The notes beneath the pieces were generated by a model. That model worked only from the letters and a program-made list of their open reading frames with translations, was not told the origin of the DNA and searched no databases. Shown here piece by piece: positions 1 through 64,000 of a DNA stretch of 64,000 nt. How positions within the stretch are numbered: the stretch's first letter is position 1; each line of letters begins with the position of its first letter. A program made the translations under genes and the position numbers. The stretch is from Sinohyriopsis cumingii. Taxonomy: Eukaryota; Mollusca; Bivalvia; Unionida; Unionidae. The stretch spans positions 16,027,220 to 16,091,219 of the forward strand of contig CM068839.1 of the NCBI GenBank assembly GCA_028554795.2. Reading direction: 5' to 3'.

Positions 1-223
1 CCACAAAAGTCAAACTGTTTGATTCTTTGATTCTGTTAATTACCATCTAGTCTATTTTAATGATATTAAGTTGCTATTCCTTTAGTTTTCAAATGGAGCA
101 ATTCCCTTAAATATTGGTCTAGGCATACTAGTGCCTTTTTTATTATACATAATATCTAACTTCATAGGATGGGCAAACATTTAACTGGCATCACTTTGCA
201 CCTTCTACTGTGCAGGCACCCAC

Positions 224-310
224 CTTTTCAAACCTTTGTTCAAGAACTTCGTGCTCCCATTTCAGAGCTCTCATTTCCTCCTCTGTCACCTTTAATCTGG
301 CCTTTGTCAT
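224..310 (-). CDS. GAS8: GAS8 exon 7 (last exon in window)
   Basis: The exon has 29 codons, from [18 protein letters not shown] to VLEQRFEK. The acceptor is TCTTTCAG and the donor [20 protein letters not shown] is a GAS8 signature. The next exons must lie beyond base 1. Confidence 0.94.
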
Positions 311-3300
311 CTGAAAGAATATCAAACAATTTATTATGAGACAATGTACATTATACTATTTCATGAGATATTACTGGTGTTCTTTTCGACTGAAGACAGA
401 GCATACAAATATGTATAACTACAACTGCTCAAGAATTTCAGCTCCATAAGACAGAGATGCATGTAGACCAAGACAGGCAGGCAGACAGAGACAGACTAAC
501 ACCATCCCAGTCATTACAAAGGCAGATGGATACAGACAAACTGTGTTACACCATGACATCAGCTCCAAGTCATAAGATTAGTCTGCATCAAGTATAAAAA
601 AAACATGGTGCCAATAATGTCTTAGGCCATTTTCATGGCTATTTAAGTACATTTTAATAAAAAAAATTTAACTGCTGTAAACACTAAAATTAGTTAAAAT
701 ACATAGTACTTATATTTTCTTCACACCTCTGTCTTATTAAGATGTGTTAAATGGTTTAAATCTATTGGAACATACATACAGCCCCACTCACCTCCTACCC
801 CCAATCTATTATTGTAAATGATTATGCAGTAAACTTAAAAATCATATGTTAATGTAGCATTCAGGTTTAATACTGGTTAGCATTAGCTGAAACAAACATT
901 GGTTAAACTAAATTGCAAAGGACTACATTACTTATAATGGTGGCTGTAACACTGAAAACTATGTAACAAGAAGGGAGAAAACACAAATGGTATCCTAAAT
1001 CTGACAATAAACCTCTTGCACATAGTTAAGTATGTTACTGTATATGCAATTAAAAAGATCCAGACTGGATAGGCTTTGTAAATAGCCTGTCTTTAGACCT
1101 CAATCCCTGGTCCACCTATATTACCTGAAGTCTTAATGACTGCATACCCAACCTTACATAGAAAAATCAGACACTTACCCTAAGGGTTTCCTTATCTTTC
1201 TCGTAGTTGGCTAGTTGTTTTCTGAGCTCTTCAACTTCCTCACGAGCTTTCTGCAATGGCTCAGCCAGACGCTTGTTTTCAGCAATAACTTCTGCCATCT
1301 GTTTCTCCATTCTCTCTTCCTTCTTCTTCATCTCCTCCACTTGTTCCTACAACAAACCATTCAGCATAGATTACAGTTGTTGTATTGCTGGATGTTGTGG
1401 ATGAGACCAAAGAACAATGGGATGAGCTTGTAAACCCCATGTACTTTGCACAAGACCATAACATACAAAAGTACAAACCACTATCATTTATTTATTTATT
1501 ACATACTGTACCCATATTTATTACAAAGAAATTGCCATACACAAAATCGGAGATCAAAAAACTGTATAGCCTGATGCATGGGGCACCTGTAAATCTAGAA
1601 TGGACACCTGTAAATCTAGACTGGGCACCTGTAAATCTAGATTGGGCACATGTAAATCTAGACTGGGCACCTGTAAATCTAGACTGGGCACCTGTAAATT
1701 TACACTGTGCACCTGTAAATCTAGATTAGGCCCATCCTGATTTCTAAGTAAGTTGCAGATCAGGCTTTTTAAAAAAAGTTTATCTACTTTGCCTGAATGA
1801 AAACATGAGTTCACCAACAAAATGCAGCATTTTCATTTAGAAATTCTTGTTAATATCCATCCCCTTACTGGGGTTCAATTTGAAGGTCCTTCCACCTTAT
1901 GAATACAGTATGTTCAACTGTATCAAAAGCTATCAATTTTGTGTACAAACAAAGCATGGATATGATTAACGAGAAACAGTATTATTTCCGAGAAACAGTA
2001 TTATTTCTCTTCACCATATTTCACTGGTAATCTATAATTAGCACTCATTTGTCCTGCATCATAATAATGAGCTGTCCCTTGATCACACTGATTACTGGTT
2101 AAATATATCAGTCAATACCTATGCAATTGTCTGATCAAGTCTAGTGATTAGCAACTAATAAAACCACCAATATAATGTTTTTCACTCTAAAGTATTTTGG
2201 TCATTTAATTCAAAGAGTTGGTAGCATTTGGTTCTATTAAGATACGGAGACATGGAAAAATGACAAAACTAGAAGTTACTGTATTTACAGACCAATATAA
2301 GACTATAATACCTCTATGACTTTAATTTCTCTTTTCAACTTTGATAAAGGAACATGTCAAGATTATTGGACATTCAGAAAATGAAACTACTGAGTACTAA
2401 TATACATCAGGATTTGGAAAAAACAGCTCTTAATGAAATTTAATGTAATCAAACTTTTAGCAGAAAAGGTGACAACAATGTTTCTTAAATTCTTAAATAA
2501 ATTATTATGAAAGGCAAATACACCCAGAACAATTGTCAATTTAAAGTTTTTTTTAAAAAGGATCTTGCGTTAAGCAAAGTAGTTTCTACATTCTGTCAAA
2601 TAACAGTAAAATATACGGCCCTATCAGGCAAGCAAATGTTGAGTTATGATAAGTGATTTTTTTAAAAATTCACTTGCACTGGGCCTCTGTCTGAAAAAAG
2701 ATTCTTCAGGACTGAAAATAAAAAATAATAGAAATAGTGTTGAAAAAAATCTTACTTTTTAATCACTAAATCATGCATGAATACATGATATGACATGACA
2801 AGATTTGACACATGTTGCATCATGGTATAAAAAACATACTGTGATACCATGCTGCAAAGCAACAAACTTCTATGCCATATGTTTTGCAATAGCACCTAAT
2901 AAGTGACAGTGTAAGATATGAGGAAATTATAAAGTCATATCACACAATGCATTTTCAAAGGTCTCTCAAGGGTTACATATAAAAAGTACATTATTGGTGG
3001 GAAAAATATGGCTATAGCTGGGATATAAAACATTTCTAAACATCAGCTTGCCCTCTGCAAGTTGACTGGAAAATTTAACTTGCGCTTGGGAAAATTGAGC
3101 TTGCCCCAAACATGTTCTGGTAGAAAATGGTTTTAAAATAGCTAAATTTTTAAGACAGAGACTGGTTTAGAGAGAAAATAATTTTAAACAACCATAATGC
3201 AGCTGTATTAATTTAGTTTTAATCGCGTTTTTATACATAACATTATTACTTATCTTTCTAATTAGATTTCAAATGATCATCCATGAGAAAAACAAGGTAA

Positions 3301-6300
3301 AATTAGCCTATCTCTGAAATAGTCATAAAATTGTCAATGATTTCACTCAGTCATGTTCTTCTGGGTGTGTTATGTCCACTCACATCACTGCTTTCAATTC
3401 CAGTTATCATCTTGTCACCTTGAAATCACCAACAGGCAACAAATGTTTGACAAGCCAACTTTTGAGACTGAGAAAATTTCTTTTTATCCATTTAATTGTT
3501 TGCCAAGCAGTATTTACTTATTAGTCTCTTGTTAATTAACACATAAACCCCATATCATAATAACCGCATCTGAGAGTAACAGTTTTGGTTCATCAATCGT
3601 ACTTTGAATGAAATTCTGGTGATTAATCATTAGTGACGAGTGCCTTTTATTTCCAAACACACCTGTCAATGAAACCTCACAAGTTATTAACAATTAAATC
3701 ACCTAAAGACATAGACATGCATAAAAACAATCTCTATACTTGGCCATCTAACAAACTGCCAGAGGCTAGGTTAGGAACTGAATGTTGGCTAGTTCCAGAT
3801 ATGTACAAATATTATGACTAAACTGAAGTAATTGATAAGTTAGAATTTATTCCTTATTTGTCAAAACTGGCTTCAGTTAGTATCAGGATACTAACAAATT
3901 GCAGGTCAATTTCTTGGACTTGCCCATGGGCAAGTTACTTGGAAACTTGAGCTTGTCCTGGGAGTCAGGCAAGTTGATTTGTAAGTCCCTAGCTATAGGA
4001 ATCAAAAAGGGTTTGTTAATTTAAAATCTTTACCAGAACATGACAGAAAAGAATCTGGGTCCAAGGCAAAGTCGTAAAGTTCAGTTTCTTTTGTGGGTGT
4101 TCTAGGATAGATTATGAACTTAGCTAACCATGTGGAAATGTCTTATTTACATAATCAATCAAAATGATATTAAATTATTCAGAAATGACTCCAAAAAAGA
4201 GGTCTTCTAAACAAACTCCATTGCTTACACAAATATTTGTATGGATCTAAAATTAGACCTCAATTCTGATGTAAATGGTTCGCATGTCCAAGGCAAATAT
4301 CTTAAACCCATGCAAACTTAAAATTTCACCTATTTACTCAAGAAAATGCTGATTCTTTAAATCTTGCAAGGCCACTGTAGGAATTAGTATTCCAAATAAT
4401 GTCTACAGACCAAGAGGGGCAGCCCTCAAAAGCTTTTTGAAGTGCTCAAGCAAAACTGTTAACATATCCCATGAGATACCCTTATAGATGTTGACAGAAT
4501 ATCAGGCAACAGTAACTAGCATATATGTCCTGAGTTCCAAAGACTGACCCCCTTCTTGGAATGGAGGGGATATTCCACTTAAGTAGAGGAGGAAGTGGTA
4601 ATTCTTACCCAAATACCAGTTACCTTGAGAGGGATAAAATTGAGTGTGTTGTGTGATTTTTTAAAATAGTTTTAATAATTTTCCAGTCATTTTGCTACAA
4701 TGTCCTCAGTGTGGCAGTTTATAGTGATGTCTTGCAGTGAGGCAGCATGCTACAGACATGTAGCATCATGTCCCACCCAGTCACATTATCCTAACACTAG
4801 GTCAACCAGTCCGAATACTAACCTCTTAATGCTGAATGCCAAGAAAGGCAGCTGTAAGTGCCATTTTTATAAGTTACACTGAGGTACTCTGTAATGTATG
4901 ACTTTTACTATAGATATTTTAAAGGTTACTATAACAATGAAAAATGTCATGTGCCCAGAGACACACAAAGTCCAAAAACCAAGAGACACATGAACTCCAA
5001 GGAAAACAAGGATGCTGTTCCAACTAAAAGAAATAACAAATGAATCTAACTGTTGTTGTTCTAGATCTCTAACTGCTCATTAAATGAGAGAATATTTACC
5101 TTTTGGACTTGGGACTAGTGTCAGGAAAAGAGATAGTAATGCAGAAGTAGCAGGTAACGTACTAAAACAAAAGTTCCTTGATTAGCAGGATGCTCTACTG
5201 CCTGACAAGAATTTTCTGGAATCTAAGACAAGACTGTTCCTTCTTTTTTATTGCTGAGTGTTGAAACTATCTCTGACAGTCCTGAACAATAAAAACATTT
5301 CAGCATGGTGGCCATATTGGATGCAAGATGGACACGAGTACATTTAGGATCAAGAAGCAAAGTCTATTCTTGGACATATATGAGGATAAGAAAATCCCTT
5401 CAGAAGCTATTGTAGCAATTATAACATTTTCAAGCTGGCTGTCATAGTGACCAAATTTGATGTCCAATTGGAACTAGGTTCATTTAGGACTAACTAGACA
5501 TTATGAGAAGTCTTTTAGTAAAACCTCCATGTTGATATTACCATACGTTTAGGAAGACATCATTTTCATTTAGGTCTAACTAGACCTTGGGACAAATGTG
5601 TGTGCAAAGTTTCACGGCACTCCTTCCTTAGAAGAAGTAATAATAACAAATCTGCCCTAATTGACATAAGGATGATGGATCGACAGGAAGCCATCCCATA
5701 AGCTCTTTGATCTATGACTAAAAGCTCATGAGAAAAACATTTATATGAGTTTTTAAAATACTCAACAGAATCGGACCAAATAAGACAGAAGGATTTCAAT
5801 CCTGTATAAATGATGCCAAACAGTGGAAAACCTGTATATAAATTCCATAAAACATATATGGCCATTGCTTCCATAAATTTAAAAAACCTTCAAATATTTC
5901 TCAAAAACTGTTCGTCAGAATTTAATCAAATTTGACAAAAAGCATACTGACATGAAGATTAAAAAAAAATAAAAACGATGCTTTTCCACCATCCATTATG
6001 ACAGCTGCTTGTTACAAGTTGAGAAACAACTACTCAAATACTAGACAAATAAATTTACCAAATGCAATGCAACCTGACATTATTGTCTTTCAAATTTTAC
6101 CAAATGCAATGGAAAGCATCCTCACATTAATGTCTTTCAAATTTTACCAAATGCTATGGAAAGCAACCTGACATTAATGTCTTTCAAATTTTACCAAATG
6201 CAATGGAATGCATCCTCACATTAATGTCTTTCAAATTTTACCAAATGCAATGGAAAGCAACCTGCCATTAATGTCTTTCAAATTTTACCAAATGCAATGG

Positions 6301-9300
6301 AATGCAACCTGACATTAATGTCTTTCAAATTTTACCAAATGCAATGAAAAGCAACCTGACATTAATGTCTGTCAAATTTTACCAAATGCTATGGAATGCA
6401 TGCTGACATTAATGTCTTTGAAATTTTACCAAATGCAATGGAATGCAACCTGACATTAATGTCTTTCAAATTCTGACAAATTGTGCTATTCCAGTGTCAA
6501 ATGGGGCTACCATTTCTAAAAAGTAACAAATCTTCAAAAGGCTTTATCTAAAAAAAATGATCAATATAATTTGATCAAATCTGACAGACAGCATCCTAGC
6601 ATCAAGGGCTTACACCCTGTACAGATGATGCAGATGCTCTGTCAACTATGTCTCCCTTTACTAACAGTAGGAAAACTTTTAAATGACTTCTTTTCAAACA
6701 AAATTTGGCAAAATTTAAATGAAAGCATCCCTGGATGAAGGTCTCAAGTTTAGTGAAAATCGTGTTGAACAGTTTTTTGAGAACAATCTGTTGAAAGATT
6801 TTTCTATTTTTAGTAATGGTGTTTAAACTTGATAACACATTGATATCAAATAAGAAAATCCTTAATGCCTGAATGCTCCTGTAACATTTGATGCAAATGG
6901 ATTAAGTGATTTTTGAGATGTAAATAACCTTTTATTGGCGATGGGCCATGCTAAAACTCATTTGGCCTTATGACCGTGTGAGTCCCAAACAGCTTGCGGC
7001 ACAAATTCCCGTGTGTCTTACAAGCCCTGGCTGAACTTATGAGGTAAATAAGTGTGACTTAAATTCTATAATCAATCATCCAATCTCAAAAGTAGAATTT
7101 CATCTTTTAAATGTTGACCTTTTTCAATTCAGATTGCAATCTTTTACATGTAAATCAATTTGTTTTAATAGTCAAGTTACAGGATTTTAATAAGCACTGC
7201 AGCTCATTTAAATAACAAGGACTTATGGCAACATATAACTTATGTTTGATACCTGTACATTATGTGACAACATATAACTTATGTTTGATACCTGTACATT
7301 ATGTCACAACATGTAACTTGTTTGATACCTGTACATTATGTGACAACATATAACTTGTTTGATACCTGTACATTATGTGACAACATATAACTTGTTTGAT
7401 ACCTGTACATTATGTGACAACATATAACTTGTTTGATACCTGTACATTATGTGACAACACGTAACTTGTTTGATACCTGTACATTATGTGACAACATATA
7501 ACTTGTTTGATACCTGTACATTATGTGACAACATATAACTTGTTTGATACCTGTACATTATGTGACAACATATAACTTGTCTGATACCAGTACATTATGT
7601 GACAACACATAACTTGTTTGATACCTGTACATTATGTGACAACATATAACTTGTTTGATACCTGTACATTATGTGACAACATATAACTTGTTTGATACCT
7701 GTACATTATGTGACAACATATAACTTGTTTGAAACCTGTACATTATGACCATAGTTTAATATGGATGAAATCTACAACTAATTATTTTCTACCCTCATTT
7801 TTAGTCACCTCACATGCAAACAAATTAATTATGTAGGGCCATATGCTTTTGTAGTTGAGGAAACTACAACTATGTACTAAATTGTGCATTTCCTGTCATA
7901 TTTGTGTCTGTACCAAAAGTCTATTTTAGCACCATAAAGCCATTTTCATTTTATTACATTTTCATTTTATTATAGTGCTTTACACAGTCATTTTTTGTTT
8001 TAAATTCGGCACTGAAAATTGCTGGAGAAAGATAAATGTTTTGATTAGTACAACTGAGCATCAGAAGTAATATTTACATTATAAACTAACATTTACTACT
8101 TTGTGATTAATTTCTTTAGACTAAAATTGAGACATACTAATCCATTTACAAACAGAGATCCGTCCTAGCACTGACACACGGTTTCACAAATCCATAATTT
8201 ATCATTCTAAGTTGCATCAACATCCAACCAATGCGATTTTATTCTAATTACACTGGTTCCAAAATTTATAGTTGTATCTTAAAATTACAGAAACCAGCTA
8301 TGAAAATACTGAAAAGGTAAAATCTGATTGAACTTACCTTCAGTGTGTTAATCAAAGCAAGATTATTTAATGTAATATCATTATAGTAGTTCTTGATATC
8401 ACTGAAAGCTTTTTCATGATTCTTCATCAAGGTATTAATCTGTCCATTCTTTCTCTCCTCTATTTCATGAATCTCTGTCTTCCTTCTCAGATCCAGCTCA
8501 TCACGAAGTGCACGCATTTTCTTTTCATATTTGGCTTCAATTTCTCTGGCCTGTCTCTCAAAGTCATCCCTAAGCATTGTAATTTCTTCATCATTTTTCT
8601 GAAATAAATGAGCTTAACTTGTAGAAACATGTTGTTACACTGCATTCTGCTTAAAAGTGAAAAAAGGTAAATGAGTGATTTGCTGACATGAACTACTTTC
8701 AATTCAAACATTCTTCTGACATACAAATTGATGCAAGAATCTTAACAAATCAAAATCTGCCATATTGAGAAAACAATCTTTCAATATCACTTATAAATGG
8801 AATATATTTATGACCTAATTAGCCTACATTAACTTCAGTGTGCATTTTCTTCTGCTTTGCAGTGTTATATTATTTTCTGACCACACATACAGATTTCTTA
8901 ACTCACAGAATTGTCGGAAATCAGACTCAGTATGCAACCATCATGCTTCAGTAGTAGAAATTACCTTATTTTATCAATACCAAGCCTTGCTCAATTCATG
9001 TAAAATAAACTAAAAGATAGGATAAAATACCGTAAAATACTGTATACCCCCTATTAAAAGCCTCACTATTACACATATCTTGATGTAATGAACAACCACA
9101 TTGGATCGCAAAGAATGTAAGAATAAACAGAATACTTTCTTATTAGAAATGACTGATTTTTATTTTCCCCACTAATTTAAATCATTAACCTATTACACAT
9201 TCAAAAATATATTTCTTATATGAACATGTCCTGTTGAAAGAAACAGATGATATGCTGTCAAGATGATCTATCATTATAATAATACGTATAAGCTCCATGA

Positions 9301-12300
9301 CCCTAACAAAACACATGACCTAAGGGCAGGAATACCACAAAAAGAAGTACATAATATTGTACAGTAATATATTTCAAGATAGGGTGTAAACTGGATGCAA
9401 AATTACTATAATCAAATAAAAAGAACAATATTTTTGTCCTAATGGTCTCATACAAAGATATAATCCAAGAGCAGGTGCAGTGCAATGTGAGAAGTAAGGA
9501 AGTAATGTCATATTCAAAATATGCATTAAATTCTTGACTCTAGGACACACCATTGAATAATGATGTCCAGGACAGTGAGAAAGGGAAGCATGGGTTAACA
9601 ATCCCACTATGAAGTGAATCAAGTATGGAGTTTTTTAAATATCAGAAGAAAAATTAACCTAAAAGTGTCCTACTTCTTCCCCCCTTGGCCCAATCATGGG
9701 ACACAACAATAGCGACAACACAGTATATGGAGAAAGTGAAATCTGGTGTTACATAATACAGCTAATTTGTAGTAAATTGGATTAAAATTAAAACATACAT
9801 GAGCAAATCAAATTTGTTACCAAAGACTGTCCTACATAATGACCCATGGACTTGACCCAGGGGTCAAAATAGTAAAATCCATAAGGTTAGTGTGTGATGA
9901 TGTCATATTCCAAACATGGCTTGAATTGGTTAAGGAAATATATGTGAAAAGAAACCCTTAATCAAGACCATAATTAAAATGTGTCTTCATTATAACTCAT
10001 GGTCAATAACCCCACAAAGTGATTGTTGCTGTTGTTGTTGTTGTTGTGGGGTTTAACGCCATTTTTCAGCACGATAGGCTATACATGGCGGCCAGTATTA
10101 ATGGTGGAGGAAGAACCCCGGAAAACCCCGGAAAGAACCACCGACCCACGAGAAGCTACTGGCAAGCTTTCTCACATGCCCACATTGGCTGAATCTTAGA
10201 CTCGAACTGCCGCAGACAGAGGTGAGATGGCAGTGATCCGTAACGAAGAGCGCCTTAGACCACTCGGCCACTCGGGGCCCCCCACAAAGTGATAGAACTC
10301 AGGGGCAGGAGTGGTATTAACAGAAGGACAGTATATGGTGATAATGTATTCCAGATATGAAGCCAGTTTTGGTAAGGGTTTAATGAGTTTTAATTACTAC
10401 AAAACACTTTAACCAAAATGTGTCTCCAATATAATTCTTGGTCTCAGAACCTAAAGCATGTACTTAACCAGGTGACAGGGGTGTTACTTTGGGAAGCTGT
10501 GCATGTGATGCAAACCTGTCAATCTTAACAAGACTATCACAGTAAGACAGTTGATATTTTTCAAACAGTTTTACCAGTTTTAGCAACATGACATCATGTA
10601 TTGCTATTGTTAAGTTGGAAACATGTATTTAACAAGTTTGGTATCTGAAACTGATGCAGTGCCAGTAAACATTATGTTCAACTGAAAAGTTTGTAAAGTA
10701 TATGTTGACCATATTTACTTCTAGTACAGCAGCACAAACTTCAGTTACAAACCCTTTGCTGCTCAATGGATTGTTGCTATCTCTCAATTTGTCATGATTC
10801 TTTTATTTTTTTCTTCTATTTCATATGATGACACCAGTAAGACATACTAAAATCGTCACATTATGTCCAACAAATGCAACTGTTTCTTCCTGGTTTTATT
10901 CACAAGAATCTGAATATTCCTTTGTATTCAACTGTACTATTACAATTTTATTAAAACTTTTTAAGATGCATATTTTCTCTTTGGTCTTTAACATGTATTA
11001 ATTGCATGGCATCATTTAAAAAAAAAAACTATAATCAAGAGTTTGATCATGCAGACACTTTGCATGAAAAGTTACGTCCAGTTTAAAGCATCTATGGTAC
11101 ACTGTAAAGTTAGTCAGGATCAAAATCAAACATGGTTGAGCCAATTATCCAGATTTTACCCAACAATCATAATTTCGTAGCTTTGCTTTCATTTCATAAG
11201 TCTGTATTTTTAGGGTCATTTTCATACTTACAGCAAAGTTGTAAGGTTTGGCAGGTCTGGTGATGATGTTAGATTGCAAATATAAGTATATTAGAAAAGG
11301 GGTTATTGAAATACAAATGATGAGAAAATTTCAACTACAATGTGCCTCGATCATAATTCTTGACTCTATGGTCCTATCCAGGGGAAGAACTCAAAGGCAA
11401 GAGTGGTACTAACAGAGGAGAAGAATGGAATAATTTTATACTCAAAATATCAAGTGAACAGGATAAGAGTTTACTATGCAACAAGTCCTTGAAAACAACT
11501 GAACAAAAAACATTGGCTAAATTTGTTTTCATTATACATGGCCTTACTGAGGGACAGGACACTGGGGCGTGAGTGGTATTAACAGAAGATTTTCACATTA
11601 TATTCCAAATATGGAATGAATCATACATTCTTGCATGTGAATTCCAATATTTGTTTTAGAAATGTGGTCCTGCATTTTTTCCATCCCCAAAAATCTACTG
11701 AGAATTCTTAATTTTATGTAAAAACAGGTAATTGATTTGGATGTGAGGTGAAACATATTAAGTAACACTAAACAAATATTTTTCCATAATAATGAACCTT
11801 TTTAAGATTTTTGATGATGTCTTCATGTGAAAGTTCCTGTTCTTTAAGTTCCACTTTCAGAGCTCTCTTGTCTTTCCGCAGATCTCGTTCCTCACCATGG
11901 TGCTCATCCTGGGCCAATTTCAGTGATACCACACCTTCGGCTCGCAGCTCAGAAATGTTGTTTTGGTGTTCATAGAGCAAATGCTTCACTTTTTGTTTAT
12001 AAACCTAAAAGGAAAAAAAGCACACCATGCTCAAATTCACACACAGAAAAAAAAATGCAACTCAGACTTTATTTTTCTAATTTCACATCTAGTTTTTTCA
12101 AATTTCTGTACCCTGACACAGGCGTAAGTAAACTTGCCCATACTACTTGAGACCAACATTAAATAAGTGAAATAAAAAAATCAATGAAATTTTTTATGGA
12201 TATAAATACTAAAGTAATTTCATAATGAAATTCAACAGATTACATATTATGGCCATAGTAACAAACCAAAAATACAGCATACTTGACCGACCTAATGCTT

Positions 12301-15300
12301 AAAAGTTTCAAATTATGTTAAAAGCATTACATTTTTCTAACCCATAAAACCTGACAATTTCAGAAAAAATCCATAAAAGGAATCTCCCTTGCTTTCAAGA
12401 CTTGTCAATATTTGATCCATGTAGAAACAAAAAAAAATCTTATTTCAAACCTGTTACAATTTTAATCTTTTTAAAACCTCAATCACAGAAAATTATTGAA
12501 ATAAAAAATATTAACTTTATTTTTCATATGTGAATAAACTCTGATTGCCTATTTATTGTATATTATCTTGGGCTTAAATGTATTGAATTGTGAATATTAA
12601 AAGTTATTTGATAATAAAAAAAAGCATTTTTGGTATTGGTTTGCATAGTCTATATTGTGGTCCAAGCCATTCATTAATTATGTATAAGCATTTTGTAGAC
12701 AGACAGTAAAAACACCCGAATGCAACATAAAGATAGATTAGACACTGCAGTAAAGAACAAATGATTGTGGTAGCTTTGAAATAAAGTGTAGATAATTTGT
12801 TGCTCAAGTTATGCTACAGTTATGAAAATAGGTATACTTCAGAACATGACAACAAATTGTTAGTCAAACTCAATGGATAAAACCATCATCAGAAATCTGC
12901 AATAGCAAGTGGAAAACTGCTACCTAGTTTACTGTTTGTCTCCTGGTGAAAATTCTTGAAAATCTTTGCTCCCAAGAATTTTGAGAGAAATATGAACTCA
13001 TAGTGAAACTTTTGCCACCAAACTGAAAAGTATGTAGCAAAAATTGTGTTTCATCTGAATTCTAACCCTGTAAACCAAAGTCTCTGTAAGCAAGGTAAAT
13101 TAAAAATTCTGAAGAGCACAATTTTTCAGGAAAGACATTTAATACAAACATGGACTGTTACAATACAAAATTTACTTTTTAAGTGTTCAAATCGTACGGG
13201 TTTTGCCATATTATTAATTAAAAAATTTTTTAACAAAAAATGTTTAAACTGAAGTTTTTCAAACAAGGTTTATAGTTTGTTTTTTTTTTTATACTTAAAA
13301 CCTGTTGCTTTCATTATAACTGGAACATGCCCAATATATACCAAAGTTCATACTGTAATAACTACAGTAAAACCTTAAATAGCTTTCACCCAATTACAGA
13401 AGCTAAATATGGGAATTTTCAAACATGATATTAAACATCTTTTTAATTAAAAACAGGGATTTTTCTTACCTTAATTTGTATTATATACATTTTGAACCCT
13501 TTTCACTTTACCTGTTATTATAAGGATACAATGTCTCCATATTAGACACTATTGTGGTCTCATGAGAAGATCTAATCATCAAAGCATATCATTGTTTGAA
13601 GATCTAAATCTAAACTTCAAAGCATATTCTTTTTAGTTAAGAGAGTTGTCAGATATATTTACCTTTATCTCTATTTGGTGTCTTTCCTCTGCATCCTCCA
13701 TTTCTCTGTCCTTATTTCTTAGCTCCGCTTTTTTTTCTTCTAGCTGTCGCTTGGTTATTTCCCAGAATGTATTCACTTTGTCTCTCTCTAACTGGAAATA
13801 GTTCCTCTCCTCTCTTTCCCTATCCAACTCCTCTCGGAGACGCACAATGTGCTCCTCCAGCTGAAAAAAACAAACTGAGCACATTAGTATCATCAGTTTG
13901 TTTAATACTAACTAGAAATGAATTTTGTTATCCCAAAAAGAAAATTGGTCACAATATCAATCTTTATTTATTACTAAGTGTAAACTGAAAGGATAAAGTT
14001 TCTGATTATTATTACTTTTAAAACAATATCAGCAATTATTTAGATTTTCAAAGAAATATTGGCTTGGTAGAATAGAATGGCAAAGGGACATACTTCATGT
14101 GCCTATTGTTTCAGGAATATGGACTGTAAGTAGAATACGTGTTTGGAGGTTCGGGGTTTTGTGTGGATGTTAATTATGAAATCCTCCCATCAATGAAAGA
14201 TACCTGTAATCCAAAAGGGAATTGAACAACATAAGTAGAACATTCAGGTTCTGGAATAAAATGTAGATGATATCATGATGATCATCCTACTGAAGCTGAC
14301 AAATTAGGTGACAGACTGGAACTTTAAACACTGCCAGCTTGGAGGGAACACCATGCTGCAGTACTATGTCTGTCATGTCATAGAATCTGGATCATTCAGT
14401 GGGAGATGGAATCTGAATCATTCAGTGGGAGACGGAATCTGATCCTTCTCATGGCATAAATAGTGATGTGGTTGACTACCGGTAATTTACTCTTTTTGAA
14501 CAAGAAGCCATTTGATCAGGAGAAAATATCTGTGCATCAGTTTGCAGGAGGAAGTTAGGAAAACACTTGTTGCTCCAACAACAGATCTCAACTAAATGAC
14601 TACTACTGCCTACAAGAGATGCTGACTCATAGGTTTAAACCCTAACAATGCAATCTTGCAATCTGATGTAAATTTAAAAACAGAAGCAGGCAAAAAGACA
14701 AGTCTTTGAGAGGCAATGGGTATGTTTGTTTTCAGATACTTAGCTAACTAGTTTTTCCTTCAATGCCACATGATAGTTTGGAAAAATATGTCACAGATCA
14801 GTACATAAATGGTTTATGCAACAATCAGTTGAAAAACATTTTACAAAATTTAATGATCATTACACCCCTGAGCATGCTGTAGCTTTAGCAGTTGAATTTG
14901 ATGCTTTTTTTATGGCTCTACAGAATGAATTTGCAAGCCCACTTTAGACAGTGAAAAACATCCACTTTTGGTACAAAGCTTCACACTAGAATGTGTTGCC
15001 AAACTTTTGGATGATAAACTATAATTTAAAAAAATTCACAAAATGTGTGTATATGACTTTGATTTTTAATGTAGCTTTAACAATTTTTCAGTCATATCGC
15101 TTCGATGTCTGCAGCTGACAATTTATAGTGTTGTCTAGCACTAGGACATCATGCCACAGGCATGTAGAATGATGTCTCACCCAGTCAGAATATCCTGACA
15201 CCAGGCCAACCAGTCCTAACATTAACCTGTTAATGCTGACCGCCAAGTGAGGCAGCTGTTAGTGCCATCTTTGTAAATCTTTGGTATGACTCGGCCAGGG

Positions 15301-18300
15301 ATTGAACACATGACCTCTTGCATCCAAGGCAGACATGCTAACCACTAGGCCACCAGAGCGGTTTTACAAACTGGGAGTTACTAAGATTTAAATGAATGAT
15401 GGGTAACTCCCCCAACAAATACTCTCCTAAAAGGGAAGTTTAGGACCCTGCCTCCAGGATAAACAATGGTAAACAAAGACCCAGATCCAAGATTAGGTGC
15501 TTTTATTGCAAGAAATAGTTAGTGTCCAGATTCTATTCATTAAAAAGCTGAAAAAGAGGTTTTTCTCACTCAGATAAAATGAAGAGAACAAGAAAATTTA
15601 AACAGAGCCGAATATGAGGTTTAGACCTTAACAGAATAACAGCCATTTTATCAAATCAAGCCCACATTAACCAAAATCTCATTAAAATAAATTTGAAGAC
15701 TGTAAAGGAACTGGCCAAGACTTGATTCTGAGTTTGAAACAGCAGCAGAAAGTGTCAAGGCTCTGATTTCAGGTAAAAATGGTAGTCATTATTTCAGCTC
15801 AAACGGCTACAAAATTCTGCTCTGTATGCTACTGTAAATATAAACAAGGTCAAAAGAAATTTCTTGTGCAGATACTGTAAGAGTCATAAATGGTTTTCTG
15901 GCTACAAAACCAAGGCAATATCTAGAAAACTGGTGGCAAAACACAAGCAAAAGCAACAGGCAGCTGACTTCTAAATGCAATGTAAATCCCTGTTCATTTT
16001 TTGTGGGTCTATAGAGTAGAAGCATTTTAGTGAAAAGGACCTGTAAAGTCATTAAAACACTTAAAGAAGATATTAGCCTATCTTCCAACAAAATACACCA
16101 TTTTCTCTCTTTAATAATCTACACTGCTATTTTCATTTAATAATTTTTGATGACTTAGCCAAAGAAAAATAAATCTGTAAATAGTCTGGGACAAGAAAAT
16201 ATTCTAAATTCTGCTGATTTAATAACGTGAATGTCAAAAAGACTCACCAAGAAATTTTTCAAAGCTCTTTTTAGAATAAACTGACCATCTGCATATATTA
16301 ATATTCATTCTTACAGCTGTTTGTTGGACCTGTTAAATTTTCTATGCTTAAAATAAGATAATCTGAATTTAATGTTGGATATTGTTGTGCTGCACCTGAA
16401 AAAATAATTATTTTGTTTCAATTATTATAAAATGTTTATCCATTCTATAATTTTGTTCTGCTGCTTGGTGAAAATGTTCCAGTGTAACACTTATCTTGAG
16501 AAAAGGGAGAACGCCAATGAAGTACATGTAGTTTATCTGGGACTTTAAATGAAAAAAAGACAATTAAAGATGTATTCATTTTACTTTAACATACAGCATA
16601 GTTAATACAGCTGAATATGTTGTGGTATTAATATGCATTTTAATTAAGACATATATGATGAAGTCAGTATGTGCTATGAGTTATTGCCTAATTCGCCATA
16701 AAAAGGATGCATTTCATTTGGTTGAAACGTGCTTTCTTGACCTATGAAAATACATCTCCTGAAACCAGTGTTAGAAGCACTTTATTGGGTTGAAATATTG
16801 GACAAACAGCACATTCAGGTTGAGTTCTCAGTCAGCCATGGCCACCAAAGTCTCTCTATGAAAATTACAGGACAGCCCACCATCAACTACAGCTCCCTAT
16901 AAATAGTATGTGAGACTACCATAATTAAAACTCCCTATGAATGGTAGAACAATTCTGACTACATCCGGGGTCCACTATTCAGGTGAAACAGCTGCCTAAC
17001 ACCTACGAGTCTCATTTTGCCTCAACATGTCCAAAGATCAAAGTTTGCTTTGACCTTCTTCATTATCAGCCTCCACCCCCTTTACTTCAATGTAAAGTGT
17101 TAACTTTTGTGTCAGTTTTCCTTTCAAAGAGAAAGATGGAAAGTTATATCTGAAAATTGAACAAGTTGTTCTTTTATCCTACTATATTAAAATTTGCACG
17201 AATCCAACTTGTGATTTTGTGAGTCTGTCAAAATAGAGACAATTGCTAAATTTCAGTGATTATCTTTTGTTTCAATCCTACATCAAGAAAATTTATTCAA
17301 TATACACAAAAGGGGAATAAACTTTTGGAAAGCATGAATATGATCTCTCATGTGCACACTTATGTATCTATCTACTGTCACTAAAACTTACATCTTTCAT
17401 GTTAGATGCCCTTTCTCTCATTGTTTTTTTTAAAAACTCTTTCTCTCTCCTCACCCAAACACCAGCATGTATACTAACCACAACACTCAAATGCAGACAA
17501 ATGCATTATCTATTTCTCATACTACTCACTTATTTTTTAAGTTCTTTGAACCTGTCTATTCCTTTTTCTTAGGAATCCAAATACCAACTTTGTACCTGCT
17601 TCCTTCTTTCAGTCAATACCTGAGCACATTGATGCACTTCATATAGAGCACAATGTGTGCATACATACACACACACAACACAATGCAGATAATCTGGCAT
17701 ATTATTTTAGGTGAAAATTTCGCTTTCTTTTCACAGTATATATGTGTTTGCAAAACCGTTTTTAAAAATGGGAAAATTGCCTTAACGGCATGAAATTCTA
17801 GAAAATGTATTTACATACACACTAAATAATACTTATCAAATTTCATTTATTTATATTAAGTGATTTGTACATAACCATGGCAACAAGGTTTTCTTTTGTT
17901 TTAAAGTCTCAGTTCTAAAAGTTCAGTAATGTATTTTAAAAATCAACAAAATGCTTTAATGGAATCAAAATCTAATCAGGACATCTACATTAGATTTTTA
18001 TGCCGTTACAACATTTATGTATGCATTAAAATTTGACTACTAAATTTGGTTATTTACATAAGTGGTTTTTGTACCATTCTGCTAACAAATGTATTAGTAC
18101 TGGCAGATGTATGTAAAGACTGAGAAATGGAAAGCTAAGACCAAACAAGATGACAACTGCAAGCAGTGTAAGCCTAAAAAATGGTTCAATGATTTACATC
18201 AGACCTGTTCTTTAGTCATTTCTGCTGTGGCCACTCCATCAATTACAGTTGGTGTCTTGGCCTTCCCAGACTTCTTTCCTTTCTTCCCCTTCTTTCCGCT

Positions 18301-21300
18301 CTTCTTTTTTTTTGGCGGCTGAAAATAAATCAGATATGTTCTAATTACAAACCGCACTTCAATAAACAATTGTTTCGCATGTATATGTACCCAATTTGTC
18401 AACTAACTCATGCCATTTGATGTTACAAACAGTAATAGTGTTTTGGTTCTTCATCATCACATGTCAGCTGATAACCATCAGACCAGAAAGACTTTTTTTT
18501 AACTGTTAAACTGTATAATAGCTCCTTTGTTTTAAATTGTTAAAGCTTATGTAAAAATCCAAATCACACACACTCACTCGTTTAAAATATAATCTGTTAG
18601 GAGACACCACTAATTACAGAAAAATACAATGAAAATAATAAAGAGAAAAACTTCATGGTACATAATTATACTATAATAAATGAAGTGATTGATTTTAGCA
18701 ATTTTACATGCTTCATAGATGACTGGTTGGATACATCACTGCATTTGAATTGGTTAATTATAACAATTTTAATCAAATTACCACCAGGTAACTACCATCA
18801 CTTGACCAAAAGCAAAATAATAGTTATAGTCTACATTTTGCAATCATTAAAATCTGTATTTGGCTGAAATTTTGGTGAATCCAACACCAGCAGATATGTA
18901 ATAGTCATACTATGAAATCAGTTACTATTTGTATCCACTTTCTGCCTTCAGTCAACGATAGTCAGTAGTATATGTTCACAAAGTTCCTAACAGCTACTTA
19001 TCAGCACTTTTGATGCTAAGTTTTAGTATTAAATAAAAGGCTTACTGTTGTCACAGAAGCAAATACTATAAAACTAATAAGACATTGATTAGTGAAAAAC
19101 TAATCTTCTAATATGGACTAAGAAATTCAATGATATTAAGTTACGATATTTTGGTCTAACATATTGTTTCAAGCAATGCAAAGCAGACCATATTAAAAAA
19201 AATTTGTCAATATTCTTTCAATATAGCACATAAAGTTACAATCTATCACAGCCAAACATAAAGTCGCTATTACATGTTTAACAAAACATTACACTAAAAT
19301 CTATCTTCAAAGAAAATGTAACTTCCACCTCTTTGTAATAAAGCATATTTTTATTATAAGCAATTTTACATCTGGAACTACAATTAAATTTGTAGAAGAG
19401 AGACAGAGACAGAAAGTGTCTAAGCATTTGCAATATTTGCAGATCATAATAGTAATGAACATAATTTTTTGTTAAACATTATGACAGGGGCTGCTGTCTC
19501 TTTCAGATATCTCGATAGACTGTAACAAATGACATAGCTAAATATGGGAAGGAAAGAAAAACAAGAGAACAAGAGATTATCAGTTTGTAGTGGCATATTT
19601 CATTAACTGTGTTTCACATTTCATGTGTTTACATGTATTCCTGGAAAATTTAATCGGACCCAAACCTGTGCATTTTGAAAACAAAATAACAAGTTTAAAA
19701 TAATATTTTATTTAATTAAACTATTGCTAGATTCATATTTCTTTTTGATTCTATTCAATATTATATTAGCGAAAGTGTTGGATAATGCTCTTTTCAATTT
19801 TATAATAAGATTCAGTGAGCAAATCTAACACAATAACCAGTGAGATCTGGCATGTTTCTTAAGTGTTTGCTGATTGCACACTCACACTGGAGCAAAGGTT
19901 AGTCCATTTTTTCTGCCTATACCGCCCTCCTCCAAGTAGAAAAAACAAGCTGGCTGACTCTCTCTTTTTGGAGCAGTTTCCAAATCCCTTGGACTATGGA
20001 AATTTGATAGGAAACAACCTGATTATTCTTGGAGATTTCAACTTTCACTTTGACTGTTCCAGAAACCCAAATACATCAAAACTCATAGATTCCATTAATG
20101 TTTTCAACCTCAAACAATCAGTTAACCAACCCACCCATAAACATGGTTACATTTTAGACTGGAATCTTCATAGACTTGATGATAACATTCTACGGTCCTC
20201 CATGGTATCCCATGACCTTGCATCAGATCACCGCTGCATTATATGCCATCTTGACGTATCAGTCCCTAACCCTCCACCTTTATCTGCTACTAAGAGAAAT
20301 CTCCATATGATAAATAGAACCAAACTAATGCACGACATCCAAGCTAACCTAACAACTTGCTTACCTCCTACCACAGAACAACCTGATAACTGCCTGCATT
20401 CATTGCTTAACAAACATGCCCCAGCTACCAAGTGCAGAGTATCAATTCAAAAGTGTTCTCCATGGTATAGCAGTGTTAGGGACCAGCTTCGCACTGCTAA
20501 AAGAGACAGCCGTAAAGCTGAGAGGCTTTGGCTTTCCACCAGACTCACTATTCATAAGTAAATCTATCAAGCCGCTAAGAAGAATGTCACAAATATAGTT
20601 CATGCAGTGAAATCAGCCCACTATACTACTAAGATCATGGAAAGTTCCAGCTACAAAGAGCTCTTCGAGATTACTAACAAGCTAATGTCAAGGAACAAAT
20701 CTTCACCACTTCCAACTACCTTCTCTCCAGTCATCCTTCCAGAAATGTTTGCAAATTTCTTCCGTGACAAAGTACAAACCATTAGTGATAAGTTTGACAC
20801 CACAATTTCAATTGACTCGTCATCACCATACAGTTGGGATACAGAATTTGAGCGGCAACCATTAGCGGTATTTGAACCTGTCTCTATGGAATTTGTACAT
20901 ACAATCCTGATGAAGAGTGAACCAAAGTCACGTGAACTTAATCCAATTCCAACATCACTGATGCTTGAGTGCTTAGATCCAGTATTGCCTTCACTAACTG
21001 ATGTTATTAATACATCTCTCTCATCCGGGGAATTCCCATCATTTTTAAAAACTGCCATTGTAAAGCCTCTGCTGAAGAAACCAACACTAGACCATAACAA
21101 TTTAAAGAACTACTGCCCAGTTTCTAATCTCCCATTCATATAAAAAATCTTAGAAAAGGTTGTTCTATCCAAGCTTGTATCTCATCTAAATTCAAACAGT
21201 CTTTTTAGCAATGTACAATCTGCATATTGCCCTTGCCACAGTACTGAAACTACTCTTCTAAAAGTAGACCTGTTCTCTTCATTCTGTACACTCATTCGCT

Positions 21301-23084
21301 CTCAAGTGTCATAGATCATCATCCAGTGTCTCACCAATTGTACGCTGATGACAGCCAAATATACAAATCTAGCCACCCAAATGAAGTTGATGCTACCATC
21401 CAAGGTGTAGAGAGGTGCATTTCTGATGTGAAATCATGGATGACATGCAACAAGCTGCAGATGAATGATGATAAAACTGAGGCCATTCTGATCACAACAC
21501 AAAGACTTTCTAATTCACATCCTTTACCTCAAACAATAAATATCAGCAACACCAACATTACATTCACACAATCAGTACAAAACCTAGGTGTTACTCTGGA
21601 CAGTACTCTTACATTGCACCAACATGTCATGAACATATGCAAGGCTGCATATCTTGAGTTGAGACGCATCAGCTCAATTCACAAAAAACTTTCAGTTGAT
21701 GCCACTAAAACACTTGTGTATTCATTAGTACTTTCAAGACTGGACTATTGTAACTCAATTCTGTCTGGTTCATCTCAATATCTGCTCCAGAAACTTCAAA
21801 AAGTTCAAAACACAGCTGCTTGGATCATACTTAGAGTACCACAATCAGAGCACACCTCCCTGCTGCTCTGTACCCTACACTGGCTATCCATTCAATCCAG
21901 AATCAAACACAACATTTGAGCTCTGTGCTACGTTTCACTGTCGGACTCTAGTCCAACATACCTATCCGACCTTACCCATGTGTACACACCAGCAAGATAC
22001 CTATGCTCCTCTTCTGACAATTTTATACTCATTATTCCAAGTATGAAAACAAAGTCATATGGACAGCGTTCTTTTGCATACCAGGGCCCAGCAACGTAGA
22101 ATGAATTGCCCACTGAACTTAGACACAAAGACATAGTGAACACATTCAAGAGGGCTCTCAAAACTCACTTATTTCGACTGCAAGAACATACTTAAAGACC
22201 TAATAATATTTCCTACCTTAAATATTCTCAGCATGTTTTTTTTTTATGTTTTCTAATTTCATGGTGTTTGTTTTTGTAATCATATCATTAAATGTTTTTT
22301 ATCTTATAGGTGTTGCCTAATGATGTAAAGTGCTTAGAGCTTTTAAAGATTAGGCGCTAAACAAAGTCCTCATTATTATTATTGAACAGTGAGAAACCAG
22401 TGGAGTCCTGCCTCCAGATACCAGCAAACCATCCTGTTATATCTATCCTCAGCCACTAATCAACTGTAATTTTACATGTAAATTCGGAAGACAATACATG
22501 AAACCTCATTGTTTCATCAAAAATCATCATGAACTGCACAGTCTTTGGTTGTTGCAACTGGATTTTTCCCTTCTATCCATCTCACAAATTTATGATAAGT
22601 GAAAATGAAACATTACCTATATTTTGGTTTGGTGAGTATTTGAAAAATTAAGAAAAAATGTAAAAGCTATGAACCAAATAGAGATGCATTAAACGGCGGG
22701 ACTTTTGTAACGATGTCACCAATCCTTCTATAAAATATGTTACTATTCTATCATTGAGAATGAACAAATCAAAGGAATAAAGACAGCCTCTTTGTGATCA
22801 ACAATTTCCGGTCACTGGTTTAAATTACGTTTTCCTGATAATGACGACCACTATGCTGGACACAGAGTGGATAAATGAAATATCCACCGCGGCAGTACAC
22901 ATTTTACAAAATCCACAATGTTTGTACTGTATCGAGAATGGAACACCTTGGAATAGCACATGACAACCTTATTCTTCACTGAGAAATTGCTTTTATAACT
23001 GTTACAAGAAAACGAAGACAAGGTACATGAGATGCATTCATGAATAAAAATAGCTTTGTTTAGCATTGTATCTAGTCATACCAT
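224..23084 (-). CDS. GAS8: GAS8/DRC4, nexin-dynein regulatory complex subunit 4 (spliced, C-terminus beyond window)
   Basis: This is the gene span; the exons are listed separately. The translated exons align in order with animal GAS8/DRC4, with hallmarks such as [66 protein letters not shown] and [11 protein letters not shown]. The family is a coiled-coil subunit of the N-DRC that links outer-doublet microtubules in motile cilia and works with DRC1 and DRC2. The visible exons give about 346 codons. Human GAS8 has 478 residues from memory, so roughly 130 codons should lie left of base 1. The N-terminus is a lysine/glycine-rich stretch ([19 protein letters not shown]), as in other animals, and the rest is heptad-rich coiled coil. 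Every splice junction is GT-AG and phase 0. Two Polinton-type elements begin about 1.2 kb upstream of the inferred start. Confidence 0.95.
311..1178 (-). other. GAS8 intron between exons 6 and 7
   Basis: AT-rich intron DNA. It has a short CAGGCAGACAGAGACAGAC stretch near 475. Nothing else is recognised. Confidence 0.85.
1179..1346 (-). CDS. GAS8: GAS8 exon 6
   Basis: The exon has 56 codons, starting [16 protein letters not shown] and ending [10 protein letters not shown]. The acceptor is TTGTAG and the donor [28 protein letters not shown] matches the corresponding part of human GAS8 almost residue for residue. Confidence 0.96.
1581..1727. repeat. 21-bp tandem repeat, 7 units
   Basis: Seven consecutive units of GGGCACCTGTAAATCTAGACT with few mismatches. 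Because 21 is a multiple of three, the array stays open in several frames and gives repetitive peptides of the APVNLDW type. It lies inside a GAS8 intron and nothing suggests it is translated. Confidence 0.95.
3918..3935. repeat. Perfect 18-bp palindrome
   Basis: ACTTGCCCATGGGCAAGT is its own reverse complement. It lies in a stretch (about 3,000-3,130 and 3,900-3,990) with several CTTGCC/GGCAAG words, probably part of an old dispersed repeat. Confidence 0.85.
4650..4880 (-). mobile_element. tRNA-derived SINE, truncated copy (no tRNA head)
   Basis: This stretch matches the body of the SINE at 15,060-15,360 along most of its length. Shared words include TTTCCAGTCAT, GGCAGTTTATAGTG, CCACCCAGTCA, CAACCAGTCC and GGCAGCTGT.AGTGCCAT. 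The tRNA-like promoter end present in the other copy is missing, which is normal for a 5'-truncated insertion. Its low identity to the other copy suggests both are old. Confidence 0.6.
6056..6474. repeat. 47-bp minisatellite, about 9 units
   Basis: Units contain CAAATTTTACCAAATGCAAT, then a GGAAAGCAACCTGACATTAA stretch and TGTCTTT. Single-base variants occur between units (for example CATCCTCACATTA against CAACCTGACATTA). It lies in a GAS8 intron. Confidence 0.93.
7226..7745. repeat. 37-bp minisatellite, about 14 units
   Basis: Units of TGTGACAACATATAACTTGT followed by TTGATACCTGTACATTA. The first two units carry a 4-bp insertion (CTTATGTTTG). The later units are nearly identical, so the array has been homogenised recently. 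Near-identical neighbours make length polymorphism likely. Confidence 0.95.
8338..8598 (-). CDS. GAS8: GAS8 exon 5
   Basis: The exon has 87 codons, starting [16 protein letters not shown] and ending [10 protein letters not shown]. The acceptor is ATTTCAG and the donor AAG|GTAAGT. It carries the best conserved part of the family: a [19 protein letters not shown] stretch followed by [17 protein letters not shown], at the start of the conserved GAS domain. Confidence 0.97.
9300..11660. repeat. Old dispersed repeat in several diverged pieces
   Basis: Phrases such as TAATTCTTGACTCTA, CAGGGGCAGGAGTGGTATT, AACAGAAGGACAGTATATGG and CATATTCCAAATATG recur near 9,500, 9,690-9,920, 10,300-10,470 and 11,340-11,620. 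The copies are well diverged and have no clear unit borders. The SINE at 10,024 inserted into one of them, so the repeat is older than the SINE. Its family is not known. Confidence 0.6.
10024..10279 (-). mobile_element. tRNA-derived SINE with 14-bp target duplications
   Basis: Read on the minus strand it begins GGGCCCCGAGTGGCCGAGTG, has a Pol III A box (TGGCCGAGTGG) and a B box (GTTCGAGTC), then a conserved body with CCGGGGTTTTCCGGGG, and ends in a (CAA)n-type tail. CCCCACAAAGTGAT flanks it on both sides (10,010-10,023 and 10,280-10,293), a clean sign of insertion by target-primed reverse transcription. The body resembles central domains reported for molluscan SINEs, recalled from memory and not checked. 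Confidence 0.85.
11798..12004 (-). CDS. GAS8: GAS8 exon 4
   Basis: The exon has 69 codons, starting [16 protein letters not shown] and ending EDIIKNLKK. The acceptor is CCTTTTAG and the donor AAG|GTTCAT. It continues the GAS8 coiled coil, with the family motif [13 protein letters not shown] near its end. Reading on past the donor gives a sequence that does not fit the family, which supports the chosen splice site. Confidence 0.96.
12005..13662 (-). other. GAS8 intron between exons 3 and 4
   Basis: AT-rich intron with a T tract near 13,280. No element or gene is recognised. Confidence 0.85.
13663..13860 (-). CDS. GAS8: GAS8 exon 3
   Basis: The exon has 66 codons, from [15 protein letters not shown] to EERHQIEIK. 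The acceptor is TTTTTTTCAG and the donor AAG|GTAAAT. It encodes the first long coiled-coil segment, including the strongly conserved [20 protein letters not shown] core of GAS8. Phase is 0 at both ends. Confidence 0.97.
13861..18204 (-). other. GAS8 intron between exons 2 and 3
   Basis: It holds one SINE (15,060-15,362), a short two-unit repeat of GAATCTGAATCATTCAGTGG near 14,386-14,440, and otherwise unique AT-rich sequence. Confidence 0.85.
15060..15362 (-). mobile_element. tRNA-derived SINE, full-length copy of the 4,650 family
   Basis: On the minus strand the head reads CCGCTCTGGTGGCCTAGTGG, with an A box (TGGCCTAGTGG) and a B box (GTTCAATCC) at the usual tRNA spacing. It continues into a body shared with the copy at 4,650-4,880. 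The borders are approximate because no clear target duplication was found. Confidence 0.75.
18205..18318 (-). CDS. GAS8: GAS8 exon 2
   Basis: The exon has 38 codons and is bounded by TTTTCAG acceptor and CAG|GTCTGA donor. It encodes a basic Lys/Gly-rich N-terminus ([20 protein letters not shown]) followed by [16 protein letters not shown]. This matches the start of animal GAS8, where a basic head precedes the (L/M)(S/T)KEQ motif at which the coiled coil begins. Confidence 0.92.
18319..23081 (-). other. Putative first GAS8 intron
   Basis: This region would be the first intron if exon 1 is as proposed. It contains the dead LINE at 19,863-22,384. The rest is AT-rich and without recognisable genes. 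Confidence 0.5.
19863..22384 (+). mobile_element. CR1/L2-like LINE, 5'-truncated, dead
   Basis: The remnant reads on the plus strand. It starts inside the endonuclease (LGDFNFHFD, then [12 protein letters not shown]), runs through a linker into the reverse transcriptase ([20 protein letters not shown]) and on to the catalytic-motif region ([10 protein letters not shown]) and the RT C-terminus ([19 protein letters not shown]). One frame is interrupted by stops near 20,562 and 21,141. The stretch between about 21,270 and 21,320 lacks much of the palm coding sequence that should precede the YADD box, so an internal deletion is also present. The 3' end has the GCGCTAAACAAAG-like tail and ATT repeats typical of CR1/L2-clade LINEs. 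It lies opposite to GAS8, in an intron or its 5' region. Confidence 0.9.
23082..23084 (-). CDS. GAS8: GAS8 exon 1 (start codon only), inferred
   Basis: Exon 2 begins directly with PPKKKK after a good acceptor, so the initiator methionine must come from an upstream exon. An ATG followed at once by GTATGA, a good donor, lies here on the minus strand and would join in phase 0 to give MPPKKKK. No other evidence supports this choice. Other ATG|GT sites in the 4.8 kb upstream of exon 2 could serve, and the 5' UTR end is not known. Confidence 0.4.
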
Positions 23085-24250
23085 TTCAAATGTTTCCTGA
23101 CTTTATCTTCTTCTACAACGACAGGCTTATTTTTTTATATGATCCAACTGCTCCAGAATGAGACCCCACACTCCTTTCTTCTCAAAATGGTGGTTGAGTC
23201 TTGTTGTCAAGCAACAATGCCCGGATGTAAATAATAGGCTCAAACCTGCTTATGGGTTATTTGCTTCTTATTTCAACCATACAAGCGAATGATTATTTTA
23301 TTGCAATTTATATTTCTTTAATTTATATTTTCATTCAGAACTTTAAACTTATCTAATTAAGATTGGTACGTAGAAAGTATTTAGATCGAACATCGATCGG
23401 TCATTTCCGTCAGGTCTAGAAATAACCTCGAAAGTAGTTGTAGTCAATATGTTAGGTTTGTTGATTCGCCTCCGAAGAAATGTACCACATACATGACGTC
23501 AGCAAAAGCCAAAATTGTTACGATGGTCACTTTGTCTCCTTCTGCCTTACAATTGTTACATGAAAACGCAGGTAGTTCAGAATATAGTTGTTTACGAATT
23601 ACACCCGAGTTCCTCGTCGACTTGAGAGAAAAAGCCGACTGAGATCAACTAATATGTTGATCCTCTACACTTTCGTGTTGTGCATTAAGATTGTAAAAAA
23701 AAAAAAAAAATTGCAGAGGTTTTCATCTCTGGTTATAAAAATTCATTGTAAATCTTAGGCAATTAACACTTTACATGGATATGATCCGCTCGGGAAGCTT
23801 ATATATAGATTTGATAAAAAGGGTTTTGGACCAGTAGATTGTATTATATTAAAACATAATAATAAATGTATTTTCTTAAAACATAATAATACATGTATCT
23901 TTTATGCTGTGCAATGTATCTTAAAGACACCGCATGATTACACATATGAATCATCAAAATGCAATTTAGATAAATACAGTCATGAGCATAAACGATGTCC
24001 GGTAAAAGCTGAGGACATTAAAAGTTTGGCAATTAAATTTATATGTTCGTGAATGCAATTGAACTACTGAGAGTGGGAGACCCCAGCTCTGTGTTAGTTT
24101 AAACAGAAACTTTGTTGAATCACTAGGAGTAACTGAAATGTAAAAAAAAAGAAAATTACTGACATGTTATTTATTTTTTATTGTGCTGGTCTAACAGATA
24201 TCAAGCTCAAAGGTACCATTACGTTAGAATAACTGATTGGTCTTAAATGG
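23085..24250. promoter_or_regulatory. GAS8 5' flank up to the Polinton edge
   Basis: Unique sequence between the inferred GAS8 start codon and the outer Polinton. The GAS8 promoter and 5' UTR should lie here, but no TATA box or other decisive element was found, which is usual for ciliary genes. A pure A tract of about 17 bases occurs near 23,694-23,710. Confidence 0.4.
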
Positions 24251-24481
24251 AGCAGCAGGGAAGGCGAACAGACCACTTTGTAGGAGCGTCCAAAACCGAA
24301 AATAAACCCTTTTATCTTTTATATTATATTTGAAGTAAATATATTTGAAACAAAAATATTAACCAACTCGAGGAAGCCTCGAATTGGTTAAATAAATTGT
24401 TTTTATAATTTTATCGGTGTTGATAGCGATCATATTACAAAAAATCGACTCAACTTGAGTTCGCGCCCTTCCTGCTGCTGT
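24251..24481 (+). repeat. Outer Polinton, left terminal inverted repeat
   Basis: Pairs with 58,033-58,261 in inverse orientation. The repeat is itself framed by a short inverted pair: AGCAGCAGGGAAGGCG at the outer edge and CGCCCTTCCTGCTGCTG at the inner edge. It also holds a hairpin, AACTCGAGGAAGCCTCGAATT, in the middle (about 24,365-24,395). Confidence 0.93.
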
Positions 24482-24508
24482 TAATTAAAAAATTGTTATA
24501 TCAAAATA

Positions 24509-25405
24509 ATGGTCCATCCAGAATCTCACACAGCCAGATTAGCCCGAGAGCGACTAGAAGCAATCAAAAAATTTCTTCCTGTTAGAGATTCATTTAGAGA
24601 AAACCTACAAGCGCAGCAGGAAACACGAGCTGAATTCGCAGAAGGTGCGGAACAGTTATTTAAACTAGTCACAAAAGTTACTGAAGGACTTCTTCCATCA
24701 GTTAAGCAAGAGCTAAGAAAATAAAAGAAATTGTACGGACTCTTCCAACTGATATAGCTGTAGCTCAACCTCCACCCATCGGTGAAGAAATACTTGAAGG
24801 TATTGGTAAAATTCGTGCTGAAATAGGTGATATAAAAGATCGTGTACTAGAAACAGAAACAGAGCAAGCAAGGGCTAGGGTTGATGTAAACGATAAATTT
24901 ACTGAAAAAGTATTAATTCTATAAAGGGACTTAGAGACGTAAATAAATTAGCTGAGTTTATCGTAAGATCTTATGTTCAGCGAGGAAAACTTTTAAAATC
25001 CGAATATGCTGATGATGCGATAAGTGGTGATAACTGGCATAAATGGATTTATCGTATATACTATGGAGTTGATCAAGCTAGAACCGCTGATCCTAGATAT
25101 ATTGAGTTATTAGACGCAATAGATAGATATTATGCACGAATGCAACAACAACAAATACAACTTTCCCTACCACAGCAAAAACCATAAACTCCACCACCGC
25201 AGCAACAGAAAAAATCACAGATTCCTCAACTACAGAAAAAACAACAACCTCCTCGACCGCAATCTCCAGAAGAAGAATTTCATGATGTACCTACTACTGG
25301 TAGTGGTTTCGGAGGTAATATTATTTGTCCTGATAATATTCTCAATGACTTGTCACGGTTAGAAGTTCTCATAGGAGGAAAACGTGCCGGAAATAAATCA
25401 CCATA
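24509..25405 (+). pseudogene. Outer Polinton: coiled-coil protein gene, broken
   Basis: The first gene inside the left terminal repeat. The readable parts encode a helical, charged protein (start MVHPESHTARLARERLEAIK) with a proline-rich link, then a compact segment with SGDNWHKWIYRIYYGVDQ and a Q-rich tail. I do not recognise the family with certainty. Its place next to the capsid-side genes suggests a virion or assembly role, which is only inference. The gene has several breaks. Confidence 0.6.
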
Positions 25406-25517
25406 AATAATTAATGAAGCAGCTGATATTTGCCATCATGGATGTCGGTGTTTACCGGGAACTTATCGATGAGCTCGTTGATGACTAAAGTCACCGCGAT
25501 TAGATAAATGATAAATA

Positions 25518-25977
25518 AGATGATCATACACAATAATTATCGTAGACCTGTACCGGTCAGAGTAGTGAACTCACGACTACCAGTCTACGGAGCAATTTAC
25601 GGAGATGGACTTGGTGATGTTATTCAGGGATTATTTAGAAGATTAGCCCCAAAAGTAGCACCTGTTGCAAAATAATTAGCGATGAAAGCTCTCGATGTTG
25701 TTCGTGAAAAAGCTCCTGGTGCAATTATCAATGTTGCTGGTAAGGCGTTCTCGGCGATCAAAGATAGACCAGCACGATTAATGAGACGAAAACGACAACC
25801 AGTAAAATTACCGAGTACTGAAGTGATGCCCGCAGATGTCAGTAAAATAATAAATCAAGCTGCAAATAAAAAACTGGCAGCGTTAGCAGATCAAGGACTC
25901 GGTGAATCGGGAAATAATGTCTCAAGTTTAATATCCGGAAGTGGAACTTCCCAAAGTGGAATTTCCCGAACGCGGTA
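25518..25977 (+). pseudogene. Outer Polinton: pX/pVI-like minor capsid gene, broken
   Basis: The readable part contains PVYGAIYGDGLGDVIQGLFR followed by basic and hydrophobic helices and an RLMRRKRQP patch. A short G-rich segment next to an amphipathic helix and basic tract is typical of the pX/pVI-like proteins that sit beside the capsid gene in Polintons. The inner element has a protein of the same type (GVARQRGHGLGDMLKSAFRS). About one or two breaks. Confidence 0.6.
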
Positions 25978-25983
25978 ATCAAC

Positions 25984-28110
25984 GTGTTAGACGAAAATTA
26001 TTACAATAAAATGTTCAAGCGCATGTCCGACACAACATTTGACATGGAAGCACCTGTCCTTAAAGATGAGTCTGTACGCGATTATCAGTTTTATTCTTAT
26101 GACGCACGATTACCAGATCAACGTGGAAGAATTGAACTACAAGTTCATGATACAAGTATATACATTTTAACCGCTGAGGCTTTTATTGAGGTAGAAGGTA
26201 CAATTGTAAAAACGGATGATACTGCATACGCAGATGCAGTACAAGTTGGTTTTGTCAACAATGGTATTATGGCACTGTTTGATAGCGCCACATATATTGT
26301 TACACGCACACGGGTATTTACTTGACCGAGCGGTTGTCAAACCCTGGCGCGATTCTCGCTAGAAGTCATAAGTTTCCCCGACTTTCCAAAGACTTCCATA
26401 CAACCTCAGTTGTAAATCAGAAAGCCCGACGTGTCCATTCTATACCTAAATTTTCCTCTAATTAATGCAAGACCACAGATAAACCAAACTGCCAACTATC
26501 TATCAACCGTACATCTGCGTGTTTTGGCTTCATTATGTCTCCGTACCACCAACCGTTCACGCCTTAGAACATATATGAGTACTTCCTAACAATGGGAACT
26601 ATTTTAACTCCGCCACCTTAGGCCAGTCAATGATGCTTTCCAGGTACATTTCGCCGATATAACTGCACCATATTCGCCCACATGGCGACATAAACGGTGT
26701 CTGTCAAGTACCTTTTTATTTATGCCCTTGTGTAATTTACCGGTTTAATACCGTAAGTACTGTCCTTGCAGTCACGCTACCAATGTATACCACTAGATTT
26801 TAATATGTACTATTTTACTCCAGGGACATTCATTCGGTTTTGGTCGGAATTGTGAACCGGGACATCATGGAAACACACTAACACTTCACTCCGTGACGTT
26901 TGCTCCTATTCATTAGCTCATTAGTTCGGGCCAGGAATATTTCCATGGCGCCGAATTCCAATAATCAAACAAGTAATCACACAAATCTAAGAATTGCTTA
27001 AAACTGGGCACTACAACCAAGTGCACATACTCTAAATTTACTACAATATGATTGATGGAAAAATTATTGAATCGATTCAGAAAGATGTCGACGTTGCTAC
27101 AACAATAATAGGATTAGCAAGATATTCTGATCATTATACAAGATCAGCAGGTCCCACGATGATGTTTGTAAAAGATAATTCTGGTCACCCTGAAAGCAAT
27201 CCGTGTAATATAAGACGACCAAGAAATTTTGCCGAAAATGCTGATGCTGATGTGACACCAGTAGTTCATGGTGCTAACCCAAATTTCAACTTGGGATTTG
27301 CAACGCGTAAAAATATGTTGCTAGGAGCCAATAGAAGTTTTTCATGTACAATTCCACTATCGCATATTTTTGGATTTTGTAGGAATGTTAGAAACGTTAT
27401 TTTTGGAGCTAGACACACGGTTGTTTTTGTAAGAAAGGGTGATGATAACGATGCTCTGTGGAGACCTGCTGGTGATGCTGGTAAAGTAGTATTAACAAAA
27501 TTTTCCTTGTGGATGCCGGTGATGACTCCAACGATCGCAGAAGAACAGCGATTACTTTTTTCATGGACACAGGTGGTAAATCCCTGTTGTCATGGTTAAC
27601 AACAAGCACGGATAGTATACAAAGTAACACTAACGGTCAGTTTACATGGCATATATCATCACAACAAGGTGTTTCTGCACCGCGGCATATTTGTATTGCG
27701 TTTCAGAACTATGATCGTTTAAATAATCAAGAACATACTCATATACTCATCTGATATTTGATAAACTAGGTATCACAGATATTTCTTTACGGATAAACGG
27801 ACAACAAGAACCAACAGAGAATATACAACTTAATTATGAACAAAATCATATAGGACGTGTATATCGTCGTTTGATGTCATTCATGGGACAAGATCAAAAT
27901 GTGGATACCGGTTTGCAAATATCACAATATGATTTTAGAACTTTGTATCCTATCTATTATTTTTCGCTGGAGCATCTTGATCTATCAAAACAATCTGTCG
28001 TTGATATACATCTTAAAGCAACATTAGATACAGGTGGTGGTGTTGATTATAGAGCAATCGCGGTCATACTCAGCGATAAAACCATGTTACTTGAAGGTGG
28101 TAGCGGTTGA
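25984..28110 (+). pseudogene. Outer Polinton: capsid-like gene (second capsid family), broken and carrying an insertion
   Basis: Hallmarks are RDYQFYSYDARLPDQRGRIE near the start, CTIPLSHIFGFCRNVRNVIF with RHTVVFVRKGDDNDALWR in the middle, VVLTKFSLWMP, and a C-terminal YPIYYFSLEHLD with VILSDKTMLLE. This is the family found in many invertebrate genomes with the phrase YDERLPDQRGRIELQVHNTD, which I take to be the major capsid protein of one Polinton lineage (from memory, not checked). It is not the F54H12.2-like family of the inner element. An unrelated piece of about 0.7 kb (about 26,300-27,040) sits inside it. Several breaks. Confidence 0.75.
26330..27035. mobile_element. Unrecognised insertion of about 0.7 kb in the outer capsid-like gene
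   Basis: Capsid-like sequence stops at about 26,300-26,320 and resumes at about 27,040-27,050. The stretch between shows no protein similarity, and its base composition differs (many CG-containing words such as ACCGAGCGG, CATGGCGACATAAACGG). No terminal repeats or target duplication could be fixed by eye, so the nature of the insert is open. Confidence 0.5.
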
Positions 28111-28184
28111 ATGAGAGTTTGTTGATGCACCAGTGGAAAATCTGTAATCGTGTTATTTAGAAAAAGATATTTATATAAAAAATG

Positions 28185-28620
28185 TCGTAGAATCACGTTA
28201 ATGTTGCTCTGACTCCCGGACAGGTAAAAAATTACAATCGAAAAACGCCGACAAATGTGGAACGAAAATATCACTAAAGCGAGATCAGATTTCTAGTGGC
28301 GGTCCAAACAAATTATCGTTGACAAATAATCAGATTAAACATTTCAATAAAGCGCTGGAATCAAAATCCGGAGTTCAATTTCATCTTTCTCCGAGCGCCA
28401 TTAAAGATATGATTAAAACAGGTGGTATAATTCCACTTCTTGCAGCAATACCGGCGTTAATAGCTGCTGATGTTCCAGCCGTAGCAAAAGCGGCTGCGTT
28501 AGGTGTTGGTGGAACCGCTGCTGGAATGTCGCTGAAGAAAGCAACAGGAAAGGGATACAAAAAAGGGACGCAGCCTAAGATTACCAGGATCACGTTGGGG
28601 AAGAGGTCTGAGGCTTCCAA
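28185..28620 (+). pseudogene. Outer Polinton: minor virion-type protein gene, broken
   Basis: Readable parts contain VALTPGQVKNYNRKTPTNVE, then LTNNQIKHFNKALESKSGVQ and a hydrophobic, Ala/Gly-rich segment (GGIIPLLAAIPALIA). This matches a gene that recurs just upstream of the protease in this Polinton lineage: two LT..Q-type motifs, a KGV.. motif, then a Gly-rich hydrophobic helix. Its function is unknown; a membrane-active minor capsid role is an inference. About two breaks. Confidence 0.55.
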
Positions 28621-28639
28621 GATCACTTCGTTAGACGCT

Positions 28640-29060
28640 ACAGCATCAAATTTTGATTTACTTAATGCTGCTAAACAACTAAAGATATCTGCCTTTAGAG
28701 GTGTTTTCATGCGAGATCAATTACTGAAACAACCGAATGAACTCGAAATGGGTATTATTAATCTTGACTTGAATTCAGGACCTGGTACTCATTGGGTATA
28801 ATACGCAATTGATCCACGTGGAATTGTTTAATTCGATTAGTACGGATTAGCTCCACCCGTTGAATTTATCAAGCATGTCGAGCCACTTCATAAAAAAGTT
28901 TGGTATTCAACGCTACCAACACAAGCAATGATAGATCAACCAATATGCGGCCGTGAAGCAATTAATGTACTTAACGCCATATCAAAATCGTCCATACCGC
29001 CACATAAAGTTGTGCATGATTATACAAGTAACCGCTTCGTTGCGCGCAAGGTGTTTTAAA
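28640..29060 (+). pseudogene. Outer Polinton: adenain-like cysteine protease gene, broken
   Basis: The stretch carries the family phrases FRGVFMRDQL, MGIINLDLNSGPGTHWV (with the catalytic histidine) and LAPPVEFIKHVE. In Polintons and adenoviruses this protease matures capsid proteins. A few breaks are present. It lies directly after the minor virion protein gene, the usual order in this lineage. Confidence 0.75.
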
Positions 29061-29148
29061 CAGATCAAGGATCTTATATAATGGTTGATATTTACGGAAG
29101 ATCTTCCTGTACAAGTAAAAAAGTAAGAAAAAATCCGATGACATCGAT

Positions 29149-30110
29149 ATGTCAAAGTACGCGACTAAAGATGAACTTGCGTATATTATGAATCTTGCTG
29201 GAGTTGACCGAGATGAAGTTGTTGTTTTTCAAAGCCGATATGGTGTTTTAAAAACGAGTAACATCAAATGGAATGACATAGTTCGACGAGTATTCGGTGT
29301 GGTCACGGATAACATCCCTGTGTTTAATGACAGCGGAAAAATCAGGGATTTAAGTAAGTTTACAACCATCAGAGATGAAATTGCAAGAAGCGTTGCTAAT
29401 CGCTTAAAAAACACTGGCGACACAATGACGGGAGAACTCAGCATGAACGGGAATAAAATAGTAGTTTTGAGAGATCCAACATCCGACGAAGACGCAGCAA
29501 CAAACAAATATGTAGACGTTAACTACAACACTGTAGATGGTAAATTATCCACGTTGCGGGCCGAGTATGACATTCACGTAAACGCTTCACAAATCTCCGT
29601 AGAAATTTTAGAAAACTTAACGAAACCGCAGAGGAATTTTTTGGTGATCCGTTGTCCGTTGACGCCAAACTATCTGATATCAAAACTAACATCGACACGA
29701 TCGAACGAACACTCGAAGACATCGTAGCGGAGATTGCTGAGATTGTTAACAAAATTAGTTTGATTAAAATTCCACCTGGAATAACTCCCGGGCATATTAC
29801 CAACATCGTATACACAGTATCATCGGGATTTGCGGCATGGTCAACAACGCAGAATAAAACTATTAAACATACTGCAACAGTCACTGGCGTGTACAGGCTA
29901 TCTGTGTTCAGTGCTGCAAAATTTGAGATATTTACAACGTATCTATGGCGTCATTCAACTGATAAGTTTTCTGGAGTTGTAACTATCATATTAAACAAGG
30001 GAACCGAAGAAACATTTATTCTGGAAGCAGCTGATAAGACATTAAACGCAACATCTTACTGGTGGTGTTTGGAATTTGTAGCTGAAACATCTCAATTATT
30101 TACTGCATAA
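29149..30110 (+). pseudogene. Outer Polinton: phage tail-fibre-like gene, broken
   Basis: The N-terminal part is short and helical. The middle holds NTGDTMTGELSMNGNKIVVL followed by DPTSDEDAATNKYVD, a repeat well known from bacteriophage tail fibres and also seen in animal Polinton-like elements. A coiled coil and a beta-rich tail (VTGVYRLSVFSAAKFEIF) follow. A trimeric surface fibre is the likely role, inferred from the family. About one break. Confidence 0.72.
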
Positions 30111-30116
30111 AATATC

Positions 30117-30540
30117 ATGAGCACTTCAATCGACGATGCATCTCATTATAGGTACAATCAAGAGCGTAAATGGCAAGTAAAATTAAAAGATATCATCGAA
30201 CAATATACGGTAAAAGTAAAAATATCGTCGTCGAATAGATATCGTGAACGTGATTGTTTATTCAGTATCCGCTGTTGTTGCTGTAACAGTTGTTATATTG
30301 TCAACAATGACAATGATGGCACCAGTAGCCGTAACAATCTGTATTTCAGCAGCAACAACAATTGCAGGTGTTTTTAATATCGTAGCAAAAAGAATATGCA
30401 CCTGCATGAATGAAAAATTATCTGATTACATGATAAAATTACACACAGCGACGGTCGCATATTCCAAGTTATCTTCGTTGTTATCAGCAAGCCCCAGCGA
30501 TGAAATAACTTTTTATTTTGAGTTTTCAGAAAATGATTAA
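30117..30540 (+). pseudogene. Outer Polinton: small membrane protein gene, broken
   Basis: A short charged N-terminal part (RYNQERKWQVKLKDIIEQY) is followed by a long hydrophobic stretch (VIVYSVSAVVAVTVVILSTM; VAVTICISAATTIAGVF) and a helical C-terminus with KLHTATVAYSKLSSLLS. The arrangement matches a conserved membrane protein found between the fibre and penton genes in related elements. About one break. Confidence 0.55.
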
Positions 30541-30587
30541 AATATATAACAGTGCTGTTAAAGGTACAAGTATTAATAATGACATCA

Positions 30588-32022
30588 GTAGAGCTACTCC
30601 AGCAGATCGTGACAAACACAGCTCCACCAAAAACAACAATGATCTCGGTAAGCTTGACTAATCCCGAATTTAATGTTAATTTTCCAACTGCGATTCGCGC
30701 GAATGAAATCGCGTTAGCACAATTACGAGTATATTACAGCTGGCCAAATATCACTTCGAAATCATTTAATGGAACACCAGCAAATAATTCGCTTGTATTT
30801 GCTAAAAAGAACAAACCAGATGGAACACCTGATTGGGTCGTTGTTGAAATACCAACTGGCAGTTATGAGATCGAGGAAATCAATGAAGAATTTCAACGTA
30901 GAATACAATCAATAACCGGAAAAGAATCAAAAATATCATTTAACGTTCATGAGCCAAATTTATCAGCAACGATTGAAATACATTCACCTGATTACGCCGT
31001 TGATATTTATCAATCATCGATAAGATCCGTACTAGGTTGGCCTGAAATCCCTCCAGAGCATCGTGGACCACCAGAACCGAAGTTAATTGAATTTATCACG
31101 GACGAAGCCCAATTTATAACAATTCCAGAATATCGAAATTTGTATCCATGGACTAACAAATATAATTATTATGTTTCGGAAGATGGTAAAAGATATCCCG
31201 TGGTGCCGTTTCCCTTGATAATGTTGATAAAAAAAAACTTCAACTGAAATTATTTATGAAAGAAATTTCAGATCAAGAGCTAACGAAATTAAAACTGAGT
31301 ACACAACTACATTAACGACATTAGTACGTTTATTTAAAAATTATATCCTGGAGTATCCCAATATCGATATAAAACATCAGATCATTGCAACGATACAACA
31401 TTTAAATCAAATTATTTCAGACCTTGAATACGCTAATCAGACTATTGTTGAGGTAATAAATGCTAGTACTTATGATATAGGAAGTGAAAAAGATAAAATA
31501 ACAACCATCAAACAGATATATATCAATCATTATAAAATAACTGAAGCAGATTTATTAAATTTTATGCTACCAGGATTTGAAACTGGCGAATTAATAACAT
31601 CACTCAACGATATTATCAACGAAAACTTTTCTAAAATAATCGATGCGTGGAGAAAAATAGCTCCACCTGAGTCTATTGTCAGACATAATAACGACCCGTA
31701 CGGAGGTGGTAGACATATTTCACCGGGAATCGTTTATATAACATCAACGATCGCAGTCAATCTTGTTTGTGACGTAATCGATGGCAGCTATCAAATAGAT
31801 CTTGGAAAGTCAAATCAGGCTCAGCAAGGATATATCTTATACACGTTCACTCTACAAGTATCTCCTGGGAGTTTGATCGTGCAAGAGCCAACCATTCCTG
31901 TTTATTTACGTACACATAATCAGTATTAGTCACGAATCAATTTCAAACTCGCCGACCACATAGGACGATTAATTGACCTGCGTGGGGAGGAAATAATTTT
32001 GAATATACATGTGAAATCTTAA
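30588..32022 (+). pseudogene. Outer Polinton: penton-like minor capsid gene, broken
   Basis: The N-terminal part has FPTAIRANEIALAQLRVYYS and VVVEIPTGSYEIEEINEEFQ, then SIRSVLGWPEIPPEH. The C-terminal part has VNLVCDVIDGSYQ and a jelly-roll end with LRGEEIILNIHV. These are phrases of the minor capsid (penton) protein of this Polinton lineage. Several breaks. It is the last gene of the virion block, and non-coding repeat DNA follows. Confidence 0.68.
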
Positions 32023-32049
32023 GATTTATGTCTTAAAGACTTTTATTGT

Positions 32050-32740
32050 AATGATTTTTGATCATAGATCTTTGATCTTAATATTTTATTTTATTTTTTC
32101 TGAAATATTTTATTTTTTCAGAAATATTTTATTTTTATTTTATCGGAAATATCTTTTTTTATTTTTTCAGAAATATTCTAACATTTTTAGTCAAATCTGT
32201 TTTTTTTCAGCTATTTTAGTCGATTTTGTCAAAGAAAATTCATCAAGTTACAGTTTTTCGTCAGATCAAACCTCAAGCGGTTCTCTAATTGATTTATCGA
32301 TAAATCGCCAAGAATCAGTAAAATTAGCTCAAAGAATGAGGATTTTTATTTGATTTTTGTTAATTTTTCTGGTGATTTTCGAAAAACATGAGGCTTTTTA
32401 ATGATTTATCGATAAATCAATTAGAGAACCGCTTGAAGTTTGACCTGACGAAAAATTGTAATTTGATGAATTTTCTTTGACAAGATCGACTAAAATAGCT
32501 AGGGAAAAAATATTTCAGAAAAAGTAAAAATATTTCAGAAAAAGTAAAAACATTTCAGAAAAAAATATTTCATAAATAATAAAATGTTTCTGAATAATAT
32601 AAATGATTCTGATAAAATAAAATAAAATGTTTCTGAATGATATAAATATTTCCGATAAAAGAAAATAAAATATTTCTGAATGATATAAATATTTCTGATA
32701 AAATATTGCACGTGCTCGGTCGTTTCATGATCTGACATAA
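32050..32740. repeat. AT-rich zone with a long imperfect palindrome
   Basis: The arms at about 32,199-32,310 and 32,398-32,512 are reverse complements. For example CTATTTTAGTCGATTTTGTC pairs with GACAAGATCGACTAAAATAG, and AAGCGGTTCTCTAATTGATT with AATCAATTAGAGAACCGCTT. Flanking them are many copies of ATATTTCTGA/TCAGAAATATT, also in inverse orientation on the two sides. No gene is present. Confidence 0.88.
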
Positions 32741-33106
32741 TTTTTCTTAATTGTCTTATACGAGTACTAATTAATTTTTTTTTTGCTTCGTACTCGCGGG
32801 ATAATTCCAATCGATTTTTTCTACTGCAGCAGAGAGGGGAACGAATTCCTTCTCTTGATCATCTTCTATAGTAGCTAGCGACTGAAACATCGCCGCCTGA
32901 ATTCGTTTTATAAACTTGTTTTCAGATGATAGTATATCTATCCCTTGGTTCTTACGTTCTTGTAAAATTTCAGAATCAGAAATTATTTTTTCAGGATTTA
33001 GTTCATCAGATATATTAATTCCATTTTTTCTAATTTTTTAATAGCAGAAATAATATTAATATTTTCGTAGTTCATTATTATACGGTATATATATATTTAA
33101 ATCAAA

Positions 33107-33690
33107 AAATATCTCCCCACGTGAACCCCTGATCGAGTGTTTTAGCGAGTTCAGGAGGATGTTTCAAGGACAGCACAACATATACAATGAACGACAATCC
33201 CCACATGAACCTCTGTTCGAGTATTTTAGCAAGTTCAGTGGGTACATAGAATATATACAGTGAATGAATGACAGTACAAACATGAATCTTAATTAAGGAC
33301 GGCACAAATATATACAATGAACGACAATCCCCACATGAACCTCTGTTCGAGTATTTTAGCAAGTTCAGTGGGTACATGGAATATATACAGTGAATGAATG
33401 ACAGTACAAACATGAATCTTAATTAAGGACGGCACAAATATATACAATGAATGACAATCCCCACATGAACCTGTATTCGAGTGTTTTAGCATGTTCAGGG
33501 GGTACATGAAATATATACAATGAATGAATGACAGTACAAACATATATGAAATATAAACAATGAATGATAATCCCCACATGAACCCCTAATCGAGTGTTCT
33601 AGCGAGTTCAGGGGGTACATGAAATATATACAATGAATGAATGACAATCTTAATTAAGGACGGCACAAACATATATGGGGCCATTCTCTA
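33107..33690. repeat. 130-bp tandem repeat, about 4-5 units
   Basis: Units begin near 33,191, 33,321, 33,451 and 33,563, with a partial unit before them. Each holds ACAATCCCCACATGAACC, CGAGTGTTTTAGC.AGTTCAG and GGACGGCACAAATATATAC. It lies between the penton-like gene and the polymerase block of the outer element. The repetitive open frames it contains are a by-product. Confidence 0.9.
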
Positions 33691-34129
33691 CGCTCATCAG
33701 ATTTTGACACACCCTCCACATAATCAGCCCGTGGGTGATACAATACATGTATCCACCACCGGTGACGTGGTGGGGTGTTTTTTTCTGTTGAGTTTTGAGG
33801 GCTGGCGGGGCCACAATTAATTATAAAAAGCGAAAATAAGCGTAACCTTCGACAATTGTCAGCCATGTGGACTCGATTACCGGGCCTCGAGTAATTCTAC
33901 ACGCTAGCAATTAGCCACGGAATCATCTGACAAATATGTTTCAGAAGTTATTATATAGTTAACCGTTAACAGTTATCACCGAAGAAAGCAATATTTCGTG
34001 TTTTTCGTTTATGCTGAATTTTAGTTCTGAACATATGATTTCAGGGTACGTTATACAATACATTTATTTTTGGCTAACAAAATCAGATGTACCTAAAAAT
34101 AATTTAGGAAACGTTATGGCTTCGTGATA

Positions 34130-34435
34130 TGGTCAAAGGGAGGTAACTCCAATACATGAATATACTCAACGGAGTTATCTCCCTTAAATACACTGAAATC
34201 TATATTTTTTAACGTAGAAAACTAAAAGAAAGAACGATTTATCGAATTTACGATACAATATTACGGGTTTTCACCTAACATAACAAGGATAATTAACGCA
34301 AAAAATTATTTACAAGTCTGATATTTTATTGTAAATATGTCTGCTGGTCTGTAACATGGTCAAAGGAAGGTAACTTTATTACATGAATATACTCATTGGA
34401 GTTTTCTCCCTTAAATACACTAAAATTGATAGAAA
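34130..34435. repeat. Two copies of a GGGAGGTAACTCC hairpin element
   Basis: GGTCAAAGGGAGGTAACTCC, then AATACATGAATATACTCA and a GGAGTTATCTCCCTTAAATA arm form a hairpin. A second, slightly diverged copy lies about 220 bp downstream (near 34,353-34,430). Hairpins with AGGGAGATAACTC-type arms are widespread in molluscan DNA (recalled, not checked). Confidence 0.75.
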
Positions 34436-34597
34436 AAATTAAATAAATAGTTAATCAATATAATTCTACGTAATTACTTGCTAGTGATGATAGTTTATCT
34501 CATTAACAATATTGGAAAATAAGTTTTTCCTTATATTTTTGATAAGGTAGATTTGGTTGTATTATCTGCGATGTATTTTACCACACGCGAGTTAATA

Positions 34598-35009
34598 TCA
34601 AAGTATTTCGCAGCCGCGTTCATTGAGTGAAACGTTTTTCTCTTCACCAGTATCTACATTTGAAGATTTAACCACCCTCCTTGCAATTGTTTTTTTTTCT
34701 TCATATTTACCAGTCCCTATTCGTGCAGAATTATCACTCTTTTTAACAGCTTGAAAATTGGATAAACTATTGTCGGATTCACACCGTTGATTTGATCGAT
34801 CACAATACCATCTTTGATCAACCCCTTGTGACACTCCTATACGAAAGGGTGACAGAGATAACTTTCCTTTTTATCAGCACCAACGAGAATATTAGATAGC
34901 CAGTATTAGTAACAAAACCAATTGGTCTTTTCAACCTACAATTTCTGATCATACCATCACGATTTGATTCGTAGTTTGTTATTACAGGGACAAATTCATT
35001 TTGCTCCAT
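34598..35009 (-). pseudogene. Outer Polinton: unrecognised small genes or remnants
   Basis: Two short readable stretches on the minus strand (one starting MEQNEFVPVITNYESNRDG, the other a charged Ser/Asp/Lys-rich piece) lie before the Cys-rich gene. I do not recognise either. They may be parts of one gene or two. Confidence 0.3.
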
Positions 35010-35097
35010 TATATAATAATATTATTTGTTTAAATCAAATTTCTCTGAAAACTTAGTTAAATAGTCCTCCATGGATTTTATAGCTCCGTCACTGACA

Positions 35098-35328
35098 TTA
35101 TTTTTTTATCATAGTATCTTTTAAGTTCTCGAAATTTTTTCCACAACAGCGTGCACATAACTCTGTTTTACCTCGTACTCCAACACCACATTGCAGACAC
35201 GGTATCGGTCCTAAACAACCTTTACGAACGGACGGCAAGTGTTGTCCACAAAATTCCTTCCTGCACGATTTATTGCAGGGAGTTAATGATCCGATCATCA
35301 ACCATTTGCACTTGTTCTGTTGAGACAT
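35098..35328 (-). CDS. Outer Polinton: small Cys-rich (zinc-ribbon-like) protein
   Basis: A 76-residue open frame with many cysteines in pairs: CNKSCRKEFCGQH, then GCLGPIPCLQCGVG and CARCC. The spacing fits one or two zinc sites. It starts just left of the polymerase region and points away from it, so the two share a start region at about 35,329-35,373. A regulatory or DNA-binding role is an inference. The frame looks whole, unlike most genes of this element. Confidence 0.5.
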   Translation of the reverse strand: MSQQNKCKWLMIGSLTPCNKSCRKEFCGQHLPSVRKGCLGPIPCLQCGVGVRGKTELCARCCGKNFENLKDTMIKK

Positions 35329-35373
35329 TGTATATATAATATTTTTTATTTAAATACTTGTCTGAAATATAAT

Positions 35374-38300
35374 ATGGATGAGTTTGAGAGATTATCCAGA
35401 ATCAAGCCTTGGAAAACAGGTAAATTTAATCTCGACAGGATATCTTCTGATTTGCTAATAAAACATATAGTTGATAAGAAAAATAAAAGTTTGATAAATA
35501 AAATTCACGACGCCAAGAAAGAATTTCACGCAGATGGTGCATCTCATGTCTGGTTAACGTTCAAAATTATACGCAACAAAGATATCATCGACGCTACGAT
35601 GAATGACAAACGAGCGGCATCTGTTATTGAGCAGCTCGATGATAGAAGTTACCTTTTCAGAATAAAATCTGTCGTGTTAACAGAAACAGATAATTGGATT
35701 ATCCGTGACAAACATGATCCTGTAAACAATAATAAAAAATCTGTATACTGAGTAGAAATTCCAAACCAGGTCTATTGATCGGTATTGACAAACCGTATTA
35801 TGAGCGAGCGTATCCTGTGACAGCAGTTATTTATGGAATCTATGTGATAAATGAAAAACCCAGCATTAATAAGCTGGCGCCGATGAAATTTTCAAAAATA
35901 AACTGTGTGGCTGAATGAGTAACAGAACATTTTACAAACGCGGATTGTGGAAACGGTTTAACAGATAAAAGACGTAAAATAATAAACGAGTGGGACGAGA
36001 TGATTAAAGATACCGGGGCGTCTATCAAAGATGTCACTGAGTTAGGAAAAAAAATTAAAATTCCCAATAACCGTAAGAACAATAACATGAGAAATATTAT
36101 ATGAATCAAAATATAAATCAAAAGGAGCTTCGATCGAAATTATTGATCATAACGCGCACGCGTGGACTAGCGCAGCAACAGTGTTTCCACGAAATCGAAC
36201 TGTTAAATATTATCGTGGAGATATGTTTGATTTTATGAACGAGATAAGTAAAAACGATCCTGTGTCAGTTTGGCTGTTTCAGAGTTCTAACGACGAATCA
36301 GATATGGAAGAAAAAATCAAGTTCGATCAGTTTGTGGTGTTATTTATCAAACAGATCTTCTCCACGAAAAAATGAAAAATCTTTATATACTGATGATTCT
36401 GACGACCTGTTGAGCAACTGTTTCACTGTTCCGTCAGTTGTGGCTCATTTTGCTAGAAAGAAAAAATTGTGGAAACCAACTGAGTTGTATCGAATACGGA
36501 CCCGGTGGACAATGGAATACTAAATGCGATCACAAAGATGTTATTTCAGTTGATACGGTTGCATGTTATTCTGGAAGTTTTCTTGGATACGGAGATTGTT
36601 CTGTGTACTTTGAGCGATTCGGTCATCCGACGCACGAGATGACACGAGTATCGATAAATGGACCATTACCGGATTTTGACTTAAGTGGATTTGCTTGTAT
36701 CGAGTTATTTGAAATGTCTAAAGATCTCCTTGCGATTTGTTCTACCTGGTTTGGAAAACATTTTTCAGAAAAAATGTGGGTACCAATAGTACTATTACGG
36801 TATATGCTTGATTGTGCGATGTTAACACTATTGATTGTAAGTGAAGCAATTATATCATACCGGAAACAATCCGAACTTTGGTTACCACAACAAAAGAAAT
36901 ATTCTGATAATGAAAATCCCGATATAACCGATTACGAGAATAAAATTACAAAAGATCTCGATAGAAAAATAATCTGCAAGTTCACCCAAGGAGGAGCATA
37001 TGATCACAGACGACATTGTTCTAGATTGATTATGGATGATGCCGAGTTAAATTTTATAATCGCTGATACAACGAACAGAAATACGTTTATAAGTCGAGAA
37101 ATTGTTTTCTTGTCAAATGGAATTAAATTAGGTACAATTGTAAGTTATATGGACGGTGAGTCACCTGAGTATACGCATTTAAGATCATCGATGCTCGCGT
37201 ACGTTTCAATAAATCTATTATCGTTGATAAATAAAATTTCTACACTCGCTGTCAGAGTCGCTACAGATTCGCTTTATATCAATAAAAAATATTCAGGATC
37301 ACTAGAACAAGTACATATCGGTACTTGTGCATCATGGGGTTGGTGGAGAATAAAAAAGGAAAATATAGTTGATTATTCAGAATCAGCTGATGTTGCGGTT
37401 AAAGATATTTATTGTAAAAAAAAACATCAATATTAAAGATATCGTCGACAACTTCGTTGCTACCATCGATGTACGATCCAATAACTAGAAATAAAATAGT
37501 TTATCTAAACGGACCTGGTGGTTCTGGTAAGACCACGCAAGCGATCGAACTGTTTCAGAACTCAGATATGATCGTGCTGACACCTACAGACATACTCGCG
37601 CGAGAGATGAAACAACGAGGAGTACAATCATGTACTTATCATAGCTTCTTCCGATGAAAAGGTGATACATGGACATCTTTAAGTGTGGGCGAGAAATACA
37701 TTCCAAGGATCATCATTTGGGATGAAATATGTACAGTACCGTTAGAAACATTAAAAACATTTCTTGATTGCTTGTTAAGCAAGAAATACTGCTGTGATAA
37801 TGTGCGGCAATCACGGTCAACCACCACCGTTTGTTGGACCATCTCCACATGGATGGCTAAAGATCTTTGTCGATTATTACGAAGAAATAAATGATGATCA
37901 TAGAGCAACTCATGAAAAATTAAAACAGTTTAGAAAATTAATCAGACTAAAATTCAATGTGAAGTAATGCGTGGAATAATTTCAGAAACACCCATGAACG
38001 ACTTTCTGCAGACGCGGAAACCGAATGATCTGATAGTTGCAAGTAGAAAAATAGTTCGTGATATACTTCAACGGGAATTGTTTCAGTTACATAAAGAAAA
38101 ATTTCCAACATTACCAGTTCCGTTATGTTATCGACCAGCTGATAGACGGCGGCAGAATATTGACTTTGATATACCGGGATAGAACGAGAAAAGAATTTAG
38201 TATTAAATAATATTATCACAGCTGATATCAACGCTGTTGAAGACGCATTATCGTTGAACAAATCTCCGTGGACACTAGGATATGCAATGACGATTCACTC

Positions 38301-38720
38301 ATCTCAGGGATTAACTATTTCTGATACAGTTGTTTGGATTATACATGATCGTATCGATTGGTCAAACCTAGTTTATCTCGCAGTGTCAGAAGAATATCTC
38401 AGTTGCGGAGAATTTTCTTGGACGAGTCAGTGACTAGTGATGATATTGACAATGATATAAGAAAAAAAATTAGCTGGTTATGAACAATCTGATAAAAAAA
38501 ATAAACGCGATTTTGATCTCGACGTTGAATTTATCAGCACGTTGAAACAACAACAGAATAATCATTGTACAAGTTGTAATTGTGTGATGTTATGGAGATA
38601 TTCAAATAATAATCCAAGACAATTTACCGTGGATAGAAAAGATAACAGTCATGGTCATACACGAGAAAATGTAATGTTGACCTGTCTTGAGTGTAATCGC
38701 TGTAGGGGTGCTAGTTAAGT
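35374..38720 (+). pseudogene. Outer Polinton: DNA polymerase - SF1 helicase - HNH region, broken
   Basis: Three parts follow one another on the plus strand. The first (about 35,374-37,435) is family-B-polymerase-like, with DVISVDTVACYSGSFLGYG and, near its end, VATDSLYINKK in the place of the DTDS motif. The second (about 37,450-38,420) is a superfamily 1 helicase, with YLNGPGGSGKTTQAIELF (Walker A), YIPRIIIWDEICTVP (Walker B) and AMTIHSSQGLT near its end. The third (about 38,480-38,720) is HNH-like, with CTSCNCVMLW, FTVDRKDNSHGHTRENVM and CLECNRCRG. Canonical Polintons carry a stand-alone protein-primed PolB. Whether this was one long protein or adjacent genes cannot be settled from decayed sequence. 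Many breaks. Confidence 0.75.
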
Positions 38721-39690
38721 GATCGCGGTGGTAATTGCGTATCCTCAGGAATTAATTGTAATTGTTCACGTGTAAATCCACGTTGAGGAGCAGTTTAATC
38801 TAATCTGTAGATTGCGGGTCTACCTGAGGATCTTGTCACGGTGAATATCTTATGTGTGGTAACACTCCAAAATAGGATCAGTCGTTCTCTTTTTACCACC
38901 TTCGAATTCACCGGGTTCATATAAATACCTTACAGTGGTATTACCTAATATTGGTTGCGTTGAAAAATCACGTCGTTGTGCAGGTAAATATTTTTTTGTA
39001 ACTGTATTAATAGGTTTCATGTTGGTCGTTGGTCGTTCGAGTTACTTCATTATTTAACGCAGTCATCACACTTAGTAATATTGCAACCCATTCACGAGAT
39101 CTCTTGTCTTGAATAAATTCCTTCGCGTATTGATATCCAAATAACCGCTCAGCAAGTGTTCGATTAAATCGTTCAACAATTGCCTGATCACGATGAATTG
39201 CAGTGTGTCCTCGTCTGATGGTGACATTATGTTGCTTCATCAGCGGTGATACTGTACCAAGAAATTCTTTGCCAGGATCAACCAGTAGCAGATGTGGCCA
39301 TTGTAGACCACTTTGAGGTCCGGGTCCTCGTTGATAAATTCGTTTAAACGCAGAAGCAACTTCAGTTGCTGTCTTTGTCAAAAATGGCTCTGCTTCTTTG
39401 TATCTACTTGCAACGTCAACTACAGTTAGCGCGTATTTGTACGTTTTCTACGTACAGTTTTATGTAGTAAAAAAAGAATATCAGCTTGATGAACTTCATT
39501 AGGAACACTAACATCGAAATACGCGTACTGAATTTGTTTTGGTGGTGGTAGGTAAATTTGCCATATTGCCTGTTTGGATAACCATTTTTTTTAGCAGTAA
39601 CACGTGTAACTTTTGCTGCCTCGGTGAGTTTACTAATCGCTGCGTTACCTTTCCAGTATCCTCTTGGGGAATAATAAATCGATTCAATTT
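38720..39690 (-). pseudogene. Outer Polinton: retroviral-type (RVE) integrase gene, broken
   Basis: On the minus strand the core reads VVDVASRYKEAEPF, WPHLLLVDPGKEFLG and IVERFNRTLAERLFGYQY, the three sections holding the catalytic D, D and E of RVE integrases. A C-terminal tail with YEPGEFEGGKKR is typical of animal Polinton-like integrases of this branch. It has no obvious chromodomain, unlike the inner element's integrase. It cuts and joins element ends to target DNA. A few breaks. Confidence 0.8.
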
Positions 39691-39694
39691 ATAA

Positions 39695-40019
39695 TTAATT
39701 ACCAGCTAATTTACCTTTCATCGCAGATCTTACTAACCAGTTAACTAATGATTCTTTTTTTATTTTTTTTATAGAATTTAACGCATGAAGTAATTTCACA
39801 TCTGCCATATGTCTGTCTTGTAGATTTTCACTTTTATACGCTACATCATGAACATGACACGCTATATCAACAGCGTTTAATCGGATACTCACCTGGTTTT
39901 GGTTGATCCTGATTGTCAAGTCTGATATCAAGTCGAGTACCAGGACCACAATAATTATATCTTGGTAGATGTTTTTCTCATGGGTATTTAGCCCAAGGAG
40001 TTCCTGGGAACGTTGACAT
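39695..40019 (-). pseudogene. Outer Polinton: phospholipase A2-like gene, broken
   Basis: On the minus strand the gene starts near MSTFPGTPWAKYP and shows YNYCGPGTRLDIRLD (calcium-loop type) followed by AVDIACHVHDVAYKSENLQD (the HD catalytic dyad with the conserved tyrosine). This is the PLA2 fold found in parvovirus VP1 and in some adintoviruses and Polintons, where it helps the particle leave the endosome. About one or two breaks. Confidence 0.8.
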
Positions 40020-40396
40020 TAATTTACTAATATCATCACCATCATTTTTAGGTAAAAAAGAAAACTTTTTTCTGTTACATACTGCACATCTTCCACTATA
40101 TGCTATTCTATCATTTTTTGTTGTAACTGTGGACAGATCATTAGTTGGGGTTTTAGTTCTACATAAACAATATAGATTCATATGTTTATATAATATGGAT
40201 ATAATTGATTTCTCAGCGACTCGGCGACGAGAGCCAGTTAAACACCATCCTGCGTTACCGAATTCGATTAGGATGATAATAATAGGACCATCTGGATTGG
40301 GTAAGACACAGTTATTACTTAATCTTATAATGAGATGGTTGAAATGGGATAAGTTGTCTTTTGGTAGCACCATCAGTTGATGATCAACGATGTTAT

Positions 40397-40402
40397 GATG
40401 TG
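40397..40402 (+). repeat. Target duplication, left (GATGTG)
   Basis: GATGTG lies immediately before the AGTAGTAAAT end of the inner Polinton and is repeated exactly at 57,570-57,575. Six bases is the known Polinton duplication length. Confidence 0.95.
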
Positions 40403-40411
40403 AGTAGTAAA

Positions 40412-40625
40412 TGGGGTGAGATTAGCGACAATGGGAATTAGCATTACAGAGACCCCTGGGTCAGATTAGCGACAATGGAAATTTAACATGGCGAAAAATC
40501 GTGGGTCAGATTAGCGACAAGGGAAATTAACATGGGAATAAATCGTGGGTCACTCTAGCGACAAGGGGAATTTAACATGGAACTATAGTGTGGGTCTGTC
40601 TAGCGACAAGGGCAAATTAACATGG
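40412..40625. repeat. Five iteron-like copies in the inner Polinton's terminal repeat
   Basis: GAGATTAGCGACAATGGGAA, CAGATTAGCGACAATGGAAA, CAGATTAGCGACAAGGGAAA, CACTCTAGCGACAAGGGGAA and CTGTCTAGCGACAAGGGCAA follow at about 45-bp steps. Most are followed by TTAACATGG. The mirror set lies at about 57,346-57,560. Evenly spaced repeats near the ends suggest binding sites for integrase or the replication start complex, which is inference. Confidence 0.85.
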
Positions 40626-40734
40626 GGAATAGAGTTCGGGCTTTTGGGATTTTTTTTTTAAAATTTAAATTTAAATTTAAATTTAAATTTAAAAAAGGGG
40701 TAGGAAAGGCTATCTCTTTTCGAGAAATATGGCT

Positions 40735-40750
40735 GGCCCTGAAAAGGGCC
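40735..40750 (-). terminator. Histone-type 3' stem-loop 1 (in left terminal repeat)
   Basis: On the minus strand ACCCAAAGGCCCTTTTCAGG continues to GGCCAGCC: a 6-bp stem with loop TTTC and A-rich 5' flank, as in replication-dependent histone mRNAs. The downstream ATTTCTCGAAAAGAGATA (about 40,711-40,728) resembles the histone downstream element that pairs with U7 snRNA. It starts 26 bp after the stop codon of small gene 1. Confidence 0.85.
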
Positions 40751-40775
40751 TTTGGGTTTTCTTCTTCTTCTGCTT

Positions 40776-41165
40776 CTAATTTCTTCTTTTTCTCCACCAA
40801 GTTCTTATTTTATCTCCAACACTCTTTCTCTTCTTCTCTTTCTTTTTCTCCTGCTCTTCTTTCTTCTTCTTCTCTTCCTCCTCTTCTTTCTTCCTCTTCT
40901 CATTTTCTTCTTCTTTTTCAATCTTTTCGTTCCATTTGCTTATTCTTATTCTTTCCTCTTCATCCTCCTTCTCCTCCTTTATCTCTTTCATGACACCACT
41001 AATCTTGTCCTTTACCTTTTTTAAGTTATTAATTTCCATCTTTACACGATGGGGACTATAGGAATAATGGTCTTCAACCAGTCTTATTAACATCTGCTCC
41101 ATCATTCCTAAGTTGTCTAAAACGTCTTGTAATGTTTGTATTTTGTCCATTTGGTTAGAAGCCAT
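40776..41165 (-). CDS. Inner Polinton: small coiled-coil protein 1
   Basis: 129 residues. A helical N-terminal half (MASNQMDKIQTLQDVLDNLG) is followed by a long Glu/Lys-rich coiled coil (KEEEEEKKKKEEQEKKKEKK) and a basic end, WWRKRRN. I do not recognise the family. It is the first of three cassettes that share an upstream promoter block and a histone-type stem-loop just after the stop codon. Here the stem-loop (40,735-40,750) belongs to the terminal repeat. A TTTAAGTATA motif at about 41,215-41,226 may be its TATA box. An early or DNA-associated role is only a guess. Confidence 0.65.
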   Translation of the reverse strand: MASNQMDKIQTLQDVLDNLGMMEQMLIRLVEDHYSYSPHRVKMEINNLKKVKDKISGVMKEIKEEKEDEEERIRISKWNEKIEKEEENEKRKKEEEEEKKKKEEQEKKKEKKRKSVGDKIRTWWRKRRN

Positions 41166-41204
41166 CTTCTTTTTTATTCTTTGCAGAATGGTTTGAACGA
41201 CGAA

Positions 41205-41325
41205 TACTATGGGTTCGTATACTTAAAGCGCGTACGTGAAGGAAAACATCCCCCTAAAAGGTAAAATTGATCTTACCTAGATCATGACCAAACAACGCGC
41301 GAACGTGAAGGAAAACATCCCCCTA
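41205..41325 (-). promoter_or_regulatory. Promoter block of small gene 1
   Basis: Contains AAAGCGCGTACGTGAAGGAA with AACATCCCCC, a second slightly changed copy (GCGCGAACGTGAAGGAAAAC) 70 bp further, and TTGATCTTACCTAGATCATG between them. The same words precede small genes 2 and 3. A TATA-like TTTAAGTATA sits between the block and the start codon. Confidence 0.7.
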
Positions 41326-41384
41326 CTTTTTCATTTCATATAATAAAACCCAAACTATACTTTTTCATTTCATATAATAAAAAC

Positions 41385-41790
41385 CCAAACTATACTCTCC
41401 ACATACGCTAAGAAACAATAAACAAAATCCATAATCTACAATCCATACAATCTTACGTGAGCGCTTACAAAACCCAAAGTATACTCTTCACATACGCTAA
41501 GAACAATAAACAAATCCATAATCTACTATTCACATAATCGTACGTGAGCGGGTACAAACACAAACACAAACACACAAACACAAACACACAAACACATACG
41601 CTAAGAACAATAAACTAATCCATAATCTACTATCCACACAATCGTACGTGAGCGCTTACAGAACCCTAACTATACTCTTCACCTACGCTAAGAAACAATA
41701 AAGAAACCCATAATCTACTATTCCCACAAACATACCTGAGCTCTTACAAGCACCAACACACAAACACATACCCTCACACTATCTTAAAAA
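41385..41790. repeat. Imperfect tandem repeat, about 4 units of roughly 90-110 bp
   Basis: Units share CACATACGCTAAGAA.AATAAA, CCATAATCTACTAT and GTACGTGAGCGCTTACA. A (CACAAA)n-like run lies at about 41,550-41,595. It fills the space between small genes 1 and 2, and no gene is present. Related words occur again before small gene 3 (about 42,515-42,640). Confidence 0.8.
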
Positions 41791-41870
41791 AGAGTTAGTG
41801 TTTATAATCACACTACTCTACCTACACACATTGGCAAATCGATCGTTATTTCTTTTCTAGAGTATTGGGT

Positions 41871-41886
41871 AGCCCTGAAAAGGGCT
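41871..41886 (-). terminator. Histone-type 3' stem-loop 2
   Basis: On the minus strand AACAGCCCTTTTCAGGGCTA continues to CCCAA. The 6-bp stem and TTTC loop match the histone consensus, including the ACCCA flank. The purine-rich TCTAGAAAAGAAATAA lies about 10 bases downstream (about 41,845-41,860). It starts 35 bp after the stop codon of small gene 2. Confidence 0.9.
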
Positions 41887-41920
41887 GTTTTTTTTTGTTT
41901 GGAACTTCATGGACACCTGG

Positions 41921-42295
41921 TTAATGGTGGCACCTTCCAGGCCTGGCGCCGCATACACATCTTATCCCCCAATTACTTTTTACCTTTTGAGGGGAGAGAG
42001 CAGAGGCAGGATATGTCGCTTCAGAATCCCAATTTTCGCTCTCTGGGATTCTGAAATTTCTTCTTCTTCTCTCCTTTTCCTCCTCCTCCTCTTCTTTGCA
42101 TCTTCTCTCCTCCTCTTTGTATCTTCTTTCCTCTTCTTTACATCTTCTCTCCTCCTCTTCTTTGTTTCTTCTTTCCTCCTCCTCTCTTATCCTTCCCTCC
42201 TCCACAATGGCTTCCGCGGCCAGTTCATTTAATATGCGCCTGGCATATTCCAGATGTACATGAAGTTCCAACAGTTTCTCCAGTCTCGTGTTCAT
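41921..42295 (-). CDS. Inner Polinton: small coiled-coil protein 2
   Basis: 124 residues. The N-terminal helix (MNTRLEKLLELHVHLEYARR) is followed by repeated KEEERR.KEEE units forming a long charged coiled coil, then a small C-terminal part with two cysteines (IRCVCGARPG). The family is not recognised. A TATA box (CTATAAATTG, about 42,345-42,354) lies about 50 bp upstream of the start, and the shared promoter block lies before it. The layout (promoter, helix plus charged coil, histone-type end) matches its neighbours. Confidence 0.68.
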   Translation of the reverse strand: MNTRLEKLLELHVHLEYARRILNELAAEAIVEEGRIREEEERRNKEEEERRCKEEERRYKEEERRCKEEEEEEKERRRRNFRIPESENWDSEATYPASALSPQKVKSNWGIRCVCGARPGRCHH

Positions 42296-42344
42296 TTTTG
42301 GTGTTGATCAATCAACAAGGGAAGCTGGACTGCCGAACGAGTTT

Positions 42345-42455
42345 CAATTTATAGTGAAAGCGCGGACGTGAACGAAAACATCCCCTAAAAACATAAAATT
42401 GATCTTACCTACATCATGACCATAAAACAACGCGCGGACCTAAAAGAAACACTCA
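42345..42455 (-). promoter_or_regulatory. Promoter block of small gene 2
   Basis: AAAGCGCGGACGTGAACGAA with AACATCCCCT, then AATTGATCTTACCTACATCA, matches the block before small gene 1 over about 70 bases. The TATA box CTATAAATTG is at its gene-side edge. Confidence 0.8.
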
Positions 42456-42747
42456 CTCACTTTTTATGCTACCCATCACTATTTTAAAATTTTTTATAAA
42501 TCACTTCAATAGACTATCCACATACGCAAAGCAATCCAATCTAACCCCAAATTTACACCTCAAACACCAAAAAAAAAGACATCATTTTAATCTACTATCC
42601 ATACCAACTTACTTAACCACTTACAAACACAAACACACAAACACATACCCTCACATTTTTTTAAAAAAGAGTTAGTGTTTATTTTCACACTACTCTACCT
42701 ACACACATTGGCAAATCGATTGTTATTTCTTTTCTAGAGTATTGGGT

Positions 42748-42763
42748 AGCCCTGAAAAGGGCT
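42748..42763 (-). terminator. Histone-type 3' stem-loop 3
   Basis: Same sequence as stem-loop 2 (AGCCCTTTTCAGGGCT with ACCCAA flank and TCTAGAAAAGAAATAA downstream). The surrounding 150 bp (42,630-42,777) are nearly identical to 41,752-41,900, showing that the 3' end was copied with the cassette. It starts 30 bp after the stop codon of small gene 3. Confidence 0.9.
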
Positions 42764-42792
42764 GTTTTTTTTTGTTTGCTATGGCATTCTTT

Positions 42793-43173
42793 TTAGTTTC
42801 TAAGAATGTGATGTCCTCTGAGGATAGACTTTCTGGCGATAGGTCTGCTTCTTCGGAAAGAGAAGAAGAACTCTTTGGTGTCGATACGACAATCGACAAA
42901 GCCTCTGTCAGCTTCAGGTTGCTGCTGCTGCTCTTGTTGTTGTTGTTGCTGCTGTCTCTGAAGTCTGTACTTCTCTGTCCATTCTTCTTTTTCCCTGTTC
43001 ATTTCTTCTCTGAAGAGCTCTTCTATCAGGTCTTCAGTGATTTTTAACATTCTCACATTCTCTATTTCTTCTGGCTTCGGTATCAGACTGTGTCTGACCC
43101 TATGCAAATTCACGTAGGCTTCGTTGAGTTTAGCTAGTTTGGAGCACATCTTCTTAGGAGGATGAGTCGACAA
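42793..43173 (-). CDS. Inner Polinton: small coiled-coil/Gln-rich protein 3
   Basis: 126 residues. The N-terminal half is helical (KLAKLNEAYVNLHRVRHSLI; IEELFREEMNREKEEWTEKY), then a glutamine run and a basic C-terminus (RRSRPIARKSILRG). The family is not recognised. It has the same cassette plan as small genes 1 and 2, with a promoter block at about 43,209-43,249 and stem-loop 3 downstream. A TTTAAGAAC motif lies only about 30 bp upstream of the first ATG, so the second methionine (KKMCSK) could be the start. Confidence 0.65.
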   Translation of the reverse strand: MSTHPPKKMCSKLAKLNEAYVNLHRVRHSLIPKPEEIENVRMLKITEDLIEELFREEMNREKEEWTEKYRLQRQQQQQQQEQQQQPEADRGFVDCRIDTKEFFFSFRRSRPIARKSILRGHHILRN

Positions 43174-43208
43174 TGGATGGTTAGACTGGAAACTGCCCCG
43201 GTTCTTAA

Positions 43209-43249
43209 AGTCAAAGCGCGGACGTGAAGGAAAACATCCCCCACACGGT
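43209..43249 (-). promoter_or_regulatory. Promoter block of small gene 3
   Basis: TCAAAGCGCGGACGTGAAGG with AAAACATCCCCC repeats the core of the blocks before small genes 1 and 2, in the same orientation and next to the start codon. Confidence 0.75.
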
Positions 43250-43348
43250 TTTTGAGTCGCAACGTTCAGTGAGTGTCATGAGAGGGATAGTAAGAAATGA
43301 AAGAGCATCAATCCAACATTCTTATAGCTAAACAAAAGACAAAGGCAT

Positions 43349-43625
43349 TTTTTTCAAAACACAACATTTTTTATTCAAAAATCACTTAACACTAAACAAC
43401 AACTCTAACATTTTTAACAATAATCCAACAATATAACATCAAACAATTTTTTCAAAACACAACATTTTTTATTCAAAAATCACTTAACACTAAACAACAA
43501 CTCTAACATTTTTAACAATAATCCAACAATATAACATCAAACAATTTTTTCAAAACACAACATTTTTTATTCAAAAATCACTTAACACTAAACAACAACA
43601 ACTCTAACATTTTTTAACAACAATG
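43349..43625. repeat. 98-bp tandem repeat, 3 units, after the major capsid gene
   Basis: Three nearly identical units start near 43,349, 43,447 and 43,545. On the minus strand each carries AATAAA (within TTTTTGAATAAAAAATG), so the capsid mRNA has three candidate poly(A) signals. This is the opposite 3'-end style to the small genes. Confidence 0.92.
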
Positions 43626-43679
43626 CAACACTAAAAGTTTCTCCCCTAGGTAAAGAGGGATAACAGTCTTCCATGGTTT

Positions 43680-44993
43680 CTAGTAATTTAGGATGACTTC
43701 TCTCAAACTGTTGATTTCTATGGTATTATCGAATTCTGCATACAGAATGACGTTCACCGTTTCATCAGGGTCTCGGTCTTTAAACTGAATTTCCACACGA
43801 ATCTGGCCGGATTTTATAGGGTGGAAATGTCCCTCGTCGCTGCCTTGGTCTGGAGTGAAATCGAAAGCCCACAAAGCGTAGCCTCCTGCATAATCCTCGT
43901 ACGTAATACCGTGACTGGTATTGGTTCCTAACTGTCCGGTGGCTTCGTACAAGGACAAGTACGATCTCAAGTAATTCTTCTTTTTAAAGTCAGGTTCGAA
44001 AGGTCGGGTACACAAGGTCTTGCCATCGCGACTGACTTCGATTTTGGACACGCCAAAGTGTTGAAAGTAGAAAGGATTTTTTTCGGCAGCTCCGTTGAAG
44101 GCTGTATTCTCGACGATACCAACGATCAAACGTTTGGGTAACTGTCCTTGGAACAGATGATCTTCGATCATGGATCGCTGTCCCTTGGGAATGGGGAAGG
44201 TTTTCACTTCCACGCGTCGTATGGGATACTTGGCAGTCGTTCTGCTCAACGTCTGACTGATGTCGTTTCCCACTTTAGGTAACACTTCCACACGGCGTAC
44301 GTAGAGTCTGGCTTCGAGGATTTTGGTTTTGTAACCGTCACTATCAGCCATCAAATGGAAAGCGGCACTGCTACGATTCAGTCTCAGGCGGACATCCATC
44401 CCGTTCAGCAAATACTTTTCTTGCAACCACATGTCCAAATGCAAACGATCCATCAGTTCTAAACTTGTGTCGGCTCCCGTGATTCTCTTTCTTCGTTCTA
44501 CAAATCCATCATTGTTGTCTTTCTTTTCATCAGTTTCCAATATTTCAAACTTGGTAGGTTCGTCAGCTTCCCATACCACACAGGCATTGAGATGAGTGTT
44601 CTTGGCATCTATTCCGTACGTCAAGAGATTTTCCAGGTAGGCACGATAAGGGTAAGTATCCATGCTGCTACTGACCAGTTTGTTATTCAAATACAAGTCC
44701 AGTCCACTGAACAAGGAATGCATGAAATTGTTGACGGGAGCTACTGCTTCATCGTCTATAGCACCTCCAGTCTTATCTAGAATTTTGACTTTCAGGTACA
44801 AGTAACTGCTATTCAGATCGATGTAATCTTCGGGCTGTCCTTTGATTTCAAACTCGATGGGAGCGGAATCGGTCAGTGAGGAGACGGGGTGAAATTCCAC
44901 CCACTGGGATTCTTGCATGGTCATCATGGTGGGGGGCATGGCAAACAGATCCAGTTCCGTCTTGGAACAAGCGCAAGATTCTCGGTGCATCAT
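43680..44993 (-). CDS. Inner Polinton: major capsid protein (F54H12.2-like)
   Basis: 437 residues, uninterrupted. The start MMHRESCACSKTELDLFAMP and the phrases WVEFHPVSSLTDSAPIEFEI, AVAPVNNFMHSLFSGLDLYL and SSMDTYPYRAYLENLLTYG belong to the Polinton capsid family annotated in many invertebrates as F54H12.2-like. The family is a double jelly-roll capsid protein that builds the icosahedral shell. Length is normal for this branch. The pX-like gene follows upstream on the same strand, as usual. Its 3' end runs into a tandem repeat with poly(A) signals. Confidence 0.95.
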   Translation of the reverse strand: MMHRESCACSKTELDLFAMPPTMMTMQESQWVEFHPVSSLTDSAPIEFEIKGQPEDYIDLNSSYLYLKVKILDKTGGAIDDEAVAPVNNFMHSLFSGLDLYLNNKLVSSSMDTYPYRAYLENLLTYGIDAKNTHLNACVVWEADEPTKFEILETDEKKDNNDGFVERRKRITGADTSLELMDRLHLDMWLQEKYLLNGMDVRLRLNRSSAAFHLMADSDGYKTKILEARLYVRRVEVLPKVGNDISQTLSRTTAKYPIRRVEVKTFPIPKGQRSMIEDHLFQGQLPKRLIVGIVENTAFNGAAEKNPFYFQHFGVSKIEVSRDGKTLCTRPFEPDFKKKNYLRSYLSLYEATGQLGTNTSHGITYEDYAGGYALWAFDFTPDQGSDEGHFHPIKSGQIRVEIQFKDRDPDETVNVILYAEFDNTIEINSLREVILNY

Positions 44994-45009
44994 TTTTTTG
45001 TCTCTTTTC

Positions 45010-45426
45010 TCAATAATCGAAAACGTCTAAGTCTCGAACGGTTCTTCTTTTCTTGGCCTTTCTCGCTTGAAGTCTGGTGAAAGGGTGTTTTCTTCGTCGT
45101 CTCTTTCTGCCTTGTCCTTGCTGAATGCCTGACTCGGTAGCGTGCAGGGCATTTATAGGTGTTTCTCGTTGGCCTAAAATGTCTTTGCCCGTTTGCAGCA
45201 AGACATTTTTGCCAGCCCTCATGAAGGCTTCTTTAGGGTTTTGTTTGTCGATGATGACATTTTGGAAAAATTCTTTGCCTTGTGTCAGTGCCGCATCTTT
45301 CAAGGCGTGCAATCCGCGTGTCACCATCGGTTTCAACACCGTGGCCACCGAACGAAAGGCCGATTTTAACATATCTCCTAAGCCGTGTCCTCGCTGTCGA
45401 GCAACCCCTCGGTACACTGGATACAT
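45010..45426 (-). CDS. Inner Polinton: pX/pVI-like minor virion protein
   Basis: 138 residues. It starts MYPVYRGVARQRGHGLGDML, has an amphipathic and basic middle, and ends in a very basic segment with RKRRRRKHP and ARKAKKRRTVRDLDV. The GLGD..KS.FR motif is shared with the corresponding gene of the outer element. Such proteins sit inside the capsid, contact DNA and may help membrane passage, by comparison with adenovirus. Its end lies only 16 bp from the capsid gene start and its own start 3 bp from the penton gene end, so the three are tightly packed. Confidence 0.8.
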   Translation of the reverse strand: MYPVYRGVARQRGHGLGDMLKSAFRSVATVLKPMVTRGLHALKDAALTQGKEFFQNVIIDKQNPKEAFMRAGKNVLLQTGKDILGQRETPINALHATESGIQQGQGRKRRRRKHPFTRLQARKAKKRRTVRDLDVFDY

Positions 45427-45429
45427 GAC

Positions 45430-46353
45430 TTAAGAGTCGTGAGAGAACCGTTTTCGAAAATGGAGTTTCACCGTGACTTTTCCTTTGGTGAATGGAATAT
45501 TTTGTCCCAGATCTCCTTTTATAGCAATGTTGACCGTGTCCAAATACGACTTACTGACAGGCAAATAGTGAGGATGGACAAATTCGCGGTGGACGTGGTA
45601 AGTGTTTCCACCTTCCTCGTCAGTGTTCGTGGCAGAATCCACTTTGAAAGGAATGACACGCAGTAACGGTACGGAGGTGTGTCCCACCACGTTGTACTCC
45701 ACCACATCGGAATACACGAACATCAAATTCAGTCCTTGGTTCAGTTCTACCGGGGCACGAAATAACTTGCTAAAAGACTCGTTGTCGTAAACGATGGGTA
45801 ATTCGTTTTTCTTGATCATGGTCTTTCTCATGTCCATGTCTCCGCCCAACATGTCAAACAATTCAGGACAAAATAAAATGGACAGGATTTTACTCCGTTC
45901 AAATTTCATCAAGAAGCGACGAGCTGCTTTGTGGTACTCCATGGTGACATTTTTGTTGACATGCTCCAAAGCTTTCAGAAACACGACATTAAACCTGGAG
46001 GTTATGGTGCTGACCAAATGTTGACCACTAAAATAATAGCCTGGGGGAATGAACAAGTGATATGTGGTGTACTTTAGTGTACGGGTTTTCTTGTCATATT
46101 TGACATTGCTATCCATCCACTGTTGCATCTGCTCGTCATGAACTTCCACATCAAAAAAATTTTGATTGGGAAGGACATTGAGGACTTGGGTCGGGTGAAT
46201 CATTTCTACTAAAGCCACTTCCCAATGGGCTTCGTGATCTAACTGGATGGCTTGAGGTAATTTGGCCGTGTAACAGCACAACGTGTTCTTGGGAAACACC
46301 TCCATGGAACTGTCACTGGGTAAGGTTAAGTAAAATTGGTTTTGGTGACTCAT
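45430..46353 (-). CDS. Inner Polinton: penton (minor capsid) protein
   Basis: 307 residues, uninterrupted. The phrases FYLTLPSDSSMEVFPKNTLC and AHWEVALVEMIHPTQVLNVL at the start, FVYSDVVEYNVVGHTSVPLL in the middle and GKVTVKLHFRKR at the end are hallmarks of the Polinton penton protein, a single jelly roll placed at capsid vertices. Its start overlaps the end of the membrane protein gene by four bases (46,350-46,353). Confidence 0.93.
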   Translation of the reverse strand: MSHQNQFYLTLPSDSSMEVFPKNTLCCYTAKLPQAIQLDHEAHWEVALVEMIHPTQVLNVLPNQNFFDVEVHDEQMQQWMDSNVKYDKKTRTLKYTTYHLFIPPGYYFSGQHLVSTITSRFNVVFLKALEHVNKNVTMEYHKAARRFLMKFERSKILSILFCPELFDMLGGDMDMRKTMIKKNELPIVYDNESFSKLFRAPVELNQGLNLMFVYSDVVEYNVVGHTSVPLLRVIPFKVDSATNTDEEGGNTYHVHREFVHPHYLPVSKSYLDTVNIAIKGDLGQNIPFTKGKVTVKLHFRKRFSHDS

Positions 46354-46766
46354 AATTCCAGAGTTCTGTGGCTGTCCGAGGGGTTACTGGACGTCAGAGG
46401 CGTGTCTCCGTCTAAAATGGGGTTCTGGTTGTGATTGAAGTGGTGACTGGCACTGGCACTGGACACAAGGTTCCCGGGGTTCCCGTTCGAGGTGAATTTC
46501 AGGGAGGGATTAGGAAGCAGGTAACCGATGCAACTGCTTAATAAAATGGTCCACAATTGTTTGTCTCCTTGTTGCAAACTCAAATTGGCGATGGCTGCCC
46601 CGATGACACAATACACCACGAAGATTTGGCAGAAAAAGACGATTTGCGTTTTAGGCACACGTTCTCCACGCCACACCCACAAGGGTTGTTTTTGTAAATC
46701 TTGCACAGAAGAACTAGGTGAAGGAGGAGTGGTCGACGTAGCTGCGTCTGCTGTGTGAAAGGGCAT
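46350..46766 (-). CDS. Inner Polinton: conserved membrane protein
   Basis: 138 residues. It has a Ser/Pro-rich head, then a motif shared by many Polintons: KTQIVFFCQIFVVYCVIGAA (first membrane segment), LWTILLSSCIGYLLPNPSLK (second segment) and a polar tail. The role is unknown; a virion membrane or egress role is inference. It overlaps the end of the integrase frame by about 190 bases and the penton start by four. Confidence 0.8.
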   Translation of the reverse strand: MPFHTADAATSTTPPSPSSSVQDLQKQPLWVWRGERVPKTQIVFFCQIFVVYCVIGAAIANLSLQQGDKQLWTILLSSCIGYLLPNPSLKFTSNGNPGNLVSSASASHHFNHNQNPILDGDTPLTSSNPSDSHRTLEL

Positions 46767-47881
46767 GATGGTGACTTCTTTTTATAGTCGATGACTTGCG
46801 AAGCGTCGATCCAAGAATCAAAACTGGGTGGATATCCTTTCCAACGTACTTTGACTTCTTTGACACGTCGTTTGCCCACTTTACGGGTTCTGCGTTCGAG
46901 AATGCTTTCGATGTCGTACACGTCGTCTTCTTTTTTGGTGACACGTTGTAACTCGGGCAAATAAAACGTTCCTTTGAGCACTTCTCCGTTCATGTCTTCC
47001 AATTTATAGACGGCAGGATGACGGCCATGCACTCGTCCAGTGACGCGAAACAATTCGGTCGTCCAGTTAGGTAAGTAACCTTTGTCGAAAGAGCGTTTGG
47101 TTTTGCCAATGCGCACCCAATCTCCTACGGCCAACTCTCCACTTTTCTTGGGGACAGCCCTCGTCTGGGACGTACCAAACAGGTGCTCAAACACCAACAC
47201 TTCGTTGTCGGGAGTCACGTCTTGCGGGGCACGTCCGATGCTTCGATGGTAAGATTGGTTGTACGCTTGCACCAGGTGCGGTAAGATGTCGATGTACTTC
47301 AGAGTGTGGTGATGCGTAAAATATTTCCACATGCGTTCTTTCAAAGTGCGTTGAAAACGTTCCACGATGCTGGCTTTGGTTTCGGGATTCTCGGTGGTAA
47401 AAAAATGAATGTCACGTTTCTTTAATTCTTTTTGGAAAGCTTGGTTCAGAAATTCGGTGCCTTTGTCCGTTTGCCATCGAAGAGGGTGACGACCGCTTTG
47501 TTTCAACACCCGTTGCAGGGCTCGCACTAACTCGCTGCTCGATTTGGAAGTCAAGGGCACGACCCAGGCAAATTTGGAAAAGACGTCGATGACACAAAAC
47601 AAATATTTGTAGCCACGATTGTAGCTGGCCAAATGAGAGACATCGGCTAAATCGGCTTGCCATTGATGATCGATGCCTTCCACTCGGGTGCGACTTCTGG
47701 CAAACTTGCGTCGAATGGGTTTGTGTAAAGTGTAGGTAGCTTGTTCTTGTAACCATCGTTGCACTTGAGGTAAACGGAGACTTTTCAGTCGCGTTTTAGC
47801 AGCACGATACAATTTTTGAACTCCTGCGTAACCTGCAGGATGGGAGGGATCGTAGTAAATGCTGGCTAAGACTTTTTCCAT
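46580..47881 (-). CDS. Inner Polinton: integrase with chromodomain
   Basis: 433 residues. The zinc-binding/N-terminal part is followed by the RVE core with catalytic D77 (HQWQADLADVS), D139 (QTDKGTEF) and E174 (SIVERFQRT), near the DD35E spacing. An SH3-like region has LAVGDWVRIGKTK. A chromodomain at about residues 321-366 includes VYDIESILE, VRWKGYPPSFDSWIDAS and VIDY. It joins the element's ends to target DNA, and the chromodomain may guide it to modified histones. The open frame runs on about 67 codons beyond the chromodomain into the membrane protein gene; that tail may not be meaningful. Confidence 0.95.
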   Translation of the reverse strand: MEKVLASIYYDPSHPAGYAGVQKLYRAAKTRLKSLRLPQVQRWLQEQATYTLHKPIRRKFARSRTRVEGIDHQWQADLADVSHLASYNRGYKYLFCVIDVFSKFAWVVPLTSKSSSELVRALQRVLKQSGRHPLRWQTDKGTEFLNQAFQKELKKRDIHFFTTENPETKASIVERFQRTLKERMWKYFTHHHTLKYIDILPHLVQAYNQSYHRSIGRAPQDVTPDNEVLVFEHLFGTSQTRAVPKKSGELAVGDWVRIGKTKRSFDKGYLPNWTTELFRVTGRVHGRHPAVYKLEDMNGEVLKGTFYLPELQRVTKKEDDVYDIESILERRTRKVGKRRVKEVKVRWKGYPPSFDSWIDASQVIDYKKKSPSCPFTQQTQLRRPLLLHLVLLCKIYKNNPCGCGVENVCLKRKSSFSAKSSWCIVSSGQPSPI

Positions 47882-47902
47882 TTTTTTGTGTTGGTTGGTG
47901 TG

Positions 47903-48541
47903 TTAATAAGACACCCACTCTTGGAGGATGCTACTCTTTTTCTCTTGGGGTATTTTCTTGGATTGCAATGCTTTGCGTGTGCGGCCAGCAATAGGTGTCG
48001 AAGAGGAGAAGGATGTCTGAGCGGGGGATATCGGTTCTTGTTTCACTTCTGTCTTCACTTCTGTCTTCACTTTCTTTTTCTCTTGTGATGAAGAAGGGGT
48101 GGCCATCATCTTTTTAATCCATCCAATTCTGGAGGTAGGTGGTGTTGTTAACTTGCGTACTTTTTCTGGTGGAGTTTGAAACCCTTCCTCTTCTTCTCCT
48201 TTTTCTGTCTTGGTCACGGGTACTGGTGGTACTGATACTGGTACTGGTGATGGTGCTGGACTTTTCATCAAGGTCTTAAAATCTTTCAGAGTGGGTAGAG
48301 CTGTTTCGTCTAAAGCTTTCTGGTGAAAGAGTTGCAGTCGTTGCAAGAGTTGACCGTACTTTTGCGATTTTTCTGTTTCGGACAAATCTTGGCGATCCAT
48401 CAAGGACTGCAATTCGTGTTGTAACTGGGACATCTCGCTCAAATGGGGATTGGGAGGTAAATGCGGGGTGTGTTGTTCTTGCCACCGATGGTATTCCATC
48501 CATCGTTTGTAAGGCACTAAAGCTAGTTTTCGTCCTTCCAT
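47903..48541 (-). CDS. Inner Polinton: conserved protein with LVPYKRW start
   Basis: 212 residues. It starts MEGRKLALVPYKRWMEY and has a helical section with LQSLMDRQDLSETEKSQKYG, a motif seen in many Polinton proteins of unknown function, then a Pro/Ser-rich linker and a basic tail. A TATA-like GATAAAAAGG (about 48,586-48,594) overlaps the stop codon of the preceding gene and lies about 50 bp before this start. The role is unknown. Confidence 0.75.
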   Translation of the reverse strand: MEGRKLALVPYKRWMEYHRWQEQHTPHLPPNPHLSEMSQLQHELQSLMDRQDLSETEKSQKYGQLLQRLQLFHQKALDETALPTLKDFKTLMKSPAPSPVPVSVPPVPVTKTEKGEEEEGFQTPPEKVRKLTTPPTSRIGWIKKMMATPSSSQEKKKVKTEVKTEVKQEPISPAQTSFSSSTPIAGRTRKALQSKKIPQEKKSSILQEWVSY

Positions 48542-48589
48542 GAGGTTGTCAGGGGTCGATTCTGAGATCTTGGGACTTCCGAGGCCTTT

Positions 48590-48976
48590 TTATCTTGCTC
48601 CCACCAGTCCTCCCAACATGGTTCCCAAGACTCCTTTCAGTATGGGGCCTAACAAGAGAGGTAAAATACCTCCACGTTGCACTAACATCTTCTTTTTTTG
48701 ACGAATGGGAATTTTCTTTTGAACCATTTGGCGAAGAACGTGACGATGTTTGCCTAAGCATTGTTTCTGGTGTTTGGACAAAGGGATCGTGCCTTTCAAA
48801 ACGTTCAAACAACATTCGCACACGGTATCGATGACCTCTTTGGAGGCTGTTTGAATGAGTTTTTTTCGTAGGGGTGGAGAAGCTTTGGACAGGACAGATA
48901 ACATGTCCCCATGTTTGGCTAAACGTGGTGGCAGTCCTTTCCTTTTCTTTCCTTGGGGTTTTCTGGAGGGTGACAT
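48590..48976 (-). CDS. Inner Polinton: conserved protein with Gly-rich hydrophobic tail
   Basis: 128 residues from the second methionine (MSPSRKPQGKKRKG), chosen because a TATA box (GTATAAAAAA, 49,031-49,040) lies only 25 bp before the first ATG at 49,006. The core VCECCLNVLKGTIPLSKHQK with HRHVLRQMVQKK and the tail LVQRGGILPLLLGPILKGVL form a pattern widespread in animal Polintons. Its function is not known. The glycine-rich hydrophobic tail suggests a membrane or virion association. Confidence 0.78.
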   Translation of the reverse strand: MSPSRKPQGKKRKGLPPRLAKHGDMLSVLSKASPPLRKKLIQTASKEVIDTVCECCLNVLKGTIPLSKHQKQCLGKHRHVLRQMVQKKIPIRQKKKMLVQRGGILPLLLGPILKGVLGTMLGGLVGAR

Positions 48977-49034
48977 CTTTGAGTCTTCAGGAGCACCAAA
49001 AAACACTGATACCCGACTTGGTCACAGGCCTTTT

Positions 49035-49955
49035 TTATACTGGAACGCGTCGCCACTGATTGTCTTTACGTCGTATTAGTTTGAGGACAGGCATGACACG
49101 TCGTGCAGGGGTACGTAACGGACTAAATCGAGCCAGTTCTTGCTTGGACAAATCCAGTAAACTTTGTAACATGCCCGATCTTTCTTGAACTTTGATTTTG
49201 GGAGAAGGTACTTTGTGAGCAGCAGCCACTGCCACTAAATTGGAAGGTCCTGCCACTGGGGAAGTTCTTTTGGGGGTCATCAACGGAGAAGTTCTTGGTG
49301 TGATCAACGTCTCCAAGTACTCTTCAGTTCTGGGTGTCATTAACGGAGAAGTGGACAAACGTGAAGCTGCCGGAGACGCAGTCACCGCCGTGGCAGGTCG
49401 TGGTTTGCGAGTGTAAGGTTGCGTCCTGGCCGAAGTGCCTCTCTTGCGACTAGTTTTCTGTGGACTTTTCTTTTTCTGGGGGCTTCTTTTCTTTTTCCGG
49501 GGTGGTGGTGGTGTCTGGTCAGAGGAGGGTCCTGCCACTGGAGAAGTTCTCCTTGGGGACCTGGTCTTTTTCTTCTTGGGGCTTCGTTGGACTTTTGTCT
49601 TGGGTATAACTTTGGGGGCATTAGGATCCCATCTTAAGAGTGAGCGAATGATGACCCCTCCTAGAGTACCGCTCCCTCCAGGTTTCAAAATGATTTGTTT
49701 TTTGGTTTGAATGTCGATGCGGGGATCGGCCAGTTGGACCAAAGCGACTTTGTTTCGATCGAAAAAGCGTTTGGTTTGATGAGGAATCTGAATGATTCCT
49801 TGGAGTAATTGACGTGCCGTCACCGTGAACCATCGTAAGACTTCTTTGAGACTAGCTTCTAAGACACGAGCTCGTGTTTGTGGATTTTTTTCTCAACTGA
49901 TGCCATACAAGGCACGAATCAATTTGACGGGAAGATGCGACTGAAGGGACGTCAT
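49035..49955 (-). CDS. Inner Polinton: proline/lysine-rich structural-side protein, about one break
   Basis: The start is near MTSLQSHLPVKLIRALYGIS, about 45 bp after a good TATA box (TATAAAAACC, about 49,992-50,001). The middle has LADPRIDIQTKKQIILKPGG with SGTLGGVIIRSLL, a GG motif also present in the neighbouring gene. A long low-complexity section rich in Ser-Pro-Lys/Arg follows, with repeated MTPRT and SPLMTP. The end is basic (KLIRRKDNQWRRVPV). The low-complexity section resembles nucleic-acid-binding core proteins. The family is not recognised. About one break. Confidence 0.65.
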
Positions 49956-50008
49956 GTTCGCACTGTGTGAGACAGACGAAAAAGGGTCTGAGGTTTTTAT
50001 AGATTTTT

Positions 50009-50752
50009 TTATGGGGAGTGAAATGAAGTCGAGGACGGAGACGTATACAGGACAGGCCCTCCGTTTTGGCACCAGTGGTGAAACAAGTGGGTACGAAATC
50101 GCAAATCCTCGGGAGTCGTAGGTTTCAAATCGACGAGTAAATAGGCGTGTGGCGTTTGAGTGGCATCGTCGTACGCCTGAGTCAGCCAAGGCGTTCCTAA
50201 CTGTTTGGCTAAGACTTGCACTTGCGATTTATCTCGAGGGCTTTTAAACAAGACCACGTAATCCGCATTGAGACTGATGGTGCGATGGGCTTTACTTTGT
50301 TGAAACAAATTTTGGGTGATGTAAACGACACTGGCATTACGGTGATGCCCTTTGCGCGTGAACCACAGTTTAATTTCTTCTTCGTCTTCTCCTAACATGT
50401 CGTCGAAAATGACCAAATGGGTTAGACGGGAGTCAGAGACGATGCCGTCGTCTTCTTTAGGAATGCCTTCCACAAACACGATGGAATCGCCTTGACTTTC
50501 TCGCAAGAGGCTGTACGCCGATTGCCACTCTTTGTAACACCACACGATTCGTTGAGGGGGTCGATCGATCAAATGATGTTTATGTTCGATCAAACGTTTG
50601 ACGAATTCGGTTTTGCCTGAACCGCTAGGTCCAGCAATGAGCATGTTAAAGGGATGGCGAAGATACAAAGCCTCCCAACTGGCACGATCTAAGTGTTCGT
50701 CGATGACTTTGACAGTAGAGGAAGAGGGAGCAGAGACAGCAGAGGTAGCCAT
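50009..50752 (-). CDS. Inner Polinton: packaging ATPase (FtsK/HerA, A32-like)
   Basis: 247 residues from MATSAVSAPSSS, chosen because a TATA box (GTATATAAAC, 50,801-50,810) lies about 50 bp upstream; a longer frame opens at 50,791. Walker A is FNMLIAGPSGSGKTEFVKRL, Walker B is HLVIFDDMLGEDEEE, and HRNASVVYITQNLFQQSKAH is the typical sensor region. It pumps DNA into preformed capsids. The frame is uninterrupted. The outer element's own copy of this gene is where the inner element inserted. Confidence 0.95.
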   Translation of the reverse strand: MATSAVSAPSSSTVKVIDEHLDRASWEALYLRHPFNMLIAGPSGSGKTEFVKRLIEHKHHLIDRPPQRIVWCYKEWQSAYSLLRESQGDSIVFVEGIPKEDDGIVSDSRLTHLVIFDDMLGEDEEEIKLWFTRKGHHRNASVVYITQNLFQQSKAHRTISLNADYVVLFKSPRDKSQVQVLAKQLGTPWLTQAYDDATQTPHAYLLVDLKPTTPEDLRFRTHLFHHWCQNGGPVLYTSPSSTSFHSP

Positions 50753-50800
50753 GGTGTGAGAAATGTCACTTATGACACGAAAAACAAACAAGACAAGAGT

Positions 50801-50810
50801 TTATATACTT
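50801..50810 (-). promoter_or_regulatory. TATA box of the packaging ATPase
   Basis: GTATATAAAC on the minus strand, about 50 bp before the MATSAV start codon. Confidence 0.65.
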
Positions 50811-50822
50811 TTTCAGAAAACG

Positions 50823-50828
50823 TTTATT
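50823..50828 (-). terminator. Poly(A) signal after PolB and the 89-residue gene
   Basis: AATAAA on the minus strand (TCAATAAACG), downstream of the genes at 50,973-51,242 and 51,247 onward. These genes use an ordinary poly(A) signal rather than a histone-type end. Confidence 0.5.
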
Positions 50829-50972
50829 GAATGTTTCAAACATAAATACGAAAGACAAAAATGCATAAAAGCCAAAGGCTTAAGTACAAGAATAAAAGGC
50901 ACATGATAACCATGAACGTGGAATAAACACAAGTGTCTGTACAACATGTTTTGGGTAAAGTTCTAGCCAGTT

Positions 50973-51242
50973 CTATAGTAGGGGTAAGGTCACACAATTG
51001 TCCTCCCGAAAGGGTCTTTCAGGCCTGTCCACGACAGTCCTGTCCTGGGTGACGGGTTCTTCTGGCACCGTCACTAACACAGGTTGAAAAGTAACTTTTT
51101 TCCTTGAATAACTCTCGTGCATACTGGGCCACCTCTTGTGTCCAAGACTCAAAACCCTGGTCTCGGTGATGTCCAACATTTGACTCCTAACCAATCTGGT
51201 TTCTTCTTCGTCAACGACATGGTAAGTTACTTCAATGAACAA
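50973..51242 (-). CDS. Inner Polinton: small protein after PolB, unknown
   Basis: 89 residues, starting MFIEVTYHVVDEEETRLVRS. It begins four bases after the PolB stop codon, which suggests a shared mRNA. It is rich in Val, Arg and Glu, with no membrane segment or recognised motif. Confidence 0.5.
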   Translation of the reverse strand: MFIEVTYHVVDEEETRLVRSQMLDITETRVLSLGHKRWPSMHESYSRKKVTFQPVLVTVPEEPVTQDRTVVDRPERPFREDNCVTLPLL

Positions 51243-51246
51243 TGAA

Positions 51247-54200
51247 CTATCGATCTTGCCTAGGGTTCCTTTTCATATACAGACCAATACCGACGTGACC
51301 GTACGGTAAGGTGAAGTGATTGGGAAGTCGCACTCGCTTCTGGTATACAATTTGATAGACTTTTTCCAAGGGTCGACTGACGATGTGGTGAGTGGGTAAA
51401 CGTACAATATTGTTCGGTTGATAGGTGGTCACTTTAAAGTTTCCATCCTCTCCCGATTGCAAGGCTTCTTTCAATACCCCAAAGTTGACCACTCGACTGG
51501 TACGATGATTCAGAGTCAGTCCTTTCACTTTGCACGTCGTGTGCACTTCTCCTTGTTTGTCCCGGTATTCGTAGCCGTAATTTTTGGGGCCAGCACTGAC
51601 GAAACTTAGAATCTTGTCGTCGGGATGCTCGTCTGTCCAGGCTCCTAAACGGTCTCCTTCGATGTCAGGGTGCTGTTGAATCGGGTGATGGATGTAAATG
51701 CAACTGTCCGTGTCAAAGTACAGGACGCGTTCTTCTAACAGTTCTAAAGCTTCGTACAATTTTAAGCGAGCATGAGCTGTCACGTAAGCCGCAATGATGA
51801 CATTTCCAAAAGGGTCGTCTTGTACAAAGTCCAGATCTTCTTCGTAATTGACCAAGATCAAATTCTCTCGAACGACGTCCACGTGTTTCATGTATTTGGT
51901 TTTGTCGTGAATCATCTGGAAGTAGCGGGAAGGTTCTGTCAAATATTCCGTCTTGGGTAAACACGGTCGTTGTGCCATTTTACCCCACAAGCAATTTAAC
52001 ATCACTTTGGCAAACGATCGCCTGCCTTCGTTTTTCTCGATGTGGTCTAAAGAGATGCCTTCTTGTTCATAGTATTTCTCTTTGAATTGTATTTGGTCTT
52101 CGGGAGTGTGACACCAGGACGGATAGCCGCTGGCTTCTTGTTTCAGTTTCAAAAAGGCATCCACGTAGTCGGCGAAAATGCCTTTCTGAGTAGGGTCACC
52201 CTTGTGGTACTGTTGTGTCTTGGGAAAGTGGCAAATTTCGTACACTTCTAACAGTTGGTATCCCATGTCCAGAGCTTTGAACAATTCCACGCTGACCCAG
52301 GTTCCCGTCAAGGCACGTTCTTCCTGGCGGTGATGGCAAGGTTGGTCCTCGTTGCACGTTTCGGCACAAGTACGGCACAATGGAAACATCAGTTTGCCTT
52401 GACAATGGTGAGGTAAGACGGGATGGTATAGGTTCGTGGGAGGCAAAACTTTACACTTGATCAAGCCTTCGTATTGTCGAATGTTTTTCAGGTCAATGTG
52501 TTCCGTCAACAATTGCGGGTGCCCTACAGGAAAGCGACAATATTTGCACACGTAGGGATACAGCGAACACACGTCCAAGTATTTGATTTCTTCTCCTTTC
52601 TCTTCGTCGGCTTGGTACAGCAAACAGGTGGCATTGGTCCTTCCTCCGTACAAACTATCCCTCGGGTTCAGCGGGTCCATGAACTGGTAACTTTCCACGA
52701 GGCGTTTAAACTCGGGATCGGTTTTCATACGGTGATCGTACTCGTGTTCCCACATTTCCACCACTTGGTATCCTTGCTGTTCTAACTTTAGGCGTCGCTG
52801 ACAAGTGTCCTGGTACAAGTCTTCCATGGTTCGTTGCAAAAACTGATTTTTAGTGTAACGGTCAGGGTAACAGACGGGACATCCGTGAAATAAGCAACCG
52901 TTAAACTCGTACACGATCTTGGGGTTTTCTAAGTCCCAGCCATCTACCGAATACGTTCCGATGGTCTTTTCGCCTCCTCCGTTGCGGGCATGCTGAATCC
53001 ATTTGTCTTCCTTGTCGCACAAGTAATGTAACCAACGTAGGGCTTTGACCGAGTATTGACGCTTGACATAGTGGGTCGTTTGAGGACTGATGACAGCTAC
53101 GGTGTTTTCAGGCATGAATCGTTGGCGGTACACTAAGGAACACGCTTTGGCAATGGTGCAAGCTTCTTTCAAAGGATCGACCCCTCCGTGTTCCATGAAC
53201 AGTTCTCGAAATTTTCCACAGCAACGTCGTAAAATGTCCACGTCGGAACGACAATACTTTAGCATTTCTTCCTGAAAGTCGAAAGGGTCGGAGGCATGAG
53301 CCTGGTACCAAGCGTAGAAAGCTTCTCGTTGTTCGGTACGCATGTTGTCGGGGTCGTAATAGTGAGCCTCAGGCAAATGGGGTAGAACGGCATGTTGATT
53401 GGCTTCCGTATTGAAAAAGTTTGGAAAGTACCCTTTAGCCATTTCTGTCATTCCAAACGTTTTAGGCATTCGACTCAAAGGCATGGCCAAGTAACTCATC
53501 GAATCTTTAAACTGTACTTGTCCCACTTGCATGAAAATGATTTTGGCTCCGTTCAAAGTGACTTTAGGACGCTCGGTGCCTTGTTCCGCATAGTACCTCA
53601 AAAGAAACTGTCCATCGTATCCGGAGAAATTGTGAGCCATCACCGTGGCATGACGATGACAATCTCCGTAACGTTCGATGTCCTCTTGGCTCCACGTCTT
53701 GTCGATGGGGTCTAAGACCCATTGGGCAAAATCGGCTAACGTGTTTGGTCCCCGAAAGATTTTTTCACGCCCTCCGGGAATCTTGCTGCAGTGAGGGCAA
53801 TGACTGAAGATAGGTTCTTGAATGCACTTCTCGCACGCTCGATGAGCCACGCAGAAATTAGGAATGTGAATGCCGGTCTCTTGCATACATTCGAAATCGA
53901 AAAAGATGAAATTGCCTTTCTTCTTGTGACCGTCCTCTTTCTCTGGTGGGGGTTGGTATTTTTGCACGTAGCATTGGTGTTCCAAGTCCACGATGCGGTG
54001 ACAAATGTGACATTTTTTTTTTCCTGAACATACGTGTGCCTTGGTACTATTGGTACGTATGCCTTGTCTACACGTAGGGCACAATCTCAAGAGTTGACAA
54101 GCACATTTCTGCTGTGAACCTTGCGTCTTCAGATGTTGTTGGTAACAGGTAGGACTGACAAACGTGCGCAAACAAGTCGAAAGGCCAAACATCCTGGGCA

Positions 54201-55280
54201 TTTCATTCCACAATGCTTGTGTTGCTCTCGATTGTTATAACCACGGTCACATTTCTCACAATAATAACTGTATCCCAGGAATCCAGTGATACTGGTAATG
54301 GTATCGAAATGGTCATCGTGATGATAGACATGAATGTATTTTCCGTCCTTAAAATCTTGGCCTCGAAACAACAGAGTTCCACGCATTTCTTGAGGGTGCA
54401 CTTTCAAAGTGTAGCGTGGAGCTAGGGCATCTTGCAATTTTTGCATCTCAGGAATGCCACAGGGTGTGTCTTTGGACAGTCCGACTTGTTGTAACAGGAG
54501 TTCTGCTTCGTTTCGTTGTTTGGCTCGATCGCATCGTTGAATAGTTTTCCAGGTTCTTTTCCATTCTACCGTGTCGTTCTTGTTGGCATAGGTTCGTCCC
54601 ACCACGATGGCACGGGCTAAACACATCTGGTCTTGAGGGTTGTTAATTCGGACGAGACTCTTTTTGGTGTTGCGAAGGTCGTCCACCAATAACATCTTTT
54701 TGCATCCAGTTCCTTGAGGAGGAGAGACGTGGGCCATTTTCAGTGTGGCTTTACCATCGGTGATGTCAAACTGGTTATTAGATTGTTGCACCTGTTGTAT
54801 CTTGTCCATGACTTTGGAAGGGGTCAGTTCTGCGGGTCTGCTAAACTCGATCCAAACAGGGGATTTCAAACCGTCGTGATCTATGGATAGTGTCAAGCGA
54901 TCGTCTTCTTTGGCTTGACATTGTCGCTTGAGTGCGGTGAGCAAAGAATCCCACATCTCGGTGATAAACCCTTCTGCTTTCTCCAAGGGTACGTCGGCCT
55001 TGAAATCTTTAAACTTCACCGTGTAGGTGTAAGCCGTGGTTCTAAATTTTCTAGAGGAGCGCTTTTCCGTCTATCGAATGGAATAGTACTTTTCAGGGTT
55101 GACTAAGGGTGGTGAACTTGGTTTAGAGGGTTCGGATTCTGGTTCACTCATGTCCTCTTCAAAATCACTGGCATGAATTTGTGCCAAGATTTCAGCCCTG
55201 GTACGAGGCGATAGATCACGTTTCTGCCTCTTACTTTCTTCTTCTTCTTCTTTCTTCTCGAATGAATGGGATCGTTTCAT
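51247..55280 (-). CDS. Inner Polinton: protein-primed DNA polymerase B, about two breaks
   Basis: The gene reads toward lower coordinates. The N-terminal part starts MKRSHSFEKKEEEEESKRQK and is charged. The middle has the phrases CLARAIVVGRTYANK and FLGYSYYCEKCDRGYNNREQ, typical of Polinton PolB. The exonuclease begins at FIFFDFECMQETG with YDGQFLLRYY. Polymerase motif A is KYLDVCSLYPYV, motif B KVMLNCLWGKMAQ and motif C VLYFDTDSCIYI. The total length suits the family (roughly 1,100-1,350 residues). It copies the element from protein primers at the ends. The gene has about two breaks. A TATA box (GACTATAAATTAG, 55,325-55,337) lies about 50 bp upstream, in a promoter shared with the zinc-knuckle gene. 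Confidence 0.93.
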
Positions 55281-55415
55281 CTTGAGTGCAAAACGTCAAA
55301 TGACTCAAGTATAAACACCATAGACTAATTTATAGTCTTGGCAAACCAGCGTATATAAAAAGGGTGTGTGTCTTGTCCTTTCACTATTCATTTCACTCTC
55401 AAGCCGAGCACAACG
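55281..55415. promoter_or_regulatory. Divergent promoter of PolB (minus) and zinc-knuckle gene (plus)
   Basis: Minus strand: GACTATAAATTAG (55,325-55,337). Plus strand: GTATATAAAAAGGG (55,351-55,364). Each lies about 50 bp from its start codon. TGACTCAAG with TGACGTT on the PolB side resembles AP-1/CRE half sites. Confidence 0.7.
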
Positions 55416-55886
55416 ATGGAAGAGACTACCCAGATGGAACGTTTCGTCAGAGCTTTGCGAGGGGTCATTAGAAAATTCTCTTCAGACCAGCCGACGGACT
55501 ACTCTCCTTCCTTTCGAGATAAAAGTGAAGATACTTGCTATATCTGTCAGAAGAAAGGGCATTGGTCTTCAGAGTGTCCAGACCGTCAAAAAAAAAAAAA
55601 AACAGGGGCTAAAAAAGACAAAAGTCAAGATACCTGTTATTATTGTAAAGAAAAAGGACATTGGTCTCCAGATTGCCCAAAAAAGAAACAAGAGGAGTCA
55701 GAAGAAAAGAAGGATTCTTCAGAAGAAGAGAGGGATTCTTCGAAAGAAGAGAGGGATTCTTCAGAGGAAGAAGAGGAAGAAAGAAGACAATTCTATTTAA
55801 AAGAGGCAAAGAAACAGGAGAAGAAAAGAAGAAGGGAAGAAAATGAGGAAAAAACGGTGAAGAAATTGAAGAAACAGAGAGACTAA
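55416..55886 (+). CDS. Inner Polinton: protein with two CCHC zinc knuckles
   Basis: 156 residues from MEETTQMERFVRALRG, chosen because a TATA box lies about 55 bp upstream; an ATG at 55,368 lies too close to it. Knuckles of the form C-X2-C-X4-H-X4-C stand at residues 41-54 (CYICQKKGHWSSEC) and 74-87 (CYYCKEKGHWSPDC). A long Lys/Glu/Ser tail with EERDSS repeats follows. Such knuckles bind single-stranded nucleic acid in retroviral nucleocapsid and cellular proteins. In a Polinton the gene could serve replication or genome handling, which is inference. It is the only gene pointing right in the centre of the element and is divergent from PolB. Confidence 0.85.
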   Translation: MEETTQMERFVRALRGVIRKFSSDQPTDYSPSFRDKSEDTCYICQKKGHWSSECPDRQKKKKTGAKKDKSQDTCYYCKEKGHWSPDCPKKKQEESEEKKDSSEEERDSSKEERDSSEEEEEERRQFYLKEAKKQEKKRRREENEEKTVKKLKKQRD

Positions 55887-56105
55887 ATAAGGAGAAAGAA
55901 GAAGTGTAAGAACTTTTTAAAGTGTTCTGTGGTGAATTGTGAATTGGATTGTAAAAAATGGATAAAAGAATACATGAATGATATAAGGTAAGTGTCTTTG
56001 AGTTTTGATTTTAAAATAAGAAGCTACACTCAAGCACTCATACACAGACACGTACTATAAGGGTAAAATGGGTGGGGTTTATTTTTGAGTTATTGGCAAA
56101 TTGAA
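55887..56105. other. Gap between the zinc-knuckle gene and the last small genes
   Basis: Non-coding. The two convergent genes end here. No clear poly(A) signal for the plus-strand gene was fixed, and nothing else is recognised. Confidence 0.5.
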
Positions 56106-56133
56106 ATTGTATTTCTTTTCGAGAAATGTGGGT

Positions 56134-56149
56134 GGCCCTGAAAAGGGCC
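56134..56149 (-). terminator. Histone-type 3' stem-loop 4
   Basis: On the minus strand AAAGGCCCTTTTCAGGGCCA continues to CCCACA, an exact match to the histone consensus core and flanks. ATTTCTCGAAAAGAAATA follows at the usual distance (about 56,111-56,128). It lies just beyond the 3' end of small gene 4. Confidence 0.93.
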
Positions 56150-56164
56150 TTTTTTCTTTATGGT

Positions 56165-56737
56165 GTAGGAGTGAGTTTAACCAATCAACTTTAACTGCCT
56201 TAAGCCTTTGCCACGGCCAAGGCCTACCTTCTGATGATTGGGTTGAAATCACTAAGGGTGGTACGACAGGCTTAGTCACAGGGTTGGCGTGTTTAGCTCG
56301 GGAAGGTCGTATTCTCTTCGGTCGTGATAAAGAAGTCTGATACATTTGTTTCAGACTTCTTAACTCCGCTAAAATGTCCAACAGTACCGTAGCCGTTTGA
56401 TTTTCACCCTCTTGTTTCTTTGCTGCTACTTCTTCTTGCTGTTGTTGCTGTTGTTTTTTCTTACCTCTTATTGTTGCTGTTGCTGTTGCTGTAGGAGAAA
56501 AGCTTGTTCCGCTTCCTTTTGTCGTTGCATAAATTTCTCCAGTTCTTCTTTCTGTCTCTGTCTAAAATTCTCCACTTGCGGTAATGAAGAAGGTAACGAA
56601 GGTTCCGGAACAAATTCTTGCGAGGTAAGAAAATCCACAAAATCCCAATGTACCTCTTCTGAAAGTAAGTCCGGGTTCCCTTGGGCAGTCTCCCCTGCTG
56701 GTGCACCCCAATGGATCGTTTTCTGAGTTTCCGTCAT
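56165..56737 (-). CDS. Inner Polinton: small Gln-rich protein 4, about one break
   Basis: It starts MTETQKTIHWGAPAGETAQG, about 50 bp after a TATA-like CTATATAG (56,785-56,792). An acidic section (SEEVHWDFVDFLTSQEFVPE), a coiled coil (RQRQKEELEKFMQRQKEAEQ), a glutamine run and a basic C-terminal part (SRPKRIRPSRAKHANP) follow. The family is not recognised. The helical, Gln-rich and basic make-up is like small gene 3. The gene has about one break and ends before histone-type stem-loop 4. Confidence 0.6.
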
Positions 56738-56956
56738 GTTGAATCACTGTCGCATAGATTGACTGCACACAAGCGCTAACGAATCTATATAGACCACGTG
56801 ACGTCACAGACTGCTCTCTTCGGATTGGATGCGAGCTGACTGAATTTTGTAATGCGTGTTCGGATTGGTGAATGAATTCAATCCGTTTCAATCCTTCCTG
56901 TACCTATAAATAAGCGCAGTTCACTGCATTAATTCACTTGTTCTCGTCGCTTCAAG
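56738..56956. promoter_or_regulatory. Divergent promoter of small genes 4 and 5
   Basis: It contains two TATA boxes facing outward (CTATATAG at 56,785-56,792 on minus; CTATAAATAAG at 56,904-56,914 on plus). An E-box (CACGTG, 56,795-56,800) overlaps a full CRE (TGACGTCA, 56,799-56,806). Two CGGATTGG repeats (56,821 and 56,861), each a CCAAT box on the minus strand, complete it. The arrangement resembles divergent histone gene promoters. Confidence 0.75.
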
Positions 56957-57190
56957 ATGTGGACCGATGTGCAATCTTCTACGCTTGTGTCTTCCATGAT
57001 GTTTAGGACGGACATGCTCATGTATGTCCGATCCAAGTGGACCATTGTCCACAGGACAAACACCAGCCTGTGGATACGTAGGATCTACGTTGAAAGACAA
57101 GGATGCCTGAAAAGAGTGCTGATTTACGGACCAACAGTGAGACGTAGCCTAAGGACAAGAAGAAGACCAATGCGGTACCATTTATGTTAA
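56957..57190 (+). CDS. Inner Polinton: small basic protein 5
   Basis: 77 residues, starting MWTDVQSSTLVSSMMFRTDM about 45 bp after a clear TATA box. It is rich in Arg, Thr and Val (RSKWTIVHRTNTSLWIRRIY) and ends RTRRRPMRYHLC. The family is not recognised. The stop codon is 25 bp before histone-type stem-loop 5, which belongs to the right terminal repeat. With small gene 4 it forms a divergent pair in which both members end in histone-type stem-loops. Confidence 0.65.
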   Translation: MWTDVQSSTLVSSMMFRTDMLMYVRSKWTIVHRTNTSLWIRRIYVERQGCLKRVLIYGPTVRRSLRTRRRPMRYHLC

Positions 57191-57205
57191 TGAATACATT
57201 AACAT

Positions 57206-57569
57206 AAACCCAAAGGCCCTTTTCAGGGCCAGCCATATTTCTCGAAAAGAGATAGCCTTTCCATTGCCTACCCCTTTTTTAAATTTAAATTTAAATTTAA
57301 ATTTAAATTTAAAAAAAAAAAATCCCAAAAGCCCGAACTCTATTCCCCATGTTAATTTGCCCTTGTCGCTAGACAGACCCACACTATAGTTCCATGTTAA
57401 ATTCCCCTTGTCGCTAGAGTGACCCACGATTTATTCACATGTTAATTTCCCTTGTCGCTAATCTGACCCACGATTTTTCGCCATGTTAAATTTCCATTGT
57501 CGCTAATCTGACCCAGGGGTCTCTGTAATGCTAATTCCCATTGTCGCTAATCTCACCCCATTTACTACT
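57206..57569 (-). repeat. Inner Polinton, right terminal inverted repeat
   Basis: Reverse complement of 40,403-40,759 except for about one substitution, a different length of the TTTAAA tract and a 6-bp difference next to GGGGTAGG. Its inner edge carries the histone-type stem-loop of the last plus-strand gene. Confidence 0.96.
57215..57230 (+). terminator. Histone-type 3' stem-loop 5 (in right terminal repeat)
   Basis: On the plus strand ACCCAAAGGCCCTTTTCAGG continues to GGCCAGCC, followed by ATTTCTCGAAAAGAGATA (57,237-57,254). It is the mirror copy of stem-loop 1 and serves the plus-strand small gene 5. Confidence 0.88.
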
Positions 57570-57575
57570 GATGTG
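57570..57575 (+). repeat. Target duplication, right (GATGTG)
   Basis: Exact copy of 40,397-40,402, directly after the inner element's right end. Confidence 0.95.
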
Positions 57576-58032
57576 CTTAAAGATTTCAATGAAAACGCGC
57601 GATTACTGGATGACGATGTTATTAAATTTATAACCGATACTGATGAGGCACCGTCCGTAGATTCCATAGACGGATTTATTAATAATTTGGTTGTATACGA
57701 TGATGTGATGCTGGACAAAAAATCAAATCCAGCTAGAATATTTTCTCGAGGAAGACATAAAAACACTGATGTGATATATGGTATTCAGCGATAGGTACAG
57801 ATTCCGAAAGTAATCGGGGATAATTGTAATATTTTAGTTGTGTTTAATGGCGTAGACATACATACGTTGCGAAATATTCATCAAACTTGGTGCAGTGGTG
57901 ACATGGATATAAATAAATTTAGAAACTTTTTTCACGAGCGCAATCTACTCTGCACGGATTTAAAACAATAAATTTGCACGATTCTAGATCCCAATATCGT
58001 GTAGGTCTCGATAAAATATTTAGATAAATTTA

Positions 58033-58261
58033 CAGCAGCAGGGAAGGCGTGACCTCAAGTTGAGTCGATTTTTTGTGATATGATCGCTATCAACACGGAT
58101 AAAATTATAAAAACAATTTATTTAACCAATTCGAGGCTTCCTCGAGTTGGTTAATATTTTTGTTTCAAATATATTTGCTTAAGATATAATATAAAAGATA
58201 AAAGGGTTTATTCTCGTTTTGGACGCTCCTACAAATTGATATGTTCGCCTTCCCTGCTGCT
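58033..58261 (-). repeat. Outer Polinton, right terminal inverted repeat
   Basis: Reverse complement of the left repeat, with about 15 differences in 230 bases by eye. It shows the same internal design: short inverted edges and a central CTCGAGTTGG/CCAATTCGAG hairpin. AATGG follows the outer edge, matching the AATGG before the left repeat. Confidence 0.93.
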
Positions 58262-58466
58262 AATGGTATCATCACAGATAAAAGGACGTCACGGACAGAT
58301 AAATATACCTGTAGTAAATTATTTATTTTTTCCCCCATTAGAACGCACATGATTGTTACAATATGATAATTTGTTAGATATGATAACTGGAATGGGCTTC
58401 TGTCGTGCAATTTAAAGAAACTAATAAGTTCAGTATGCTCTTTACTGTCTTTAAGCATCAATAATA

Positions 58467-58467
58467 T

Positions 58468-58503
<36 letters not shown>
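58467..58503. repeat. (TAA)n microsatellite
   Basis: About 12 TAA units next to the right end of the outer element. Confidence 0.95.
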
Positions 58504-60569
58504 TGATTAATATATTATTTACTGTGTTTTTGAAACACCTCGTTGCTGAAGACGAGGTATGCCAAGGACGTAACACCTATAGTGATTAAATATCTCGGAC
58601 CATGAGAACAGCCAATCAATTTCATCGTGGTTTTGTTTGTAGCTCAATTCAATCCACAAGAGATAGGAACCAGTACTTTACAAAGGTACATTTTTGTGTA
58701 TGAAATTATGTTTTCATGCGTAGGGTAAGTTTAAAAAATTGGTGTATGGATAATTAAAACCGAAAAATGCACAACCAGATCATATACTGAGTCACCACGT
58801 GTTTTTTAATATAACTTTGTTTTCCATAAATTCTATCTCTGTTTTTTTTTTGTAAAACTGGTAAGGCTTTGATATTGTCGGATTGTAGGTTAGTCAAGTA
58901 AAAGTCTGTGTTTTGTTCTGGAACATATGCATATTTATTGTATCTGTTTCTTTGTACGTTCCATAACAGTGTTAAAGGTTCATGACTCTTACCAGTGCAT
59001 TTGGTCGCCGAAGAAGAGGTGCTCCTCAAGGGAAGAGATCATCTTTAATTTGTTGTTCATTTCCCTTTCTTTTACATTCTCCCAGCATACAGTATTGTAA
59101 ACTGTATAATTATCTTGGTGTTCTAATTTGGATTTTTACTAGGGTCGAGCAAACTTCTTTTTAAACATCCGATTGCAAAGTAATTGTTTTATCCTTGGCG
59201 GCAAAAGAAATAACTCAAACTTGAGATGTTTCAAGAAGGAAAGTGTTTTGCCATTATTCTTGTTTATTATACAGGCTATTCTACACCTGAAAAGTAGTTT
59301 TGCAAGCTTGTTTGTAACCCTCTCCAAATCCCCCTTACGCTGCATGTAATGTTAAAATATTTCCTTTCTTTTGTTTATTTTATCTAAATCCTATACCGTT
59401 AAAGAGTTTTTATCCTTCGTGCTAAAGTTGCTTTTTTGGCAGATTACGTATCTATTACGCATATTACGCATTGTTTGTTAGGGTTTAGAATCTTGAACAT
59501 GGAATAAACGGAATAAATACTTCCATTCTGCGCTGCAAGTGTTTTACAAATATTGCAAATGATTTTGTATTAACTGAAATTTATTTTCTTGTTCTGTTTT
59601 ATGTTTGTAGTTATTCTCAAAGAGTTAAATATTAAATCAGATAAAAGATAACAATTCAAACTGTTTTTAATCTTTTGGTTAATTTTAATCGTTGTCTGTT
59701 CAGTATTGTGCTCGTAGGTACGCCCATTAACGGATTTATATTAGTTTTTCCTCTTCCTGTTGTAAACAACTCAACAGATGAGGATCAAAAGCTAAAGGAC
59801 GGTTTCACCCTGACAGGCGAGGGACAATTGAGAAGGCGATGAAGGTGTGCGGGAAATTTTAAATACACAGGCTATAGTGGCACTCTCTTGTAGAATCCTT
59901 TAGGACACCCGAGGGACAAAGAGGATTTAATGATGAATGGGCTAAAACTTCCACTGCATTATTACGGATGTATAATATTGGTCCTTCTTAAAGACATGCT
60001 TTACTTAATTTCACTAATATATGCCCGGATAATAGAGTTCTTTGCTGCACAGTATTGTTTTAACTGTTACCTGTGTCTCATTTGTCTTTCCAAAATAATT
60101 AAGAAACCATGATTTTGTTGCTCGAAGACTGTCAGCTCGTGTTTATTTTAATATGTTTTGAGGTATTGTATAAACATTAATTTTCGTTGGTAAAACTAAA
60201 GACGAGGTTGATATATAACTGGTAGACATTGTGTTTGTGAATTGTGTGGTGAAGTGATTCAGGTGATTTTATATAATTGTTTGTTATATAAATGTACAGT
60301 ATTCCCCGCCTTTATATATTTAGCAATTTAAATATGTATTGGAAAGGCTTTGCTAAATCTCCAGCACTGGTTTTCATCCATTGAAGTATGTCTAATAGCT
60401 CGTTTCCCATTCATTCATACCCCTTACCAATATCACATCGTTGTAATATTAGTTTAACCAGTCCTAATAATTCTTTTGAGTTTAAAAAAAAATTCTAATT
60501 AAAAATGTTACAAATATTTAAAAAGTTTACCAGAAATGTTAAAAAATTATAGTAATATTGAAATGTATG

Positions 60570-60768
60570 GCCGAAACGTTTGGGAGCAAATTGTCTTAGA
60601 GCTGAAATGTCTTGGAGCCAAATTATCGTGGAGCCCAAACGTCTTTGGCAAAAATGTCCTTGGACCGGAACGTTTAGGGCCGAAACGTTCAAGGCAGAAA
60701 TTTCTTAGGGCAGAAACGTCTAGGGCCGAAACGTCCAAGGCAGGAATGTCTTCGGTCCGAAGTGTCAG
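60570..60768. repeat. Degenerate short tandem repeat (about 18-21 bp)
   Basis: About ten diverged units with a core like GGCCGAAACGTCTAGG: GCCGAAACGTTTGGG, CTGAAATGTCTTGGA, CAAAAATGTCCTTGG, GCCGAAACGTCCAAGG. Open frames on both strands through it are a by-product. Confidence 0.85.
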
Positions 60769-62232
60769 TAAACCTATGAACTTAGCATCATCAGTTTTAA
60801 CAGTCTTGATTCGTTTGCACGGCCATGTCATAGTTCTGCTGCTGCTTTGGTAGTGGTAGTATACACTTCTAATGCTGCAATTGGCATCCAAGTGGTGGTA
60901 AGCGTTGATATTGCCCTAGAACATTTAGATGACTTGGATCGTGTAGCTCTCTTCCTCTTAAAGAAATCTGATACATTTCCTTTTGTGTTTTAACTACGCC
61001 AAAATATCTTGTAACAATCTGTTTTGTTTTCGCTCTATTCGAGTATTAGACAAATTATATCGAACTTAACAAAGACCAATCAATGTCCAGAAAAATTAAC
61101 AATTTGCTAACAAAAACTATGTTGCAATTTTAAAAACACATTTTTTTTTACAAATTGTACAAGATATTTGAAAAATTGACAAATACAAAAATGTTTAAAT
61201 ATAATAATATAAAGCATTAAAATATGAAACATTTATTTAGGGGTTGGTAATATTGGGAAGTATGTCTATTTCTGGAAACCTTGACAAATGCCCAGGATGT
61301 TAACACCTGCGAAACACCTTGAAAGTAAGGAAGTCTAACACATAGTGGCCATCCATTACTCACCTTGACTACCCAAAAACCCATACATAACAAACAAAAC
61401 GGAATGGTGAGTTATGTGATGGTCAATACTACACATAATAATAATCCTACACCTATACTTACAAACTTTATTGATAATATGGAAGAATGATAGTTGAATG
61501 TTACTAACACGTACTTATGGACAACAAACAAATTCACACCTACTTTTGGACAACAAACAAACTCATATCTTTACCATCCGTTACATACACGCAAACGTGC
61601 GTAAAAACTCATTTTAACGGGGACAAAGGAAATGTAGATGATTTCACTCAAAAATATCAGTCAATACAGGTTATTTACTACCCAGCACCATACACATGTG
61701 TAAGGGGATATAGATCATACACTGAAGTACTACTCTCATACAGAATTCAACACACTTTATGTACTACCCGAAACCTCTACACTTACAAACTCATGTAAGA
61801 TTGGATGCAAATATATTTAATGGGTAGGATCAATAAACAATCTGCCTTACAAAGAAATAAGTATGGTTATCATCCATAACACTTACCAAGAAATAAAAAC
61901 ATGAGGGTAGAGAATAATATACATTTTTATACAGATCAATTCCGGTTGACGTTAAAGAGAAGAGAGTGTTACAAATAAACGTCTTTGGCAAAGTCCAGGA
62001 GCAACCAATCTGTTCTTCTCCCAAAAAATCGAATCATCATCATCAGCAGCAATTATAAGGATGACGAGGGCCGCAGCGGCGGTAGACACAAGCATGGAAA
62101 ATGTTTAAGACAGTTACAACTGCTGATGGAGGAATCAAAACTTTTGGAAGTTATTTTTCTTATCAAATGAACTTTCAGGTCCGTCCCATTCTCTCAGAAA
62201 AGATATACTACTTATCCTACTACTACAACTCC

Positions 62233-62259
62233 TGCTGCTGCTGCTGCTACTACTACTAC

Positions 62260-62304
<45 letters not shown>
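62233..62304. repeat. Compound (CTG)n-(CTA)n-(AAT)n microsatellite
   Basis: CTGCTGCTGCTG, then CTACTACTA, then about 14 AAT units. The open frames across it with Asn or Tyr runs are repeat artefacts. Confidence 0.95.
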
Positions 62305-62814
62305 GTGTGAGTGCATTTTCAAAATGTAGAAGAAGAAGCAATTCAAGAATATTTCGTCCCTTACCTTTAGTATATTCGTGTAAAAAATGGCAATGAAAGT
62401 TCAAATTTGTCATAAAAGTACATTTGTTTGTGCAATCTTCTTCTTTTGAGTTTCGTAAAGGAAATGAGTTCTTATTCTGCTTTTGGAAAATATGTTTCTC
62501 TCCCCTTCTCTCTTTCTTCATTTTCCTTGTGTGTGGAAGATACCGTGAATTCCAATGTCTTTGCTAGCGATACAAAAACATTCTTTGTCTCTTTGTAGGA
62601 ACCCCAGTTCTATTTTCTTTGAATAGAGATCTTCTTTTGCTAAACAGATCAATAAGGATATTCCAAATTGTATCGACAAGATGTCGAGCACTAAAATAAT
62701 ATAATGCAGAAACTCTCATATTATATACATTCAGTCGGTAATTGGCTGCCTCTGGTGTTTCATTTTTGTAACAGCCATGTTATATATATCTGTATTTTTG
62801 TGTATCCTTTGGTG

Positions 62815-62950
62815 CATGACTCTGTCTATATTGTGTGTAACATTTGAACATGACTCTGTCTATATTGTGTGTAGCATCTGAACATGACTCTGTCTATATT
62901 GTGTGTAACATTTCAACATGACTCTGTCTATATTGTGTGTAACATTTCAA
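62815..62950. repeat. 34-bp tandem repeat, 4 units
   Basis: Four units of CATGACTCTGTCTATATTGT followed by GTGTAACATTTGAA, with one or two changes between units. Confidence 0.93.
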
Positions 62951-64000
62951 CATGACAATTTTAAATTGTAGTGATTCTCTATAAACATGTCATTGAGCTA
63001 TAAATAGGTGTTTTTAAGTTAAATACAACCAATATATTGAACCTGTTGCCCAATTTAGAGTAGTTTCTCAACGGCAAGTGATGTCAGGTGAGTTCTTAGA
63101 AGAATGAAGTTATTTCCCATTGGATGGGTCGGTCAGTTGGATTATTTAATGACGTAGGTCAAGTCTGTAGGTGTTGTGAAGTATTCGATTGAGTAGTAAT
63201 GTGTGTCAGGTTGGGTATATTTCAACATATAGTTGTAACAGACTTCGGGATGTATGAGCAATTAATTAATATCTATTTTGGATTCTTATTTCATATGTTC
63301 TTATTTTAATATCAGACAGCAGATGTCTTTAATGTTATGTTTAGATCTAACTTCAGAACTGACATGTGTTATTCATTGGAATTATAACGTGCTATTTGGA
63401 CTAAAATATTATTCTGGGACTATTATGAATATATTCAAAGGAATTCTGGACAATGCCAATGTGATACATCAGGAATTCATTCGGAACATTGGATTCTTTT
63501 GAAATTGTGTAGAACTCTTTTCAGGATTATTTTGGATTTAATTTATAATACTGAAAGTTCCTCTGAAATTTTCACATTATAATTTTAATAAATTATTTGT
63601 TACATTTTACAAAACTTGTTTATTTTCTTTTTTCTGTTACTTATTTTATGACCAGAGAATCGTAACAGCCATAATAATATTTGTGAAAGTGTTTATTGAT
63701 CTCAACTATGCTAATTAAAATATATTGTGTGAGACTGTTTCTCTGTGTGGGAAAATGTAAGTAGCATAAATTGTTATTATTGGTCATGACTATAGTACCT
63801 AATATATTTCATGGAGTATGCTTTCTTTGCGTGAGAAAGTTAAATATTGATTGTGACTGTACTGTATGTTTCACGGTGAATGTTTTCTTCGTGAATGTTT
63901 TCTACTGATTGTGACTATTTTGTTATACAACATATTTTGTCTAAATTGTGTAAGAATATTGTGGCTAAAATTTATTTCGAGGAGATTATGTAAGAATATA

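Follow-up and report, generated by a model that had tools for sequence, protein, structure and literature searches.

Among animal mRNAs, those of the replication-dependent histone genes are the textbook case of messages without a poly(A) end; their unpolyadenylated 3′ end is defined by a stem-loop, bound by SLBP, together with a downstream element that pairs with U7 snRNA. To our knowledge, few users of this route exist besides the histone genes. According to the passages of PMC9756948 that treat human H2AC18, the pre-mRNA of this gene has overlapping histone and poly(A) signals and follows the histone route when U7 snRNP is active. For virus-like elements, a 2025 paper lists six histone 3′ UTR stem-loop matches in a collection of PLVs and virophages, none of them in the cryptophyte PLVs; the section with this bare count offers no comment on it and states neither the genes and positions concerned nor a downstream element or function (PMC12220804). 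The initial annotation of the locus studied here knew of no description of such ends in Polintons, and we found no description of them in titles, abstracts and some passages of the literature, but the six PLV/virophage stem-loops now stand beside that claim.

The window, a 64,000-nucleotide stretch of the genome of the bivalve Sinohyriopsis cumingii, contains a young Polinton/Maverick element of 17,167 bp (17.2 kb; 40403–57569), delimited by its matching terminal inverted repeats (TIRs) and its flanks. The 6 bp target-site duplication GATGTG is present on both sides (40397–40402 and 57570–57575), and the left TIR (40403–40759, plus strand) is 97.5% identical over 364 columns to the inverted right TIR (57206–57569, minus strand). 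In one of ten other copies the flanks are GTCATT, the end pattern used having found no match in the remaining nine. As in other Polinton/Maverick elements and in adintoviruses, the TIRs and 6 bp duplication enclose genes for DNA polymerase B of the viral/organellar type (984-aa frame, 51247–54201; Pfam PF03175, E 1e-40), an RVE integrase with a chromodomain (46580–47881; PF00665 and PF00385) and an A32-type packaging ATPase (50009–50752; PF04665, E 2e-7), all on the minus strand. The polymerase gene lies in two frames in the window copy, a frame of ~1360 aa being open in most of the listed copies, and its product is ~43–49% identical to the oyster, sea cucumber and Rhodactis coral adintovirus PolB among the named relatives. 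A further minus-strand gene of 437 aa (43680–44993), a putative capsid gene from its place in the element, is 32% identical to a 428-aa protein of the distant Polinton L001, with no Pfam match in either protein; no adenain-type protease was identified in the element. The difference from described Polintons and adintoviruses lies in the end genes, which here have histone-type 3′ ends.

Five 16-nt hairpins are found where the initial annotation had placed them, on the same strands, and the strict pattern has no further match in the window. Sites A-left (40735–40750, minus), D (56134–56149, minus) and A-right (57215–57230, plus) read GGCCCTTTTCAGGGCC, while sites B (41871–41886) and C (42748–42763), both on the minus strand, read AGCCCTTTTCAGGGCT. 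Like animal histone mRNA 3′ ends, they have a stem of six bp, a loop of four bases, an A-rich 5′ flank, a 3′ flank of the ACC or AGCC type and a purine element; the difference is that the Polinton genes are not histones. Against the Rfam Histone3 model (RF00032, gathering score 34 bits), A-left (match 40755–40710) and A-right (57210–57255) score 35.6 bits each and D (56154–56110) 41.2 bits, whereas B and C, matched in a rescan at E ≤ 1, fall below the cut-off (31.0 bits, E 1.9e-5 each). The purine element, previously placed some 10–20 bases downstream, keeps a constant position, GAAAAGA starting past a 13-nt spacer from the stem at all five sites; the full element is GAAAAGAGA at A-left (40713–40721, minus) and A-right (57244–57252, plus), and GAAAAGAAA at B (41849–41857), C (42726–42734) and D (56112–56120), all minus. 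A relaxed scan for hairpin plus purine element returned five in the element and none in the remaining window, compared with a mean of 0.0069 per element (maximum 1) in 19,245 first-order Markov shuffles, in which the hairpin alone arose 0.25 times per shuffle, and chance hairpins were therefore rejected. The count of five is correct for sites but not for origins: A-left and A-right are a single sequence present in both TIRs, and B and C lie inside a 91% duplicate (41711–41901 versus 42588–42778), which leaves three site lineages.

Each hairpin lies near an end of the element, on the coding strand of a small gene. On the minus strand at the left end are cc1 (40776–41165; 129 aa, E/K-rich and coiled-coil-like by eye), cc2 (41921–42295; 124 aa, E/R-rich) and cc3 (42793–43149; 118 aa), with stops 25, 34 and 29 nt ahead of hairpins A-left, B and C, respectively, and towards the right end a 77-aa basic protein is encoded on the plus strand (56957–57190), its stop 24 nt ahead of A-right. 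For these four genes the measured range is 24–34 nt, which corrects the 25–35 bp given earlier. The fifth, gene D (56177–56737, minus; lower end set from the 27-nt distance in other copies), has a broken frame in the window copy, where an 89-aa ORF (56468–56737) ends 318 nt from the hairpin, while in eight of the ten other copies it forms a single 186-aa ORF with its stop 27 nt ahead of hairpin D. The spacing recurs from copy to copy, at 24 nt for the 77-aa gene (11/11 copies), 22–25 nt for cc1 (10/11), 33–35 nt for cc2 (9/11; two starts not found) and 27–33 nt for cc3 (11/11), and in all five genes with intact frames the hairpin stands 22–35 nt past the stop. No Pfam match above cut-off was obtained for the three cc proteins, the 77-aa protein or the 89-aa part of gene D. 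The element has 17 listed ORFs, and the 12 that do not belong to this gene set, including those for the polymerase, integrase and ATPase, have no hairpin within 260 nt past the stop; the capsid-like gene likewise has none, and the hairpin is absent from 30 polymerase loci (178 kb).

This arrangement bears on whether the hairpins might act as DNA rather than RNA, serving the element ends as a signal for replication, packaging or recombination. Two of the five, with their downstream elements, do occupy the inner ends of the TIRs; however, the other three lie inside the element, each of the five points the same way as the gene before it and, where the frame is intact, sits 22–35 nt past its stop, and a DNA signal would need neither GAAAAGA at a 13-nt spacer nor a match to the host histone genes. 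We regard such a role as extremely improbable.

The match to the host is close. One repeat of the host histone array (H4, H2B, H2A, H1, H3) has a hairpin past all five genes, 27–38 nt from the stop and with Rfam scores of 35.0–39.4 bits, and the comparison that the initial annotation had proposed thus gives the same layout and near-identical 3′-end signals. The host H2B hairpin, GGCCCTTTTCAGGGCC, is letter-identical over 16 nt to Polinton sites A and D, and CTAGAAAAGA, which Polinton sites B and C have, is found past host H4, H2B, H3 and H1 (not H2A); the H2A downstream element is CCCGAAAAGG. Sites B, C and D (ATTTGCCAA) also resemble host H2A (ATTTTGCCA) in the stretch that follows the downstream element. 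A joint alignment of the five host sites, the five window sites, L001 and older sites shows pairing in 72 of 72 stem cells, and two of the six stem pairs have changes on both sides; the covariation score of this host/Polinton alignment was matched by 0 of 500 shuffles, and its number of two-sided pairs by 30 of 500.

Likeness of this kind could also arise if part of a histone 3′ UTR of the host had been taken up once, spread by duplication and TIR exchange, and gone unused. The relatedness of the sites, through the TIR pair and the B/C duplicate, accords with this history, and the resemblance of B, C and D to host H2A beyond the downstream element fits shared descent or shared signal. Against it, the signal is less variable than its surroundings: in ten other copies, picked out of 45 others listed, 48 of 50 hairpins are intact, and hairpin and downstream element differ from the window copy in 7 of 1400 base comparisons versus 265 of 14,550 for the flanks (Fisher p 5e-5, from sequences that are not independent). 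Variation between copies in the five bases preceding the stem exceeds that of the flanks (13/250). The stop-to-hairpin distance is also held for five genes. A second Polinton family retains the hairpin, and its hairpin and downstream element show above-average conservation, equalled by 25 of 309 other windows. Finally, L001, a Polinton whose PolB is 37% identical and whose contig had been assigned to a bacterial MAG, shows the loop TATC in its hairpin, an ACC flank and AAAAAAGAGA, the hairpin starting 28 nt past the stop of the last gene before the contig end; this is a zinc-finger gene, to which the end genes of the window have no Pfam resemblance. An unused relic is therefore very unlikely, and the scan of other Polintons suggested at the outset finds the hairpin kept in copies, a second family and a distant relative. 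L001 was one of two relatives from a genome contig search; the other, L002, is 3.6 kb long, barely exceeds the polymerase match and has no Rfam match. Three protein scans of IMG/VR gave no relatives, and four IMG/VR stretches that match the stem, loop and ACC exactly had no Rfam match at E ≤ 0.1 and were taken as chance.

Because of the host histone match, the stop spacing and the retention in copies, second family and distant Polinton, use of the host SLBP and U7 is very probable. We are accordingly confident, on these sequence grounds and on the regular 13-nt purine element, that the five small genes towards the two extremities of this Polinton bear true histone-type 3′-end signals, very probably processed by the host pathway, as first proposed. 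Host SLBP would bind the hairpin of the five pre-mRNAs and host U7 snRNP would pair with their GAAAAGA element, and a cut a few bases past the stem would leave capped, unpolyadenylated messages ending in the hairpin. At either end of the element, the outward-facing gene would obtain its 3′-end signal from the TIR itself. Through its machinery this class of genes would be tied to S phase, a timing that, like the processing and the lack of poly(A), is predicted from the signals.

The remaining genes appear to end differently. On the earlier claim that capsid and polymerase genes keep poly(A) signals, AATAAA occurs 108 and 206 nt past the stop of the capsid-like gene and again at 50828 (minus strand), 419 nt past the polymerase stop; the block from polymerase to capsid, lacking a histone signal and with AATAAA beyond, would give the element two 3′-end classes. 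Same-strand AATAAA also follows site C, at 42683, and site D, at 56083, and polyadenylated forms of these transcripts are therefore possible. The histone signal might then be real while much of the RNA is polyadenylated at the downstream AATAAA, the histone route being followed when U7 snRNP is active. Host H4 likewise has AATAAA, 64 and 119 nt past its stop, and human H2AC18, as presented in the pertinent passages of PMC9756948, resembles sites C and D in having a hairpin and downstream element near a poly(A) signal, but is a host histone gene in which the signals overlap, whereas the Polinton AATAAA lies further downstream. Neither AATAAA nor ATTAAA occurs within 260 nt past the stops of cc1, cc2 and the 77-aa gene, which speaks against such mixed use, and we consider it rather unlikely, though a serious contender; its probability overlaps that of host SLBP/U7 processing because it is a variant of that explanation and does not exclude it.

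Polinton genes under the histone route would demonstrate that a selfish element can borrow this pathway, and would offer a handle on the cell-cycle timing of Polinton expression, making the timing of Polinton replication with that of the host a directly testable question. Tail-less transcripts would also explain an escape of these genes from poly(A)-selected RNA data. Whether animal Polintons as a group express their end accessory genes in S phase, as tail-less mRNAs processed by SLBP and U7, with the TIR signal inherited by any end gene, is more tentative, and we give it slightly less than an even chance; if true, it would couple Polinton accessory gene expression to host DNA replication, and would make Polintons the first known virus-like lineage to rely on the histone route.

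The host U7 snRNA was sought in three ways. Rfam gave no U7 gene among 65 scored of 801,960 candidates; a first pattern (356 matches) gave no U7-like gene, by eye or Rfam, among 8 + 8 small stretches and eight loci, the loci inspected being from the first 100 matches; and a second (34 matches, against 27 for the control) gave none among the eight inspected. Two candidates were rejected: the frequent TCTTTTCCAAATTTGTCTGG matches read as Polinton integrase coding DNA, and locus L103 as a Polinton 3′ site, decayed and in reverse orientation.

Gene D and the 77-aa gene diverge, and the interval that separates them (56738–56956) is their putative promoter, with TGACGTCA at 56799, two ATTGG motifs (reverse CCAAT) and a TATA-type match at 56905. 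A strict E2F site is absent from the element, and inspection of the 300 bases upstream of host H2B, H2A, H1 and H3 did not show the CRE of this region; for host H4 the available 30 upstream bases were too few to judge. The 77-aa protein has relatives P0121 and P0122 at 74–75%. Beyond the homology with the 77-aa protein, P0122 continues as KPFSGPLTLLEN, the expected translation of hairpin plus GAAAA, an observation at the protein level only that is not counted among the sites above; site D translated in a P0122-like frame reads RPFSGPPTFLEKK.

Five histone-type hairpins lie within the Polinton, at 40,735-40,750, 41,871-41,886, 42,748-42,763, 56,134-56,149 (minus strand) and 57,215-57,230, as the initial annotation had it, and an exact scan of the window gives no other place. 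The accompanying claim of a histone stem-loop holds under the Rfam Histone3 model (cut-off 34 bits) for site D (41.2 bits) and for the two sites in the terminal inverted repeats (TIRs), A-left and A-right (both 35.6 bits), and is weaker for sites B and C, which at 31.0 bits lie below the cut-off. A relaxed scan, requiring six stem pairs around a TNTN loop plus an AAAGA-containing purine run, returned five places in the element and none in the remaining 46.8 kb of the window, the expectation from 19,245 Markov shuffles being 0.0069 per element. The five sites share ancestry: A-left and A-right are the two TIR copies of one sequence, and B and C lie within a duplicate of 191 columns (91%).

The host's own histone genes provide a direct comparison. 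A histone H4 search of the host genome gave 114 matches; 109 cover the full length at 100%, and most lie in tandem arrays whose units are about 8.3 kb apart. In the one array repeat read (locus L094), H4, H2B, H2A, H1 and H3 follow one another on a single strand, and each is trailed, 27-38 nt past its stop, by an Rfam Histone3 match of 35.0-39.4 bits, a range within or above which Polinton sites A and D score and below which B and C fall. The hairpin reads GGCCCTTTTTAGGGCC in H4 and H3, GGCCCTTTTCAGGGCC in H2B, GGCCCTTTTAAGGGCC in H2A and GGTCCTTTTCAGGACC in H1, and the downstream element is CTAGAAAAGA in four of the five genes and CCCGAAAAGG in H2A. The H2B hairpin is letter for letter that of Polinton sites A and D; the downstream element of sites B and C is likewise CTAGAAAAGA. 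When all twelve sites are aligned jointly, 72/72 stem cells are paired, with both-side changes in two of the six stem pairs (G-C to A-U in three Polinton sites, C-G to U-A in H1); the stem covariation score was reached by 0/500 shuffles and the number of both-side-changed pairs by 30/500. Hairpin-bearing histone mRNAs are reported from the bivalve Lucina pectinata (PMC6210712).

Position relative to the stop codon was compared at both element ends in the window and ten copies out of 45 others listed (n=11). The distance from stop to hairpin is 24 nt in 11/11 copies for the 77-aa gene (A-right), 27-33 nt in 11/11 for cc3 (site C), 22-25 nt in 10/11 for cc1 (A-left), the remaining copy having an early stop, and 33-35 nt in 9/11 for cc2 (site B), whose start was not located by the probe in the other two. 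For gene D (site D) it is 27 nt in eight of the 11, 318 nt in the window and 311 nt in the copy L053; in the copy L043 the start was not located. No hairpin occurs within 260 nt past the stop of the 12 of 17 listed element ORFs that lie outside the hairpin gene set, among them the polymerase, integrase, ATPase and capsid-like gene, nor anywhere in the 178 kb covered by 30 polymerase loci and their 1.5-kb flanks. AATAAA is found 108 and 206 nt 3' of the capsid-like gene, and also downstream of sites C and D. Also 3' of the capsid-like gene, at 43346-43630, a 98-bp unit is directly repeated about three times, with a minus-strand AATAAA recurring at 98-base steps. A Pfam search with the proteins of the five hairpin genes (gene D as an 89-aa part) gave no family above cut-off. 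P0122, a protein relative of the 77-aa gene product, continues into KPFSGPLTLLEN, a peptide encodable by the hairpin plus GAAAA. The upstream regions of cc1 and cc2 have in common a block, GCGCGNACGTGAANGAAAACATCCCC (41218-41253 and 42350-42387), which has a match in the older Polinton family described below and is possibly a promoter element.

The element (40403-57569) has TIRs that are 97.5% identical (40403-40759 and 57206-57569), is flanked at both ends by the 6-bp duplication GATGTG, and is recognised as a Polinton because of domain matches to a family B DNA polymerase, an RVE integrase with chromodomain and an A32-type ATPase. It also holds, at 55416-55886 on the plus strand, a 156-aa ORF whose product contains two CCHC zinc knuckles. 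In the host genome (2.9 Gb, 1138 contigs) the best 46 of 44,800 first-look polymerase candidates were scored, a best-first list and so a lower bound on copy number; since all 46 are 98-100% identical and 42 lack an internal stop, the Polinton looks young. In the window copy the polymerase is split over two frames and gene D is interrupted. The nearest polymerase elsewhere, an 88% match, is on a 2.3-kb JGI contig, followed by unnamed ENA proteins (49-54%), one 52% match filed under the bacterial MAG Candidatus Thiodiazotropha taylori, and the nearest animal-named polymerases, those of oysters (mostly 46-48%). The DNA at the insertion site (40270-40380 and 57570 onwards) reads by eye as an ATPase P-loop (GPSGLGKT), with a DUF5679 match on the opposite strand, and the Polinton may have inserted inside an older mobile element.

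Across the ten further copies 48/50 hairpins are kept, and the two altered ones both come from the TIRs of one copy. Relative to the window copy, 7/1400 bases are changed in hairpin plus downstream element and 265/14,550 in the flanks (Fisher p 5e-5, indicative only, as the copies share descent); the five bases directly 5' of the stem differ at 13/250, more than the flanks. An older related Polinton family, 75-79% identical in the DNA of the cc2 3' region, adjoins one copy (L052:54-494). From 4218 candidates 40 places were scored and 20 fetched, giving with the first one 21 that were read: the hairpin is exact in 19 and singly changed in two, and GAAAAGA is present in all. Conservation alone is not decisive in this family, because 25/309 other windows match the hairpin and element in conservation. 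A separate locus (L103, G000:C13:13576020-13576200) reads by eye as a decayed B-type Polinton 3' end of a further family, with CTAGAAAAGAG retained and the stem broken.

A similar arrangement is met at greater distance in L001 (CALIZB010000033.1), whose contig was assigned to a bacterial MAG. By sequence it is a Polinton, with 37% identity to the window in polymerase, 32% in the capsid-like protein and 35% in integrase. Nearest the contig end it has a small C2H2 zinc-finger gene, followed 28 nt past the stop by GGCCCTTATCAGGGCCACCCC and then AAAAAAGAGA (Rfam 35.8 bits); upstream, as far as the previous gene, are three TGACGTCA and one ATTGG; in the window, the stretch separating gene D from the 77-aa gene holds two ATTGG and a single TGACGTCA. 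Two elements with unlike end genes, L001 and the Polinton of the window, thus have a similar layout, in which an end gene is preceded by such an upstream region and closed by a histone-type 3' end; this is one positive from one informative locus. Another locus recovered, L002, is 3.6 kb long and covers the polymerase alone, and a search of IMG/VR for relatives gave none.

In the most probable mechanism, host SLBP would bind the Polinton hairpin and the U7 snRNP would pair with GAAAAGA, GAAAAGAGA and CTAGAAAAGA being the candidate pairing partners of host U7, and the histone cleavage complex would cut between hairpin and GAAAAGA to leave tail-less mRNAs. Histone cleavage falls a few bases past the stem. 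At sites C and D the downstream AATAAA would leave room for a back-up polyadenylated form. Active U7 machinery is described as restricted to S phase in PMC9756948. A host U7 gene was found neither with the Rfam model on 65 of 801,960 candidates nor among the inspected subset of pattern matches. The U7-pattern search returned TCTTTTCTAGTGTTATTTGTCT (contigs C340 and C17 of G000), which occurs at five places on C340 about 35 kb apart, perhaps as a very long tandem repeat. In the open-licence literature, represented mostly by titles and abstracts, we found no description of Polintons or viruses whose genes have histone-type 3' ends; for PLV/virophage genomes, six histone 3'UTR stem-loop matches are given without discussion in the available text of PMC12220804.
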